NCBI GenBank assembly: GCA_037893245.1
Contig: JBAIAA010000669.1
Location: forward strand, 1,426,001-1,490,000
Reading direction: 5' to 3'
Source of the DNA: Crossaster papposus
Taxonomy: Eukaryota > Echinodermata > Asteroidea > Velatida > Solasteridae
DNA length: 64,000 bases
In this document: piece by piece, positions 1-64,000 of the stretch
Position numbering within the stretch: the first letter of the stretch is position 1
Layout of the letters: each line of letters opens with the position of its first letter
Position numbers and translations under genes: made by a program
Notes under the pieces: generated by a model
What the model was told of the DNA's origin: nothing
What the model saw: only the letters and a program-made list of their open reading frames with translations
The model's database searches: none

Positions 1-502
1 TGCATAAGAGTTTACGATGTGAAAATATGGCCTTGTGGGTTTTTGTAATGTATAAAATCCAAAAATTCGCAATGCTATGTCGTATACATAGACAGAAGTT
101 CAACCCCCTAAGATATTCATTAATTATTTTGTTGTCCCCTTCGTATTCTACTGTTGGGCGAGACTAAACACTGACAATATTTGTTTAGGTTATTATATTA
201 GTCTTTGTGATGATCATTTTACTGAAGAAAACATGGTGTTATTTGTTTGGACTTACCCTACTCTACCGACAATGAAATACATATTTTTTCATTTGTTAAA
301 CGTGGTAATTATACATAATTCACTGACCGTACAATATAATGTACGGGCCGTGAAACTGTTAGTTTAGGCCTAAGGCAATCTGATGTGATGGATTGTTTGC
401 TGAATGCGAAGGTATGCTTATCACGGTCCTCATTTTGATGTGACCTTATTTTGTCATTGCAAATCGTATTATTTTTGGATATTTGCTTTGAAGCTTCTAC
501 AG
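1..502. other. Left-edge sequence upstream of first visible exon
   Basis: AT-rich sequence with no supportable gene. It is best read as intron of copy A between its lectin exons (outside the window) and the first stalk exon. Short reading frames at 309-518 (minus) and 404-589 (plus) have no recognisable features. Confidence 0.5.
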
Positions 503-1754
503 TTAATGAGACGGCCACACAATCTGGTCATAATTGCGCAACAACTTCAAAACCAGTTACAAGCACGAGCTCATCATCCAACTCATTGATGACAACTTTA
601 ACAAGCTCGGCAAGCACCAGCCCCCACAACAGCCCGTCAGCAACGGCTTCGGTGTCGTCAACTGAGGTAGGCCTATTCTCTGTCCAACACTGGGAATTGG
701 AAATGCAAATTGTGAATTATGAATTAAGAAATATTTTTTAAAAGGAGCACATCAAGCGAAACAAAAGGCTTCTGCCCAAAATATGGAAGATTAGTTGATA
801 TAGCACTGACTTTGTTCTGAATGTGTGCAAACCTTAAACCGTAAACGTCTTGTTGGTCAAAATTCAAATACATTGTCAGGTGTTGTTAAACAACCTCTCA
901 ACTGTAACTGCCGTGACCACATCTACCCTGTCAGCATACACTTCTTCTGATAACACACTCGACACAAGTCCATCCTCGACTAACTCGCTCACTTCACGAC
1001 AATCAAGCACTAGCGCCATAACTACCCCCTCCTCAGTTACAAGCACGAGCCCATCATCCAACTCATTGATGACAACTTTAACAAGCTCGGCAAGCACCAG
1101 CCCCCACAACAGCCCGTCAGCAACGGCTTTGGTGTCGTCAACCGAGGTAGGCCTATTCTCCGTCCAACACTGAGAATTGGAAATGCAAATTGTGATCTAT
1201 GAATTAAGAATTTTTTTTAAAAGGAGCACATCAAGCGAAACAAAAGGCTTCTGCCCAAAATATGGAAGATTAGTTGATATAGCACTGACTTTGTTCTGAA
1301 TGTGTGCAAACCTTAAACCGTAAACGTCTTGTTGGTCAAAATTCAAATACGTTGTCAGGTCTTGGTGAACAACCTCTCAACTGTGACTGCCGTGACCACA
1401 TCTACCCCGTCAGCATACACTTCTTCTGATAACACACTCAACACAAGTCCATCCTCGACTAACTCGCTCACTTCACGACAATCAAGCACTAGCGCCATAA
1501 CTACCCCCTCCTCAACAACTTCCAATAACGGTGGGACTACCCCGTCTATATATCAGACAAGCTACGGTCCCACAGGCATCAAGACTACACAAGGATCTAC
1601 TACTGTGATATATCCAACTCTTACCAACCGGTCGCCTTTTAGCCCAGCCAACTTGGGGACATCACCAACTTTGGCACCAACTACCCTAAATATTCCCCCA
1701 TCTCCTCCTGAGACAACCAGTGAGAAAACCATTTCCTCAACGACAGTACCCAAG
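503..1754 (+). CDS. Copy A mucin-like stalk exons (three)
   Basis: Three exons (503-666, 880-1146, 1359-1754) encode a Thr/Ser/Pro-rich, low-complexity stretch of about 275 residues, a typical O-glycosylated extracellular stalk. Exon 2 is a chimera. Its first half copies exon 3 (it begins VLLNNLSTVTAVTT, against VLVNNLSTVTAVTT) and its second half copies exon 1 (both contain NSLMTTLTSSASTS). Exons 2 and 3 have phase 0 at both ends, so exon number can change without breaking frame. Donors read GAG|GTAGGC (exons 1 and 2) and AAG|GTATGT (exon 3). The intron sequences between them are also duplicated. Antisense reading frames here only mirror the codon bias and are not genes. Confidence 0.8.
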
Positions 1755-4700
1755 GTATGTAGCAAAAGTACTACGGTCCATGTTTCATCTTTGCTTTCAG
1801 AATAATGGCACAAAGCATGGCGACTGACCTCAATAGAACCTTTTAAGAAAAACAGAAAAAAAGGGTATTTTTTGTTCCGTTTGTAACTTTAAAATGGATG
1901 AAATTCAAGTAACCTCATTCAATTCTACTGTGGCTGCTTTTTTGATCTGCAATATCTTTGTCGTCGCATTTTCTACATGGCTGCAGGTTTATAGCCATTA
2001 TTTTTTTTAAATTCTTCTCATCACAAAAGGTACTTTTAATTTTCTTTAAACAAGCCTTGAAAAAGCAAACATCAGCAACCAGATGTCTCGAGAACAGTTT
2101 TAGACGAAACAAAACAACCCTTAATACATGTACTCGAGACAACTGTTGATCCGGAATGGTTGTAACCTCCACCGACCCTTGCCTTTACACCTGTTTTACT
2201 TTTTTGTTCGTCAGGGGAACGGGCTGAACGCTTTGTGGGAAGCCAACAGGAAAATAGACCAACGATCCCGGGAGTTACTTGAGAGATGTGGTACACAGAG
2301 TCCCGGAGAAACGATGGATCTTCTCGAGTCTGGTAATAAGCACTGTTATTATTTGCTGTTCTCTTCAAACATTGTTGGTTTTTGCCCATTGAATTGGCTT
2401 GCGTTCTACTAACGCGAACGTTCTTGCGCACATATGCTAGGTCATGCGAACGTAACGCCCCCCCCCCCCTAAAAACGACATTATCGTCGAAGATTTGCCA
2501 ACATAGCGGCACTTCTGGCACAAGCTGAAACGAGATATTTTAGCTCCCACAAGATAATAACGTTTCTGCGGTTGTGTGTTGATGTTCAGCCAAAGTCTTT
2601 GTACGATTTTGCGGTTTGTTGCTCTAGTGGCTTATTCCGGACCATTGACAATGGGCAATATTATTTCCCCTAAATACTTTTTGGATAGCTGCAAAGGTAT
2701 ATTCCACCTTTAACTATAAGCTATGACACAAATTGACTGCAAGTCGACTAATGGTCCTCTCTTAAACTCTTTCTTGGTTTTTGTTTCTTGCAGATTCGCT
2801 CGATTGTTCTGTTTGTGCCACAAATGTCACAGGGACACCAACTGGGAACGAAATTCGGGACAAAGTTGGTCCTCAGGGGGTTTTGCTGTCGCTGCCCTGT
2901 CATGCCTTGGGCGGCAAAGCAGGTAACATTAACCGTCTATCTATACTATGTAAAGCAGAATTTGTTTTTGGTGTAAATATATGACACTTCCCTTACGTCA
3001 CGTCGGTGAATCAGGGTTAGGTGCGTAACCGGGGACGTCCTCGATTAGATTATTCGTGTACAAACAAAGGGAATCGTCGAGAGGAACAAAATAAATCCTC
3101 GACTTACACCATAAACAAAGATACATGAGTTTGTGTGTGTCCGTCTGTGACAGAAAAGTGTTTGTCCACTTATAACTCGAGAACAACGTATCTTAGAGCA
3201 AAACTAAAGGCATACTAGAAACCAGCATAGTGAAATGTAGATCCCATTCCATTCTCAGGCAAAAACACTGTCAAACCAACAATTAATACAGATTTTTCTC
3301 TTTTGAGTCTTAAACTTGCGTGCAAAGCCCGTGCAAAGCGCGGTGCACAATCCAGCTCGTAAGTGCTACGTCATAAACGGGCACGCACCACCGACTAACC
3401 AATAGCATAGTTGGTAAGAATGGAAAGCTATGGATCGAAAGGTCTGTGGTTCGAATCCGAATAACGTTTGTATTTTTCTTCGACAATTTATCTTATGGGT
3501 TATTTTAACTATAGAACAAGGTTCAAGGGAAAAACTGGCTAGTTTCCAGTGACTTCCGTATTCTTATGGTACGTCCAAAATGCACGCACCACTGATTACT
3601 AGCGCTTATTGGCTGAACGCGCATTATAGCGCGTTTCTATACTCCATGTGAAGTGAGCATTTATGACGTAGTTATTTACGAACTACGAATCAGATAGGCG
3701 CATTGAACTCACGCAGTTACGGAACCATTCATCGACGCGTCGTTTTGCCCATATGGGCTACTTTTTTAACCACAGTTTTTTGCACACGACTGACAGTCTA
3801 CGCGTTTACGACCGTTGATAAGAACTGTCTTGCAGCGTGGTCGAATACATTATAATCCATCAGATGTAGTAATGTAAATGTTAGCGTCGTTAAAAATTTC
3901 CGTAAAATTTATATAGATATCACATTGTACACCGTGTGTCCGTTTGTCTGTGCTTGTTTCCTTTTGCGATCGAGGATCGAAACACAAAAGAAAACAAAGG
4001 GAACAAAAGATCCCCAACGGACGGTTTCTTTGTCCTCGATCGCGCCGGTAAGCGCTGAGCAATGGGGTTAGGTTTCAGTAAAGGAATAAAGGAAAACACA
4101 ATAGGGGATCCTCGGTCGTAATGGCAATTCACGAACTATAGTTCGTATTTCGATTACTAAAAAAACTGGACTTAAATGTGTTATTGTAGGAGGGGTCTAT
4201 GTTGAAAACAGCTGTTTGTAATACTGACACCTTCTACCTTAGGCCACAAACTGTCAATCACTCCCTGTATATCTCATATGAACCATTTAAAATTATGGCT
4301 TTGAGGCAAAATAACAGACAATATACATGGGAACTAATGACGTAATGGCTTTGTTTACATATGCACATTTATATGGGAGCGAAGTCGGACGCCAGACAAA
4401 TTAAGGACTGTCAGACTATCACATAGGAAAGCGCACATGTGACGTAACGTGGGTCTTAGGTACATTAGGATATGTTGGGTTGACTGTCGAAGCCTGACGT
4501 CACAGAGCTCGTGGTTAATTACGGATGGTGTATCTCTGGACACAGGACCCTTGTGTCAATCTCGACCCTTCTAGCGTTGTTTTCTTTCTTCACCTCTAAG
4601 CTGCCTTGGCAGTGGTGCTTTCAACAAGCCTTACCGTTGAGTTCTCATCACCGGCTCCACCAATCACCAACGACACGGGGCTGGACCCCAGCCGGGCCGG

Positions 4701-7700
4701 TGACGTTATCCAGGTCACGGACGTCGTGTCCATCTCCCTTGCTCCGACGGACCCCGACGAGGGACCGTTCGACTTTCACAACAATTCGTTCGCGTTGGAA
4801 CTGCTTCACAATCAGGTAAGCATTTTCACAAAGTGTGGCCTAGTGGTTAGGGTTAGTGCCTTGTGATCAGGGCCAGGGGTTCGAATCCAGCTGCTGATCA
4901 GTATGTTGTGTCCTTAGGCATTACGCTCTATCTCCACTTGCCTCTCTCCACCCAGGAGTGTAAATGGGTACCAGCATTAGATGGGGAGTAACATGCGATG
5001 GACTAGACTAGCACCCCATCCAGGGAAACATAAATATTCTCAGTCGTTTCATGCTTTATACTGAAACCGGTGATAAGCACCGGCCTGATATCTCCGAAAA
5101 TGACTGGTGACAGATTTTACTTTACTGGATTTGCAACTTTTAAGTTGTCATCAAATCCGACAATTTATTTTTTTGTGTAGACCAAAATTATTATACCAGG
5201 CTCTATGCATATTCACAATGAGTACGTCATCACAAGTATAGTAGAACAGTTTCTTTAATTCGGCCCATTGAAAATGTACAGGGTTCCTAAAGTTTTGTCA
5301 TTTTCTCAGTAATCTATCCAGGATTTGTGTCAAGAAAAAACCCACTTAGACCAGAAAGTAATACCTATGACGATTTCATTAACCTTTTTAAGACAAATGG
5401 GACAAATCCTGGAGAAATCCTTGGATCCTGTAAATTGTTCAATGGGCAGATTTCGTTTCTTGCCCTCCGGCTTATTTATACCGGTAGTTGGCCGCAAAAT
5501 GGTCACACGCATAAATAAATCAGCTGTATTCACTATCCCCATATTGATAAACTGAAACCACGAAGACGTCACTGAGCTTCCCTACAATGGGCGCAATTGT
5601 TGAATGGGCGGCCAGTAGGGCTGTGCAGATTATTGGAATATTCAAATATTTGATTAATTGGAAGGTCGAATATTAGAATATTCAATTATTCGATTTTACT
5701 CAGATTTGGATGAAATAAAGACTATTCAACCACCCTGTGCAAAAGTCACTATTCGGGTCAGTTATATAGACAGCAGCATATGCAGAGCTGTGTCTTTTTG
5801 TGCATTGCACTAAGTACTTCTCAGAGGGATAATCAGATTACAGTTTGTACTGTCCAACAACTGTGCTTCACTGGGAATAGTTATGCAATAAACCGACTGC
5901 AGTGATGAGGATGTGCTGTTTTGTGCATAGTGTGTACAGTATCTTCCTGGGAAAATCCCTGTCCCAAAACAGTACAACCTGTGAGTCATTTTGTGCTGTA
6001 TAACAACCTTATCATGTACATTGATTTTGCGCAAAATTGTGTTGCATATAGGAAGAATGGTGGGCAGTCGTGTCGGTCAGACAAAATATAAAATATAAAA
6101 GTAAGGTAGCACTTTTAATGACTAACTTTTTCTCTTCATGAAGAATTTTACCTTGGTTTTTATCGCGTATACGTCTTTAAACTTGACCCCGATAAAAGAG
6201 TTGCCGTGTTTCACTCGCTCAAACTTGCGATTCTTTTGGAAGTCGAGGTTCTGCATCACCTTTAGCTTCAAATTCAAGAGTTCAAAGTCGTCGGCTTGTT
6301 TCATTAAGTCGGCCACAGTTTTCTCAATCTCTTCTGCTCGTTTTATCTTCCGGTGGTTGTTGTGTATTTTCAAAAACTCTTCGGCTCGCTTCTTGCCAAT
6401 TTCGGTGACCTTGTCTCTGAGAACTCGAGCCTTGGTCTTGAGTTTTCGCCATTTCTTCTTCTTCCTTTGCTTGAATTTCGCCACCAGCGTGGTCGACTGA
6501 ATCCTCATTAGCATTGGATTCCTTTTTGCTCTTTAATTTAATTTGCAGGATTAAAGACATTTGAGGCTTTTGCCACTGGAGGATAATGCAGGATCCAGGT
6601 CATAAGGTCTAAACTAATGCTGGATGGTTTTGAAGGATTGAGGTTACTTTGGTATTTATCCATTGAGATATTTGGAGCGTTGAGGTTATTTGTTAGTTTG
6701 TACTTCCACACTGCTCAAGCTCTATGTACCGTAATTTTTTTGTAGAGCTTCAGTCAAGGTATAATGTGTCAAGGATAGGAAACGTTTGCATGTGTGCACA
6801 CCTTGTTGTAGCAGCGTTTGTTCCATTGTTTGGCTGCTTTATTGCTTAATGGCAAACCAACTGCCGTAGTTTGCAGGATTCGGCCAGTGGTCACCAGTAA
6901 TAAATATTGGAGGATTTTGCAGGATTCAGGTTATAAAGAGTTTTAACACTTTGGAATTGCAAGATTTTGCAGGATTCAGGTTATGTGTAAGAAAAATGGA
7001 GTAGAGAGTTAATATAGGAATTCCCGGCGAATTTCGCAATGTTTATTCACTTGTACAAATCATTCATTCGCTTTTATCTTAAATAAAATGACCGTCTTAA
7101 ATCCCGTTTCAATTAAACGAATGCCAATTCGTTGTTATTGTTTGTTCACTCGGTTTTAAAAAACATGTAAAAAGAAAATTGTAAAAAGGTTTAACCAAAC
7201 ATGTAATTCAACAGAAAAAAGTGCTGGCAATTGTTAATTTTTCAAATCACAAAAAAGAAGAAAACATTTTCTTAATAACACACCAATTTGTTTGGGTAAA
7301 ATACATGAACAGAGAAACCGTAAACTTGGATGTCCTTTGTTGTCTGTTTACAACCAGCAATTTTATTAAAGTTTACAGAAATGATTTTGTTTACCGGGGC
7401 TTGTTTTTACTCTTACAGATATCTGCAAACTTAAAGGAGGCAGATTTGGCCAAATACTTATTTTGGAATTTACATTTGTACAAAATACACATTGTATAAG
7501 GAGTGGGTTCACCACCACACTTACTTCGTTGAGGAAGCGAGCGACGAAGCCCCCCCCCCGTGTGTTTATTTATATACAATTGCTAATTTTTACAACTGGA
7601 ATTTATTTAAAACTAACTTTGGTTTTACCTCTTTTAAGGAGAGTAAACAGACACTGATTTAATTCATGCGTCTTATTTCCCTCTCAATCTCATATTGCGT

Positions 7701-10700
7701 GCACAAATAAGTATGTACATGTAATGCGCCGTATTCCTGGTCGCATGAGGGCGCTATAAGACGCCATTTTCCGGGTACCCAAACACAGGTAAAATCACGT
7801 TTAATGAAGTAGTTTAGTAACTTTACTTTTATCTAAAAATGGGATAATGAAAAAATGTAAATTGTTGAAGCTGTAAGAATATGTAAACTGACGTGAATTA
7901 TCTTCTCACTTTTAATTATACCCCCAACACCGTTAGCACAGCGCCCTCAACGTTAAAAAATATGGCCTATTGGCATATGTTATGCACACATAACTGTGAA
8001 ATATCATAGATTGCCCGGGCATTATAATGATTAAAATCGAGAGATCCAAAGCCGTCTTCATCATTTTAAGTATTTGATGAGTATTATCCATACTAATGAA
8101 ACACATGTATGTGCTACAATAACTATTTCCATACGTTTTTAGAGCAAGTTCATACTTTTTCAAAGATTTCGACACTTCGCCAATCCGCCACCACAAGTTC
8201 ACCGCTTGGGGAAAAGGTAATGCCATAGGGATAGCATAATTTGTTTGCTACGCAATCAACGTAATTGCCCCTGGAGTCATAGTGGTGCACTTCACCGTAC
8301 CCTTTGCGATTACCATTAAAGTGGAGGGTAACATAGATATCGCCTTCAGCATCACAGCATACACCGGCTGGATTGGCCCGAGTTCCATCCACACTAGTAG
8401 TGCGGACATTGAACATCTCTTTCCCTGTCAGATCTACGCAACACAATTCACATTCGTCATATATTGCAAAAACGAGACATCCTTCGTTGTTTACGGCAAT
8501 GTCAGTTGGGATCATTTTAGGGATTGGAATGTCCATGATAAAAGATCCGTCCACTTTAAGCAGAGATATGACCCCTCTCGTTATGTCAACCACCGCTACC
8601 TGATTGTTATTGTCAACTGCTACACCACATGTAAATATCAGATCCTCTGTGGTAATGCTCTGCAGGGATTTGAACCGCAAAATCGGTTGACAAGATTTAT
8701 TCCAAAGTTTTACGTGATCTTTACAGTGTACCAGAAGTTGATCGTCCGACGTCACAGCAATGCCTAACGGTGCATTCACCCTAGATTCCTTTTGGCATTC
8801 TCCGGTTGAAGTAAAAACTGTTACTCGCCGATTTTCCCTATCGTAAACAGCAATGTCACCATTGCTGAAGCATCCAATGCTCGTTATATATTTGATTTCT
8901 CCTCGGAAACGTCCACCCTTACCAAAAGAGGTCTTTAACTTCCATTTATCAGTCAGTATTGTACCGAGGTTGTATTTGTTTACTGCGTTTTGACTTCTGA
9001 AGTCAACGAATGATTCACCGGGTTTCACTTGCTCAAACTGTAGATCCTTCTGGAATTCCAGGTTCTGCATCACTTTTGGCTTCAAATTCAAGAGTTCAAA
9101 GTCGTCGGCTTGGTGCATCAAATCGGTCACCGCTCCTATAATCTTCTCTGCTCCTTCCATCTTATTCTTGTTGTTGGTTTGTATTTTCTCAAACTCTTCA
9201 TCTCTGTTCTTGCCAATTTCAGTGACCTTGTCCCGTAGCACTTGAGCCTTGGTCTTGATTTTAGCGATCTCTTCTTCCTCCTTTGCTTGAATCTTGCTAC
9301 AGGCCTTGGTCACCATTATTTTCAGACTGTTTCGTGTGTCGTCCACCGACTCCTCGTTAGCTTTGAATTCCTCTTTATTCTTCTGAAACTTCTCCACGAC
9401 ATCATTCACTTCTTTACGGTAGCATCTGACGGCATCGTTAATTTCACTGTATTTGTGATCAGTCGATCTGTGATCGGTCGCTGCGCATGTGCCACACGCT
9501 AACATCTTGCACGTCTCGCAGTAAAAATGCATCTCCTGGTTGCCGTGCTTCTGACATTTCGGAGAATACTTCTTGTCGTGATCTGTCAAAGGAACCTCCT
9601 GCTGCTCATGTTGTTGAACCGGTGTAAAACGATGTGCCTTGGTGCACTTGGAGCAGTCTTGAGCCGTCTTGCACAGCTGGCACAGGTTTTCCTGGCAGTC
9701 CAGGCATCGCGAGACGGCCACCAACCCTTCTTCGCATTCTTCACACGTCGGTGCTGTCGTTGCTTGCTGCTGGGTCTCCAGTGACTGCTCCTGCTTGCTG
9801 AACTCGTCCACCAGGGAACTCAAGAAGAAACAGTCGAGTAGACCGGGCAACCCGGCTTCTGGCACCGGGGTTTCCTTCCTGCAGACTGGGCAGGCAATCT
9901 TGTCCACTTCTGGCTGCTGCTCGCTCAGCATCCCATTCAGACAGCCGAGGCAGAAGGTATGCAGGCAATCCAGGATCTTGGGCTCTTTGTAACGGCAAAA
10001 GCAGATAGGGCATTCCAAGTGACCCTGGCTTATCTCACCCAACATGGTTTTGGCTGTGGACTCGGCCATCATCAGCTTGTTATCCTCGATCAACCTAAAC
10101 AAGCAACATTAGAAGAGTATTGTTTAGGCCTACCGTTTATAGTTTTGTAATGGACACCATTTGCCCACGTTCGAAATGAAAAACTGCCGTAATATGGAAG
10201 AAAAAGATTGTTATGGAAGTCAATCAGGATGAAGCATAATGCAAGGGGTAATTGATAAGTCCATGGACTAGGACAGGAGATGAAAACAGTTCAACGTGTT
10301 GAATGATAGCCCTAGTCTATTACCCCGCTTTATACTAGAGGCTACTCTAGACTGCGGGGCCATAGACCTGTGGTACGTTTTGTGTATGTTGTATGAATTG
10401 CGGGACTCTCAGGATTACGATAATGTATATGGAAGTGTTGAGCGATATGCATTTCGAGGAATATTTTGGAATCTTGTTGGTCAGATTCGATTCCCCGATC
10501 GACGGTTAGGTTTAATAACATGCTCGGTAATATGGCCGTAATGGCGACAGTATAAGACAGTAGACAAAACAAAAGCCAATTGCGGCTTTAGTAATAGGGT
10601 TATATAGACTAGGTCTACTTGAATGATTACACAGGTCACATCACTAGGGACTACTGCGCTTATCTACTGAAACAGCTACAATGACAAACACAAAAGAGGC

Positions 10701-13700
10701 GTTCCCTCTAGTCCTATCTTCATGATCTGGCTTCTTAATTAAACCATTGCTGTTAAGTCACTCTATTGTTAAGAGTGTGGATGCGTATCTACGATTATGC
10801 AGTAAAGTGTAGTCTTTTTTCAAAGACGAAAGCGTTTGATCGATCGTATACGTCGCGTATTCTGTTCACGCAGTGCGCTCGCTAACGACACGATTATAGA
10901 CCAGCTTGCTCGCTCGCTCATATCACTTTGCAAAATGCTACTAGCAGTTTAAGTGTTTTCTTATTTCTAAGCAGGCTTTCCTAGGGAGCCAATCGGTGAT
11001 TGCAGAACTGCGATTTTTTACACGTAATATACGCGCACACACAAAATTCCGCTGTGAAGCAGCGCAAAATTATATGCAGCGCAGGCCAGCGCGACCGTTA
11101 AATGTATAGTTGACGGCGTGAAGATGCTATGCCTATATTTGAATGGTCAAATTTGCATGAAAAGGTCAAATTGCAAATTACAAATTTAAGCAAATTGCAA
11201 AGACCACTCTGTGATCGAGGGAGTTGATGGAAATATAAATCGTGTCGTAAGCGGGCGCACTGTAGAATGCAGTGGTCTTTAGCAAAGACTAAGTAAAGTG
11301 TGGATTCGGGACCTTTGAACCATTTCTATGATGTCGCTCTATTGTTAAAAGTGGGGATTAATATCTACGAATTTTTTAGTAAAGTTTGGATTCGGAACTA
11401 CTTTCTAGGAAGCCTTTCATCAAGCGAAAGCAGACGGAACTGCTATTATCAACACGTACTACACGCACACACGAAGTTCATTTGTAAAGCAGCGCTAAAT
11501 ATAATAGTTGATTGCGTGAAGATGCCCATATTTGAATGGTCATTATTTACATGAAAAGGTCACGCCCCATTTAAGCATTTTGCAAAAACCACCGCGTGAT
11601 CGAGGGAGCACCGCCGTTTCTTAAGCGACATACAGTTGTGCGCATGTGTCATTTTCAAATCTAGAGTAAATAAAATGCATTATTCATGAGCGGTGACCGG
11701 CGACAGAGGGACGATAAAAAAACGGGAATTACCAATGAATACTAACAGTAGGGGCTTTTCAATTTTCATCAGTTTATTCATAAGAATATTCGTGATTTAA
11801 TAAACCCCCAAAACCAAACAAAATTGGTATGACAAGCGCAAAATTTAAACTGAAATACAGACGCTCCGTTTCGTTAGTCATTAAGGGAAAGGGTGGTTTT
11901 CAGGACAAATTTGACAGTGAAGATGACTTTTTCCAAACTCAAAAAATGGTTTGTATAAAAAAGCAGATTGTGATCTCTTTGAATCATGTGTTTTCGAAAG
12001 AGCAAACCCAGCAAGTGATAAACAAAACTAGGTTTGAATATTTAGTTTTTTCCATCTTTAACGGAGTTTTCTGCAACGCGACATTGCAGCCTAGTATAAT
12101 ACCCGTGTAAATAAATCTCGCATATTGTTTAAGGACACGTTTGGGAATACGCGGTTCTAGATTTCGAACCAGAGTGGGCAAATATCAGGCTGAATACTGT
12201 TTACAATTTTAAATTTGCCGCGTATTCGGCCCGAGATTTGCCAACTTGGATTCGAAATCTAGAACCGCGTATTCCCAAACGATATGCGTATTCCCATTTG
12301 GACGGGTATCATGCTAAACCGCAATGTCGCGTTGCGGAAAACTCCGTTCAAGATGGAAAAAACTAAATATTAAAACCTAGTTTTGTTTATCACTTGCTGG
12401 GTTTGCTCTTTCGAAAACACATGATTCAAAGAGATCACAATCTGCTTTTTTATACAAACCATTTTTTGAGTTCGGAAAAAGTCTTCTTCACTGTTAAATT
12501 TGTCCTGAAAACCATCCTTTCCCTAATGACTAACGAAACGGAGCGTCTGTATTCAAGTTTAAATTTTGCGCTTGTCATTCCAATTTTGTTTGGTTTTGGG
12601 GGTTTATTAAATTACGGATATTCTTATGAATGAACTCATCAAAATAAAAAAAGCCCCTAATGTCAGTATTCATCGGTAATTTCCGTTTTTTGATCGTCCC
12701 TCTGTCGCGGGTCACCGCTCATGAATAATGCATTTTATTTAATCTAGATTTGAAAATGGCACATGCGCACAACTGTATGTCGCTATACACAATGGCAGAA
12801 ACAGCGGTGGGAGTTGATGGGAATATAAATCGTGTCGTTAGCGGTTGCACTGTAGAATACAGTGGTCTTTGGATAAGACTAAGTAAATTAGTGTGGATTC
12901 AGTTCGGAACTTCGAATCCACACTTTTAAAACTGCCCTGTAAACAACTTACTGCAAAATACACGCTTAAAACTAAAGTGTTGGATTTCAACCATTAAAAT
13001 GATGAATTCAACACATTGAGTGTTGAATTCATCAGTTTTATGTATGAAATTCCATCGTTTAAAGAGTAGTCACTGACCGCACACTTATAAGGTTGATTCA
13101 ACACTTTAGTTTTAAGTGTGTAGCTGGATGTTTGACCACAGGAAACTTAATTGTAGTACCATTGTTTTTTAACACTGACATTGAAACACAACTTAAGACT
13201 TTTTTGCTAAATTGGTTGTACGGGTATAGCGATACACATTCTGTATTCGATTTTTTTTACACAAGTAAAACTGGGAATTCACAGTTTTCATCTGGATTAA
13301 ACTTAAACAATAAGCCATTTGCGAGTTAAATTTGAATAGCATCTGGTACACTTACTTGCTCAAAATGTGTGTCACATTTTAAATTTGAATTCTCCAGACT
13401 ATAAAGACACTGTTGCTATATCGCGTGATTCGGTATACCCAGCACGGTATGTGGCAGAGGGGTACCCCCCTCTTATCCCTATACTTTATAGCACTCAACA
13501 CTATTGTAACCTAACCCATCCCCCCTTGAAACCTAAAAGGAATTCCTGAGATTCCGGGAACACAATGGTCAACACAAAAGAGGGGGGGTTTTCTCTGCCA
13601 CATATCGTGCTTCATATGTGATTCGGGGCAAGCCTTACACTAGCAACGCACAGCTCTGGAATCGTCTGGTATCTTTGTGCTATTTTCACCCATTGTGAAC

Positions 13701-16700
13701 AACGTATTGGTGTTGATCGTCTCTTACGTAACTATATGCAAGAGCTTGCTCTGAATCATGTGATATAGCAACAGTGTCTTTGGTCTGGAGAAGTTAAAGT
13801 TAAACTGTGCCAAGCTGTGTGAACAAGTCATGGTGTATCAGATATTATTCAAATTTAACTCGCAAATGGCTTATAATTGATTGGTTTATTTATAAAATCA
13901 CATTGCAGCCAAAGGATGAATTGCATGAAATTTACAATATTAAGAGTTACAATATTAAAACTCAGACAATCTGAGACACAAATATACAAAAATGCACACT
14001 AGAAAAAGCAAACAGATAATAAAACTAGATAATACTCATTTGATTAATTAAGTTGGGGAGATAAGCTTAAAACAGAACACAAAAACATAATTATGGTGGA
14101 CTGCGAGAGAGAACAATATTGCACTATTTTCCATTCAGCAACCCAGTCATGTAAGGCAGAGGGCTTGTCTTGAATCTGGTAGTGCTACACCTAGGTTTGA
14201 ATTTAGGTTGAGTTCTGAGCGACATTGATGATCTGTACTCAGAATGTGGAAACCACTCTGCTGAGAGGAGCAAGCTTTTGTTGAAAACACTCTGCAAATT
14301 TGCTCTCGCCTTACATGAAGAGGTTCAAGAAATATATTATATATTACCCGGTATATTTTCCTCAACACTAATCCAGACTCAGCTTGTTTACGTAAGTTCC
14401 CGAGAAACCCTGCATGTAAATTACGCGTATATTGCATGGCCACGATACTAAAATGCACGCCGTGCCTATTCACGTACGTCCACTAGCTGGATGACAGCAA
14501 TACTTATGCCCTAGTGTAGTGGGGATTAGTAATTTACGAATTTACTCGGCGCCTAATTCGCGCATCGTAAATTCGTATTTACGAATCCACTTTTATAGTG
14601 TATTTTCCTTAATATACCACCGCCTAACTTAGAAAATAGCAGTATAGGCTGCCCTCTCGTTGATATTTTGGTATCCCAACCAGGGTCAAATATTTATGAC
14701 GATCGATACGTCCAACGTTAGCCTGCTTATTTATCTCACCTTTGGCTTTAGGCTCTGCTGTTGTTATCTACGCCAAGGCCTAGCCCGGTTGATTATTGCC
14801 CAAACAATTAGCTTGTACGCATATTTCAGGATCAAGTAAAATAGTAGTATATCGGAACACAGTCTTGAACTCTCAAGAATTATTCTTGTAGTCGTAGTAC
14901 TAGTCTATAACACTTCGTATTGTCTACCTAACTAAGCCGAGAAGAAAACGTTTTCATTTCTCACACCCGGAAATACCCAGCGTTATTGTTAGCATACACG
15001 CCCATGGGGTCAAGGTTCACGAACGCTTCAAAACTACGGTGGGTCATACTCGCCATTGATAAGGAACACAATTTGGGAAATGAGCAGGGAGCTCGTAGTC
15101 TGGTTCCCAGACCAAACAATTCTGACTAATTCGGATGAATTATTATGACCCTCTGTCGCGGGTCACCACTAATGAATTATGCATTTTATTTAACATGAAT
15201 TTGAAAATGGCACATGCCCACAACTTTATGTCGCTTAAAAAAACGGCGGTGACGTACACACATACACTGCGGAAAGTCGGACAAAACTATTTTCAAAATG
15301 GCGGAAGAAGGTGATACAACGACGATTTCGAAAAATAACACAAATATACGCAAACATTCTTTGTAAACGCTGTTTAAAACGTTGCACAGCTACGCCAGGT
15401 TTCATGAAATGGTACGTAAGAAAATAGCGGAGCTACGCAACTTTTTTGTTGCGTAATTAAGCCATAGGCCTACGCCACTTTGGAAAATGGCGCAAGCTAC
15501 GCACTTTTTGTGTGAAATCGGCTGCGGTAGATTTATACACTAACAGTCAGTCGCGGCGGCGCAGGCGGACTATAACGGTCAATTTCTGATTTGACATAGG
15601 GCCTTTTCGAAACCGTTGCTTCGTCTTTGGCTTTGGCTTCGCCTCCGAATTCCGAAATACTGAGAAGCAAATAGAAATGGAAGAAAATTGAAATAGTCTA
15701 ACTTTTGGGTTCACATCAATCGAGTGAATGTTTCTGAAGTACAACAGGCGTCAGAATGTGGCTGGAGATCTTGCAGTTGGGAGTCAAAAAATCGCCTTAA
15801 GCCAAAGCCGAAACGAAGCCAGGGATTCGAAAAGGCCCTAATGTGAAGACCGATGCCTTATTCTTGGGTAACAAGTCGGTTGCAACCGAAATACTTGGCT
15901 ACGTCTAGGAATAACAAACAAGTCTATTGAAAGTGGCTACGGACGCTTGCCTTGCGTAGCCATGTGTAATCACTCTGGACGCGCGGTCACGGATTTGCTT
16001 GCACGTCGACAATGGATAATTTGTTGATTACGAGATCGTGCGCGTCGTGGAAAATATTCTTGAATCATGTCCAGTATTGTTCCACAAAATCCATAAAATG
16101 CATTGCTTTTTTTATAGTTTTTTGGGTGTGCGACGTAAGTAAAAAAACCACACACACAATTCGGAACAATTACAAGATATATAGCGCAATCATTTTGCTG
16201 GATGCCTAGAATCATTATTTACTTTCAAATATGTAAGTAAGATATTTCTTAATAATTCGGTTTTAAAAATAAAATATTTGTGCAAATGATGTATCCTAGC
16301 TTTAACTGCATCACAAGACGGCCGTATTTGGTCTTAGATGAGCAAGACTATTGTGGTTTCTTTGAAATTCTTTTCATCCTTAGGTCATCGAAGGAAAGGC
16401 GAAAAGGGCGTGTGTATTTTGGCAGATTCAGGACAAGTAAGTACATTGTATGAATATTGTTGTCTCAACATTAACACTGCATGAACGAGTAAACCTCTTT
16501 ATTCCCGAATAGTTGTCACCAAATTAAACGTACGGATTGTTGATTGAACCTTATATTAAATTTGTCCACTTTTTTGTATCTTTTTCTTTGTATCTTTAAC
16601 GTTTGCTTAAAATTACCTGAAACTTTTCCCGCTTAAAAAAAAATTGTTTTTCATTCAAATGTAAACGTGTTAACACATTAGTCAGGTGTGTTCTTGTGTG

Positions 16701-19700
16701 CACGCATCAGACTGATTTGGTTAACATAACTTTGAAATTGATTGATATAAGACGAATTCATCTCTAAATGCTGCCTTTCGGAAACAGCTTTTAATAGACG
16801 AAATTGATCTGTAATAATGACAAATATTTTAGAGACATATTTTCGAGAAACATAACACTGTATATGGATCACCTCGAGAGGCTAGTTTTACTACACCACG
16901 TAAAGCAGTTAATAATTGTAGACTGTGCCATGTCATGATTCTATTTTCAGCGAGACCTATGAGGGCGTCTGGTCTGGTGAAGGATGCAATGTGTCTTTTG
17001 AGGGCGCCAATTCCACCACGTGCTCGTGTGATCACCTGACCAACTTTGCCGTGCTCATGCAGCTAGAATCTGACCCGGTAAATTTCGAAAACAACAGTTT
17101 CAAGATTTCAAGTTTTATAATATACACCTGCTACTTACTGAGCAAATTCCTTTTACTAAAAGAAATTCAAAATCATACCGTGGAATAATAGAAGGACTTC
17201 GAAAGTTATTATTGGCTATACACTCACTGTTCAAACTGTTTAATCAACCCGGGTTGTTTAGGTACCCGGCTTAAACAACCACGTGCCCGGTTTTACGCCT
17301 GCAGGTCACATGAACAACCCCGGTTGTTTTTGTTTAAACAGCTTTGTACTCGGCGTTTTAACATTCACTACCGGTTTATACACTTCATGCCAACGCGAAT
17401 GTAATGCAAATTTGAGGTCAATTCGTTCCATAAAGTTGGAATGTGTTCAACATATTTGCAAATTCAAAAAACAACTTTTGGCTCCCCTGGCGCCACAAAA
17501 GCACAGTGTGAACCGGCTCGCGTAATTTTTTTTCCTAGGAGGCTTAGGGGTAATTATCATAAATGGGCGGCTCTAGACCCCTCGCGTCATGATTATTCAG
17601 TAGTTTCAACAATGATGCTAATACATTGTTATTGCTCATTCAACTAGTTACACATAGCCCAGAGGTACATTAAAGCACTTTGAAAAACGGCTTCTGTTGA
17701 CCTCTCACGGTAGCTTAGTGGATAATGTGGGTTTTTTTGACTATTTTTGGTCTCCAAGTTTGTTGTTGGAGTGAGTTTAATTTAAGGGAAAATAAGGATC
17801 TGAGAATCTAAGTGTCTTCCACTCAGTGTGGTGTAGATACGCCCATTTATGATAATTACCCCTAACCCTCCTAGGAAAAACAATATACGCAACCGGCTCT
17901 AACAGTTCCATAGACAATTACACAACTTGGCAACTTCTGCTTAAACTATGTTTTCGAATGTTAGGATGTTTCCTCAGTGTTGTTTAAATAAGCCTAAAGC
18001 GAAATGCTAAGAATACTTGTACGTAGAGTTATGTACAAGTTTTTATTTGTGCACAAGTCCCTTGGAGTGTCTACCTAAGGTAGTTTCTTCAGTTATACTT
18101 TATGTGTAGCGGGTCTTGCTTGTCGACTTTGATTAGTAGAATGCCCCAGTCATAATGGTGATGTGCGATGGTGTTTGCGCTCTTGGGCCAAACACTTATC
18201 TACAATTGCCTTTCTCCACCCAGTATAAATGGGTACCTGTGAGGGTCGAGGTCGAATTGAGCGCTGATATCGGCTGCCATGTGGCCCAGGGCTTGATGAA
18301 CGGGGTTATAGCACCGCGATCGTCGTTATCGTTTTCGTTATTGTATTATAAATGCACATTGCACAATGCACATTGTTGATTACATGCCCTAGTCTCTAAT
18401 ATTCCAGATGTCTTTATACGATAGGACCCACTACCTGAAGCAGACGAGAAAGCCTTGACTATTCTGTCTGTACTCGGATGTTCTCTGTCCATTCTCTGTC
18501 TCACCCTGATGCTAGTTATCTACGCACTTTTAGGGTAAGAAATGTTCGTAAATTTGCTCATAACAACATAGCGTCCCCACAAGGGAGTTCTCAACAGAAG
18601 ATGTCTCCACAAAAAAATTGGCGTACAAAGTATATGGACCAATGCTTAATTATTACAGATACTAGGAAATAAACAATTGTGTATTTTCGTTCATGTACTA
18701 TAGGTTTTGCTGCTCATTTTATTACTTAAATCGCACAAATTCCCATTACCGATACTTTAATTCCTTCGCCAAACAGCTCAATTATCAATTCGAATTTCAA
18801 AAAGCCAACATTAGATATCAATTAAGGTTCGGTATAATTCAAATTGTTATCATACCGATTCGTCCTAAATTTGTAAAATTCCTCTCGTTCGGCAATAGGC
18901 GTTGAATAGAAAAATCATTCTATTTGACGCTGTTGACGTTCAATTTCGTTCCGTTTACTCTGAAACGTTACGGTTTGGAAATTAATTTTAATTAACTGAC
19001 CAAAGTGTTAAAATAAATGACAAGAAATGAATTTGCTTTTTAGATTCTACGCCGATCACCTAGTGAGGCGAATTTCACGAATTTAGCACGAATCGGAATG
19101 CTACCAAATTGAATTATAGGTTACTGTACCTTAATAAATCAAATCTATTGGTAACTTTTAGAAATTGAAATTTGAAACTGAGCTCGGCGAGGTTCGCAGA
19201 CGAAATTAACAATTCGTATTAGGGGATTTGTGCAAAAATAATGTTAAAAATAGCCGGGACTACATAACCCCCCGGGGACAGAAGCACAATAAGCGAACAA
19301 TAGATCCTTTCAGTACTCGGGCGTTCGTTTTGTTAAAATCTGTCCCCTGTTGTTAAAGTGTACGATACGTCTATGGGGTTAGGTTATAGTGCAGGAACAA
19401 AGGGAAACACAATAGGGGATTCCCGGTCGTTATAGCAAAACACGACTACATGAACCAAACTTTGTTTTCATTTTGACACTGAATTTTAGTCGTTCTTTTT
19501 TTTTTTTCGTTTATTATTTATTTTTGTGAAGGATGTACAAGTCTGAACGTGGGATGGTTCATACCAACCTGTGCGTTGCGTTGCTGATTTCACAGCTTAT
19601 ATTTCTGACAGGGATCGACGCTGTGTCAAACGTGAGTTTGGTTGGAATCTAAGTGGCAAGAATACTATTCTCAATCATGTGTTTAAATTCGCTACCTTTA

Positions 19701-22700
19701 TGGAATAAAGAAAAAATGAATGAAAAGGTATCCACAATGAAATTTTATAGTGGAGGATATCTCCACAAGGAATCTCATATAAAGCAAGATATGAGACGGA
19801 GGGAACCACCCCCCTTTTTTTACGGCGAAGCGACTAGCAGAAATAGTACGGTGGCACGTCGGAGGGTTAATTAGGTTTTTCTAGTTATTTAAAAAAGTTA
19901 TTCCCTTTGATTTTCACCCTGGTTCATTTCATTGTGGTTTCACCCCTTCCTTGTTTGTTCCCCAACTAGGTTTTCACCTTTTTACCCTTTGTTCTGTCTT
20001 TGATCCTATACTCACTCTGGCCTCTTTCATTACTTCGCCTAATCCTTCTGTTGTTGGTTCATCCAACCGACTTCTGTATCGCTCTTTTGTGTTTCTTCTC
20101 CCAACTATGTCATGAATAAAACATTTATATTATTATTCATGCATTATTCATGATTGTGTCTCTGTAGCCAATAGGCTGCAAGGTCGCCGCGGGCCTGCTA
20201 CACTACTTTCTGCTGGCCTCGTTCAGCTGGATGCTGGTAGAGGGCGCCTTGCTCTTCGCCAGCGCCAAGTTTGTGGTTCACCGGCAGGTTCGTCCCTGGA
20301 AGCTCTTGCTGCCCGGCTGGGGTGAGTGCAATGCACAATGGGGCCGAAACCTCAGCGCTGCGTGGATATCGTAGTTGATGTCTTTACTTAGTGAATTAGT
20401 TGACTTCTTTTTAAAGTAGTTTTTTTTCAACAATTACTTTTTACTTCAGAAACAAAGCAATCAGTCTAAAAAAAAACACCACAAACTAATCTTTATTCTA
20501 TTCAAAATTATATTCTACCAGTCTTTTTGACTGGTAGACCCGCGAACGTGTGGCGGTATAGAGTGCAGTGCAGGTTCAAATTGTGCAACAGCGCGTGACT
20601 GTATATTACCGCTGTGATATGAAAATCAGACTGCTGTGAACATCTGACTTATTTTCCCTATTATTTGTTAAATTATTGGCCTGTTCTTGTTTTTTCTTAA
20701 TACTTTTCCAGGCGTGCCCGCCGTAGTTGTGGCAATCACTTTTGCTGTAGCTGGAAATGATTATGGATCAAAAACAAAGTAAGTCAATATTACGACTGTC
20801 AATGCGCACTGTTTGGAAAAGGACTTTCGTTTATTTGCAGCGTATGCACAGCGTATATAATGTGTGCTTAAGTCGAGTACACAGACTAATTTGTTTAACA
20901 TAAGTTTTAAATTGATTGATATAAGACGAAATCTGTAAATATCATGCCTTTCGGCAACAGCTTAGACAAATTTAATCTGTGATGACAAATTATCTTGACC
21001 CGGTGTTTAAAAAGCGTGGTCAAACTAAATTGGTTTGGTAAAGGTGTGATGTTGTTCTTCTCGGACTAAACTGGATGCGAGAATTAGTGAATTTGAATGA
21101 AAATGTTTTAAAATAACCGGGAAAACCTATTATTATATAGATTATACAATATGGCACGGTCTTGAAACCGTGCGTGGGAAATGCTGTGCTAACGTCTAGG
21201 ATTAAATTAAATTCTGATTTCGTTTTGTCTCGTAGATGCTGGCTTAATGGCCAAACTACTTGGGCGTTTATCGCCCCTGTCATCTTTGTGGTAGCGGTAA
21301 GACAGTTCAACTTCCATCGAAAAATAATATAATATACGCGCGCTGCTGTTCCGGCACCACATAAAGCTGCTCTCACACTCTGCCGTGTAGGCCTACCGTC
21401 CACCTGCCGGGAAATGCTGTGCTAACGTCTAGGATTAAATTAAATTCTGATTTCGTTTTGTCTCGTAGATGCTGGCTTAATGGCCAAACTACTTGGGCGT
21501 TTATCGCCCCTGTCATCTTTGTGGTAGCGGTAAGACAGTTCAACTTCCATCGAAAAATAATATAATATACGCGCGCTGCTGTTCCGGCACCACATAAAGC
21601 TGCTCTCACACTCTGCCGTGTAGGCCTACCGTCCACCTGCCGGGCTATTAAAAAACAACAGAGTCCAGAACGTTGGGTTTTGAGCGAACTTGTCCCCGGC
21701 CGCAAATTTTTTAAAATCTTTTGACCGTTTCGTTGCCATCTTCTGACCGTTCTCACCGGGCGCATACCGGGTGTTGAACGTGCTTCTACCGTCTTCACCG
21801 CCCAGATTGACTTTTGTTGAAAATTTGGGCCGTTTCCATACCGGGCCCATACCGGGTCTCGAACGTGTGCACCGGGTTTGTAGCAGCCACCTACCAGTCA
21901 CTTAGCGTCCCCTCACCGCTCGGAGCGTTCTGTGAGCGAGTCCCAGGACTGCTGACGTCATGGCACGACTGCCATAAATACCCCGATTTGAACGGCAACG
22001 GTCAGTCCGCTCTCCATTTGTCTATATGTACCCAATAATTAGTGACAAACGGTGGCACACGGTGACAAAAGTAAATTTGTTGGTAATGGCACGTTCATAT
22101 GACGCTACTGTGAAGGTAAGGACACGTTATGGACCCGTTATAGGACGTTATGGGAACGTCAAGGCGTTAACAGGATGTTACCCATGCGTTAGGGAGGCGG
22201 CGCCGTCAGAATCAGGCGGTACCGCTTTGGAAACACCCGTTGGCAGTCCGGTATGAACACTGTAATGAGGACGGTATGAATACGTTATGAAGGCGGTGGC
22301 ACGGTATCAACACGTTCATGACACGTTCACAACCCGCTTACAACCCGTTGCAGACGGTGGATTTTTTTTTGCCCGTTCATCACCGTTCTGTAACGGGTTA
22401 TGAGCGTGTTGTGAACGTGTTCATACAGTGTGACCGTTTTCATAACGTATTCATACCGTCCTCATACCGTTCAACACCGTCCTCTTGCCGCTTACTTGCG
22501 GCCGGTGCCAGCCGGCCAAAGTTTTGAACATGCCCAAAACTTTCGCCGGGTCCCACCGGGTGTAAATAAGCGCCAACGCCCTATTAACGTGTTGCCCGCT
22601 TTGATAACGAACCACCGTGTGCCCTCGCCATTCTCCACCGTCCCCAGACATTTTCGCGCACGGTGGCACACGGTAGGCCTACACGGCAGAGTGTGAGAGT

Positions 22701-23025
22701 CACTTAACGACCGAGGGGCGAGACACAAAGGAGAACAAAGGAAACAAATCCTCGATCTGAGCGAACGGGATTGGGTATAGTAAAGGAACAAAGGAAAACA
22801 CAATATCGATCCTCGATCGTTATGTGATTCACGACGGGGTGCGCATGTCGCACGCGTTGTGGACATTTTACAAGACGTGCCTGTGGGCGAGCCTATTTGT
22901 CAAGGGAAATGGAGCTCATCATAATTATGACATGCGCACTAGTTGCTGGACTTTTGTATCTACTCGTGTGTATTACTGACATAGAAATAAGATATAGTGA
23001 AATTACACACTTTTGGTTTGATGTA

Positions 23026-23058
<33 letters not shown>

Positions 23059-26000
23059 TCTTTCTGGTAATGAAACCAAGGATCCTTCAAAAGCGTAACT
23101 CGTAAGCCTGAAGAAACGTACAGAGAGAAGACAATGAAAAAAACGTTACATTCTTTAGAGGTGGGAGGAAAACTCCAGAAGAATATCCTGGAGAAAAGCC
23201 ACGGAATCAAGACAGGGACTGAAAACTTAATCGACATAATTGGCCAAGACCGGATTCGAACCCAAGTCACAGCGGTGGAAAGCGTGGAAAGAACCGCTAC
23301 GCCAACCTGACGTTAACATCTGAACTATTCAAGTTTAACTATTCATCCAAAACTGATTCCATGTACTTCCTACAGATGTAATGTGCCAAATCAAGTAAAT
23401 TCTGTCTCATATGCATTGTGTACATGCATTTATTCAAACAAGAACGTTGAGTATGCACGATTTAGAGATATTGTATTGAGAGCTTATTATTAATTAAATC
23501 ATAATTAATTTTGAATGATTACATTACAGGTAAACATGATCTTTTTGATCTTCGTTTTGGAATCCCTGGTGAAACTAAAATTTGTGAAAAACGGGACAGA
23601 ATTCACCAAAATAAGGTAATATACAGCAACAATTTTTTTTTTAAATCCTTATTTTCAAGTATCTCATGATACTAGTTTTCACATAATGTGACGGGCTGGT
23701 TTCTTATAGTTTTAAACATTCAATCACTACAATTTTAGTAAACTCTCTAAATGTAAAAGAGTGACCAGCTCACTTTCAAAAACAGTGAATCTCTAGATAT
23801 TTCTCTAGATATTTTTGATAATCAAAATGTTGCCGTTAAATCAAAATAGGCACTATTATGTGCCATCGCAGGGTTAAAAATACTGTTAAAAGATTTTAAT
23901 CTTACCTTTCCTTGGGTGTGTTCAAAATCACATAACAATTTGATGAAATTGTGGAATCAAAATTAGATGTGCTTTGGGGTATTTTATTCTAAGAAGAAGA
24001 CAAAACAACAAGCCAGAACACCCAATTCTTAAAATATAAGCTTGTGAATGAGCCAGTTTGACCTTTGGCCCCCTAGAGTTGTGGCGAGGGCGCTGTTGGT
24101 CGTGCAGCCGCTCATGGGTTACACCTGGCTCTTTGGTCTTGGTGTCAATGCCCCCGACGACGCCAAACTCCTGTTCTCCTATTTCTTCGTCGTACTGAAC
24201 TCGTTGCAGGTAATCAAACATTTGAATCAATATTTCGCAGGGGGAAAAGATTTTAAATTTTACAAGCGAAATGTTGAAAAAAATATACTTTGTTAGGACA
24301 CACCTCTTGCTGGTTTTGTATTCTGATTGGCAGAAACACAGTCACGTGGGGCTCACTAATACTGGTTAATTATAGCGCTCTCTCAACGAATCATGATACT
24401 CCTGTTATATTTTTGAGAGATGTGCGTTATAAAACACATGTGGACAAGAACTTTATTCGGTCACTATTGCACACGTCTATGTCCCTTATGAGTGACCATT
24501 AGAGGGTCCTGTTTCCCTCGTCATTCGGGGGCGGGAAATACGACCCTCTCCTGGTCACTCACATTTCCTCGGGGCTCATAGACGTTCACTAATGACCCCA
24601 ACATTAAAATCACTCCATAACATTATTATCACTCGTGTTATTGTTCCGCACTGTTTTTGTGTTGTTGAACCGTACTAGTGCCCTTGCCAAGACTGTTTAC
24701 AATTTACCTTCTAATTGTGTCACCCTATAGGGCGTGTTCGTCTTTTTTTTTTTCTGCCTGAACATGGAAGAGGTGAGTTCTTAATCACTACACTGTTGGT
24801 CTTCTGTTTACGATACCACTTATGGTCATTATTATGAGCAAACAGGATGTGGGCACCCATGCTGTACAGAGTCGTATACTTATATGAAGCGCAGTGACCA
24901 ACCACTGGCCCCTTCGGCAATATAACCGGTCCTTTCTATCTGCCATCATCCCTGTGTGTAACAATCTACCAGATGAAATAGTCGTTCAACCTCACCACAC
25001 TGGAAACAAGAACGTTAAGTTCCCTCCGGTTCTTTTCAGAATCACACATCTCACTAAAGAGAATTACCACATGCTGTTACCCAGGGTTGTAACGAGTCGA
25101 GTCGAGTCGAGTCGAGTCGAGTCATTTTTTAAAAAAATGACCCGAGTCGAGTCATTAGGCCAAGAAGGTCGATTCGAGTAGAGTCGAGTCACAGTGTGTA
25201 GTCCTGTCGAGTCATGTATTTAGCTCGAACCAATTCGAGTCACAAATATTTGAATACTACACAATAAATAAACACATGCTACAGAAACACTAGGTGGAAG
25301 TTCACGACACGGTGTATGTTTGTTGTATCTGGAGGAAGGAAAACGGACGGCCGCTGTATATGCATACCATGTACTGTATGCACTTATGTACATAATTATT
25401 CACTAACATAAACGTGACGTGAACATAAACCGGGAGACTCGAGTCTTATTGGCCTTTACCCGAGTCGAGTCGAGTCATTCTAATTAGGGACTCGGGTCGA
25501 GTCGTTTACTGATCGGGACTTGAGTCGAGTCGAGTCGCCAACAATAATTGTGACTCGAGTCCGATTCGAGTCGAGTAATTGATTCGAGTCATTACAACTC
25601 TGGTGTTACCGCAAACTACTTATATTGCATTTTCGCCACGCAAACCTTTAAATCTGTTAATTTTGCATTGTATTCTCATTCGTGTATGTTATTGTTAGGC
25701 ATTTGCTTTTGCTTTGTAAGTATAACGTGTTGCTATACGTTGGAAGTGGACATCATTATAATTTGTTATGTTTATCTTCGAAAACAAAACAAAACATGAA
25801 TGCACAAAAAACAGGATACTTTTGTTCAATTTGTGCCTCGGTCCGTCCTTTCGTCCAATCAGTCAGGCAGATTGGTGCACAATTTGATAGCATTCTTTAC
25901 AGCTAAGTTGATGATAAAAACATGACATTTGCCACACAGTCAAAGTATGTCATGAGAAAGATATTTGGCGATAGGGCCATCGCAGAATACAGGTAGAATA

Positions 26001-26328
26001 ACAAGCAATGGCAGCCATTTTGAAAATGTTGGCCCTATATAGCCAAATATCTTTCTCATGACATACTTTGACTGTGTGGCAAATGTCGTGTTGTTATCAT
26101 CAATGGAACAAATTATATGCTTTAATCATTGTGTTAAACAAGGTCAAACAAGCAATCGGCCGCATCCGGAGTCGGTTCGAGCGCAGTCACCGTGTCAAAC
26201 CGCAGGTGTCGTTTGAGCTCATGACGTCGAGCTCCTCCAACGGAGTAGAGAAAGATACCGAGAAAAATGACGAGAAGGACACCAAGAAAGTTGCGGAGGA
26301 CACCTGCTCGACCACCAGGGAAAAGTGA
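503..26328 (+). CDS. Adhesion GPCR copy A, 5'-truncated by the window edge
   Basis: This is a cell-surface receptor of the adhesion (family B2) GPCR class. My exon model is 503-666, 880-1146, 1359-1754, 2215-2332, 2794-2922, 4601-4815, 16384-16436, 16951-17077, 18425-18534, 19532-19631, 20168-20321, 20712-20778, 21236-21296 (or its identical copy 21469-21529), 23530-23615, 24077-24209, 24731-24772 and 26143-26328 (stop). All exons have GT/AG borders and compatible phases, giving about 801 aa. The order is mucin-like stalk, GAIN-like region, GPS, seven helices, cytoplasmic tail. The first visible exon begins by completing a split codon, exactly as the stalk exon of copy B does, so lectin and signal-peptide exons are expected left of base 1. 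A TRIM gene sits antisense in the intron 4816-16383. Family assignment is firm; ligand and G-protein partner cannot be read from sequence. Confidence 0.87.
554..1512 (+). repeat. 479-bp tandem duplication spanning stalk exons and introns
   Basis: Two adjacent units, about 554-1032 and 1033-1512, each run from AGTTACAAGCACGAGC-like coding sequence through the donor, the whole intron and most of the next exon. Introns 667-879 and 1147-1358 match almost base for base, including AAAAGGAGCACATCAAGCG and GTAAACGTCTTGTTGGTC. High identity in non-coding sequence implies a recent event or ongoing homogenisation. Confidence 0.85.
2215..4815 (+). CDS. Copy A GAIN-like membrane-proximal exons
   Basis: Three exons (2215-2332, 2794-2922, 4601-4815) lie between stalk and GPS. 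They begin GNGLNALWEANRKIDQRS, continue through a Cys-containing exon (SLDCSVCATNVTGTPTGN) and end with a beta-rich segment (SLTVEFSSPAPPITNDTG). With the GPS exons they give about 215 residues between stalk and first helix, shorter than the usual 300-plus-residue GAIN fold, so only the core may be present. I place the last acceptor at CACCTCTAAG|CT because the alternative (GGCAG|TG) is mutated in copy B and both keep frame. Introns 2333-2793 and 2923-4600 hold no further coding exon that I can support. Confidence 0.75.
2923..4600. other. Copy A intron with tRNA-SINE piece and unclassified repeat
   Basis: About 1.7 kb of intron. A tRNA-like segment at about 3390-3470 has a clean B-box (GGTTCGAATCC). 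Sequence at about 3545-3940 and 4140-4520 is shared with the copy B intron (45270-46020). The piece at about 3960-4135 (GATCGAGGATCG to CCTCGGTCGTAATGGC) is a dispersed repeat also seen near 19265-19450, 22700-22830 and 52370-52470, and is missing from this position in copy B. No gene seen. Confidence 0.55.
4833..5120 (+). repeat. tRNA-derived SINE, family 1
   Basis: A tRNA-like head carries an A-box region (GTGGCCTAGTGGTTAG) and a perfect B-box (GGTTCGAATCC). It is followed by a body with TCTCTCCACCCAGGAG and AAATGGGTACC. The same head sits at the same intron position in copy B (48485-48602), so the insertion predates the gene duplication. The body core recurs at 18149-18300 and 51170-51360. 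Confidence 0.65.
6120..6560 (-). pseudogene. TRIM coiled-coil relic
   Basis: On the minus strand, two overlapping frames (about 6560-6324 and 6514-6122) each match part of the coiled coil of the intact TRIM gene at 8150-10072. Examples are RVLRDKVTEIGKKR and DLMKQADDFELLNLKLKV, against QVLRDKVTEIGKNR and DLMHQADDFELLNLKPKV. The switch between frames shows a frameshift. No RING, B-box or beta-propeller sequence flanks it, so it is a partial, probably dead duplicate within the same receptor intron. Confidence 0.8.
6561..8149. other. Non-coding stretch between TRIM relic and TRIM gene
   Basis: AT-rich sequence. A motif close to TTTTGCAGGATTCAGGTTAT occurs several times between about 6580 and 6980, suggesting a decayed low-copy tandem repeat. 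The part nearest 8149 probably contains the 3' UTR of the minus-strand TRIM gene. No coding feature is supported. Confidence 0.4.
8150..10072 (-). CDS. TRIM-NHL type RING E3 ubiquitin ligase
   Basis: An uninterrupted 640-residue frame. Counting from MMAESTAK, a C3HC4 RING occupies residues 21-64 (C21, C24, C36, H38, C41, C44, C61, C64). A first B-box lies at about 110-146 and a second at about 173-208 (CQKHGNQE to DHRSTDHKYSEI). A long charged coiled coil spans about 210-345. A C-terminal NHL-like beta-propeller runs from about 377 to the end, with repeats such as GDIAVYDRENRRVTVF and YGITFSPSGELVVADW. By family it should transfer ubiquitin through the RING and bind substrate or RNA through the propeller. 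It lacks an evident filamin domain. It lies antisense within an intron of receptor copy A. The start is the first of two Met codons; a splice-acceptor-like TGTTTAG at about 10095 suggests a spliced 5' UTR. Closest relatives by layout are TRIM2/3/32/56-like proteins; orthology is unresolved. Confidence 0.9.
   Translation of the reverse strand: MMAESTAKTMLGEISQGHLECPICFCRYKEPKILDCLHTFCLGCLNGMLSEQQPEVDKIACPVCRKETPVPEAGLPGLLDCFFLSSLVDEFSKQEQSLETQQQATTAPTCEECEEGLVAVSRCLDCQENLCQLCKTAQDCSKCTKAHRFTPVQQHEQQEVPLTDHDKKYSPKCQKHGNQEMHFYCETCKMLACGTCAATDHRSTDHKYSEINDAVRCYRKEVNDVVEKFQKNKEEFKANEESVDDTRNSLKIMVTKACSKIQAKEEEEIAKIKTKAQVLRDKVTEIGKNRDEEFEKIQTNNKNKMEGAEKIIGAVTDLMHQADDFELLNLKPKVMQNLEFQKDLQFEQVKPGESFVDFRSQNAVNKYNLGTILTDKWKLKTSFGKGGRFRGEIKYITSIGCFSNGDIAVYDRENRRVTVFTSTGECQKESRVNAPLGIAVTSDDQLLVHCKDHVKLWNKSCQPILRFKSLQSITTEDLIFTCGVAVDNNNQVAVVDITRGVISLLKVDGSFIMDIPIPKMIPTDIAVNNEGCLVFAIYDECELCCVDLTGKEMFNVRTTSVDGTRANPAGVCCDAEGDIYVTLHFNGNRKGYGEVHHYDSRGNYVDCVANKLCYPYGITFSPSGELVVADWRSVEIFEKV
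10103..11600. other. Sequence upstream of TRIM; direct-repeat flank of palindrome
   Basis: Contains the probable promoter side of the minus-strand TRIM gene; I see no reliable promoter motif. From 11211 to 11302 there is a block (TGATCGAGGGAGTTGATGG to AAGTAAAGTGTGG) that recurs directly at about 12811-12900, so these two copies bracket the large palindrome. Confidence 0.4.
11610..12809. mobile_element. 1.2-kb near-perfect palindrome (foldback element)
   Basis: The left arm (from ACCGCCGTTTCTTAAGCGAC) and the right arm (ending in a tract whose complement starts CACCGCTGTTTC) match for nearly 600 bp each around a centre near 12208. Matching pairs include GGGAATACGCGGTTCTAGAT (about 12142) with its complement near 12260, and CACTTGCTGGGTTTGCTC (about 12391) with its complement near 12010. 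The reading frames 11829-12110 and 12394-12633 are the two arms read in opposite senses and do not look like conserved proteins. A solo end of the same family lies at 15133-15250. Confidence 0.85.
12958..13121. mobile_element. Small hairpin MITE
   Basis: ACACGCTTAAAACTAAAGTG at the left pairs with CACTTTAGTTTTAAGTGTGT at the right, and a central palindrome reads GATGAATTCAACACA/TGAGTGTTGAATTCATC. A partial copy of the terminus lies at about 32048 (ACACGCTTAAGACTAAAGTG). Confidence 0.7.
13439..13612. mobile_element. MITE, CACGATATGTGGCAGAG family, copy 1
   Basis: Termini are AGCACGGTATGTGGCAGAGG and the complement of AGCACGATATGTGGCAGAGA. The interior has an AACCTAACCCATCCCCCCTT-like block. 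Close copies in the reverse sense lie at 57602-57773 and 58904-59078; more diverged relatives lie at about 27971-28135 and 52803-52975. No coding capacity. Confidence 0.8.
13613..15132. other. Non-coding intronic DNA with dispersed repeat family
   Basis: Sequence at 14290-14610 resembles 60925-61160. Both contain a GTAAATTACGCGT block, an AGCTGGATGACAG-like block and a hairpin built on GTGGATT(C)GTAATT with its complement. The earlier part, about 13205-13300, resembles 60838-60920. This looks like one larger element broken by other insertions. No gene seen. Confidence 0.45.
15133..15250. mobile_element. Solo end of the large-palindrome family
   Basis: GACCCTCTGTCGCGGGTCAC, then GCATTTTATTTAA and TTGAAAATGGCACATGC, match the outer right arm of the 11610-12809 palindrome. 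Only this end is present. Confidence 0.75.
15598..15840. mobile_element. Foldback MITE with TA-flanked GGGCC termini
   Basis: The left end TAGGGCCTTTTCGAAACCG, then GCTTCGTCTTTGGCTTTGG, pairs with CCAAAGCCGAAACGAAGCC and GGATTCGAAAAGGCCCTA at the right. Arms are about 45 bp with about 150 bp between them. TA at both borders fits a TA target duplication, as in Tc1/mariner-type MITEs (inference). Confidence 0.75.
15950..16310. mobile_element. TTAA-type MITE fragment shared by both receptor copies
   Basis: Ends with GCAAATGATGTATCCTAGCT before TTAA, a mutated form of the TTAA-flanked terminus seen at 41860 and 42586. A matching element sits at 49366-49688 in copy B at the same place, just upstream of the GPS exons, so it predates the duplication. 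Interior motifs CATTTTGCTGGATGCCTAGA and AAGATATTTCTTAATAA recur in both. Confidence 0.6.
16384..17077 (+). CDS. Copy A GPS (autoproteolysis) exons
   Basis: Exons 16384-16436 and 16951-17077 encode the GPCR proteolysis site: KRACVFWQIQDN, a Trp-containing YEGVWSGEGCNVSF, then STTCSCDHLTNFAVLMQLE. The four conserved Cys and two Trp are present. The HL|T cleavage triad is intact, so self-cleavage would expose a tethered agonist starting TNFAVLM, the canonical form. The exon junction splits a codon (phase 2), as in copy B. Confidence 0.93.
17512..17900. mobile_element. Foldback element in copy A GPS-TM1 intron
   Basis: Terminal inverted repeats of about 57 bp: AACCGGCTCGCGTAATTTTT, then TTCCTAGGAGGCTTAGGGGT at the left, with CCCCTAACCCTCCTAGGAAA and AACCGGCTC-type sequence in reverse at the right. 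It is absent from the equivalent copy B intron, so it postdates the duplication or was lost there. Just left, 17235-17340 carries a separate set of CCCGGGTTGTTT/AAACAACC inverted words. Confidence 0.8.
18149..18300 (+). repeat. SINE body fragment, family 1 core
   Basis: Contains TTTCTCCACCCAGTATAAAT, GGGTACC and GGGTCGAGGTCGAATTGAGC. A fuller copy with a tRNA-like B-box (GTGGGTTCGTACCC) lies at 51170-51360 in the matching copy B intron. Confidence 0.6.
18425..24772 (+). CDS. Copy A seven-transmembrane domain exons
   Basis: Nine exons carry the heptahelical domain. TM1 is 18425-18534 (LTILSVLGCSLSILCLTLML). TM2 is 19532-19631 (NLCVALLISQLIFLTGIDA). TM3 is 20168-20321 (GCKVAAG, then HYFLLASFSWMLVEG). 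TM4 is 20712-20778. ECL2/TM5 is 21236-21296 or 21469-21529 (KCWLNGQTTWAF). TM5 end and ICL3 are 23530-23615. TM6 and most of TM7 are 24077-24209 (QPLMGYTWLFGLGV). The TM7 end is 24731-24772 (GVFVFFFFCLN). The TM3 Cys and ECL2 Cys that form the conserved disulphide are present, as are the family-B WMLVEG and PLMGYTWLFG motifs. No disruption of frame was found if only one TM5 exon copy is used. Confidence 0.93.
18900..19450. repeat. Dispersed repeats in copy A TM1-TM2 intron
   Basis: The segment at about 18930-19260 (GTTCAATTTCGTTCCGTTTA to the pre-exon region) and the block at 19265-19450 (GGTTATAGTGCAGGAACAAA, then CGGTCGTTATAGC) are shared with copy B at 51960-52470. In copy B the first segment ends with CCGGGAAAACCTAT, the terminus of the foldback family described at 38540-42837. 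Both insertions therefore predate the duplication. Confidence 0.5.
20880..21130. mobile_element. Half of the CTTTCGGCAACAGCTTAG foldback family
   Basis: Contains GATTGATATAAGACGAAAT, CCTTTCGGCAACAGCTTAGA and a terminal CCGGGAAAACCTAT. Related arms occur at 16690-16850, 38540-39070, 41690-42837 and 54177-54310. The copy B counterpart (54177-54310) sits in the same intron, so the insertion is older than the duplication. Confidence 0.6.
21178..21643 (+). repeat. Perfect 233-bp tandem duplication containing the TM5 exon
   Basis: Units 21178-21410 and 21411-21643 appear identical by eye. Each contains 57-58 bp of intron, the 61-bp ECL2/TM5 exon, its donor, and about 114 bp that includes one terminal repeat of the adjacent foldback element (CTCTCACACTCTGCCGTGTA). 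Copy B has a single exon at 54413-54473. Because the exon is 61 bp (phase 2 in, phase 0 out), splicing both copies in series would break the frame. Confidence 0.9.
21596..22702. mobile_element. Foldback element packed with short repeated words
   Basis: TIRs of at least 30 bp: CTCTCACACTCTGCCGTGTA, GGCCTACCGT at the left and the exact complement near 22671-22700. The interior is an array of degenerate words such as ACGGTATGAA, CACGTTCATGAC and GTTATGAACG in one sense left of about 22360 and in the other sense to the right. Absent from copy B, where GCTGCTGCGCATGTCGCACG is continuous. The minus-strand frames across it (for example 21373-21798) are products of the repeat and not genes. Confidence 0.8.
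22703..22835. repeat. Dispersed repeat next to foldback element
   Basis: CGAGACACAAAGGAGAACAA to CTCGATCGTTATGTGATTCA matches the family at 3960-4135, 19265-19450 and 52370-52470 (shared core AAAGGAAAACACAATA). It sits between the foldback element and sequence shared with copy B. Confidence 0.6.
23026..23311 (-). repeat. tRNA-derived SINE, family 2, with (ATT)n tail
   Basis: Read on the minus strand it starts with a tRNA-like head (GGTTGGCGTAGCGGTT, then GGGTTCGAATCC as a perfect B-box) and continues into a body whose plus-strand form includes GGTGGGAGGAAAACTCCAGA and GGAGAAAAGCCACGG. It ends in about 30 bp of (ATT)n. The matching insertion in copy B is 54970-55262. A truncated relative with the same head lies at about 32235-32375. 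Confidence 0.7.
24459..24597. mobile_element. Short foldback MITE in TM7 intron (copy A)
   Basis: GGTCACTATTGCACACGTCT at the left pairs with AGACGTTCACTAATGACC at the right, with inner arms ATGAGTGACCATTAGAGGGTC/GACCCTCTCCTGGTCACTCA. Copy B holds the orthologous element at 56290-56434. Confidence 0.75.
25082..25602. mobile_element. hAT-like element filled with GAGTC repeats
   Basis: The left end CAGGGTTGTAACGAGTCGAG and the right end CGAGTCATTACAACTCTG are inverted repeats. They are flanked by CTGTTACC (25074-25081) and GTGTTACC (25603-25610), a 7-of-8 match expected for the 8-bp target duplication of hAT transposons. CAGGG-like termini also fit hAT. Most of the left and right interior is arrays of GAGTC/GACTC around a unique AT-rich middle. 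No transposase frame: non-autonomous. Confidence 0.75.
25908..26103. mobile_element. Hairpin MITE before copy A tail exon
   Basis: Inverted arms of about 70 bp: TTGATGATAA, GACATTTGCCACACAGTCAA, AGTATGTCATGAGAAAGATA and TTTGGC, with the complement at the right. The orthologous element in copy B (56911-57083) keeps the inner arms but has lost the left outer end. Confidence 0.85.
26143..26328 (+). CDS. Copy A cytoplasmic-tail exon and stop
   Basis: The exon follows acceptor AACAAG and encodes about 61 residues, beginning VKQAIGRIRSRFERSHRVKP, then a Ser-rich patch, then alternating Lys/Asp/Glu (GVEKDTEKNDEKDTKK), ending TCSTTREK. It is a short intracellular tail with basic and acidic stretches and several Ser/Thr. 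The last 16 residues after DTK are absent from copy B, where the equivalent position is a stop. Confidence 0.85.
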   Translation, partial: VKQAIGRIRSRFERSHRVKPQVSFELMTSSSSNGVEKDTEKNDEKDTKKVAEDTCSTTREK

Positions 26329-27506
26329 GCATCTGTGTAATTTCTTTAAATGTTGATATCTTCGTCATAGAAACCAGGCCGATTACCCGTTTAGCAGTTC
26401 GTATGATGCATATAGAGATGCTGGGTGCAGTGATTGGTTACAATGAGAGTTTGTTCTATTATTGCGAGCCTGTGGACGTCCGCGATTTGTCGATCGTCGT
26501 ACGTGTACAACTTACGCCCTTTCCAAATGTGCCGGATTACAGTGATCAAGGCACTTTTTCAAGTTTAATACTACGCGTACAAAGAACAGCGTCCTAAGTC
26601 GATACTTATCACTACGTTAACAACGTTAATGTTAATCACGCAAATAAACCACAAGCAAAACAGACCAGGTAAATTTGCAAAAAAAAGTGGACAAAGACAT
26701 TGGCAAAACGGGACTCAAACCTGCGTCCTCCGGAATACCGGACCGGCGCTCTGCCAACTGAGCTATAAGATAAAAAGTCGTATCACCACAATCTCGCTTT
26801 CCAGGTTGTATCGTAAAATTGCGCGTGATTCCTGGATACACGACTTTCTGGTGTTTATGACTTCTGACTAGCGCCTTCGAACAGAGATACTGACAATTTT
26901 GGAAACCGCCAACATAAGGCAAGATAGCTCAGTCGGTAGAGCGCCGATTCGAGTCCCGCATTGCCAGTTTCTTTAATGTTAATTAGTTATTTTTGCCCAT
27001 TTAATCGACCTTACCTATACCTATATTAAAAAATCAGGCCCTTTTACTGTCTGCCCGGGATCCCTGCTGGTACCCGTGCCAAATATGAAGGATGTCAGGC
27101 CGCCGGTGTCCGAGGAAAATATCATGATACAGAAATACATAGATGTTTGCTCAAATTATGTGTTAGATAAGTCAGTCCATAAATAAGGCGGTTCAAAGCC
27201 GCACGACGATGTAAATTGGACACACAAGCTGACAAGCACAATCATAATGTAACTATACATGTATTTGTCGATTATACAGAGAGCGGGAGGTTTGCACCGT
27301 GTAAACTGGAGCCTTCACACCGGAAGAATGACAAATATCCCCGTCAGTCTGGGGCTGATGAGAGGAGTTTAGAATGTTAAAACTTTACGCGTGAAACATC
27401 ATTGTAGACGTAGAGATATAGTATGTGTGATTTAAAATATATTCATTGTAAAGTGGCCTGTTAAAGTTGGTTGTTTAATCTTCATTGGATGAGATTGTCA
27501 AGGCTG
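26329..27506. other. Copy A 3' UTR/flank still homologous to copy B
   Basis: Sequence similarity to 57262-58228 continues, for example GATATCTTCGTCATAGAAACC and AGAATGACAAATATCCCCG. It breaks off after GATGAGATTGTCAAGGCTGA at about 27506, taken here as the edge of the segmental duplication. It includes a pair of tRNA-like fragments. Where transcription ends is not evident. Confidence 0.6.
26699..26967. repeat. Inverted pair of tRNA-like fragments
   Basis: On the minus strand, 26767-26699 has TAGCTCAGTTGGCAGAGCGC as A-box region and GGTTTGAGTCCC as a slightly altered B-box. On the plus strand, 26922-26967 has TAGCTCAGTCGGTAGAGCGC fused directly to GATTCGAGTCCCGC without an anticodon arm. They are degraded tRNA-derived repeats, not functional tRNA genes. 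Confidence 0.6.
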
Positions 27507-28127
27507 AGGGATAAAGCTGAGGGTCTCACTAACAAACACTGCACGTGTATTAGAGCCGGGACGATTCAAGTATAAAGTGTGGTAGGTTACGATCAGTGGA
27601 CAAATGAAGACATTGCAGGACTAAACCTGACAAACAATATTCTATTTTTGACTATGCGCGCTTAGAGCGACCATTCGCAGTAATTTTACAGTATTACGAC
27701 GACCACCGTCGTTAGGACGACCGTTTGCCGGTCTTCCTAAAGCCCAAGTACTCGATAAAATTTCATTTTTTAAAATTTTATTGAATATGTCGATAGATTT
27801 GGCTACATTACCCTATAGATTTTTAATTTTGTGGCAAAAGCTTCAGGTAAAAACGGGTTAGGTTACAAATAAAAACGTAAAATTTTGCGCGCGTCTCTAT
27901 GGAGCGGTCGCGCTAATGGTGGTTTATCAGTTAGTTAGTTAAGCAAATTAGGCATTTCATATGAGAACCAGTGCGATATGAGACCAAGGGACTCCCCCTT
28001 AGTCCCCTATACCTATACACTCTGTAGACTATTGTTACCTAACGCACCCTCCCAAACCCCCCCCCCCCCCCCCCCCCACCCCTAAGAACCTAAAAAGAAT
28101 TCCTGAGAAAGCGCAACATTCCGTAAG
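27507..28127. other. Intergenic DNA with diverged MITE and poly-C tract
   Basis: No gene seen. About 27971-28135 is a diverged member of the GCACGATATG MITE family. A run of about 30 C lies at 28048-28078, likely a length-variable site and prone to assembly error. Confidence 0.4.
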
Positions 28128-28612
28128 CACAAGTTCACCGCTTGGAGAAAAGGTTATGCCCCATGGTCAGTACAAGTCATCAGCTATAAACCATATTTGG
28201 ACTCCAATAAGTTTAGTCCATGACTTTTTCATTGGTTGAAACCTCTAACAGCATGTGCAATACAAACAATGAGTCCGTATATACATAGTCCCCAATCCAA
28301 CCAAATTTTTATTTCCTACACCACTCTAACATACTTACTTATTATTAATTATATGTAGTTAGTCAGGGGAAAATATATTTATGTAGTATCAGTAAGAGTG
28401 TGTAGTAAACCTCCGTTGTAATTTGCAAATAATAAATGTCTAATTATCACCCACGGCAATATCTTCGGCGAGCATATCGGTATTCAGGATGTCTTTGATC
28501 AAAGAACCGTCAAGGTTATGGAGAGACGTGACCATTCTCGTGTTGCTAACCACTGCTACACGTTTGTCCTTCAATATAACACATTGTACAAATTCGAAGG
28601 TGTTTTATGTTG
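28128..28612 (-). pseudogene. TRIM-NHL beta-propeller relic
   Basis: On the minus strand, 28612-28450 encodes about 50 residues in one frame that match the propeller of the TRIM gene at 8150: VAVVSNTRMVTSLHNLDGSL, then IKDILNTDMLAEDIAV (against VAVVDITRGVISLLKVDGSF, then IMDIPIPKMIPTDIAV). A separate fragment at 28158-28128 encodes GITFSPSGEL, a later propeller segment. About 290 bp of unrelated DNA separates them. It is diverged from the intact gene, so it is an older paralogue relic and not a fresh copy. Confidence 0.75.
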
Positions 28613-28794
28613 TTCTTGTTTAATCATTTAAAAATATTTATAAAACTGTATTGGTTATTGCAAAGTCTTTCTCCTAAATACTCAACAGAGCTTTAAAATA
28701 AAGTTGTTTTATCGTTTCGTTGCCGTGCATCGACGTGCGGCACCAGAATAGCAATTAAGCTAATAATATTACGTAATGTTGTTTATACACATTC

Positions 28795-30786
28795 ATGTAA
28801 AAACGAATGTAGAAACGAATTTCTAACAAAATTGACACATCCATTGTATCGTCCTCTTGTGTTTGTTCCGTGTATTGAGGTAAAAAGTCAGTCATTTAAT
28901 GTTATGACCCAGAGACTTCAATGGTGAACTAGAGGTGATTATAGGATTTGGTTACTTTTCTGTTATTCCCCCGCCAAAAAAATATATTATACAACATGTG
29001 TTATACAAGCATTCGAAAAGGCGCATGTGCATACTAGGTCCCCCCACGAATTAAGAGGGCGGAGCTCCTAATTCAAATTTTGAATTGAATTAATTAATTA
29101 CTTGCTGTTGGTCGATTTTTGTGTGCGATGTCTCATTCTAAAGCTCATAACAAATACCATGCTAGAAATGTATTAATTCAATTTGAGAATCTATTTTCAG
29201 GGTGCACCCCCTAACAGCACGAACGCACCTTTTTTTCATGGGCGAAATTGAATGTGAGAGTTGGTAAATTTAAATGATTTTTATTTTAAATAGCCGGAAA
29301 ACCTATAATTTAGTAGTTGTGGTTTTTGATGTTTGCAAATGGTGTATACATCCTAGTAATCTGCGCCGTCGCTTGGCTTCTCTTAAAGGAAAATACGATG
29401 CGTGGATAATAGACTTGTATACCTAATTGTATAGCCAATTCATAACCCCTTCAAAAAAAAGCGACATGGTTATAATTATTCACACTTTGTCGACGCCCGT
29501 CGTGTATGTTTAATGGCGCATAAGATGGCGTTCGTCAACAGTGTTTCTGATTTATTGATAACCCTATTTTGTTCTGTTAGGCATGCTATTTACGAGGAAG
29601 TCACTTAATACTAACCAGTGTAGCGGCTCGCATTTTGTTCTTCTTCAGCAGCTGGGTTTGGCGCAAATGTATATTCATGAGAAAGAACACTGGCTACTTA
29701 GCTACATTAAAGAACTGTGAAGAAAGGCTGTAGTAGACGTACAAAGAAAGACTCTATTCCTACGATTTTAGCACGGTAAACCTATTAAAATGTTTAATGG
29801 TTAATTAAAATAGTTTCACCGACAAAAAGGGGGTTGACAATAATGTCAATTCAAGAAGACAATTCTTTTTTATTTTTTTGAAAGTAACTTTGTATAATGT
29901 TTAAACAATTTTAGTTTTTCTGAAGTGTGAGTTATAGCATTAGTGAAGAAGTTGCAAATTACGTTGGTCGAGTAAACAGAAACAAATGTCAAATACACAG
30001 TAATAAAATTAACGATCTATAGACATCTATAGACAAATACTATTTGGCACATCCATTGTATCTTCCTTGTTCCGTATATTGAGTTAAAGAGTCAGTAATT
30101 AAATGTTTTGACCCAAAGACATCAATGGTAAACTATAGGTGAATAATATAGGATATGTTAATACACCAGGTGGCAAATTTGTCGAAAACATGTCGTACAT
30201 TTATGTCAAATGACATTAAAGTGTACATGTAATTGCATCGCAATATAGAGTACATAATCGTCTTATTTTGTATGACAAGTTCTTATGGGTTACGTGTATA
30301 AACAGACTTTAAAAACCAAATGTGATTGCGATGTTAATTGTTGAGGTTAAAATGCCACCTTTCATCAGGACAGCGATATATTCAGGATATATCACGCGTT
30401 ACCTAATGCAGGTACAGTGCATAATGATATAGGGTTCAGTTGGTTAAAAAAATGATACACCACACAAAATGATCACCAATGGAGTTTTTACATGGATTAG
30501 GGGGGTAATGGTATTGAACAGCGTAAACACAATGTAGGGTGCAGTCTCAAGGCTGGTCATCACTTATGTATGTTTAAATTTGATGGCGTTCGTCCACAAT
30601 GTTTCTGATTTATTGATGACCCTATTTTTTTCTGTTAGGCATGCTATTTACGAGGAAGACACTTGATACTAACCAGTGTAGCGGCTCGTAATTTTTCTTC
30701 TTCAGCAGCTGGGTTTTGCGCGAATGTATATTCATGAGAAAGAACACTGGCTACTTAGCTATATTAAAGAACTGTACAGAACGGCT
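28795..30786. repeat. Diverged duplicated intergenic block
   Basis: Two stretches of unit 1 match unit 2 in the same order. CACATCCATTGTATC to GGTGATTATAGGAT (28838-28950) matches 30047-30155. GATGGCGTTCGTC to CTACTTAGCTACATTAAAGA (29525-29720) matches 30583-30775. Unit 1 has about 150 bp extra between them. There is no coding frame across either unit. Confidence 0.65.
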
Positions 30787-33700
30787 GTTCTCAACCAACT
30801 CGTCAATAGGCTAGTTGGTAGAGAGGTGAGCTATGGATCGAAAGGTCTGTAGTTCTAATTTGGCTATCGTTAACGTTTATCTTTTTCTTTGCCAAATGTT
30901 CTTGTGGATTATTTTAACCATGAGCAAGACTGAAGGAAAAACCGGGTTAGGTACCGAAGTGTCTTGACAAATACAAGATTCGCTACACAAAATAGTTTAT
31001 AGTAACTTCCTATTTGCGATAGCCGTTTCCCCTATATGTCGCTTTGTTATCATTAATGTGTAGGTAAAACTGCTATAGTAATAGGTCATATCGTTAATTG
31101 CTGCCATACATCTTTGTATACATTGAGCGAATACACTTATATTGTTCCTGTCGATGCAAATCTTGTGATATCACTTTTGTAAGCAGGGGAAAAGCTTTTT
31201 ATGATTAAACTATTACATGCTACAGTCTTTGTGTTTCTTAACGTCGTTTTTTTCTGTTGTAGTTGTGTATTTTTGTTTAAGTCTAGTATTTTTGTAGATA
31301 AAAATAGTTCCTTTATCGGAACCTTTGGGATCAAATGTCTTTCATTTATAGAAGATTGCCGCAAAGGTTTTCTTTTTATTACAAATAATTTCAAATGAAT
31401 TTAGTTTTTTAGTGGAAACTGGAAAAGTGTTTTTCTGGTTCCACCAATAACGGGAGAAATTGTTCCGAAACTCGCAGTTTTGATACCATGAACATTAATG
31501 GGCACTTTTTAGGATTAGGGATACAAATAATGGGATAGGGTAGGCACAAACAAACAATGGGGGCGTTATGTTTTTCAGCGGATTGGCTTATATTTTTGAA
31601 ATATCGACATATTTTGACTGTGGTTGCACATGACTTTCACAATATTTTTTTGTTTTTATTTCTGTAAAGTTGACAATTGATGTGCAGGACTGAATAAATT
31701 CCGCGTTGGCGTGCCATACCCGTTAAAAATGCATGATACTCAGACGACGGCGGAGGGATGTGGAAAACGTGGGCTACAAAGTGCAGGGCACTTTGTCACT
31801 CTTTGCCAAATGGGAGCATGGATCTGTATAAAAGTAGTATCCAGGGGAGCTGAGATGGTATTTGGAATGAAGGGTAATAATGATTACCAATCCTTATTGA
31901 CATACGTGCGCTTATACGTTCTCATTTTGTTTATGCTGGGGAAAACCAAGTTGAAAAATGGTGTTCTTGAAGTATGGTTTCCTGACTCTCAAACAAAACG
32001 AAGCAATTTTATAAATGTCATGAAATCGCCAGCTCAGGGAACCAGACTACACGCTTAAGACTAAAGTGTTGAATCATGAAGGAATACGAAGGAATTAATA
32101 TTTTCCCATAATCCCGGCGCGAACTGGTTGTAGCTAGCTTACATTCGTTCATGGGTGTGTAAGTGATCAGAAATACAAACATACAAATGTGGACAAATTG
32201 AATTTGGTACATTTGGGGCAGAATACGAATAAAGAGAAAAGACAACGAAAAGAAGTTAAACAAAATTTAAAGGTGGAAGGAAAAAGGAAAAGGGGGGGGG
32301 GGGCTACGGTATAAGGCAGGGAGTGAAATGTGAGGTGGATTGTGAGGAAAGAACCGCTACGCCAACCTCACTCCCCTTCAAGCGTTGTTGTCATGGCAGC
32401 GAATTCAAGGTCCATTCTTTAAAATACTAATTAGGCATATTTCCAACTCGCTGCTCGCGCTGTCAGTGGGCGTATTGAATTCATCAAAGACCAACCTCAA
32501 ATTCTTTTGTCAGTTGAGAAATGGTTTGATGATTATAACGTGATTACCACACAATAAACGGTCATTTACTGAAGATATTTGTCAATTAATTGAATATTTC
32601 GGGAAGTTTGTTCGCATAGAAGCAGACAAAGCAACAAGTCGATCGAGTGTGAATGCAGTTTAAAAAGGAGTAATCGGTTGTACTAATCGTTAATTGGTAG
32701 ATCTGTAGACTGTGGATGATACACGCCGAATTGGTTCAAACGAGGAGTGGTATCTTTGGAGTCTCTGTTTAGCTGTATAAGGTAAGTTTAAGTTTGAGCA
32801 TCTGTTTTTGGTGTGTTTAATTTTGTATTCTTGGTGGAAGGATTTTGCTAGAATTAACATTTGAAATGTGGTTGAGATAGATTGTTTTTGTGGCATTCTT
32901 TTCTATCCAGGCCTTTTGTAGTGATACGCTTCGATACTTGTTAAACGACAATAACTTCTTTTATTTAGCCACAATGGAAAAACGCTAGATAAGAAAATGT
33001 TGGATAAATCCATTCAACCAATAATGTTTCTCTTTCAAGGCGAAATGTTGGGTGTTTTTGTTCAAAATTTACCAACACCAAAGTACCCCCAAAATTGGGC
33101 AACATATTTAAAAAATTTGGATTCGGTAAAGTGGATTACTTACATCTGATATTATACCTGGGGCCAACTTCATAAAATTTGTAAGCACAGAATCTTGATC
33201 AGTTAAAACAAGTTACCAGCCAACACGCCATGTGCTTTTCATGCTAAGTAAAAACCAGCTGAATACCAGTCACAAACAATACCTAAAATATTGGTTCCTA
33301 ACCCTATTTCTGGCAAAGGAACATTTTTCATGGTAAGCAAATGTTTGTGCTTACAAACCCCGCGATCCGCGCCTGCTCGTAACTAAGCATTTGGCCCGTG
33401 TGCACTTAAAGGGAAATAATTATACCATTTGTCAGTTGTACATTGTTTTGTAGTAGCAAAAGCACTCAAAGTATAAAGAAAGGTGCTTGACAAACAACCT
33501 TTTGAAGTTTTTAGCTCTGTGAATGATGCATATTCCGAGAAAACAATATTCCAAGACTTTGGTTTCAATTTAAAATTTGCGACAATAATCTGCGTTCAGG
33601 TTGCGTTCTCAACCAGCGTATACTCGTGTGTCACGCACTGAACAGACCAATAGAAGCGTCAACGCGTGCGCTGCGCGTCGGTCAAACAGTTCAGAAATGT

Positions 33701-35060
33701 TCAAATGTGCGTCTCTGAGACGCACATTTGCAAAAGCCATTCTTTTGTTATTTCTTTAAAATGACAGCATACCAGACGAAATAACTCACATGGATTTTAG
33801 AATCATTAAAATCTTTACAACATAAACTTTTTAACAGTATTTTGGTTGGTTACTTTTTGATAGTTGCAAATGGTATATTCCACCTTTAATAAGGTTAGAT
33901 ACACCATTGGTAATTGCTTGAATCATCAGGAATGGGTAGATTTGGGGTCGTATTTTAAAGTAAATATCGTTTATAACTGAACTGCCCGAAGTTTTGCAAT
34001 CTTGGATGCCAAAAAAAGCAAGAAAAACGGCGTTCGTTTTCAACCGGCGTCGGGCAGTTGTTCTTATGTTGTTCTGGGTTTTTTTCGCGATTGCCATTTG
34101 GCGATTGTATTTTTCTTTTATATAAAATTCAATTTATCAGAACAATTACAGTATATCTAACGCAATAATTTTGCTAGTGCCTACACTCAATACTTACTTT
34201 CAAATAATTAAGATATTTTCCTAATAATTCGGTATAGTAAAATTGTTCGATATCTGAAAATGGTGTATCTTACCTTTGATAAATATTTTATTTGAAAGTA
34301 AATATTGACTATAAGCATTCAGCAAATTGATTGCGCTAGGTATCATGTAATGGTCCCGAAACAATGAATTTTATATTTAAAAAAAAATCGATTGCCGGAC
34401 GGCAATCACGAAAAAAACAAGAACAAATATGTAAGATATTTCTTAATAATTCGGTAGTAAAATTTCGATATCTGCAAATGTGGTATCCTACCTTCACATT
34501 CTTGCTGTTTTAATTTGCTGTTACATGTATAACGATGTGCGTTTTCTCTTTTTTTCTTCACTTTTTGCCTTACTTTGTGCATTTTTTTCTGGTTAAAGAA
34601 GTTGAATTTACAAAGTCAGATAGTTAGGATCGAACACAAAATCTTACAAACAGATTTAGTTTGGTTCCCGCTACATTTCCGTTGCCTATATTAAGGTATA
34701 TAGACACACACATTTAGAAAATGAATGACTTTATACGAGCCGCTTTCCTTTTCGGGTCATAGAGTATTGTCATAAAAACAAAAAATGTTGTTGCTTTGTT
34801 TTTTTGAAACGTAATTTTTGAAATGTTGCATCAACTATAATAGCTGCGCTCGCATGGACTTGTGGGGGATTTCATCATCAGTGCCTGACATATTACAGCA
34901 CTCGTCCAACGGAAAGATACTTTCCATACGTATTGGCCCAAATTCCCCAACCCGTCCCATTAACGGGACAGTTCAACAGTTGTCCCAAAACTGTCCTCAT
35001 GAATATTTGGATATTAACAATAATGCATCATGTTTTCGCATTCCAGCTTCATGCTTAGAA
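30787..35060. other. Intergenic region upstream of receptor copy B
   Basis: A tRNA-like SINE fragment lies at 30808-30880 (CTAGTTGGTAGAGAGG, then GAAAGGTCTGTAGTTCTAAT), related to the one at 3390. The frame 31711-32058 has no recognisable features. A truncated family-2 SINE lies at about 32235-32375, with an 11-G run at 32295. Sequence at 33160-33370 resembles the inner arms of the 39470-41105 foldback. TTAA-type MITE pieces lie at about 33836-34500. The promoter and any 5' UTR exons of copy B must lie here or just upstream of 35061, but I cannot point to them. Confidence 0.45.
33836..34500. mobile_element. TTAA-type MITE cluster
   Basis: Repeated termini include TTAATAAGGTTAGATACACC (about 33887), AATGGTGTATCTTACCTTTG (about 34258) and CAAATGTGGTATCCTACC (about 34476). 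Interior CGTTTTCAACCGGCGTCGGG matches, in reverse, the interior of the 41860-42586 element. At least two partial elements lie head to tail. Confidence 0.6.
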
Positions 35061-35156
35061 ATGACGGTCAAACAAGTGGTGACGGAAGCTTTTTGGCTGA
35101 CGATGTTACTTTTATTGGGCATGTCCAACGGCGATAGCTCGGAGTGTGAAGATTGG
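35061..35156 (+). CDS. Copy B exon 1: start and signal peptide
   Basis: Thirty-two codons beginning MTVKQVVTEAFWLTMLLLLG. The hydrophobic core FWLTMLLLLG with following small residues (MSNGDSS) is a classic secretory signal, with cleavage probably near SNG|DSS. The exon ends ECEDW followed by GTAAGT. The frame is open upstream to about 34818, but the Met before the hydrophobic core is the sensible start. The next exon (37330) joins in phase 0. Confidence 0.75.
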
Positions 35157-38100
35157 GTAAGTTTACCAATGTAAGCCCAAATTCCACATCGAAATGAGTA
35201 GTTAGCGGTAACACCATGTGAAACTTCTCTTCAGTTTTGGTTGATTTGGATGAGTTGGTGAGAATATCATCAAATCCTGTAATATTTCATGTGGTAAATT
35301 CTTTGACACCAACGGGCATTTTGTCCCACTAAGCTTAGACGCAGTGATCAAAACGGTTTTGAATAATATATCATATGTATTTTTAACATTAGCCTGGGAG
35401 CCAATACTAAAATAATAAGTAAATAATAAATAAGCGATTTGGGCACAAATGTTTTGATATAACCAATATTCGTCGGTAGAGAGTAAGAATAGTGCTGGGA
35501 TAGCACTGGGTTTTATAAATGTGGATGCCAATAAATGTTGGTGTCCCTCTTTACATTAAGATATTTGTTTCCCTATAGCATTACCAATATACAATATGTG
35601 ACCCGCTCCTACAGAACCCGACATAAGTGGGGTTTTATTTAAATGAGATATTGTTATTTCCATTTAGTACACATCTTCAGCTTTCATTTGGTACCAAAAC
35701 CACCTTTACATCAAACATACTTTCAATTTTATGAGATTTCGATGTATTTGGGAGATAAATTACCACTTTTAGGACACAGTTTGCCTCAATAAATGTATGA
35801 TTTGTGTACTTTCTCATCAATAAAGTTGATTTTGTTTAACCTAACTGAGGGTTAAATTATACATATCAAAGAATAAAAAACAACGAAAAACAAAATCGAT
35901 GTCCGCCAGATTTGTCACCCCATTTCAACTTTGACGAGCGTATTATTTCGGGTTTCGTGGAAGCGGGTCACATATACAAATGATTTGAGTTGCTCAATTT
36001 ATAGTACCTATTGTTTGGTAGCAAATAATGAAACATCTTACTAATCTTTTGACAGTATATAGCCCTGTAAAACAGTTCACGGTTTCACGTGTAAAAGGGA
36101 CACCATTAAAGCTGTGAGATTTTTTTCAATTGCTGTGGAAATGCGTTGTTTGATTCTAATCAAATACTGCCATGTGCACATTATCATGTGTATGATAATT
36201 GCCCTTCATTAGAGGCACTGATTAACAATTTTACACGGACGAACGAAGGAGCTTTATCGGGAGGCGTTTTATGTTGGGGGTGGGGGGGGGGGGGGGGGGT
36301 AAATAACTGTGTTTTGGGGGCACAAATATTGTTCTTATGGTCTGAACAGATGGATAGAAGTTCCCTGGACACACATACCAAAGTTTAAACATTCTAGCTA
36401 TTTACACAAGTCAGTGGCTTTTGGGCGAAACCATTATTTTGAAGGGTTGGTCTATCCCCTGGATGACCAGGGGATGACCTCTTGGGTTAGAAATGTTTAT
36501 CCAGTCTAATGAACAGGGTCTAGCGATAGATGGAAAAAATCAGCTCCATTGACTGAATGAATTTTGTTTAATTAACAAAAAATAGTTGTTTGTCCACCCG
36601 GTGGAGCCCCTTCGCTTCTCCTAGCAAGTTAATACTGCTCAAGAATGAAACTATATTTAAATTATTTAATTTACTAGTTGAGCGAGATTCACAGTGCGTT
36701 AGCTTAAACGTTTCACGTGTGTAAACGACACAGACAAAAAAATGGGTTCACTGGCAAATCAAAACGTATCATTATTAACTCCAGACAAAAAAAATCTATT
36801 TAAACAGCAGGAAAACTAATTGTTGTTCCCTTTAAACGTGAAACCGTTAATGAGTTTTGACATGATATTTTGGCATTTCTAGAGTAAATAATAATGTCTG
36901 ATTTTGGCTACTGTTAACTTGAATGAGGAATGACAACCGATCTTTAATTAAACGGAAAATTATTAATGAAACCCCTGTCAATTAATTATTCTATTTTGAC
37001 TCACAATGTCACAAGTTGACACCCTAATTTATGGAATAACCCATAAAAACAGAGTCAACGGACGGGCAATTATTAAACTTCGAATATACAGCACAATGAG
37101 CATTTCTTTGCTTACACTGTCAACATAATTAGTGAAAACAACAGAAATTAGTCATATGAGGCATCATTACGACTAACATTTGTCAACATTATGCCTGATA
37201 TGACCAATTTACGTTATTTTGACTAATATATTGACAGTGTTTTCAACAACAGCTTGATCACAACAAAAAATGAACATTTGGTGGTAATTCTCTATAACAG
37301 AGTGGTTGTTTTAAACTTCTTTGTTTTAGGGGGAAACGTGTTCGGGTTATATCTACACACTTCAAAGTCAAGAAGAGGCCCAATGGCATCTAGCGTCGTG
37401 TGGTGACAATGGCGAAGTTCTCAACATAACCGATGAATCTGAACTGAAATTCATTAGGGAAAATCATAACTTATATGGTTGTAAAATATGGATAGGTTTT
37501 GTCAGCATCATAAAGGTGAATTTAATTCAAAATACAATGCATTTTGTTAATTAATGGCTAGTTTTACATTGTTTGCGACGATATATTTTATCATTGTAAA
37601 CAAAGACAAAGTATGTTTCATTACAGTTGGTGTGTCCGTGCTTTTAGAGGAATGCACCCTGAAAAATAGATTTTCAAATTGAAATGATAGCTTGCTAGCA
37701 TTGTATTTGTTGTGAGCTTTCGAATGAGACATCCCACAAACAAAATCGGCCAATGGCGAGTAACGATTAATTAAATTCGAATTTTCAATTAGAAGGGTCT
37801 CAGTATGCACAACTGACCTGGAGAGCGCAATTTGTGCATTGAAAAAAAACCCACACTTTTAACAATGTGTAAAGGCCTGCAACAATGCAAACAAATTATT
37901 ATGGTCTTTATTAACAATTCGTTCGGAAAAGAAATTCGAAATTTTGAAAAAGCACGGACAACCCAGCCGGACAACCAACGTTAAAGTCAAAACTACTTTA
38001 AAAAGCTTCGTAGAGTGATTGTTATTCTCTGAATGTAAACAAGTATTTAAACCAAAATACTCGAAGTTGTCACTTAAGCCCTTTGAAGAGAGTGACTTTA

Positions 38101-41100
38101 ATTCAATCTTCTACAGTTGTACCCACTGTGGATGAGAGTGAAAGACCAATTGAAAAAATGAAAACTTTACTAAAACAAAAGTTCAGAAATGAAAATTAAA
38201 ATTTGGGCCACACGCTCATGAGATAAAAACCCGCCTAAGTGATATTAGTCTCATTTTATGGAAAACTGCAAAGTCGCCATGAAAGCTTTTATACAACTTT
38301 AATTTTAATAATGTTCGGCATTCTCAAAGCAAATTGAGCTGATACTGTTTTGCAATTGAGAAGTATTTAGAACATTATCCCCTAAGATATTGTTATAATG
38401 ACTGATTAAGTTGTAAGAAAAACGTTTAGCCTATATAATACAGTATTCTAACATCAAACTACTGTTCTATTTTAGCTTCTTCAAGTAACAATTGAGTCTG
38501 ATTCTGGTAAGAACAACATTATTTTTGTAATTTAATTTAACTACCACATTCAATTTCGTTCGAGACAAATGTCAGACGCTTTTACGAAACCAATTTAGTC
38601 ATGTTATCGTTCAATTTCAACGTTTGCTCACTCTTTTTAAAACACTAGGTCGAGAATACTCGTCATTAAAGTTCAAATTTGTTTAAGCTGTTGCGAAAAG
38701 GCAACATTCACAGATTTAATTCGTCTTAATATCAATACATCTCAAACTTATATCAAACAAATTAGTTTGATGTGTGCGTGAGTTAAGCACACATCGGACT
38801 AATTTACTTAGCATAAGTTTGAAATTGATTGACATAAGACCAATTCGATCTCCGAATGCTGCCTTTCGGCAACAGCTTATAGACATTTGATCTGTACTGA
38901 CGAATAGTAAAAAAAAAGTTTAAATAGAGTGGCCAAAATTTGATATTGAACGGCAACTGACTAAATCGGTTTGTTAACATCGTGTGATTTTTTTCCTCGG
39001 ACGAAATTGAATGTGCGAGTCGGTGAATTTTGAATGACAAATGTTTTAAAATAGCCGGGGGAAACCTATATACAAATACCGCGTGACGGATTTTGACCAA
39101 AGGAAATGCGTACAACTTGAGCAAAAAAGGTTACCGATATATTTGTTTTTGCCCCAAAAATTCTTAAAGATAAGGGCCATTGTATTTAAAATTCCAATAG
39201 GATCGCATTTTGACCATCCGCATATTATTGCACACGTATAGTTTGGGTTACACCCCCCTCCCTTTCCTAGGGCCGTCTTAAAAAAAACATTACTTTCTTA
39301 ACAGATAGGCCTAAACCCGCCCTGCGAGGGCCAAATTATTTTCCAATGGCTTATTCGATTGTATAACTAAATGATTCAACTACAAAAGGGCATAATAATT
39401 ATATAAAATTGCTCTAAAATTCTTATAACATAGTCACCACCCTTCTAATCTAATTCAATCATGTTTAGTATAGGTTTTCCCGGGCGATATCGGAAAAAAA
39501 GTGCATTCGTTTTCGTGCGAAATAGTATAAACGTAATGAACGTAATCCCGTTTTCTATTTAACAATTAATAATTCTTTGTCCGTGAATTTGCATTCAGTC
39601 GTAAAAAATCGGCGTACAATTTCCCGAATGTGCACTGAATTTAGTAACGATAATTCATTTTAGCGCGAATTCAAATGCACATTCTCAATCCTGTGTTCCT
39701 TTTAATATATCAACAATCGATCTCACTTAATGTGCAGCCGATTTTCTGCGCATTGTTGTCAAGCATTGGAATTCATTTATGTGTTAACCAAAGTAACATA
39801 ATGGGAACTAAACCAGGGGCCAATTTATGAAGCTGCTAAGTACAACAATTTGCTTAGCACAAACATGTCTTGCTCAGCCCTAATCCGGTTACCACCCAAA
39901 ATGTCATGTGCTTTTTTATGCTAAGCAATAACCTGCCAAATATAAGTTACAAACAATATATATTACCTGAAAGTTTGGTTCGTAACCCTGTTTTTGCAAA
40001 GAAAGAATTGCCATGCTAAGCAACTGTTTTGGGGTCCATAAAATTGGTCCAAGGTGGTCTAGTTTTTTTAAACACTGAAGAGGTGACACTAGCGAAACGC
40101 ACTGCATGCACGGTACAGACATACATGTACATATACATCATACCCAATGTGTTGAAAATGAGAAGAGACTTTAAAATACAATTCATAAATATCTGAGACT
40201 TTTTTTATTGGTTGACTATTTTGTAGTCTAAATTCCTATTGTTAAACGGCCGATAAAACATGGTCCAATGGGTGTTTTAAACGCTTTTTTGTGTCACATT
40301 AATTTTGAACTCCTATGAAGTCTGGTCCATGACCTTTTCATTGGTTAAAACCTCCCATATCATGCATAATACAACCAAATTGTATTCAGAATATGCGAAT
40401 TTAAATTATAACAAATGAAAAAGAATATCCAATTCAGGTCGTGACACAATGACAAATCGATTTGCTGCGAAATATATTGCACATTCCTAATAATCGGCCA
40501 CGCATGCATCAAACCGAAGGTCTAATTACGGATTTGTAATCGTTGAAATGAAACGTTATTAATCATCACTGTCTTATTTAAATCAAACAAAATGAAATCA
40601 AATGCTCGTTTTTGCACAAATGAAAAGCACATGACGTTTTGAGTGCTAACCTGATTCAGACTGAGCAAGACATGTTTGTGCTACGCAAATTGTTATGTTT
40701 AGCAGCTCCATAAAATTGGTCCGTGGTTCGGTTCCTCATATATTACTTTGGTTAACACATTAATAAATTCCAACGCTTGACAGACATACATTTTATTTTA
40801 ATGCGCTGGAAATCGGCTGCACATTTAGCGAAATCGATTGTTTATAAATTAAAAGAAACACAGGATTGCGGATGTGCATTCCAATTCGAGCTAAAACGAA
40901 TTTTCAATATACTAAATTCAGTGCCGTGACATTCGGGAAATCGTACGCTGACTTTTTACTACTGACTGCACCTTCACGGAAAAAGAATTATAAATTGTTA
41001 AATGGAAAACGGGATTTGGAAGGTTCATACTATTTCGCACAAAAACGAATGCATCTTTTACAAATTAATGCGCACATTTTCCGATATCGTCCGGGAAAAC

Positions 41101-44100
41101 CTATAGTTATTGCGTAGTTTAGAATATCTTCCATAACCGCCGCTCTTATCATACAATGGTGATAAAAGTACACATTACGTGGACAAAACATATGTCAGTT
41201 TGCATGGCAAAGTTTCGTTGTCTGCCATTTTTTGCCGATAGTTGGTCCCCGATGCACTATGCCATGGAAATGTTGCTCTTGATAACCAGCGCGACTAACC
41301 GCGGTATAGGTTGGTCGCGAACCGACTGGCGTTAGTTTGGTCAGAGTTAGTCGAACTATGGTTAACTATAGTCCTTGATCAAACATGCTCATTATTTTTA
41401 GGTAATTTCCGTTAATATAGGCTTTCCCGCACATTTTAACATTTTTTTTTAAAATTCAAATTCATAAACAGACGACGAAATTGAATTGTCTTTTCCCAAA
41501 ACGTATGACAAATGTATGAAATTATTTGGACAAGTGCGCACATTAGCGACCATTGAACATGGGGTATGCACGGTCATAATATTTTTGACAAAATTAACCT
41601 TAACTGTTGATAACATTGAATGAACAAAAAAGTGTTTAAATGTGCGGGAAAACCTATAAATAAACCCAAAATAATCTGTAAATTATCATTCCCAACTCTC
41701 ACGTTCAATTTCGTCCGAAAAACAATCACACGTTAATACCAAATTAATGTAGTCATTTACCATTCAATTTCAAAGTTTGGTCACTCTATTTAAACATTGA
41801 ATGTAGAATATTCGTCATTACAGACCAAAGTCAAGCGCACATCAGACTAATTTGTTTAAAGGTATGATACACCATTTGCAGATTTTGAAATGTTTTACTA
41901 CCGAATTATTAAGAAATATCTTACTAATTTGGAAAGAAAATAATGATTTTAGGCATCCAGCAAAATGATTGCGCTAGATATTCAGTAATTTTTCCGACCG
42001 CAAAAAAAAAACAAGAACAAAATTAGAACCACTGCCCGACGCCGGTTGAAAATGAACGCCATTTTTCTTGCTTTACTCTGCACCCATTGTAATTTGTAAA
42101 ACTTTGGACAGGTCAGTTAAAGGGATCGTACACGTTTGGTAATTGGAACCCATTGTCTGTTTCAATTCTATATAGTTATAGATATATACCAAAAAACTAA
42201 CCTGTAAAAAATTAATTTCAAAAGGTGGTAGCGATTTTGAGATATTGCCGAAAATCTGGAGCGGTTATTTCCACGCAGGAAGAATAATCTGCATTGGCAT
42301 ACACAATCTGAGAAACGTCACTGCTGTAACGCTTCTCAAATTCATTTTTGGGGGGATAAAAAGTTATTCCATAACCGCAGTACTTCGAAGTGAAAAAGTT
42401 ACTAAAAATGCATTATACTATCCAAAGCTGCTGTACTTCTTACCAAGTAAGTTTGTATTTCCATTAATTTTTTGAGTAATTACCTAACGTATACGATCCC
42501 TTTAAACGATATTTACTATAAAATACAATCAACCAAATCCACTCATTCGTGATAATTCAAACAATTACCAATGGTGTATCCTACCTTTAAATTGATTGAT
42601 ATACGAACAAATTTGATCTCTAAATACTGCCTTTCGGCAACAGCTTAGACGAGAATTTGATCTGTTTTGACGAATATTTTCGACCCGTCGTTTAAATAAG
42701 GTGACCAAACGTTGAAATTGAATGATTACAATACTGAATTGGTTTGTAAAAGCGTGTAATTTTACCCCGGACAAAATTGAATGTGAGAGTTGGTGAATTT
42801 AAATGAAAAATATTTTAAAATAGCCGAGAAAACCTATATTAATAACTTAAATACTGAGGTGTTGTGCATTACATTTACTTTTAGGTAGGAACTGTGTTAT
42901 AATGTACAACATGTACCTTGAAACAGACGATTGTTCAAGTGAACATAACTTCATTTGTAAAAAAGGTGAGTGATTTTTATCTTCCAATATAGAAATTGTT
43001 GATAAAAATAATCAATAGAGCTAAGGTTTTAATTATTTACAAACCGACGACCATTATACGTAAAACTCACTGTGTGCAATGCTGGGTGCAAGTCCCCCTA
43101 TACCTGTCTTATTGATAAGCGATATTCAGTGGAAAATGCTCCACTATACAGATATTAGAGTGGTTCGGTGTTATATTTAAAGATTACCGTTTCGAAGCGG
43201 ATAAAAGCACGTTATTTGGCATGAGTCTCAATGAGGGCCTAGTAATTAATGTTGGCCTAATGACACCCAAGACTGCATGGTGGCACGACCTGGCGCGGTT
43301 CTAGAGCCAATATTTTAGAGGATAGACCCTTCGCTTGGAACGTCAACTTCTAACTTTTGCAGATCCAGTATACGTATTTTCCAGATTGTATTTTGTATGC
43401 ATGTTTGTTTACCAGCATTACCCAGGTCATCCACATCAACCAGTTCACCCACATCAACCAGCTCACCCACATCGACCAGCTCATCCACATCAAAACAACT
43501 AAACGCTAGCGCCATAATTACCCCCTCCTCACCAACTTCGCCTGCAACTATCAATGGTGGTGGGACTACCAGGTCATCGGCATCCCTGACAAGCTACGGT
43601 CCCACTGACATCAAGACTACATCAGAATCTACTAGCTTTTTAAAAGAACTACAGACAACCGCTGTGACCACACCTACCCCGTCAGCATCCACTTCTTCTG
43701 CCAATACCATCGATACAAGTTCATCCTCCACTATGACATCGAGAAGCCCATCAACCAACTCACCCACATCACGGAAATCGAGCACTAATAACAGCGTCAC
43801 ACCTACCACCTCCCCGCTACTTTCGCCTGTAACTACTGATGACGGTGCGCCTACCTTGTCATCTACATCTCAGACAAGCTACGATCCCACAGGCATCAAG
43901 ACTATACCAGGATTTGCTACTGTGATACATCCAACTCTAACCAATCGGTCGCGTTCTAGCCCAGCCAACTTGGGGACATCACCAACTTTGGCACCAACTA
44001 CCCTAAATATCACCCCATCTCCCCCTGAGACAACCAGGGAGAGGACCATTGCATCTACGACAGTACCCAAGGTATGTAGCAAAAGTACTACGGTCCATGT

Positions 44101-47100
44101 TTCATCTTCGCTTTCAGAATGATGGCACAAAGCATGGAGACTGACCTCAATAGAACCTTAGTTTGAAACAAAAACAAAAAATTGATGCAATTAAAAGTAA
44201 CATTAGTCAGTTATAATTTGGCAGCTTTTTTAATATCTGCAATATTTTTGTCATCGCATTTTCTATATGTCTGCAGATTTATAGCTATTCTACATTTTTC
44301 TTCTCACAAAAGTTGTACTTTTAATTCTCTTCAAACAAGCCTTGGAAAAGTCAGCAATCAAATGTCTTGTGAGCAGTTCCAGACGAAATTAAACGGCCCT
44401 TGCGTGTACTCGGAACAACTTTCTTTTGGTCTTGAATTATTCTAACCTCTACCGACCCTTGTCTTTACACCTGTTTACTTTCCGTTCGTCAGGGGAACGG
44501 ACTGGGAGCTTTGTGGGATGCCAACAGGAAAATAGACCAACGATCCCTGCAGTTACTTGGGAGATGTGGTACACAGAGCTCCAGAAAAAAGATGGGTCTC
44601 CCCGAGTCTGGTAATAAGCACTGTTATTATTTGCTGTTCTCTTTAAACATTTTTTTTGTTTTGCCCATCGAATTGGCTTGCGTTCTACTAACTTGAAAGT
44701 TCTTGCGCTCATATGCTAGGTCTTGTGAACGTAACGCCCTAAATAAAACGACAATATCGTCGAAGATTTGCCAACATAGCTGTACTGTTGGCATATGCTG
44801 AAACGAGATATTTTAGCTCCTACAGGATCATAACGTTTACGTTTCTGCGTGTCTTGTGGTTGTGTGTTGATGTTCAGCCAACGTCTTTGTACGGTTTTGC
44901 CGTTTGTTGCTCTAGTGGCTTATTCCGGACCATTGGAAATGGGCAATATTTTCCCCTAAATACTTTTAGGATAGCTGCAAAGGTACATTCCACCTTTAAC
45001 TATAAGCTATGACACACATTGACTGCAAGCCGACTAATGGTCCTCTCTTAAACTCGTTCTTGGTTTCTGTTCCTTGCAGAATCGCTCGATTGTTCTGTTT
45101 GTGCCACAGATGTCACAGGGACACCAACTGGGAACGAAAATCAAGACAAAGTTGGCCCTCAAGGGGTTTCGCTGTCGCTGCCCTGCCATGCCTTGGGCGG
45201 CAAAGCAGGTAACATTGACCATCTATCTATACTATGTAAAGCAGAATCCGTATTTTTGTGTTACGTCCTAACCGACCACGCACCACTGATTACTACCACT
45301 CATTGGCTGAATGCACAGTGTAGCGCGTTTCCATTGTTACATTGTACTGAAGTGAGCATTCATGACGGAGTCACTTACGAACTACAAATCTGATAGGCGC
45401 ATTGAACTCGCGCGGTACCGGTTACAGAACCATTCATCGACGCGTCGTTTTGCCCATAGGCTACTTATTTAACAACGGCTTTTTTGCACACGACTGACAG
45501 TCTACGCGTTTACGACCGTTGATAAGAACTGTCTTGCAGCGTGGTCAAATAAATTATAATACATCAGAGGTAGCAATGTAAATCTTAGCGTCGTTTACAA
45601 TTTCTGTAAAATTTATATAGATATTACATTGCACAATGTGTCTCCGTTTGTCTGTTGGTATTTCGATTACTCGAAGAACTGGACCCAAATGTGTTAATGT
45701 AGGAGGGGTCTATGTTGAAAACAACTGTTGGTATTACTGACACCTTCTACCTTAGGCCACAAACTGTCAATAACCCCTCGAATATCTTGAAATCTGAACC
45801 ATATAAATTAATGGCTTTGAAGCGAAATAACAGATAATAGACCTGGACCAAATGACGTAATGGCTTTGTTTACAAATGCACATTTCTATGGTACAGACTA
45901 TCACATAGGAAATCGCACATGTGACGTAACATGATTAGGTCTAGGTACATTAGGATATGTTGGGTTGACTGTCGAAGCCTGATGTCACAGAGCTCGTGGT
46001 TAATTACGGATAGTGTAACTCTAGCCCTATCAGTACCGCGCGCGCCACCTGGGCTCAAATTTGCATGGACGTTCGCAACCAAAGAGCTTGTATGTCCCCC
46101 ATTATAATAGTCGTTACGTGACCAGCGTTCTTTGTTGGCACAAGCCGATATTGCTTGCAACTGAAATTCCAACAGCGCCCTTACTTTTGGCAGCTGTGTG
46201 GTTTATTATTGCTATTGGTTTCAAACTGGTTCAAAAGGACACGCGCGTACATGCATGCGATCACTATCAGTTTGTCCAACGCCATTTGGCTGCCAGCTGG
46301 CCGAAAACGCTTCCAAGATTTTGGAGAAAATCTTCGCAGATAGCGGGTCAGATATGTCCGATGATGAATCTCCTGTAGCAACCTCTGACAAAAGTGATGA
46401 AGAGCCAACACAAGCCTCTTCAACTTCGCCTGCAAAGCTAAAATACAGGTAGGGTCGGGAGGTTACTAAAAACACACTGTTGAACTTGGCTATGCTCGAA
46501 ATGTTTCGCATCCGACATTCATAGGCTACTGTAATGTAACCTTTGCTTTTTGATGACCTTTTGCAGGGAAAATCATCAAAAGCACTGAACGTTTCAGTTT
46601 GCATTGCATAATACGATAGAATCCAATTAGAAATTGATGAAAATATTGATTTGTTAAAAAAATTGATTAAAAAAAAAAAAAAAAAAATTGTTGTTTTTGT
46701 TTTTTTGAACATGTTTTTTTTGTTTAGACATTCTTAACTTTATATTGATTGTAAATTGTTATCTATTTTTATATAATAATCTTTAAAAAAGAAATGTTAT
46801 TTCATGAGATTTTATTTTATTAAAAAAGGAGACTTATTTCAATGGGAACACTAGATACGAGCATCCACAAACAGCATTGTACGGGCAGTTTGTCATTAAA
46901 GATAATACAACATTTGCGACCACCCCCCCCCAAAAGAAAACCCAACAATAACAAAACAAGAACAAATACTTCATTTAATGAATTACCATATTTGACAGTC
47001 GCGAATGGTCTCGAGCATCCTGTGAAATCAGGGCACCTGGTGTGCTGTTCTGTTCTGTTCTGTGCTGACGTCGTCCCAAAAATACTAAACCCCGGATAAA

Positions 47101-47691
47101 TCCGTTTGACCCCCCCCCCCCCCCCCCCACCCCCAACAAAAAAAAGAGCTAATGTTATATACTACACTTAAAAGAAAATGTGCAGTGAAATGAATAGTGC
47201 CCCATTAACCTTTCTGAATGTTCCTATTCCATGTGTGGATGGAATAAAGCAAGCACCTCTTATAGAAAGAGCCCACCGATGAAATTCAGTTAAGAGACTG
47301 GCTGTACGGAAGATTTCAGATTGTGCAAACCCCCAAAAGTTACACATGATAAGAGGTGCTGACCTCCAGTTTTACACCAAAGCCGGCCAACTGTGCGTCG
47401 TTTGGCAGGATGCCAAGCGTGTAACTCTTTTCACAAATGTTGGAAACTGCAAAATCGAAAGACATTCGGAGCAAAAACAGTTTGAGCGGACTTCGTACGA
47501 TCAAAAAACCTTCTGTCGTTAATGATTATAATAAATACATGGGAGAAAGTGATCTCGCAGCACAAATGTGTCAGTACTACTCGCACCCTCACAAATTGAT
47601 GAAATGTGGTGGAAAACAGTTTTCGTGGCCATTCGTGGCATCCATTTCAATGTTGGAGTGAAGGTGCACACACCGCTAACCCAACATTGAG

Positions 47692-47728
<37 letters not shown>

Positions 47729-50700
47729 CTTAATTTGAACTTTTAACTGCATCCACAGTGTACCCATTTTGTATGTTTGTGCAATTACCTTCATAGTCCG
47801 GATTTACTTAATTTTGAATACAATCTAAGTATCTAAGTAAAATCTAAGTATTTTCAAAGAAACAATTGACATTTGCTCACTCCTAAATTAGTATTTCTTT
47901 ATCAGATTTACAATTCTTGGTAGTTGCCAAGTCATATTAAGGGCACAAAACTTCTCACAGGCCAATATTGTTGTTTTAATTAATCTAATAGTCATTGCTT
48001 TGGGGGTACTGTAAATCCATTATGATTCAACACCATCAAAGAAGAGTGGCCTTTAATTACTTTGCCTTGCGGGGGCGCTATACACTAAAACTTGGCAAAA
48101 AAGTGCTTGTTCACTAACTGGTAATATCATGCACATTACTCTGGTAACCTAAGCATAGTGACAACATATGCCTTGGTACTGAATGGGCTAGACACAGGAC
48201 CCTTGTGTCAATCACGACCTCTCTAGCGTTGTTTTCTTTCTTCACCTCTAAGCTGATTTGGCAATGGTGCTTTCAAAAAGCCTTACCGATGAGTCCTCAT
48301 CACCGGCTCCACCAATCACCAACGACACGGGTCTGGACCCCAGCCGGGCCGGTGACGTCGTCCAGGTCACGGACGTCGTGTCCATCTCCCTTGCTCCGAC
48401 GCACAGCGACGAGGGACCGTTTGACTTTCACGACAATCCGTTCGCGTTGGAACTGCTTCACAATCAGGTAAGCATTTTCACAAAGTGTGGCCTAGTGGTT
48501 AGGGTTAGTGCCTTGTGATCAGGGCCAGGGGTTCGAAACCAGCTGCTGGTCATTATGTTGTGTTCATGGGCAAGACGCTCTATTCCCGCTTGCCTCTCTC
48601 CACCAATCAGATAGGGCATTCCAGGTGACCCTGGCTTATCTCACCCAACATGGTTTTGGCTGTGGACTCGGCCATCATCAGGTTGTTATCCTCGATCAAC
48701 CTAAACAAGCAACATTAAAGGAGTATTGTTTAGGCCTACCGTTTATAAACGGGTCAAAAGAAATAAGTCCCCCCTGAGAAATGTGCATTTTTCTGGAAGA
48801 CAGTTAGGCTCCTTAACCTGTTACAAAAATGTAAAATGTAGTCTGAAATGTTACACATTTATTGTTCAATAAAGTTTCACCCAACAGTTAACCTTCGCAT
48901 TGAAATGCTGCCATTTATTATATGTGATGACCAATAACAAATGACACTTTCTTGCATAGGGATTAAACAAATGGAGACAATTATGTTTTTACAGAATTTG
49001 TTTATATTCTTTCCTCACTTTAATTAATTTTCCTAAAGTGTACAAATGTAAACATGCATTTAATGTTTTTGTTTTTGTTTTTAATTGTCTAAATCTACGA
49101 AGTACAGTAAATTAGAGTCACCAAAGCAAAACATTTTTTTAAAGCATAAAGTTTTTGTGGAAATGAAAACTTGGTGTTTTTTTTGGTCCTTTCGTTTCAG
49201 TAATGAAATTAAAAACAAAAACAAAAACATTAAATGCATGTTTACATTTGTACACTTTAGGAAAATTAATTGAAGTGAGGAAAGAATATTAAAAAAGTAT
49301 GTAAAAACATGATTTTCTTCATTTTTCCATCTCTGTGCAAGAAAGTGTCATTTTTTTAAGCCTGGACGCGCGGTCACGGATTTGCCTTGCACGTTGGCAA
49401 TAGATAATTTGTTGATTACGAGATCGTGCGCGTCATGGAAAATATTCTTGAATCTAATCCAGTATTGTTTTCAACAAAATAAAATGCATTGCTTTTTTAT
49501 ATAGTTTTGTGGGTGTGCGACGTGAGTAAAAGAAAATAAACAAATTCGGAACAATTACAGGATATCTAGCGCAATCATTTTGCTGGATGCCTAGATTCAT
49601 TATTTACTTTCAAATAAGTAAGATATTTCTTAATAAATTGGAAGTACAAAAATTCGATATCTGCAAATGGTGTATCCTACCTTTAACTGCATCACACAAG
49701 ACGGTCGTATTCGGTCTTAGATGAGTAGGACTATTGTGGCTTCTTTGAAATTCTTGTTTATCCTTAGGTCATCGAAGGAAAGGCGAAAAGGGCGTGTGTA
49801 TTTTGGCAGATTCAGGACTAGTAAGTACATTGTATGAATATTGTTGTCTCAACGTTAAACACTGCATGAACGAGTAAACATCTTTATCACCAAATTAAAC
49901 GTACGGATTACAGTTGTTGATTGAACCCTATTTAATTTTAGTTAATATTTGTAGACTGTGCTATGTCATGATTCTATTTTCAGCGAAACCTATGAGGGCG
50001 TCTGGTCTGGTGAAGGATGCACTGTGTCTTTTGAGGGCGCCAATTCCACCACGTGCTCGTGCAATCACCTGACCAACTTTGCCGTGCTCATGCAGCTGGA
50101 TCCGGACCCGGTAAATTCGAAAACCACAGTTTTAAGATTTAAAGTCTTATAATACATCTGCTACTTACTGAGCAAATTGTAAGTTGAGTTTTGGAAAAGT
50201 TTGTATTTGTGCACAAGTCCTTTGGAGTGTCTACCTAAAGCTATGGTCACAAATCAGAGCAGCGACCGACCGATCAGTAGCCTGCTCGGTCGCTGCTGAA
50301 ATTTAGGCATCGCCCAGCGATTTTTGGAGAAGTCGAGCAGGCTGTAGAGCCCCAGCGATGCCTGGGCGGTGACCTGTCGATTTCCCGTCGGTCGCCGGTC
50401 GATTTTAGGTCAAAACTGGGCGAAATCGGAGCTTTTTCGCGCGGTGTCCCGGCAGTGACCGACCGGTGACCCTCCGATTGCCGAGCGGTCTCCCACCAGC
50501 CACCGGCTGATTTTAAAGAAATTGCCCGGCGGCCGGCCGGTAATCGACGGGGCATCGGCGGGTGTCTCGTAGGCGTACTGGCGGCGGCCCACCAGGCTCT
50601 GCCGAAAATTTATCCCGGGCAACCTGGGATGTGACTTCCCCAGACTGGTCATCATCAAAACCGCTTTTGCTTTGTCATTGCCATTGTCATTGTAATTGTC

Positions 50701-53700
50701 AGCCATTGTCGGCTAGACGTCGCGGTGAATGGAGCTGGCGCTGCTGGACGCCGACCGATTTTGAACTCGCCTCCCAGTGACCGATTAATCTCTCAGCGGC
50801 GACCGGGCGGCGACCGCTCGGCAGCCTCTTCGATTTTTGACTTAATTCGCTCAGCGGCGAACGCTCGATTAGGTCGGTGCCCGGGCAGCGACCGCCCAGG
50901 CACCGAGCGTATTTTGGGCGGCGAGTGAAAAGTGAGCAGGCGCCGCCCAAATTTTAACTCCGCGCTAAAACTTCAGCGGCGACCGAGCGATGCCCTAAAA
51001 ACGAGCGGTGCCTGGGCGGCCGCCGCTCGGTGGCTGGGCAGAATTGGTTAAAAACTCGCCGCTCGGCCGCCGAGCAGGTTACTTTTAGGTAATGTGACCA
51101 TAGCTTAAGGTAGTTTCTTCAGTTATACTTTAAGTGTAGCGGGTCTTGCTTGTCGACTTTGATTAGTAGACTGTCATGGCCCATGCAGTCATTATGGTGT
51201 TCCACTAATGTGCGGTGGTGCGTGGGTTCGTACCCTGCCAGTAACGTGGTGTTTGCGTTTTTGGGCAATGCCTCTCTCCACCCAGTAGTATACATGGGTA
51301 CCAGTGAGGGTCGAGGTCGAATTGAGCGCTGATATCGGCTGCCATGTGGCCCAGGGTTTGATGAAAGGGGTAATAATTGTATAGTACCGCTATCGTCGTC
51401 ATTATAAATGCACATTGCACAATGCACATTGTTGATTACAGGCCCTAGTCTCTAATATTCCAGATGTCTTTTATACAATAGGACCCACTACCTGAAGCAG
51501 ACGAGAAAGCCTTGACTATTCTGTCTGTCCTCGGAGGTTCTCTGTCCATTCTCTGCCTCACCCTGATGCTTGTTATCTACGCACTTTTAGGGTAAGAATT
51601 GTTCGTAAATTTGCTCCCTTGTGCACACCGACAAACAACATAGGACAACAGCGTCTCCACAAGGGAATTCTCAACAGAAAATGTCTCCACAAAGGAATTT
51701 GCATACAAAGTATATGGACCAATTCCTATATATAATACAGATACAAAGGAATACACAATGGCATGTCTCGTGTAGATGTGTATTTTCGTACTATAGGTAC
51801 TACAAATTCCCATTACCCATTACTTTAATTCCGTCGCCAAACAGCTCAATTCTCTAATTGAATTTCAAAAAGCCACCACTAGATTTCATTTGAGGTTCGG
51901 TATAATTCAAATTGTTATCATACCGATTCGTCCTAAATTTGTAAAATTCGTCTCGTGCGGCAATCAGCGTTGAATAGAAAAAGAAAATTTCTTTTTAGTA
52001 TCATTTTATTTGACTCTGTGGTCGTTCAATTTCGTTCCGTTTACTCTAAAACATTACGGTTAAGAAACGAATTTAAAAGACCAAAGTGTTAAAACGTATG
52101 ACAAGAAACGAATTTGCTTTTTTATATATTATACGCCGATCACTAAGAGACAAATTTCACGAATTTAGTACGATTCGGAATGCTACCAATTTGAATTATA
52201 GGTTACTGCGCCTTAATCTATTGGTAACTTTTTGAAATTTAAATTTAGAAGTGAGCTCGGCGAGGTTCGAAGACGAAATTATCATTTCGTATTGAGGGAT
52301 TCTTGCAACATAATTGTTAAAATGACCGGGAAAACCTATAGGCCAACATAACCTCCGAGAACCCCCTGTCGTTGAAGTGTACGATACGTCTATGAGGTTA
52401 GGTTATCATGCAGGAACAAAGGAAAACACAATAGGGGATTCTCGGTCGTTATAGCAAAACACGACTACACGAACCAAACTTTGTTTTTATTTAGACACTA
52501 AATTTTACTTTTTTTATTTTTTTCGTTTTCATTTATTTTTGTGAAGGATGTACAAGTCTGAACGTGGGATGGTCCATGCCAACCTGTGCGTTGCGTTGCT
52601 GAGTTCACAGCTTATATTTATGACAGGGATCGACGCTGTGTCAAACGTGAGTTTGGTTGGAATCCAAGTGGCAAGAATACTATTCTCGATCATGTGTTTT
52701 AGTTCGCTACCTTTATGGGATAAAAAAAAGGAATGAAAAGGTCTCCACAATGAATTTTTAGAGCGGAGGATATATCCACAAGGTATCTCATATAAAGCAA
52801 AATATGAGACGGAGGGAACCCCCTTCCTTTGTGGTGGTCACTGTGCTTGCGGAATGTTGTGGTTTCCCAGGAATTCTGTTTAGGTTTTTAGGGGGGGTGT
52901 GCGTTAGGTAACAGTCTAGAGAGTGTATATGTATGGGACTAAGGGGGTGTCCCTTTGTCTCATACCATGCTGGCTAAAAGGAATCTTGTTCCCAAAGTCC
53001 ACGGGGATACAAAAAGACATTTCATCGTGAGACTTTATAGATACACACGGCCTTACCTTTAGGTTAATTAGGTTTTTCCTGTTATTAAAAAAAATTAATC
53101 CATTTTATTTTCACCCTAGTTCATTTCATTGTGGTTACACCCCTTCCTTGTTTGTTCCCCAACCAGGTTTTCTCCCTGTTACCCTTTGTTCTATCTTTGA
53201 TCCTATACCCACTCTGACCTTCGCCTAATCCTCCTTTTGTTGGTTCATCCAACCGACTTCTGTGTCGCTCATGTTATGTATCATGCTTGTATGCCCCCTT
53301 CATAACACCTATGTTTGTTTCATGTACACAGCCGTTTTACCTATGAACGAGATCTTGTTAAGATTGAAATATTAGGCCTTCTTAATTTATTTGATAACTA
53401 GACGTTGTGTTACTAATTGTAATGCGCACGTTGATGTCATGAATAAAACATTTATATTATTATCTCATGCATTATTTATGATTGTGTCTCTGCAGCCAAT
53501 AGGCTGCAAGGTCGCCGCGGGCCTGCTACACTACTTTCTGCTGGCCTCGTTCAGCTGGATGCTGGTAGAGGGCGCCCTGCTCTTCGCCAGCGCCACGTTT
53601 GTTTTTCACCGGCAGGTTCGTCTCTGGAAGCTCTTGCTGCCCGGCTGGGGTGAGTGCAGTGCACAATGGGGCCGAAACCTCAGTGCTGCGTGGATATCGT

Positions 53701-56700
53701 AGTTGATGTCTTAACTTAATGAATTAGTTGACTTCTTTTTCAAGTAGTTTGTTTTCAACAACTAGTTTTTACTCCAGAAACAAAACTATCAGTCTAAACA
53801 AAACACACAAACTAATCAATATATTCTATCAATCATTTTTACTGGTAGACCCGCGAATGTGGCGGTATAGAGTGCAGTGCCCGTTCAAATTGTGCAACAG
53901 CGCGTGACTGTATATTACCCCTGTGATATGAAAATCAGACTGCTGCGATCATCTGACTTATTTTCCCTATTATTTTTTAAATTATTGGCCTGTTTTTGTT
54001 CTTTTCTTAATACTTTTCCAGGCGTGCCCGCCGTAGTTGTGGCAATCACTTTTGGTTTAGCTGGAAATGATTATGGATCAAAAACAAAGTAAGTCAATAT
54101 TACGACTGTCAATACGCACTGTTTTGGAAAAGGGCTTTCGTTTATTTGCAGCGTATGCACAACGTATATAACGTGTGCTTAATTTGTTTAACATAAGTTT
54201 TAAATTGATTGATATAAGACGAAATCTGTAAATATCATGCCTTTCGGCAACAGCTTAGACGAATTTGATTTGATGTGAGAATTGGTGAATAAACTGGGAA
54301 AACCTATTGTTATATAGATTATACAATATGGCACGGTCTTAAAAACGTGCGTGGGAAATGCTGTGCTAACGTCCAGGATTAAATAAAATTCTGATTTCGT
54401 TTTGTCTCGTAGATGCTGGCTTAATGGTCAAACTACTTGGGCGTTTATCGCCCCTGTCATCTTTGTGGTAGCGGTAAGACAGTTCAACTTTCGTCGAAAT
54501 CTAATATAATATACGCAGCTGCTGCGCATGTCGCACGCGTTGTGGTAATTTTACGAGACGTGCATTTGGGCGAGCCTATTGGTCAAGGGTAATGGCGCTC
54601 ATCATATGACCTGCGCACTAGTTGCTGGACTACTCACGTGTAATACTGACATAGGAATACGATATGGTGAAATTACACACTTTTGGTTTGATCTAATTCT
54701 TCCAAATAGGCACTTTGGGAGACAAATTAGCGATAGTTTTGATTCACTTGGGAGACAGTGGCACTTAGGGAGACATTTCAGTGTCTCCCTAAGTGTCTAG
54801 CTACCCCACAAAACGATATTTGGGAGTTATTTTTGCTCGGAGAAGACAGATTTGGGTCTAAATAGCATAAATATGAAATTTCGTGGAAAAAGCTCCAGGT
54901 AACAACGGGTTAGGTTACAATAAAGATTGTGCACGACTCTATGGGATTGTCTCCCAAAGTGCCCATTTGGAGGTATAATAATTATTATTATTATTATTAA
55001 TTCTTTCTGGTAATGAAACCAAGGATCCCTCAAAGGGTAACTCGTAACTCGTAAGCCTGAATAAACCTACAGAGAGAAGACAATGAGAAAAAGTTACATT
55101 CTTTAGAGGTGGGAGCAAAACCCCAGAAGAATATCCTGGAGAAAAGCCACGGAATCATGGCAGGGACTAGATACCTAATCTACATATTGGCCCAGACCGG
55201 ATTCAAACCCAAGTCACAACGGTGGAAGGCGATGAAAGAACCGCTACGCCAACCTGACGTTAACATCTGAACTATTCAAGTTTAACTATTCATCCAAAAC
55301 AGATTCCACGTACTTCCTACATTATGTAATGTGCCAAATCAAGTAAATTCGGTCTCATATGCATTGTGCACATGCATTTATTCGAAAGTTGAGTATGCAC
55401 GATTTAGGGATAATTGTATTGAGAGCTGATTATTAATTAATTCATAATGAATTTTGAATGATTCAATTACAGGTAAACCTAATCGTTTTGATCTTCGTAT
55501 TTAAATCACTGGCGAAACTAAAGGTTGTGAAAAACGGGACAGAATTCACCAAAATAAGGTAATATACAAGGGTGTCTCCCCCCAAAAACACGACCCTTAT
55601 TTCCAAGTAACTCACGGTACTAGTTTTCACATAATGTGACGGGCTGGTTTCGATGTGCCATCGCCGGGTTAAAAAACTGACTTTAATCTTACCCTCTCTA
55701 GGGTGTGTTCAAAATCATATAACAATTTGATGAAATTGTGTAATAAAAACTAGATGTGGGTTTGGGTATTATATTCTAAGAAGAAGAAAAAAAAACAAGC
55801 CAGAACACCCAATTCTGATCAGTGAGTTAATATAAGCTTGTGAATGAGCCAGTTTGACCTTTGGTCCCATAGAGTTGTGGCGAGGGCGCTGTTGGTCGTG
55901 CAGCCGCTCATGGGTTTCACCTGGCTCTTTGGTCTCGGGGTCAATGCTCCCGATGACGCCAAACTCGTATTCTACTATTTCTTCGTCGTTCTGAACTCGA
56001 CGCAGGTAATCAAACATTTGAATAGAAATTTCGCAGATGGAAATGGTTTCAAATTTCATAAGCGAAATGTTGTACAAACTATTAATTCGTACGACACACT
56101 TCTTGCTGTTTTTTGTACTCTGATTGACAGAAACACAGTCACGTGGGGCTCACTAATATAGGATAGTTCGGGGAATTTGAGTATAGTGCCTGATCGGGCA
56201 CTATACTCGAAAATTGAACTAGTTAATTATAGCGCTCTCTTCATGGATAATGATGTGCGTTATAAAACACGTGGACAAGAACTTTATTCGGTCACTAGCT
56301 AGTGCACACGTCTATGTCCCTTAATATGAGTGACCAGGAGAGAGTCCTATTTCTTAGTCATTTGGCTTTGGGCAATACGACCCTCTCCTGGTCACTCACA
56401 GTTCCTCGGGGCACATAGACGTGCACTAGTGACCCCAACGTTTAAATCATTCCATAACATTATTATCACTCGTGTTATTGTTCCGCACTTTGCGATTTCC
56501 GGTTTTAATCAAATCTATTTCGCTGTTGTTGTGTTGTTGAACCGTACTAGTGCCCTTGCCAAGACTATCGAATACATCTAGTTCCGCGTATACAAGTTAC
56601 CTTTTTAATTTTGTCACCCTATAGGGCGTGTTCGTCTTTTTCTTGTTCTGTCTGAACACGGAAGAGGTGAGTTCTTAATCACTACACTGTTGGTCTTCTG

Positions 56701-57261
56701 TTCACGATACTACTTATGGTCATTATTATGAGCACACAGAATGTGGGCACCCATGCTGTACAGAGTCGTATACTTATAGGAAGGGCAGTGACCAACCACT
56801 GGTCTCATCGGCAATATAACCGGTCCTTTCTACCTGCCATCATCCCGGTGTGTAACAATCTACCAGATGAAATAGTCGTTCATCCTCACCACACTAGAAA
56901 CAAGAACCTTTGCCACACAGTCAAAGTATGTCATGGGAAAGATATTTGGCTATAGGACCATCGCAGAATACAGGTAGAAAAACAAGCAATGGCAGCCATT
57001 TTGAAAATGTTGGCCCTATATAGCCAAATATCTTTCTGATCACATACTTTGACTGTGTGTTAAATGTTGTGTTGTTATCATCAAGGGAACAAATTCCATG
57101 CTTTAATCATTGGAATAAACAAGGTCAAACAAGCAATCGGCCGCATCCGGCGTCGGTTCGACGGCAGTCACCGTGTCAAACCGCAGGTGTCGTTGGAGCT
57201 CACAACGTCGAGCGGAGTCGAGAAAGATACCGAGAAAAATGGCAAGAAGGACACCAAGTAA
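35061..57261 (+). CDS. C-type-lectin mucin adhesion GPCR, copy B (complete model)
   Basis: The 19-exon model is 35061-35156, 37330-37515, 38476-38506, 42885-42965, 43416-44071, 44493-44610, 45080-45208, 48253-48467, 49768-49820, 49984-50110, 51482-51591, 52547-52646, 53496-53649, 54022-54088, 54413-54473, 55473-55558, 55873-56005, 56625-56666 and 57124-57261. The lengths sum to 2583 bp (860 aa plus stop) with every phase matching. The order is signal peptide, C-type lectin-like domain, mucin stalk, GAIN-like region, GPS, seven helices, charged tail. By family it is a self-cleaving adhesion receptor at the cell surface; the lectin head suggests glycan or protein recognition (inference). Exon lengths from 44493 to 56666 equal those of copy A exactly, which supports both models. 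The lectin exons depend on splice prediction alone and are the least certain part. Confidence 0.85.
35157..37329. other. Copy B intron 1
   Basis: About 2.2 kb, AT-rich, without a recognisable coding segment. A run of about 20 G interrupted once lies near 36279-36298. No clear transposon ends were identified. Confidence 0.4.
37330..42965 (+). CDS. Copy B C-type lectin-like domain exons
   Basis: Exons 37330-37515, 38476-38506 and 42885-42965 encode, after the Cys of exon 1, GETCSGYIYTLQSQEEAQWH, LASCGDNGEVLNITDESELK, then GCKIWIGFV, and finally RNCVIMYNMYLETDDCSSEH plus NFICKK. These fit the C-type lectin skeleton: paired Cys, the WIG motif and a terminal C...(F)ICKK. At about 100 residues the domain is short; the usual 115-130 includes a long-loop region that is reduced here. 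I see neither an EPN/QPD triplet nor WND, so calcium-dependent sugar binding is doubtful. Phases are 0-0, 0-1 and 1-1, and the last joins the stalk exon. Confidence 0.7.
38540..39070. mobile_element. Palindromic foldback element in lectin intron
   Basis: The left half, read in reverse, matches the right half around a centre near 38780. Pairs include AAGCTGTTGCGAAAAGGCAA with TGCCTTTCGGCAACAGCTTA, and CAACATTCACAGATTTAATT with its right-hand partner. The right end reads CCGGGGGAAACCTATA. Same family as 41690-42837 and 20880-21130. Confidence 0.75.
39470..41105. mobile_element. 1.6-kb long-TIR foldback element
   Basis: Left end ATAGGTTTTCCCGGGCGATA and right end TATCGTCCGGGAAAACCTAT. Similarity between arms extends inward for over 400 bp, for example AGCACAAACATGTCTTGCTC (39857) with GAGCAAGACATGTTTGTGCT (about 40662). 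The unique centre, about 39920-40620, has no transposase-like frame. It fills much of the third lectin intron of copy B. Confidence 0.8.
41416..41657. mobile_element. Small element with GGTTTTCCCG-type termini
   Basis: ATAGGCTTTCCCGCACATTT at the left and AAATGTGCGGGAAAACCTAT at the right are inverted repeats of about 20 bp around 200 bp of unrelated AT-rich sequence. The termini resemble those of the neighbouring larger foldbacks. Confidence 0.7.
41860..42586. mobile_element. TTAA-type MITE (middle layer of nest)
   Basis: Termini AGGTATGATACACCATTTGC and CCAATGGTGTATCCTACCT are inverted repeats, flanked by TTAA at 41856-41859 and 42587-42590. A TTAA duplication with AGG-type ends points to a Kolobok- or piggyBac-like mover (inference). 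It is interrupted by the inner element 42121-42501. Confidence 0.75.
42121..42501. mobile_element. TTAA-type MITE (innermost layer)
   Basis: Termini AGGGATCGTACACGTTTGGT and ACCTAACGTATACGATCCCT, flanked by TTAA at 42117-42120 and 42502-42505. A single end of the same family lies at 59403 (AGGGATCGTATACGTTTGGT). The frame 42245-42475 lies inside it and has no transposase motifs. Confidence 0.8.
43416..44071 (+). CDS. Copy B mucin-like stalk exon
   Basis: A single 656-bp exon encoding about 218 Ser/Thr/Pro-rich residues. It opens with a short tandem peptide repeat (units of TSSPTS, DNA unit ACCAGCTCACCCACATC-like) and ends ETTRERTIASTTVPK, matching the end of copy A exon 1359-1754. It is one exon here against three in copy A, so stalk length differs between paralogues. 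It joins the lectin exon in phase 1 and the next exon in phase 0. Predicted role: extended, heavily O-glycosylated spacer. Confidence 0.85.
44493..48467 (+). CDS. Copy B GAIN-like membrane-proximal exons
   Basis: Exons 44493-44610, 45080-45208 and 48253-48467 have exactly the lengths of their copy A partners (118, 129, 215 bp). Replacements cluster near the end of the first exon (RCGTQSSRKKMGLPES against RCGTQSPGETMDLLES). At the third exon the copy A alternative acceptor GGCAG|TG reads GGCAATG here, so only the upstream CACCTCTAAG|CT can be used. A piggyBac relic lies in the intron before it. Confidence 0.75.
46025..48187 (+). mobile_element. Decayed piggyBac-like transposon
   Basis: Termini CCCTATCAGTACC and GGTACTGAATGGG form a 13-bp imperfect inverted repeat flanked by CTAG on both sides (46021-46024, 48188-48191). 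Copy A has uninterrupted sequence at this place, so the insertion is specific to B. CCC-type ends and the internal transposase remnants identify piggyBac. The usual target is TTAA, so CTAG is atypical. A 35-bp G run lies at 47695-47728. Confidence 0.85.
46320..47661 (+). pseudogene. piggyBac transposase remnants
   Basis: Three pieces in different frames. An acidic N-terminal-like segment lies at about 46320-46452 (SGSDMSDDESPVATSDKSDE). A segment at 47346-47450 (LCVVWQDAKRVTLFTN) resembles the W-D-K-V-LL-T core of the catalytic domain. A C-terminal-domain segment lies at 47437-47661 (KKPSVVNDYNKYMGESDLAA, then YYSHPHK), matching the family's YN-MGGVD-ADQ-YY pattern but with the MGGVD motif changed to MGESD. 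Frameshifts and large gaps show it is dead. Confidence 0.8.
48608..48751 (-). pseudogene. Remnant of the nested TRIM gene 5' end in copy B
   Basis: About 144 bp nearly identical to 10000-10140, covering the first two dozen TRIM codons (start at 48678; MMAESTAK region to ECPIC), the splice-acceptor-like CTAAAC on the plus strand and the upstream GTAGGCCTAAACAATACTCC-type sequence. It is joined directly to the shortened family-1 SINE at about 48600. The rest of the TRIM gene is absent. Confidence 0.85.
48752..49767. other. Copy B intron remainder before GPS
   Basis: Contains an inverted pair around 49180: TAATTTTCCTAAAGTGTACA (49025) with TGTACACTTTAGGAAAATTA (49248), plus TAAACATGCATTTAATGTTT and its complement, making a foldback of about 450 bp (48900-49350) whose outer arms include AGTGTCATTT/AAATGACACT. 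A TTAA-type MITE follows at 49366-49688, shared with copy A. No gene. Confidence 0.6.
49768..50110 (+). CDS. Copy B GPS exons
   Basis: Exons 49768-49820 and 49984-50110 encode KRACVFWQIQDYETYEGVWS, GEGCTVSFEGANSTTCSCNH and LTNFAVLMQLDPDP. All conserved Cys and Trp and the HL|T cleavage triad are kept. Differences from copy A are conservative (QDN/QDY, CNV/CTV, CDHL/CNHL), consistent with retained autoproteolysis. Confidence 0.93.
50239..51105. mobile_element. Harbinger-like GC-rich MITE
   Basis: Termini AGCTATGGTCACA and TGTGACCATAGCT, flanked by TAA on both sides (50236-50238, 51106-51108); a 3-bp TWA duplication is the PIF/Harbinger signature. The site is empty in copy A. The 867-bp interior is far more GC-rich than its surroundings and is an array of degenerate words such as GGCGACCG, CGAGCGGC and CCGGTCG in both senses. 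Frames in it (50410-50706 minus and others) are by-products of that composition. Confidence 0.85.
51170..51360 (+). repeat. SINE, family 1 core with tRNA-like B-box
   Basis: GCGTGGGTTCGTACCCTGCC serves as B-box region, followed by CCTCTCTCCACCCAG, ATGGGTACC and GGGTCGAGGTCGAATTGAGC. The truncated counterpart in copy A is 18149-18300. Confidence 0.6.
51482..56666 (+). CDS. Copy B seven-transmembrane domain exons
   Basis: Nine exons (51482-51591, 52547-52646, 53496-53649, 54022-54088, 54413-54473, 55473-55558, 55873-56005, 56625-56666 and their junctions) mirror copy A in length and phase. Key motifs are intact: GCKVAAG and HYFLLASFSWMLVEG in TM3, KCWLNGQTTWAF in ECL2/TM5, QPLMGFTWLFGLGV in TM6, and GVFVFFLFCLNTEE-like sequence at the TM7 end. 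Substitutions relative to A are mostly hydrophobic exchanges in helices. Only one TM5 exon is present. Confidence 0.92.
52803..52975. mobile_element. Diverged GCACGATATG-family MITE
   Basis: ATATGAGACGGAGGGAACCC at the left and TGTCTCATACCATGCTGG at the right, with interior AGGAATTCTGTTTAGGTTTT and GTTAGGTAACAGTCTAGAGA. The layout matches the members at 57602 and 58904. Absent from copy A, where a different repeat (TTTTACGGCGAAGCGACT) follows the same flank at 19817. Confidence 0.6.
54970..55262 (-). repeat. tRNA-derived SINE, family 2 (copy B orthologue)
   Basis: Same structure as 23026-23311: (ATT)n tail at 54976-55000, body with GTGGGAGCAAAACCCCAGAA and GGAGAAAAGCCACGGAATCA, and on the minus strand a tRNA-like head with an altered B-box (GGGTTTGAATCC). 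Confidence 0.7.
56164..56222. mobile_element. 59-bp palindromic insertion
   Basis: TAGTTC, AATTTGAGTATAGTGCC, a five-base centre TGATC, then GGCACTATACTC and AATTGAACTA. The matching copy A site (CTAATACTGGTTAATTATAG) lacks it. One of the smallest hairpin insertions in the window. Confidence 0.7.
56290..56434. mobile_element. Short foldback MITE in TM7 intron (copy B)
   Basis: GGTCACTAGCTAGTGCACAC at the left and GTGCACTAGTGACC at the right, with inner arms built on GAGTGACCAGGAGAG/CTCTCCTGGTCACTC. Orthologue of 24459-24597. Confidence 0.75.
56911..57083. mobile_element. Hairpin MITE before copy B tail exon
   Basis: TTTGCCACACAGTCAAAGTA at the left pairs with TACTTTGACTGTGTG at the right. 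Orthologue of 25908-26103, with its left outer end lost at the junction AAGAACC|TTTGCC. Confidence 0.75.
57124..57261 (+). CDS. Copy B cytoplasmic-tail exon with earlier stop
   Basis: Forty-five residues: VKQAIGRIRRRFDGSHRVKP, then a Ser-poor middle (three codons of the copy A Ser patch missing), then GVEKDTEKNGKKDTK and TAA. In copy A the same position is a Lys codon (AAA) and the frame runs 16 residues further. Downstream DNA still resembles the longer copy A tail (GCAGAGGACACCTGCTCGAC), so copy B has lost its last residues by mutation rather than by a different exon. Confidence 0.85.
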   Translation, partial: VKQAIGRIRRRFDGSHRVKPQVSLELTTSSGVEKDTEKNGKKDTK

Positions 57262-58228
57262 GATGCAGAGGACACCTGCTCGACCGCCGGGGAAAAGTGA
57301 GCATCTGTGTAATTTCTTTCAATGTTGATATCTTCGTCATAGAAACCAGGCCGAATACCCATTGAGCGGTTCGTAGCTAGGACGCATAGAGTTGCTGGGT
57401 GTAGTGATTGGTTACAATGAGAAGTTGTTCTAATATTGCGAGCCTGTTGACGTCCGCGATTTGTCGATCTTCGTAAGTGTACAACTTATGCCCTTTAAAA
57501 ATTTGCCGGATTATAGTGATCAAGGCGCCTTTGCAGGTTTAATACGCTCGCGTGAGCACCTAAGTGCAGCCGTGGGTGTTGACATGTAAAAATGCCATAT
57601 GAAGCACGATATGTGGCAGAGAAACCCCCCCCCCCCTCTTTTGTGTTGACCATTGTGTTCCCGGAATCTTAGGAATTATTTTTAGGTTTCAAGGGAGACG
57701 TGTTAGGTAACAATAGAGTGTGTATAAGGTATAGGGATAAGAGGGGGGTACCCCTCTGCCACATATCGTGCTGGGTATACAAAATGCTTCAATATTTAGT
57801 GTGCGTGCCCAGATAAGGTCTATTGATATGCTTATACCATTACACAAACAATTGTGACCCCCTTTCTGTACATATTACCAAATACCTCTTGCGTGAGCAC
57901 TGAAAGTCCCGCGTGACATTATTTTGGGTCGGTGCCTCCGAGGGGTTGACATGCACAATTATTATGTAACTATACATGTTTTTGTATTTGTCAATTATAC
58001 AGAGAGCGGGTGGTTTGCAGCGTGTAAACTGAAGCCTTCACACCGAGAGAATGACAAATATCCCCGGCAGTCTGGGGCTGATGAAAGGAGTTTAGAATTT
58101 TAACACTTTACACATGAAACTTATTGTAGACGTAGATATATAGTATGTGTGATTTAAAATATATTTATTGTAAAGTGGCCTGTTAAAGTTGTTTGGTTTA
58201 TCTTCATGATGAGATTGTCAAGGCTGAC
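57262..58228. other. Copy B 3' flank homologous to copy A
   Basis: Matches 26329-27506 with interruptions. A GCACGATATG-family MITE sits at 57602-57773, next to a partly repeated piece (GCGTGAGCAC ... GTTGACATG at 57549-57590 and 57891-57951). Similarity ends after GATGAGATTGTCAAGGCTGA. Confidence 0.6.
57602..57773. mobile_element. MITE, CACGATATGTGGCAGAG family, copy 2
   Basis: GAAGCACGATATGTGGCAGA at the left and CTGCCACATATCGTGCTGG at the right, with a 13-bp C run after the left terminus. Reverse sense relative to 13439-13612. Confidence 0.85.
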
Positions 58229-58903
58229 TATATTCTATATTACATCACTACAGCGCTAACTCTTCATTCTTACCCGCAGAGATACCTTGAATCCATTCTG
58301 CGCGCAGACATTTTGAATTCATGTGCGTGCTTGTAGAACATAACATAAATAGATGGATTTAATTTTTAAAGTGTACTCTAAGTGCAACACGCGTGCATGT
58401 AAAACAGACGCAAACAACTTACGCGCGTGATGCAAACAAAAAATTTAAGCAAAATCATCTGCAGCGCGCAGATACGCAAACGCATTTGCGCTCATTTGCT
58501 AATCATTGGTTTTGGTTTTAGGCGTATCGGCTTCAGAAACGCACTGTATAGAATACAAACGCAGATATGCAAATAGCCGTACAAAAGCCGTACACAATTT
58601 TTAGGTTTCCTTAGGTTTGTGCACAAACATGTATGCGCCCAGCTCGCATCACTTTGTACATCGAGCCAGTGCTCATAGTAATTTAACCTTGCGACGTGCG
58701 GCCATTTTGTTTTTACACGAACGCGCGTCCGTACTTTTTTTCAAAGTTGGTTGTATTTCGTGTGTAACCCCTATGCTGTTCGGTTTTATGGCTTTATATG
58801 TCAACACGGTATTTTTAATAGCATATATTCAATCCCAGCTGGTGTTGTTGAATGGGGCAAGGCAACAATAGCATGATTAATTGCTTAGGTAGGTCTGGTC
58901 ATA

Positions 58904-59078
58904 TGAAGCACGATATATGGCAGAGAAAACCCCCCCTCTTTTGTGTTGACCATTGTGTTCCCGAAATCTCAGGAATTCCTTTTAGGTTTCAAGGGGGGAT
59001 GGGTTAGGTTACAATAGTGTTGAGTGCGTATAAAGTATAGGAATAAGAGGGGGTACCCCTCTGCCACATATCGTGCTG
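58904..59078. mobile_element. MITE, CACGATATGTGGCAGAG family, copy 3
   Basis: TGAAGCACGATATATGGCAG at the left and CTGCCACATATCGTGCTGGG at the right; interior very close to 13439-13612. Only about 1.1 kb from copy 2. Confidence 0.85.
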
Positions 59079-62000
59079 GGTATAGGTCTGATAAACCCAG
59101 ACTTGAATAGCCCCTTTATGTACACAAAGTAATAAGATACTCGTGGGGCAGCACTTTCCTTTGCAAAAAGCTGTGTCACCGGTTCAACCAGGGTTCAGGC
59201 GGAACTTACCATGCTATTCGGCATGATTTGAACTAGGAATCCTTGTACTATGACATTTGTTTAACAAATGATGAAAAATCAATTGGTTTTTTTTACGGCG
59301 AAGCGACTTCGAAAAAAAGTGCGGTGGCACGTCGCAGGGACAAAATAGGATATACAGCTGTAATCCCGTTGGTTGTTTTTTTTAATGGGATTCTCACCTT
59401 AAAGGGATCGTATACGTTTGGTAATTACTCCAAAAATTATTTTCAATAAAACCTTACTTGGTAAGAAGTAGAGCAGCTTTGGATAGTATAATGCATTTTT
59501 AGATTTATGCCTCGAATAGAACATTTTAACGTGTAAAGCGAGTAATTTTCTTGAGTATTTTTCAACTTTATCATTTTTAACTTAAAAGTAGATAAAAGCT
59601 TTAGAAACAAATTTTTACAAATTTTTCAATTTACAAAATGTGAACGATAGAGGAGATTGAACAATGTCACGATACGTCTTAATTGAACCAATTGTGATAA
59701 TTGTGGTCAAACATGCAGTAAGTCGTTCACATGCATAGTGTGCAAGTGTGGGTTCGTAGTTAAAAAAACACACTTATAAAGATTCGTAGATACTAATTCA
59801 CATATTATCATAGTAATGGATCACCGATTCTTGCACTTGTAGTAGGTTAATGCGCAATCGACTTGCAACTTTTTATTATTTGACATCAGAGGCGTGATCA
59901 ATAGCGTAATATCGCTGCGCGCGACGATGTGGGCGTCGTTGTTTGGTGTGCCATATATACCTCCTATTGAACGAACACGTACCGAATCGGAAACAAACAT
60001 GGCGACCGCTGGAAACGCAGTGAAAAGAAAACGAACTACTTTCGTCCCTAGTGGCACATTGACCAAACCGAAGTAAACTATCTCTGTAGACTGTGATAAT
60101 GTGTGATATGTTACAAACCTATTGTTAGAAAAGGACACAAATCTTATGGGGCAAAGTCATCCGAATAATCACTCGCTGTCCGCCATCTTGTTACGCATTC
60201 CCATGTATGCCGCTCGTGTTGCGCATCTCGTACGTTCAAAAGTGAAGTTACGCGGGCATAGCGCATATACCAGCATATTTCTGAAATTGTGTTTTATATG
60301 TCAGTGTTATAATGTTAAAATAATTGTGCTACATTTCCTGTGATCAACCATGGACCAATTTTGCAGTAAGTTGTTTACAGGGCAGTTTGAAAAGCGTGAA
60401 TTTGTAGTAACGTAATAGCAATAGCAGGGCAGCACGTGCTTATGAGCTATGCTACCATTAACGGAATTGGCCACTAAAATTAAACGGTACGCCCGTGATG
60501 ATCTTTATAGGCTGTGTTCCTTTATATAGTCGAAGCTAAGTATGCATTTCCTGTTGGGACTATTTTGGGCCTTTTTAACTTCCTGACCTCTGACCCTATA
60601 CACTTCCCAGTCTCTTAAAAAAGAGATCCGGGCTGTTCATGAGAGAATAAGCAACGGTGTCTGGCATGCGCGTAATTCCTTTTTTTTTTAGATTGAAAAA
60701 AACATCAATTCCGGTAGCACTAGGGCACGTTCAATAGCGCACTATGCATACTATAGTTCGAGTCAACTACGTTCGTGAACTATCTATGTTGACGCTAAGA
60801 CATGTCTCGCACACAAATAATTATTTTTACGCTTTACTCGGTTGTACGGGTGTAGCGATACAAATTCTTTGTTCAATTATTTTTGTATACAAGTGAAGTT
60901 AGGAATTTGCGGTTTTCATTTCAACACTAACCCAGAGCTTGATTACGTAATCCTCGAGAAAATCTGCACGTAAATTACGCGTCTCATACATGGTCACGAT
61001 ACCAGAATGCATGCCTTTTTATTTCCACTCAACTGGATGACAGTTGACGCTATGGTTTGAGTCAGTGAATACACTCGCAAGTGTGGATTCGTAATTTTCC
61101 GAATTCACTCGGCGTTCGCGCCTCGTGAATTCGTAATTACGAATCCACACTTTCTCGTGTACTCCTTAACACAATCCACGGAGGAAAAGATGCGCAAACA
61201 ACACATCGCGGTACTGTAATCAGAGTGGGACAGAACTGGGCGGAGGTCCACATGTAGGTTTCCAGGGACAATTCTCTTTACAATTCTGCATGAGTTTCGC
61301 TAGTGAGTTTCTATAGCTAGCTTGTATGAAATGTTTGGTCGAGTTTGATTGCAACCCTAACCCCCTAATGGTTCTTCAGGACTTCCCTAAATCCAAGAGT
61401 CAAACTGGGACTCATTATTACTTTACTGCTCAATCCAACACAGTCCAACTCACCAAGTTCTTGGGTACCTGATATGAACGAACCTGCCTGCAAATAATAA
61501 CCTGCCTGCAAATCCAACTGCAGGACCCAACTGTGTCTTATTTTGTTGTTGGCTCTTGGATCCAACAGAGTCCAACGTGGCGTTATTTACAAGTAAAACC
61601 CATCAGAATGCGATTCTGAATGCTTTCTGCCATGTCTAAAAAAGACTAGGCTTAACAGGGCCCAACGAAAAGATATTTGAATTCTGTTGGATTTAGCAGG
61701 GTTGGTTAATGACTGCATGTTAGGAGTGTACTTTATACTGTGCCGTGGTAGATAATTAAGTATAGGATATAATCTTTAAAAGCCTTAAAGAGTTTGTACA
61801 TAATATCTGTGCATTAATTTGATTTTAAGTGAAATGACGTCTAATATCTACATAGCAATATAAAACGTTTCTAAAAAGCTCCCTACGTGATAAATATAAT
61901 GCTCTAATTGTATTTGCTCAATTCTAGAATTGTGAAACGGGCAGATGTCGACAAAAAGAGGCAAAATACTTGTGGGAATTTCAAACCTATGCATATGAAA

Positions 62001-63661
62001 TGGACCTATGCGGAGAGACGATAGAGATTTTCCCTTTAAACGGCCGCCGAAAGCGTAACTTTTGTGGGACTTTCAAGGTCCGGGTACCAGCGTAATTTAA
62101 CTGCACGTATCGTTACTAACAAATGGCGTAGAGACATGGTGATTTCTGGAGCTGGTTATCTTACCCGCAGCTAAAACATTATTGAGCTTCGGCTCCGGTT
62201 TTTTTTTGAATGTGCGTTCGTGTCACAAATATTGCACATCCGAAAAATTTAAAATATTGTTCTCGGATAAACTTTACGGCTAATCACAGAAAAGGCAAAC
62301 GGAGCGGTTGTAATATATAATGTAGTTATATGTTTATTTGCTATTTTGTGTTTTATTTTACACAATATTATGTATATCAATAGCAATTTCAGTTTATTAC
62401 AAGTATTAAATATAATGCACATAGTATTTTAGATATTCCATTTGATGCAAAGGAGGCTATTTATATATACGGAAGCAAAAGAAACATTGGTAAGAAAACG
62501 TTATTTTATTGGAGTTATATTGTCACCGTTTTTACGAAGAGGCGAATTTCGCCTTTCACGTTCTGAACAAACATTCGAAAAAAACGCGTGTAAACGTTGG
62601 TTCTTTTTTTTTCATTTAACATTTTAAATCGCACAGTTGCACACAATGTGCAAGATTAAAATATCAGAGGAAAGAAGAAATGTTAATGAACTGTTATGAG
62701 TTTTATGAACTTGAACCTCAAAACTCGTGGTAAAACAAAAATAGCAATAGTATCAATGACTGAGAATCACCCAATAATGTCGTCGAATCATGCAACTGAT
62801 ATATAATCATATACAATACAAAAAAAAGTGTATAGGTGAATGCATACTCCGGATTTAGACAACAATACGCACAATGATGATATCATTGTTACGCTTTGCA
62901 AAGAACTAACAAACATATTTCGGACGCACAATCATATTTTGTAAATGGTACCCAGCCATTTTCCGTTTTTAGAACCATGCATGTAGTTTCGTTTGCCAGT
63001 TTAAGTCAGGGATCATGCCTTTGAACTGTCAGCGATGTAGATGTATTCAATCAGTTTATACATTGAAATCACGTTTATACACTTTTCACAATACATGTAC
63101 AAGATGCACTACTAGCTAGCAAGCTGAATAGCAAAGGCAACAGCCGGGTCCGAATTACTTGGCTACAAAGTACACGCGAGTCTAAGGATGCAGCTGTGGC
63201 CACTTTGCATAGACTTGTGTGCAAGTTCAAGCCGCAGCCAAGTAATTCGGACACGGCCAAAGGCAAAATTATAAGCACTAACAGCCGCAATAGATACTAG
63301 ATTTATTTATCATTCATTGTCAATTGATGTTACATTATATGTAATGACCATCACTTGCGTGGGTCTTGGATTGTATGTACATGTACATGCGATCCAAAGA
63401 AACAATGGTTGATGATTTAAACTCACTAAAATATAGAAACTACCAGTCTGCAATCAATAAGTTGTTTTGCTAAATTATTGTACACTTTACATAAAGCAAT
63501 AAAATCGCTGCACTTGCAAATTAAGAACTAGCTGGTCTTGTCGTTTTTTATTGCAAACGGTTGTTGAGCAATTCATTCCCTCTGTATATTTCAATTAATT
63601 GCTTTTAGCTATTGCCCTTCATTTCCAGCCAAATGCCACGGCTTTGGTATCAGGGCGCCTT
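59079..63661. other. Intergenic DNA between receptor copy B and otopetrin
   Basis: No confident gene. It holds a repeat piece at 59282-59345 (TTTTACGGCGAAGCGACTTC, also at 19817), one end of the TTAA MITE family at 59403, and a repeat at 60838-61160 related to 13205-14610 and ending in a GTGGATTCGTAATT hairpin. A hairpin also lies at 63146-63253 (GTCCGAATTACTTGGCT with AGCCAAGTAATTCGGAC, about 75 bp apart). The remainder is AT-rich and unremarkable; the 3' UTR of the otopetrin gene should lie just below 63662. Confidence 0.45.
59999..60076 (+). CDS. Possible short 5' coding exon or chance ORF
   Basis: ATG in good context (AACATGG) opens a 25-residue basic peptide, MATAGNAVKRKRTTFVPSGT plus LTKPK, with a possible donor GAA|GTAAAC just before the stop. 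A TATA-like CATATATAC lies about 50 bp upstream. It could be the first exon of an unseen plus-strand gene or transposon, or chance. I found no downstream exon to join. Confidence 0.15.
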   Translation: MATAGNAVKRKRTTFVPSGTLTKPK

Positions 63662-64000
63662 CTAGTGGTGGGGGCCTCCATTAGTCTCCACGCCCGGCAA
63701 ATTCCAAATCTCAAAGAAGCACGCGGTGGAGTGGAACCGGAAGAGAATCTCCAAAGGCGCCGCCAGGTGCACGATGACATACCAGGAGGTGGCCCCGTAG
63801 TAGCCGTTCTCCAGGGCGTAGAGGTCGTAGCCGCCTTTTAACTCGTAGGTGCTGATTAGCCACCAGGTGATATTGGCTACGAGGAGGAACATCAGGAGCT
63901 GTTTGGTGCGGCTGTTGCGGAAGTCGGCCGGCGGCTTGCGCTGCATGGCGTCCAGGATCAGCACGCACTGCAGCACCGTCTGGATAATATGCGAGAAGTC
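63662..64000 (-). CDS. Otop: Otopetrin-family proton channel, C-terminal part
   Basis: The frame is open from the window edge to a TAG at 63662-63664, giving 112 residues of a membrane protein. Recognisable otopetrin C-terminal features are HIIQTVLQCVLILDAMQRKP, a helix QLLMFLLVANITWWLISTYE, and a final helix region SWYVIVHLAAPLEILFRFHS followed by TACFFEIW. The FRFHS...C-FE-W ending is characteristic of the family, whose members conduct protons across plasma or vesicle membranes. The protein extends a few residues past FEIW (NLPGVETNGGPHH). The upstream exons are outside the window. GC content is much higher than the surroundings, as is usual for a conserved exon. Which otopetrin paralogue it is cannot be told. 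Confidence 0.9.
   Translation of the reverse strand, partial: DFSHIIQTVLQCVLILDAMQRKPPADFRNSRTKQLLMFLLVANITWWLISTYELKGGYDLYALENGYYGATSWYVIVHLAAPLEILFRFHSTACFFEIWNLPGVETNGGPHH

Follow-up and report, generated by a model that had tools for sequence, protein, structure and literature searches.

Many adhesion GPCRs are orphans, and the joint evolution of their heads and signalling parts is an open matter. Lectin C-type domains were reported in amphioxus adhesion GPCRs in 2008 (PMC2246102), and a 2014 table names Lectin_C among the N-terminal domains of the 7tm_2 subfamily 'GPRX' (PMC8687355). The gene described here, found in a window of 64,000 nucleotides from the sea star Crossaster papposus, likewise places a C-type-lectin-like domain (CTLD) N-terminal to a 7tm_2 receptor. 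Because these two reports had already published the combination of Lectin_C and adhesion GPCR, it is not new, and the suggestion in the initial annotation that the domain order may be lineage-specific is not supported. Unlike our locus, the relevant passages of those reports make no mention of a mucin stalk, a CTLD without its motifs, or a mosaic of head and body. No CTLD-headed adhesion GPCR from an echinoderm was named in the titles and abstract openings searched (supplements and most subscription journals lay outside this search), and no mention of 'lectin' was found in PMC12716839 or PMC4302439. What appears new and of interest is not the combination of domains but a young body that carries an old and divergent head.

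Several better-known receptors resemble this gene in part. In the EGF-TM7 receptors (EMR2/CD97, ADGRE), binding modules precede the 7TM domain, as here, and there is a Ser/Thr stalk. However, those modules are EGF rather than CTLD, and no EGF family was among the Pfam matches of our gene at E<=1. The head profile finds NK-receptor-type CTLDs (KLRB1, CLEC9A and Dectin-1) among its better matches in the PDB; many of these CTLDs have no calcium site, and the proteins that carry them are type II single-pass proteins, not GPCRs. The GPS and 7TM regions match ADGRD1 (6.9e-58), ADGRL3 (4.5e-52) and ADGRE5 (2.2e-43) highly among PDB sequences, although a best match is not a phylogeny, and to our knowledge none of the three has a CTLD. 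The SpREJ/polycystin-1 family does include sea-urchin membrane proteins with both CTLD and GPS (PMC1934368), but these have REJ, PLAT and 1-11 TM segments where our gene has 7tm_2. Its Pfam matches at E<=1 were only Lectin_C, GPS and 7tm_2, with neither REJ nor PLAT, and it does not have 11 TM segments. With regard to the mosaic, EMR2 is a chimera maintained through gene conversion with its neighbours (PMC2077338); its head is like one neighbour and its 7TM like another, which differs from the pair found here. In the tandem paralogues TLR1 and TLR6, gene conversion homogenises the C-terminal region (last LRRs, TM and most of TIR), and the remaining domains diverge (PMC2077338). They belong to another receptor class and share with our pair the logic of a conserved and a diverged part, but that pattern was shown in nine species, whereas here it is suggested by one pair.

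We found that a 19-exon path on the forward strand, 35061-57261, encodes an 860-residue protein in one frame with no internal stop and with GT-AG at all 18 introns (Table 1). The protein runs from signal peptide through CTLD, Ser/Thr/Pro-rich stalk and GPS to 7TM. The phase-consistent path of the initial annotation is thus borne out, and the four junctions that it had named (35156/37330, 37515/38476, 38506/42885 and 42965/43416) are all present in the DNA with the frame kept. Its reading of the locus as a single gene for a CTLD-headed adhesion GPCR is, on the DNA evidence, the most likely one, and the HL|T site is intact. Exon 1 is the only start exon in 33000-37330 that fits exon 2 at the thresholds used (donor at least 4, hydrophobic core at least 1.8). 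Of all the exons, exon 3 is the one of which we are least sure. It comes top among 24 phase 0-to-1 candidates in the interval from exon 2 to exon 4, but its acceptor score is only 0.3, which is why a stricter scan for this exon came back empty. Nevertheless, the flanking phases in both copies of the gene (see below) require a linking exon of length 3n+1. An extra exon near 46322-46449 was dropped, as its phases are incompatible with the better acceptor of exon 8.

Table 1. Exons of the CTLD-headed receptor gene (copy 2) and of its tandem paralogue (copy 1). Positions are those of the window; negative positions lie to its left.
Feature	Position	Strand	Remarks
Copy 2 exon 1	35061..35156	+	start codon and signal peptide MTVKQVVTEAFWLTMLLLLGMSNG..., phase 0 at end
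Copy 2 exon 2	37330..37515	+	CTLD first half, WIG motif
Copy 2 exon 3	38476..38506	+	31-bp micro-exon joining the CTLD halves, phase 0 to 1
Copy 2 exon 4	42885..42965	+	CTLD second half (NCVIMY...DDC...NFICKK)
Copy 2 exon 5	43416..44071	+	mucin-like stalk, 219 aa
Copy 2 exons 6-7	44493-44610, 45080-45208	+	82 aa, stalk to GAIN-like part
Copy 2 exon 8	48253..48467	+	GAIN-like part; ADGRL3 alignment starts here
Copy 2 exons 9-10	49768-49820, 49984-50110	+	GPS, CSCNHL|TNFAVLM cleavage site, putative tethered agonist
Copy 2 exons 11-14	51482-51591, 52547-52646, 53496-53649, 54022-54088	+	7TM domain
Copy 2 exons 15-18	54413-54473, 55473-55558, 55873-56005, 56625-56666	+	7TM domain
Copy 2 exon 19	57124..57261	+	cytoplasmic tail and stop
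Copy 1 signal-peptide exon	-5906..-5808	+	counterpart of exon 1
Copy 1 CTLD first-half exon	-3697..-3515	+	47% identity to exon 2 over 58 aligned residues
Copy 1 CTLD second-half exon	-248..-153	+	50% identity to exon 4 over 26 residues
Copy 1 stalk exons	494-666, 880-1146, 1359-1754	+	279 aa, Ser+Thr+Pro 58%
Copy 1 exons 6-8	2215-2332, 2794-2922, 4601-4815	+	counterparts of copy 2 exons
Copy 1 exons 9-19	16384..26289	+	GPS (CSCDHL|TNFAVLM), 7TM, tail; tail continues past 26289 to stop

In the receptor half of the protein, both Pfam matches clear their cut-offs by a wide margin. Pfam 7tm_2 matches over positions 3-250 of 250 (E=1.5e-49) and GPS over 2-45 of 45 (E=2.6e-14), as in class B2 receptors. 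In the stalk encoded by exon 5, Ser, Thr and Pro make up 59% of the 219 residues; there are four N-glycosylation sequons, and an 18-bp unit is tandemly repeated at 43422-43493. Exons 6-7 had no Pfam match over their 82 residues. The GPS cysteines are C514, C534, C546 and C548, and HLT, which is also kept in copy 1, starts at residue 550. The initial annotation had assumed autoproteolysis at HL|T. The canonical GPS and the intact HL|T agree with this. However, the Pfam matches at E<=1 (copy 2) and at E<=10 (paralogue) include no GAIN model, so cleavage is uncertain; the phmmer alignment to ADGRL3 covers just the last part of the GAIN region. The sequence after HL| resembles what we take to be the tethered-agonist consensus, making TNFAVLMQLDPDP a putative tethered agonist.

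Is the head a CTLD? Trimmed to exons 2-4, the domain scores 24.2 bits against Lectin_C (E=6e-5), above the Pfam gathering score of 22.6, whereas the full protein (16.7 bits), the 131-residue head (21.0 bits) and the head of the paralogue (15.2-15.5 bits) all fall below it. We therefore consider the earlier call of a lectin-like head to be right but weak. The sub-threshold score of the full protein would fit an unrelated cysteine-rich domain, and so would a fold search with exon 2 alone, in which no CTLD was among the best 50 of 184 PDB matches and none reached E<=0.001. However, the two halves of the head match Lectin_C in the correct order (profile 15-107), and the PDB matches are CTLD proteins by name in 13 of 13 cases (E<=1) for a profile built from the heads of both copies and in 7 of 8 for the single sequence. 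The WIG motif is there, and seven cysteines follow what we take to be the CTLD order, with one extra. A domain unrelated to CTLDs is thus highly improbable. The top PDB value of the profile (9.2e-5, PLA2 receptor) adds up several repeats, none of which passes on its own, and the best single-domain match is 0.0018. The AlphaFold model of exon 2 alone is of low confidence (pLDDT 64.8; five models 41.6-64.8); it has a helix-strand-helix-strand order, presumably that of a CTLD half, and its fold may count neither way or, if anything, against a CTLD.

What might such a head bind? EPN/QPD-like and WND-like motifs are absent from both heads (that of copy 1 was examined without its exon 3), and a calcium-dependent sugar-binding lectin is therefore unlikely. 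Nor was a convincing long-loop exon found among the intron candidates between the CTLD halves. When exons carrying a W/G or EPN-like signature were sought in every phase across 37530-42870, only overlapping candidates within 42182-42446 emerged, and replacing exon 3 with the longest of these split the Lectin_C match and brought its score down to 21.3 bits. With both the motifs and the long-loop exon missing, the head looks like a compact CTLD that probably has a protein ligand, and the 'pattern-sensing' role once suggested for it is not supported.

The initial annotation missed a tandem paralogue, as well as the mosaic that the two copies form. Copy 1 starts 41 kb upstream of the gene described above (copy 2) and lies partly outside the window; its signal-peptide and CTLD exons are to the left, at C669:1420094-1425847. 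The exon order is the same in both copies (signal-peptide, CTLD, stalk, GPS, 7TM), as are the phases, although no exon similar to exon 3 was recognised in copy 1. Exons 6-19 all recur (14/14), 13 of them at the same length, with exon 19 aligning 9 bases longer, and splice dinucleotides are preserved at the boundaries shown. This recurrence indicates that the gene model is more than chance. The other two frames of joined exons 6-18 hold 13-24 stops per copy, and alternative frames of exons 6-7 are ruled out by stops in both copies. Pfam 7tm_2 matches copy 1 at 1.9e-51. Within copy 1, a 236-bp block containing exon 15 is duplicated at 100% identity.

Six close copies are present in the genome, one pair each on contigs C669, C1 (137890 and 247043, + strand) and C97 (209278 and 321432, - strand); an examined stretch of 324 kb on C669 has none beyond its pair. 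From this distribution, C1 and C97 are possibly haplotigs of one locus. Together with the identical exon 15 blocks (236 bp), this would fit an assembly artefact in which haplotypes were mixed in the pair or identical stretches misassembled. We regard such an artefact as very unlikely, since the divergence across the pair's 29 chained blocks is 1.5-20% and a single contig carries both copies in order, with no N across the 124 kb joined.

Could the lectin and receptor exons belong to two genes? A small secreted CTLD protein and an adjoining GPCR might have been wrongly joined on paper and duplicated as a unit, and the same order in both copies would also be expected of such a pair. There is a precedent in lancelets, where ESTs disproved a predicted fusion of Lectin_C and fn2 in such a way (PMC4967905). 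Read-through at the exon 4 donor of copy 2 gives KKGE and then a stop, but this stop is not conserved, as read-through in copy 1 extends 29 residues beyond the CTLD end, and the donor itself has the top score in the gene (12.0). Two candidate GPCR start exons were found in copy 2 (31810-31873, donor 4.8; 37554-37629, donor 5.6), a number within chance given about four expected in 15.9 kb at a background rate of 0.258 per kb and strand; start candidates listed inside intron 4 all have donors below 0. On the copy 1 side, eight start candidates pass the same thresholds. Five begin at an ATG inside exon 4, which contains an in-frame ATG and a hydrophobic run, and one uses that exon's own donor (9.1). 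Against two genes, no AATAAA or ATTAAA was found between exons 4 and 5, and the phase joining these exons is identical in the two copies. Since copy 1 repeats the same exon order, one gene is favoured, and we consider two genes unlikely.

Comparison of the copies reveals two very different levels of divergence. The receptor body has a dN of 0.055 and a dS of 0.107 (bootstrap 0.07-0.15), whereas the CTLD exons have a dN of 0.54 and a dS of 0.83 (bootstrap 0.49-1.55; 48.8 synonymous sites), a synonymous divergence about eight times that of the body. The pS of the head is 0.503, against a maximum of 0.194 over any 84-codon block of the body. The CTLD exons and the upper stalk fall within the largest gap in the pair's colinear homology, 35377-43656. 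Introns adjoining the CTLD exons were compared in four tests, and none of the alignments exceeded the best of 20 shuffles. Identity is 0.88 in the 5' part of intron 1 and 0.86 upstream of exon 1. The one readable pair, on C669, is thus a mosaic of an old, divergent CTLD cassette and a young body. Between the copies, dN/dS is 0.38 in the 7TM, 0.60 in the GAIN part and 0.77 in exons 6-7 together, and exon 6 shows no visible constraint (dN 0.156, dS 0.136). Constraint therefore appears weak outside the 7TM. The pattern suggests that the recognising part has been renewed and the signalling part kept.

Plain tandem duplication followed by fast positive selection on the head, with neither exchange nor gene conversion, would account for the high dN of the head, and rapid evolution is common in the binding heads of immune-type receptors. 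The contrast between head and body is also limited by the few synonymous sites, and repeat insertions could blur intron homology. However, selection on the protein alone does not explain the divergence of the head at synonymous sites and in the introns beside the CTLD exons, and we find this account quite unlikely.

We therefore favour, with a probability of about 0.76, one adhesion GPCR gene with a compact non-calcium CTLD head, a stalk and a tethered-agonist switch, belonging to a small mosaic family. The head would bind a protein or glycoprotein partner, held away from the membrane by the presumably O-glycosylated stalk. Cleavage at HL|T in the GAIN/GPS region would leave two fragments associated, and pulling or removing the head would expose the tethered agonist and switch the 7TM domain. 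The promoter region, signal peptide, lower stalk, GPS and 7TM, which are close between the copies, may have been held alike by recent duplication or gene conversion, while the much older CTLD cassette would be free to diverge or be exchanged. It is possible, but doubtful, that the family has interchangeable heads: CTLD cassettes of differing, ancient origin, swapped between tandem copies or spared from gene conversion between them, would sit on a signal peptide, stalk base, GPS and 7TM that stay constant.

Why does this pair matter? It offers a natural experiment in which nearly the same switch is joined to different sensors. If the other four copies do bear distinct heads, this would be an adhesion GPCR that is conserved while its recognising part turns over, by a logic similar to that of TLR1/TLR6 or EMR2 (PMC2077338). 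If the heads are indeed interchangeable, one signalling unit would read many ligands, and these genes would give an invertebrate a receptor system with a variable head and a constant body.

We rebuilt the receptor gene (copy 2) one exon at a time from the DNA and obtained 19 exons in a single frame, encoding 860 residues, with GT-AG boundaries in all 18 introns, which bears out the phase-consistent 19-exon path of the initial annotation. On a simple score, the 1374 GT sites between 35 and 58 kb have a 95th percentile of 5.64; 17 of the 18 donors exceed this value, the exception being exon 6 (5.1). Exon 1 is the sole start exon between 33000 and 37330 able to feed exon 2 (donor at least 4, hydrophobic core at least 1.8). 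With phase 0 at the end of exon 2 and phase 1 at the start of exon 4, the reading frame calls for an exon of length 3n+1 between the halves of the C-type-lectin-like domain (CTLD), and the flanking phases demand the same in copy 1, the tandem paralogue upstream. The 31-bp exon 3 ranks first among 24 phase-compatible candidates. Its acceptor scores just 0.3, a stricter scan returned no candidate, and it is the weakest link of the model. Intron 3 contains large inverted repeats (38545-39015 and 39497-41059) that resemble sequence at other sites in the window and its flanks; these mobile-element-like insertions may account for the intron's length.

Do the CTLD exons (2-4) and the receptor exons (6-18) form one gene? 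We consider this probable, at about 0.83. Were they two separate genes, the first could end just after exon 4 of copy 2, where read-through gives KKGE and then an immediate stop, and an erroneous Lectin_C fusion of a similar kind has arisen in lancelet annotation (PMC4967905). However, that stop is missing from copy 1, where 29 further residues follow, and the 450-bp intron 4 holds no polyA signal. Copy 2 has two possible start exons for a separate GPCR gene, but two in 15.9 kb is not above background (0.258 per kb and strand), and the candidates within intron 4 score below 0 at their donors. Exon 4 of copy 1 does contain an ATG with a hydrophobic run. The exon 4 donor, though, is the top-scoring one of the copy 2 gene, and the joining phases agree between the copies. 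Read-through of copy 1 exon 4 (from C669:1425848 on the source contig, left of the window) gives the hydrophobic run LLFIPKILIPIWIL and then a stop, possibly chance or an anchored lectin isoform.

The proposed lectin-like head was upheld by the domain search for trimmed exons 2-4 of copy 2, which reach 24.2 bits (E=6e-5) against the Pfam Lectin_C cut-off of 22.6 in one stretch (profile positions 15-107), but not for the whole protein (16.7 bits) or the 131-residue head (21.0 bits). Without exon 3, the trimmed head scores 22.9 bits in two stretches; the copy 1 head alone is under the cut-off (15.2-15.5 bits). A phmmer search of the PDB with the copy 2 head gave eight matches at E<=1, seven of them CTLD proteins by name; the remaining one is a salivary protein of 26.7 kDa. 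The top match, PLA2 receptor (4.1e-4), is summed over its repeats. With a profile of both heads (copy 1 including a candidate exon 3), all 13 matches at E<=1 were CTLD proteins by name, led by PLA2 receptor (9.2e-5, again a sum in which no individual stretch passes), and the best single-domain match was KLRB1 (0.0018). EPN/QPD-like and WND-like motifs were looked for and are absent from each head, and a scan between the CTLD halves for an exon with the long-loop signature found none convincing. We read the head as a compact CTLD lacking a calcium-dependent sugar site.

Below the head, the 219-residue stalk exon of copy 2 is 59% Ser, Thr and Pro. Pfam matches to 7tm_2 (1.5e-49) and GPS (2.6e-14) are both well over cut-off, and the GPS, CSCNHLTNFAVLM, has its HLT at residue 550. 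Against PDB chains, GPS plus 7TM ranks ADGRD1 top (6.9e-58) and ADGRL3 next, an order of matches that assigns no subfamily. No GAIN model was among the Pfam matches of copy 2 at E<=1, so the self-cleavage proposed in the initial annotation is what we infer from the intact HL|T.

Copy 1, which a tblastn search of the window with the model revealed, has counterparts of all 14 of exons 6-19 with splice dinucleotides kept; 13 are identical in length, and exon 19 aligns 9 bases longer. Its signal-peptide and CTLD exons follow the order, strand and phases of copy 2. Its stalk is divided among three exons that encode 279 residues without a stop, 58% of them Ser, Thr or Pro. A 482-bp tandem duplication (554-1514, 96.7% identity) overlaps parts of these exons, and stalk length may therefore be changing fast. 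The 61-bp exon 15 is present twice, in a 236-bp tandem block (21176-21411 and 21409-21644, 100% identity); since both together break the frame, one is skipped, or they are alternatives, or the repeat is an assembly artefact. A search of 324 kb around the window gave no copies beyond these two.

The two copies align colinearly in 29 chained blocks (31.7-58.2 kb, 80-98.5% identity) with several gaps, the biggest in copy 2 (35377-43656) spanning the CTLD exons and upper stalk and the second, of about 2.2 kb, at 46022-48188. Between copies, dS is 0.83 for the CTLD exons (bootstrap 0.49-1.55) versus 0.107 (0.07-0.15) for the body, exons 6-18 (dN 0.055; 465 codons), and pS is 0.503 for the head versus at most 0.194 in every 84-codon body block. 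The CTLD exons share 58-60% DNA and 47-50% protein identity, and four tests of their adjoining introns gave no alignment that beat the best of 20 shuffles. Alignment reaches 0.88 for the 5' part of intron 1 and 0.86 for DNA upstream of exon 1; over few sites, the signal-peptide exon gives dN 0.20 and dS 0.03, and the shared lower stalk has dS 0.13 and dN 0.10. The 7TM shows the clearest constraint (dN/dS 0.38); exons 8-10 (0.60) and 6-7 (0.77) show less, and exon 6 by itself shows none (dN 0.156, dS 0.136). Promoter region, signal peptide and body thus have a recent common history and the head does not. This mosaic, seen in one pair, reflects either gene conversion homogenising the body or exchange of a head cassette. 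Precedents are TLR1/TLR6 and EMR2, where gene conversion confined to part of the receptor is reported (PMC2077338).

The window is C669:1426001-1490000 of a 1.02-Gb genome (1841 contigs), in which the 42-residue GPS exon matches 26 places at E<=0.001. Six are 90-100% identical, two each on C669, C97 and C1. Identity drops to 63% at the following match by E-value and is 46-67% for the others. In three of the four copies on C1 and C97, exon 13 with flanks has 88-95% identity to the copies in the window; these two contigs may represent alternative haplotypes of a single locus. Two further contigs, possibly also haplotypes (C335:733266-951822 and C661:467108-693901; loci L001-L008), each carry seven apparently intronless 7tm_2 matches, with open frames of 709-826 aa in 13 of 14 and 282 aa in one; one has a TAG. 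The eight loci compared are 26-27% identical to the copy 2 receptor.

Among neighbouring features, copy 2 intron 8 holds a 143-bp piece (48605-48747) 96.5% identical to the 5' end region of the TRIM-like ORF. The 136-aa ORF region is perhaps a decayed second TRIM-like copy, and the tRNA-like match could be a tRNA-derived repeat.

Features in the window and its left flank (negative positions lie left of the window start)
Feature	Position	Strand	Remarks
Copy 2 receptor gene	35061-57261	+	19 exons
Copy 1, exons 5-19	1-26.3 kb	+	
Copy 1 signal-peptide exon	-5906	+	left-flank DNA
Copy 1 CTLD half exons	-3697..-3515, -248..-153	+	left-flank DNA
TRIM-like ORF, 652 aa	8150-10108	-	intronless; RING, B-box, NHL matches; nested in copy 1 intron 8
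136-aa ORF	6122-6532	-	overlaps 6204-6476, 81% similar to TRIM-like ORF part 9018-9292
Otopetrin (proton channel family), C-terminal part	63662-64000, continuing beyond window	-	E=4.2e-17
tRNA-like match	26700-26772	-	34.8 bits, above Rfam gathering score; not reported by ARAGORN

How might such a receptor work? Most likely, by analogy with the adhesion GPCR family, as DNA gives the anatomy alone, the compact head would bind a protein or glycoprotein presented by a cell, the matrix or a microbe, with the mucin stalk setting distance. Force or loss of the head would expose the tethered agonist at HL|T, which would trigger 7TM signalling. The initial annotation was right in what it observed; its interpretation needs the corrections given here. 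The domain combination was already known: Lectin C-type domains in amphioxus adhesion GPCRs were reported in 2008 (PMC2246102), and a 2014 table lists Lectin_C for a 7tm_2 subfamily, GPRX (PMC8687355). Sea-urchin REJ proteins, of the polycystin family, combine CTLD and GPS (PMC1934368). The terms 'C-type lectin' and 'CTLD' do not appear in 300,000 of the 412,533 characters of a 2026 adhesion GPCR review (PMC13197933). What makes this receptor interesting is that its head is old and variable and its body young and constant.
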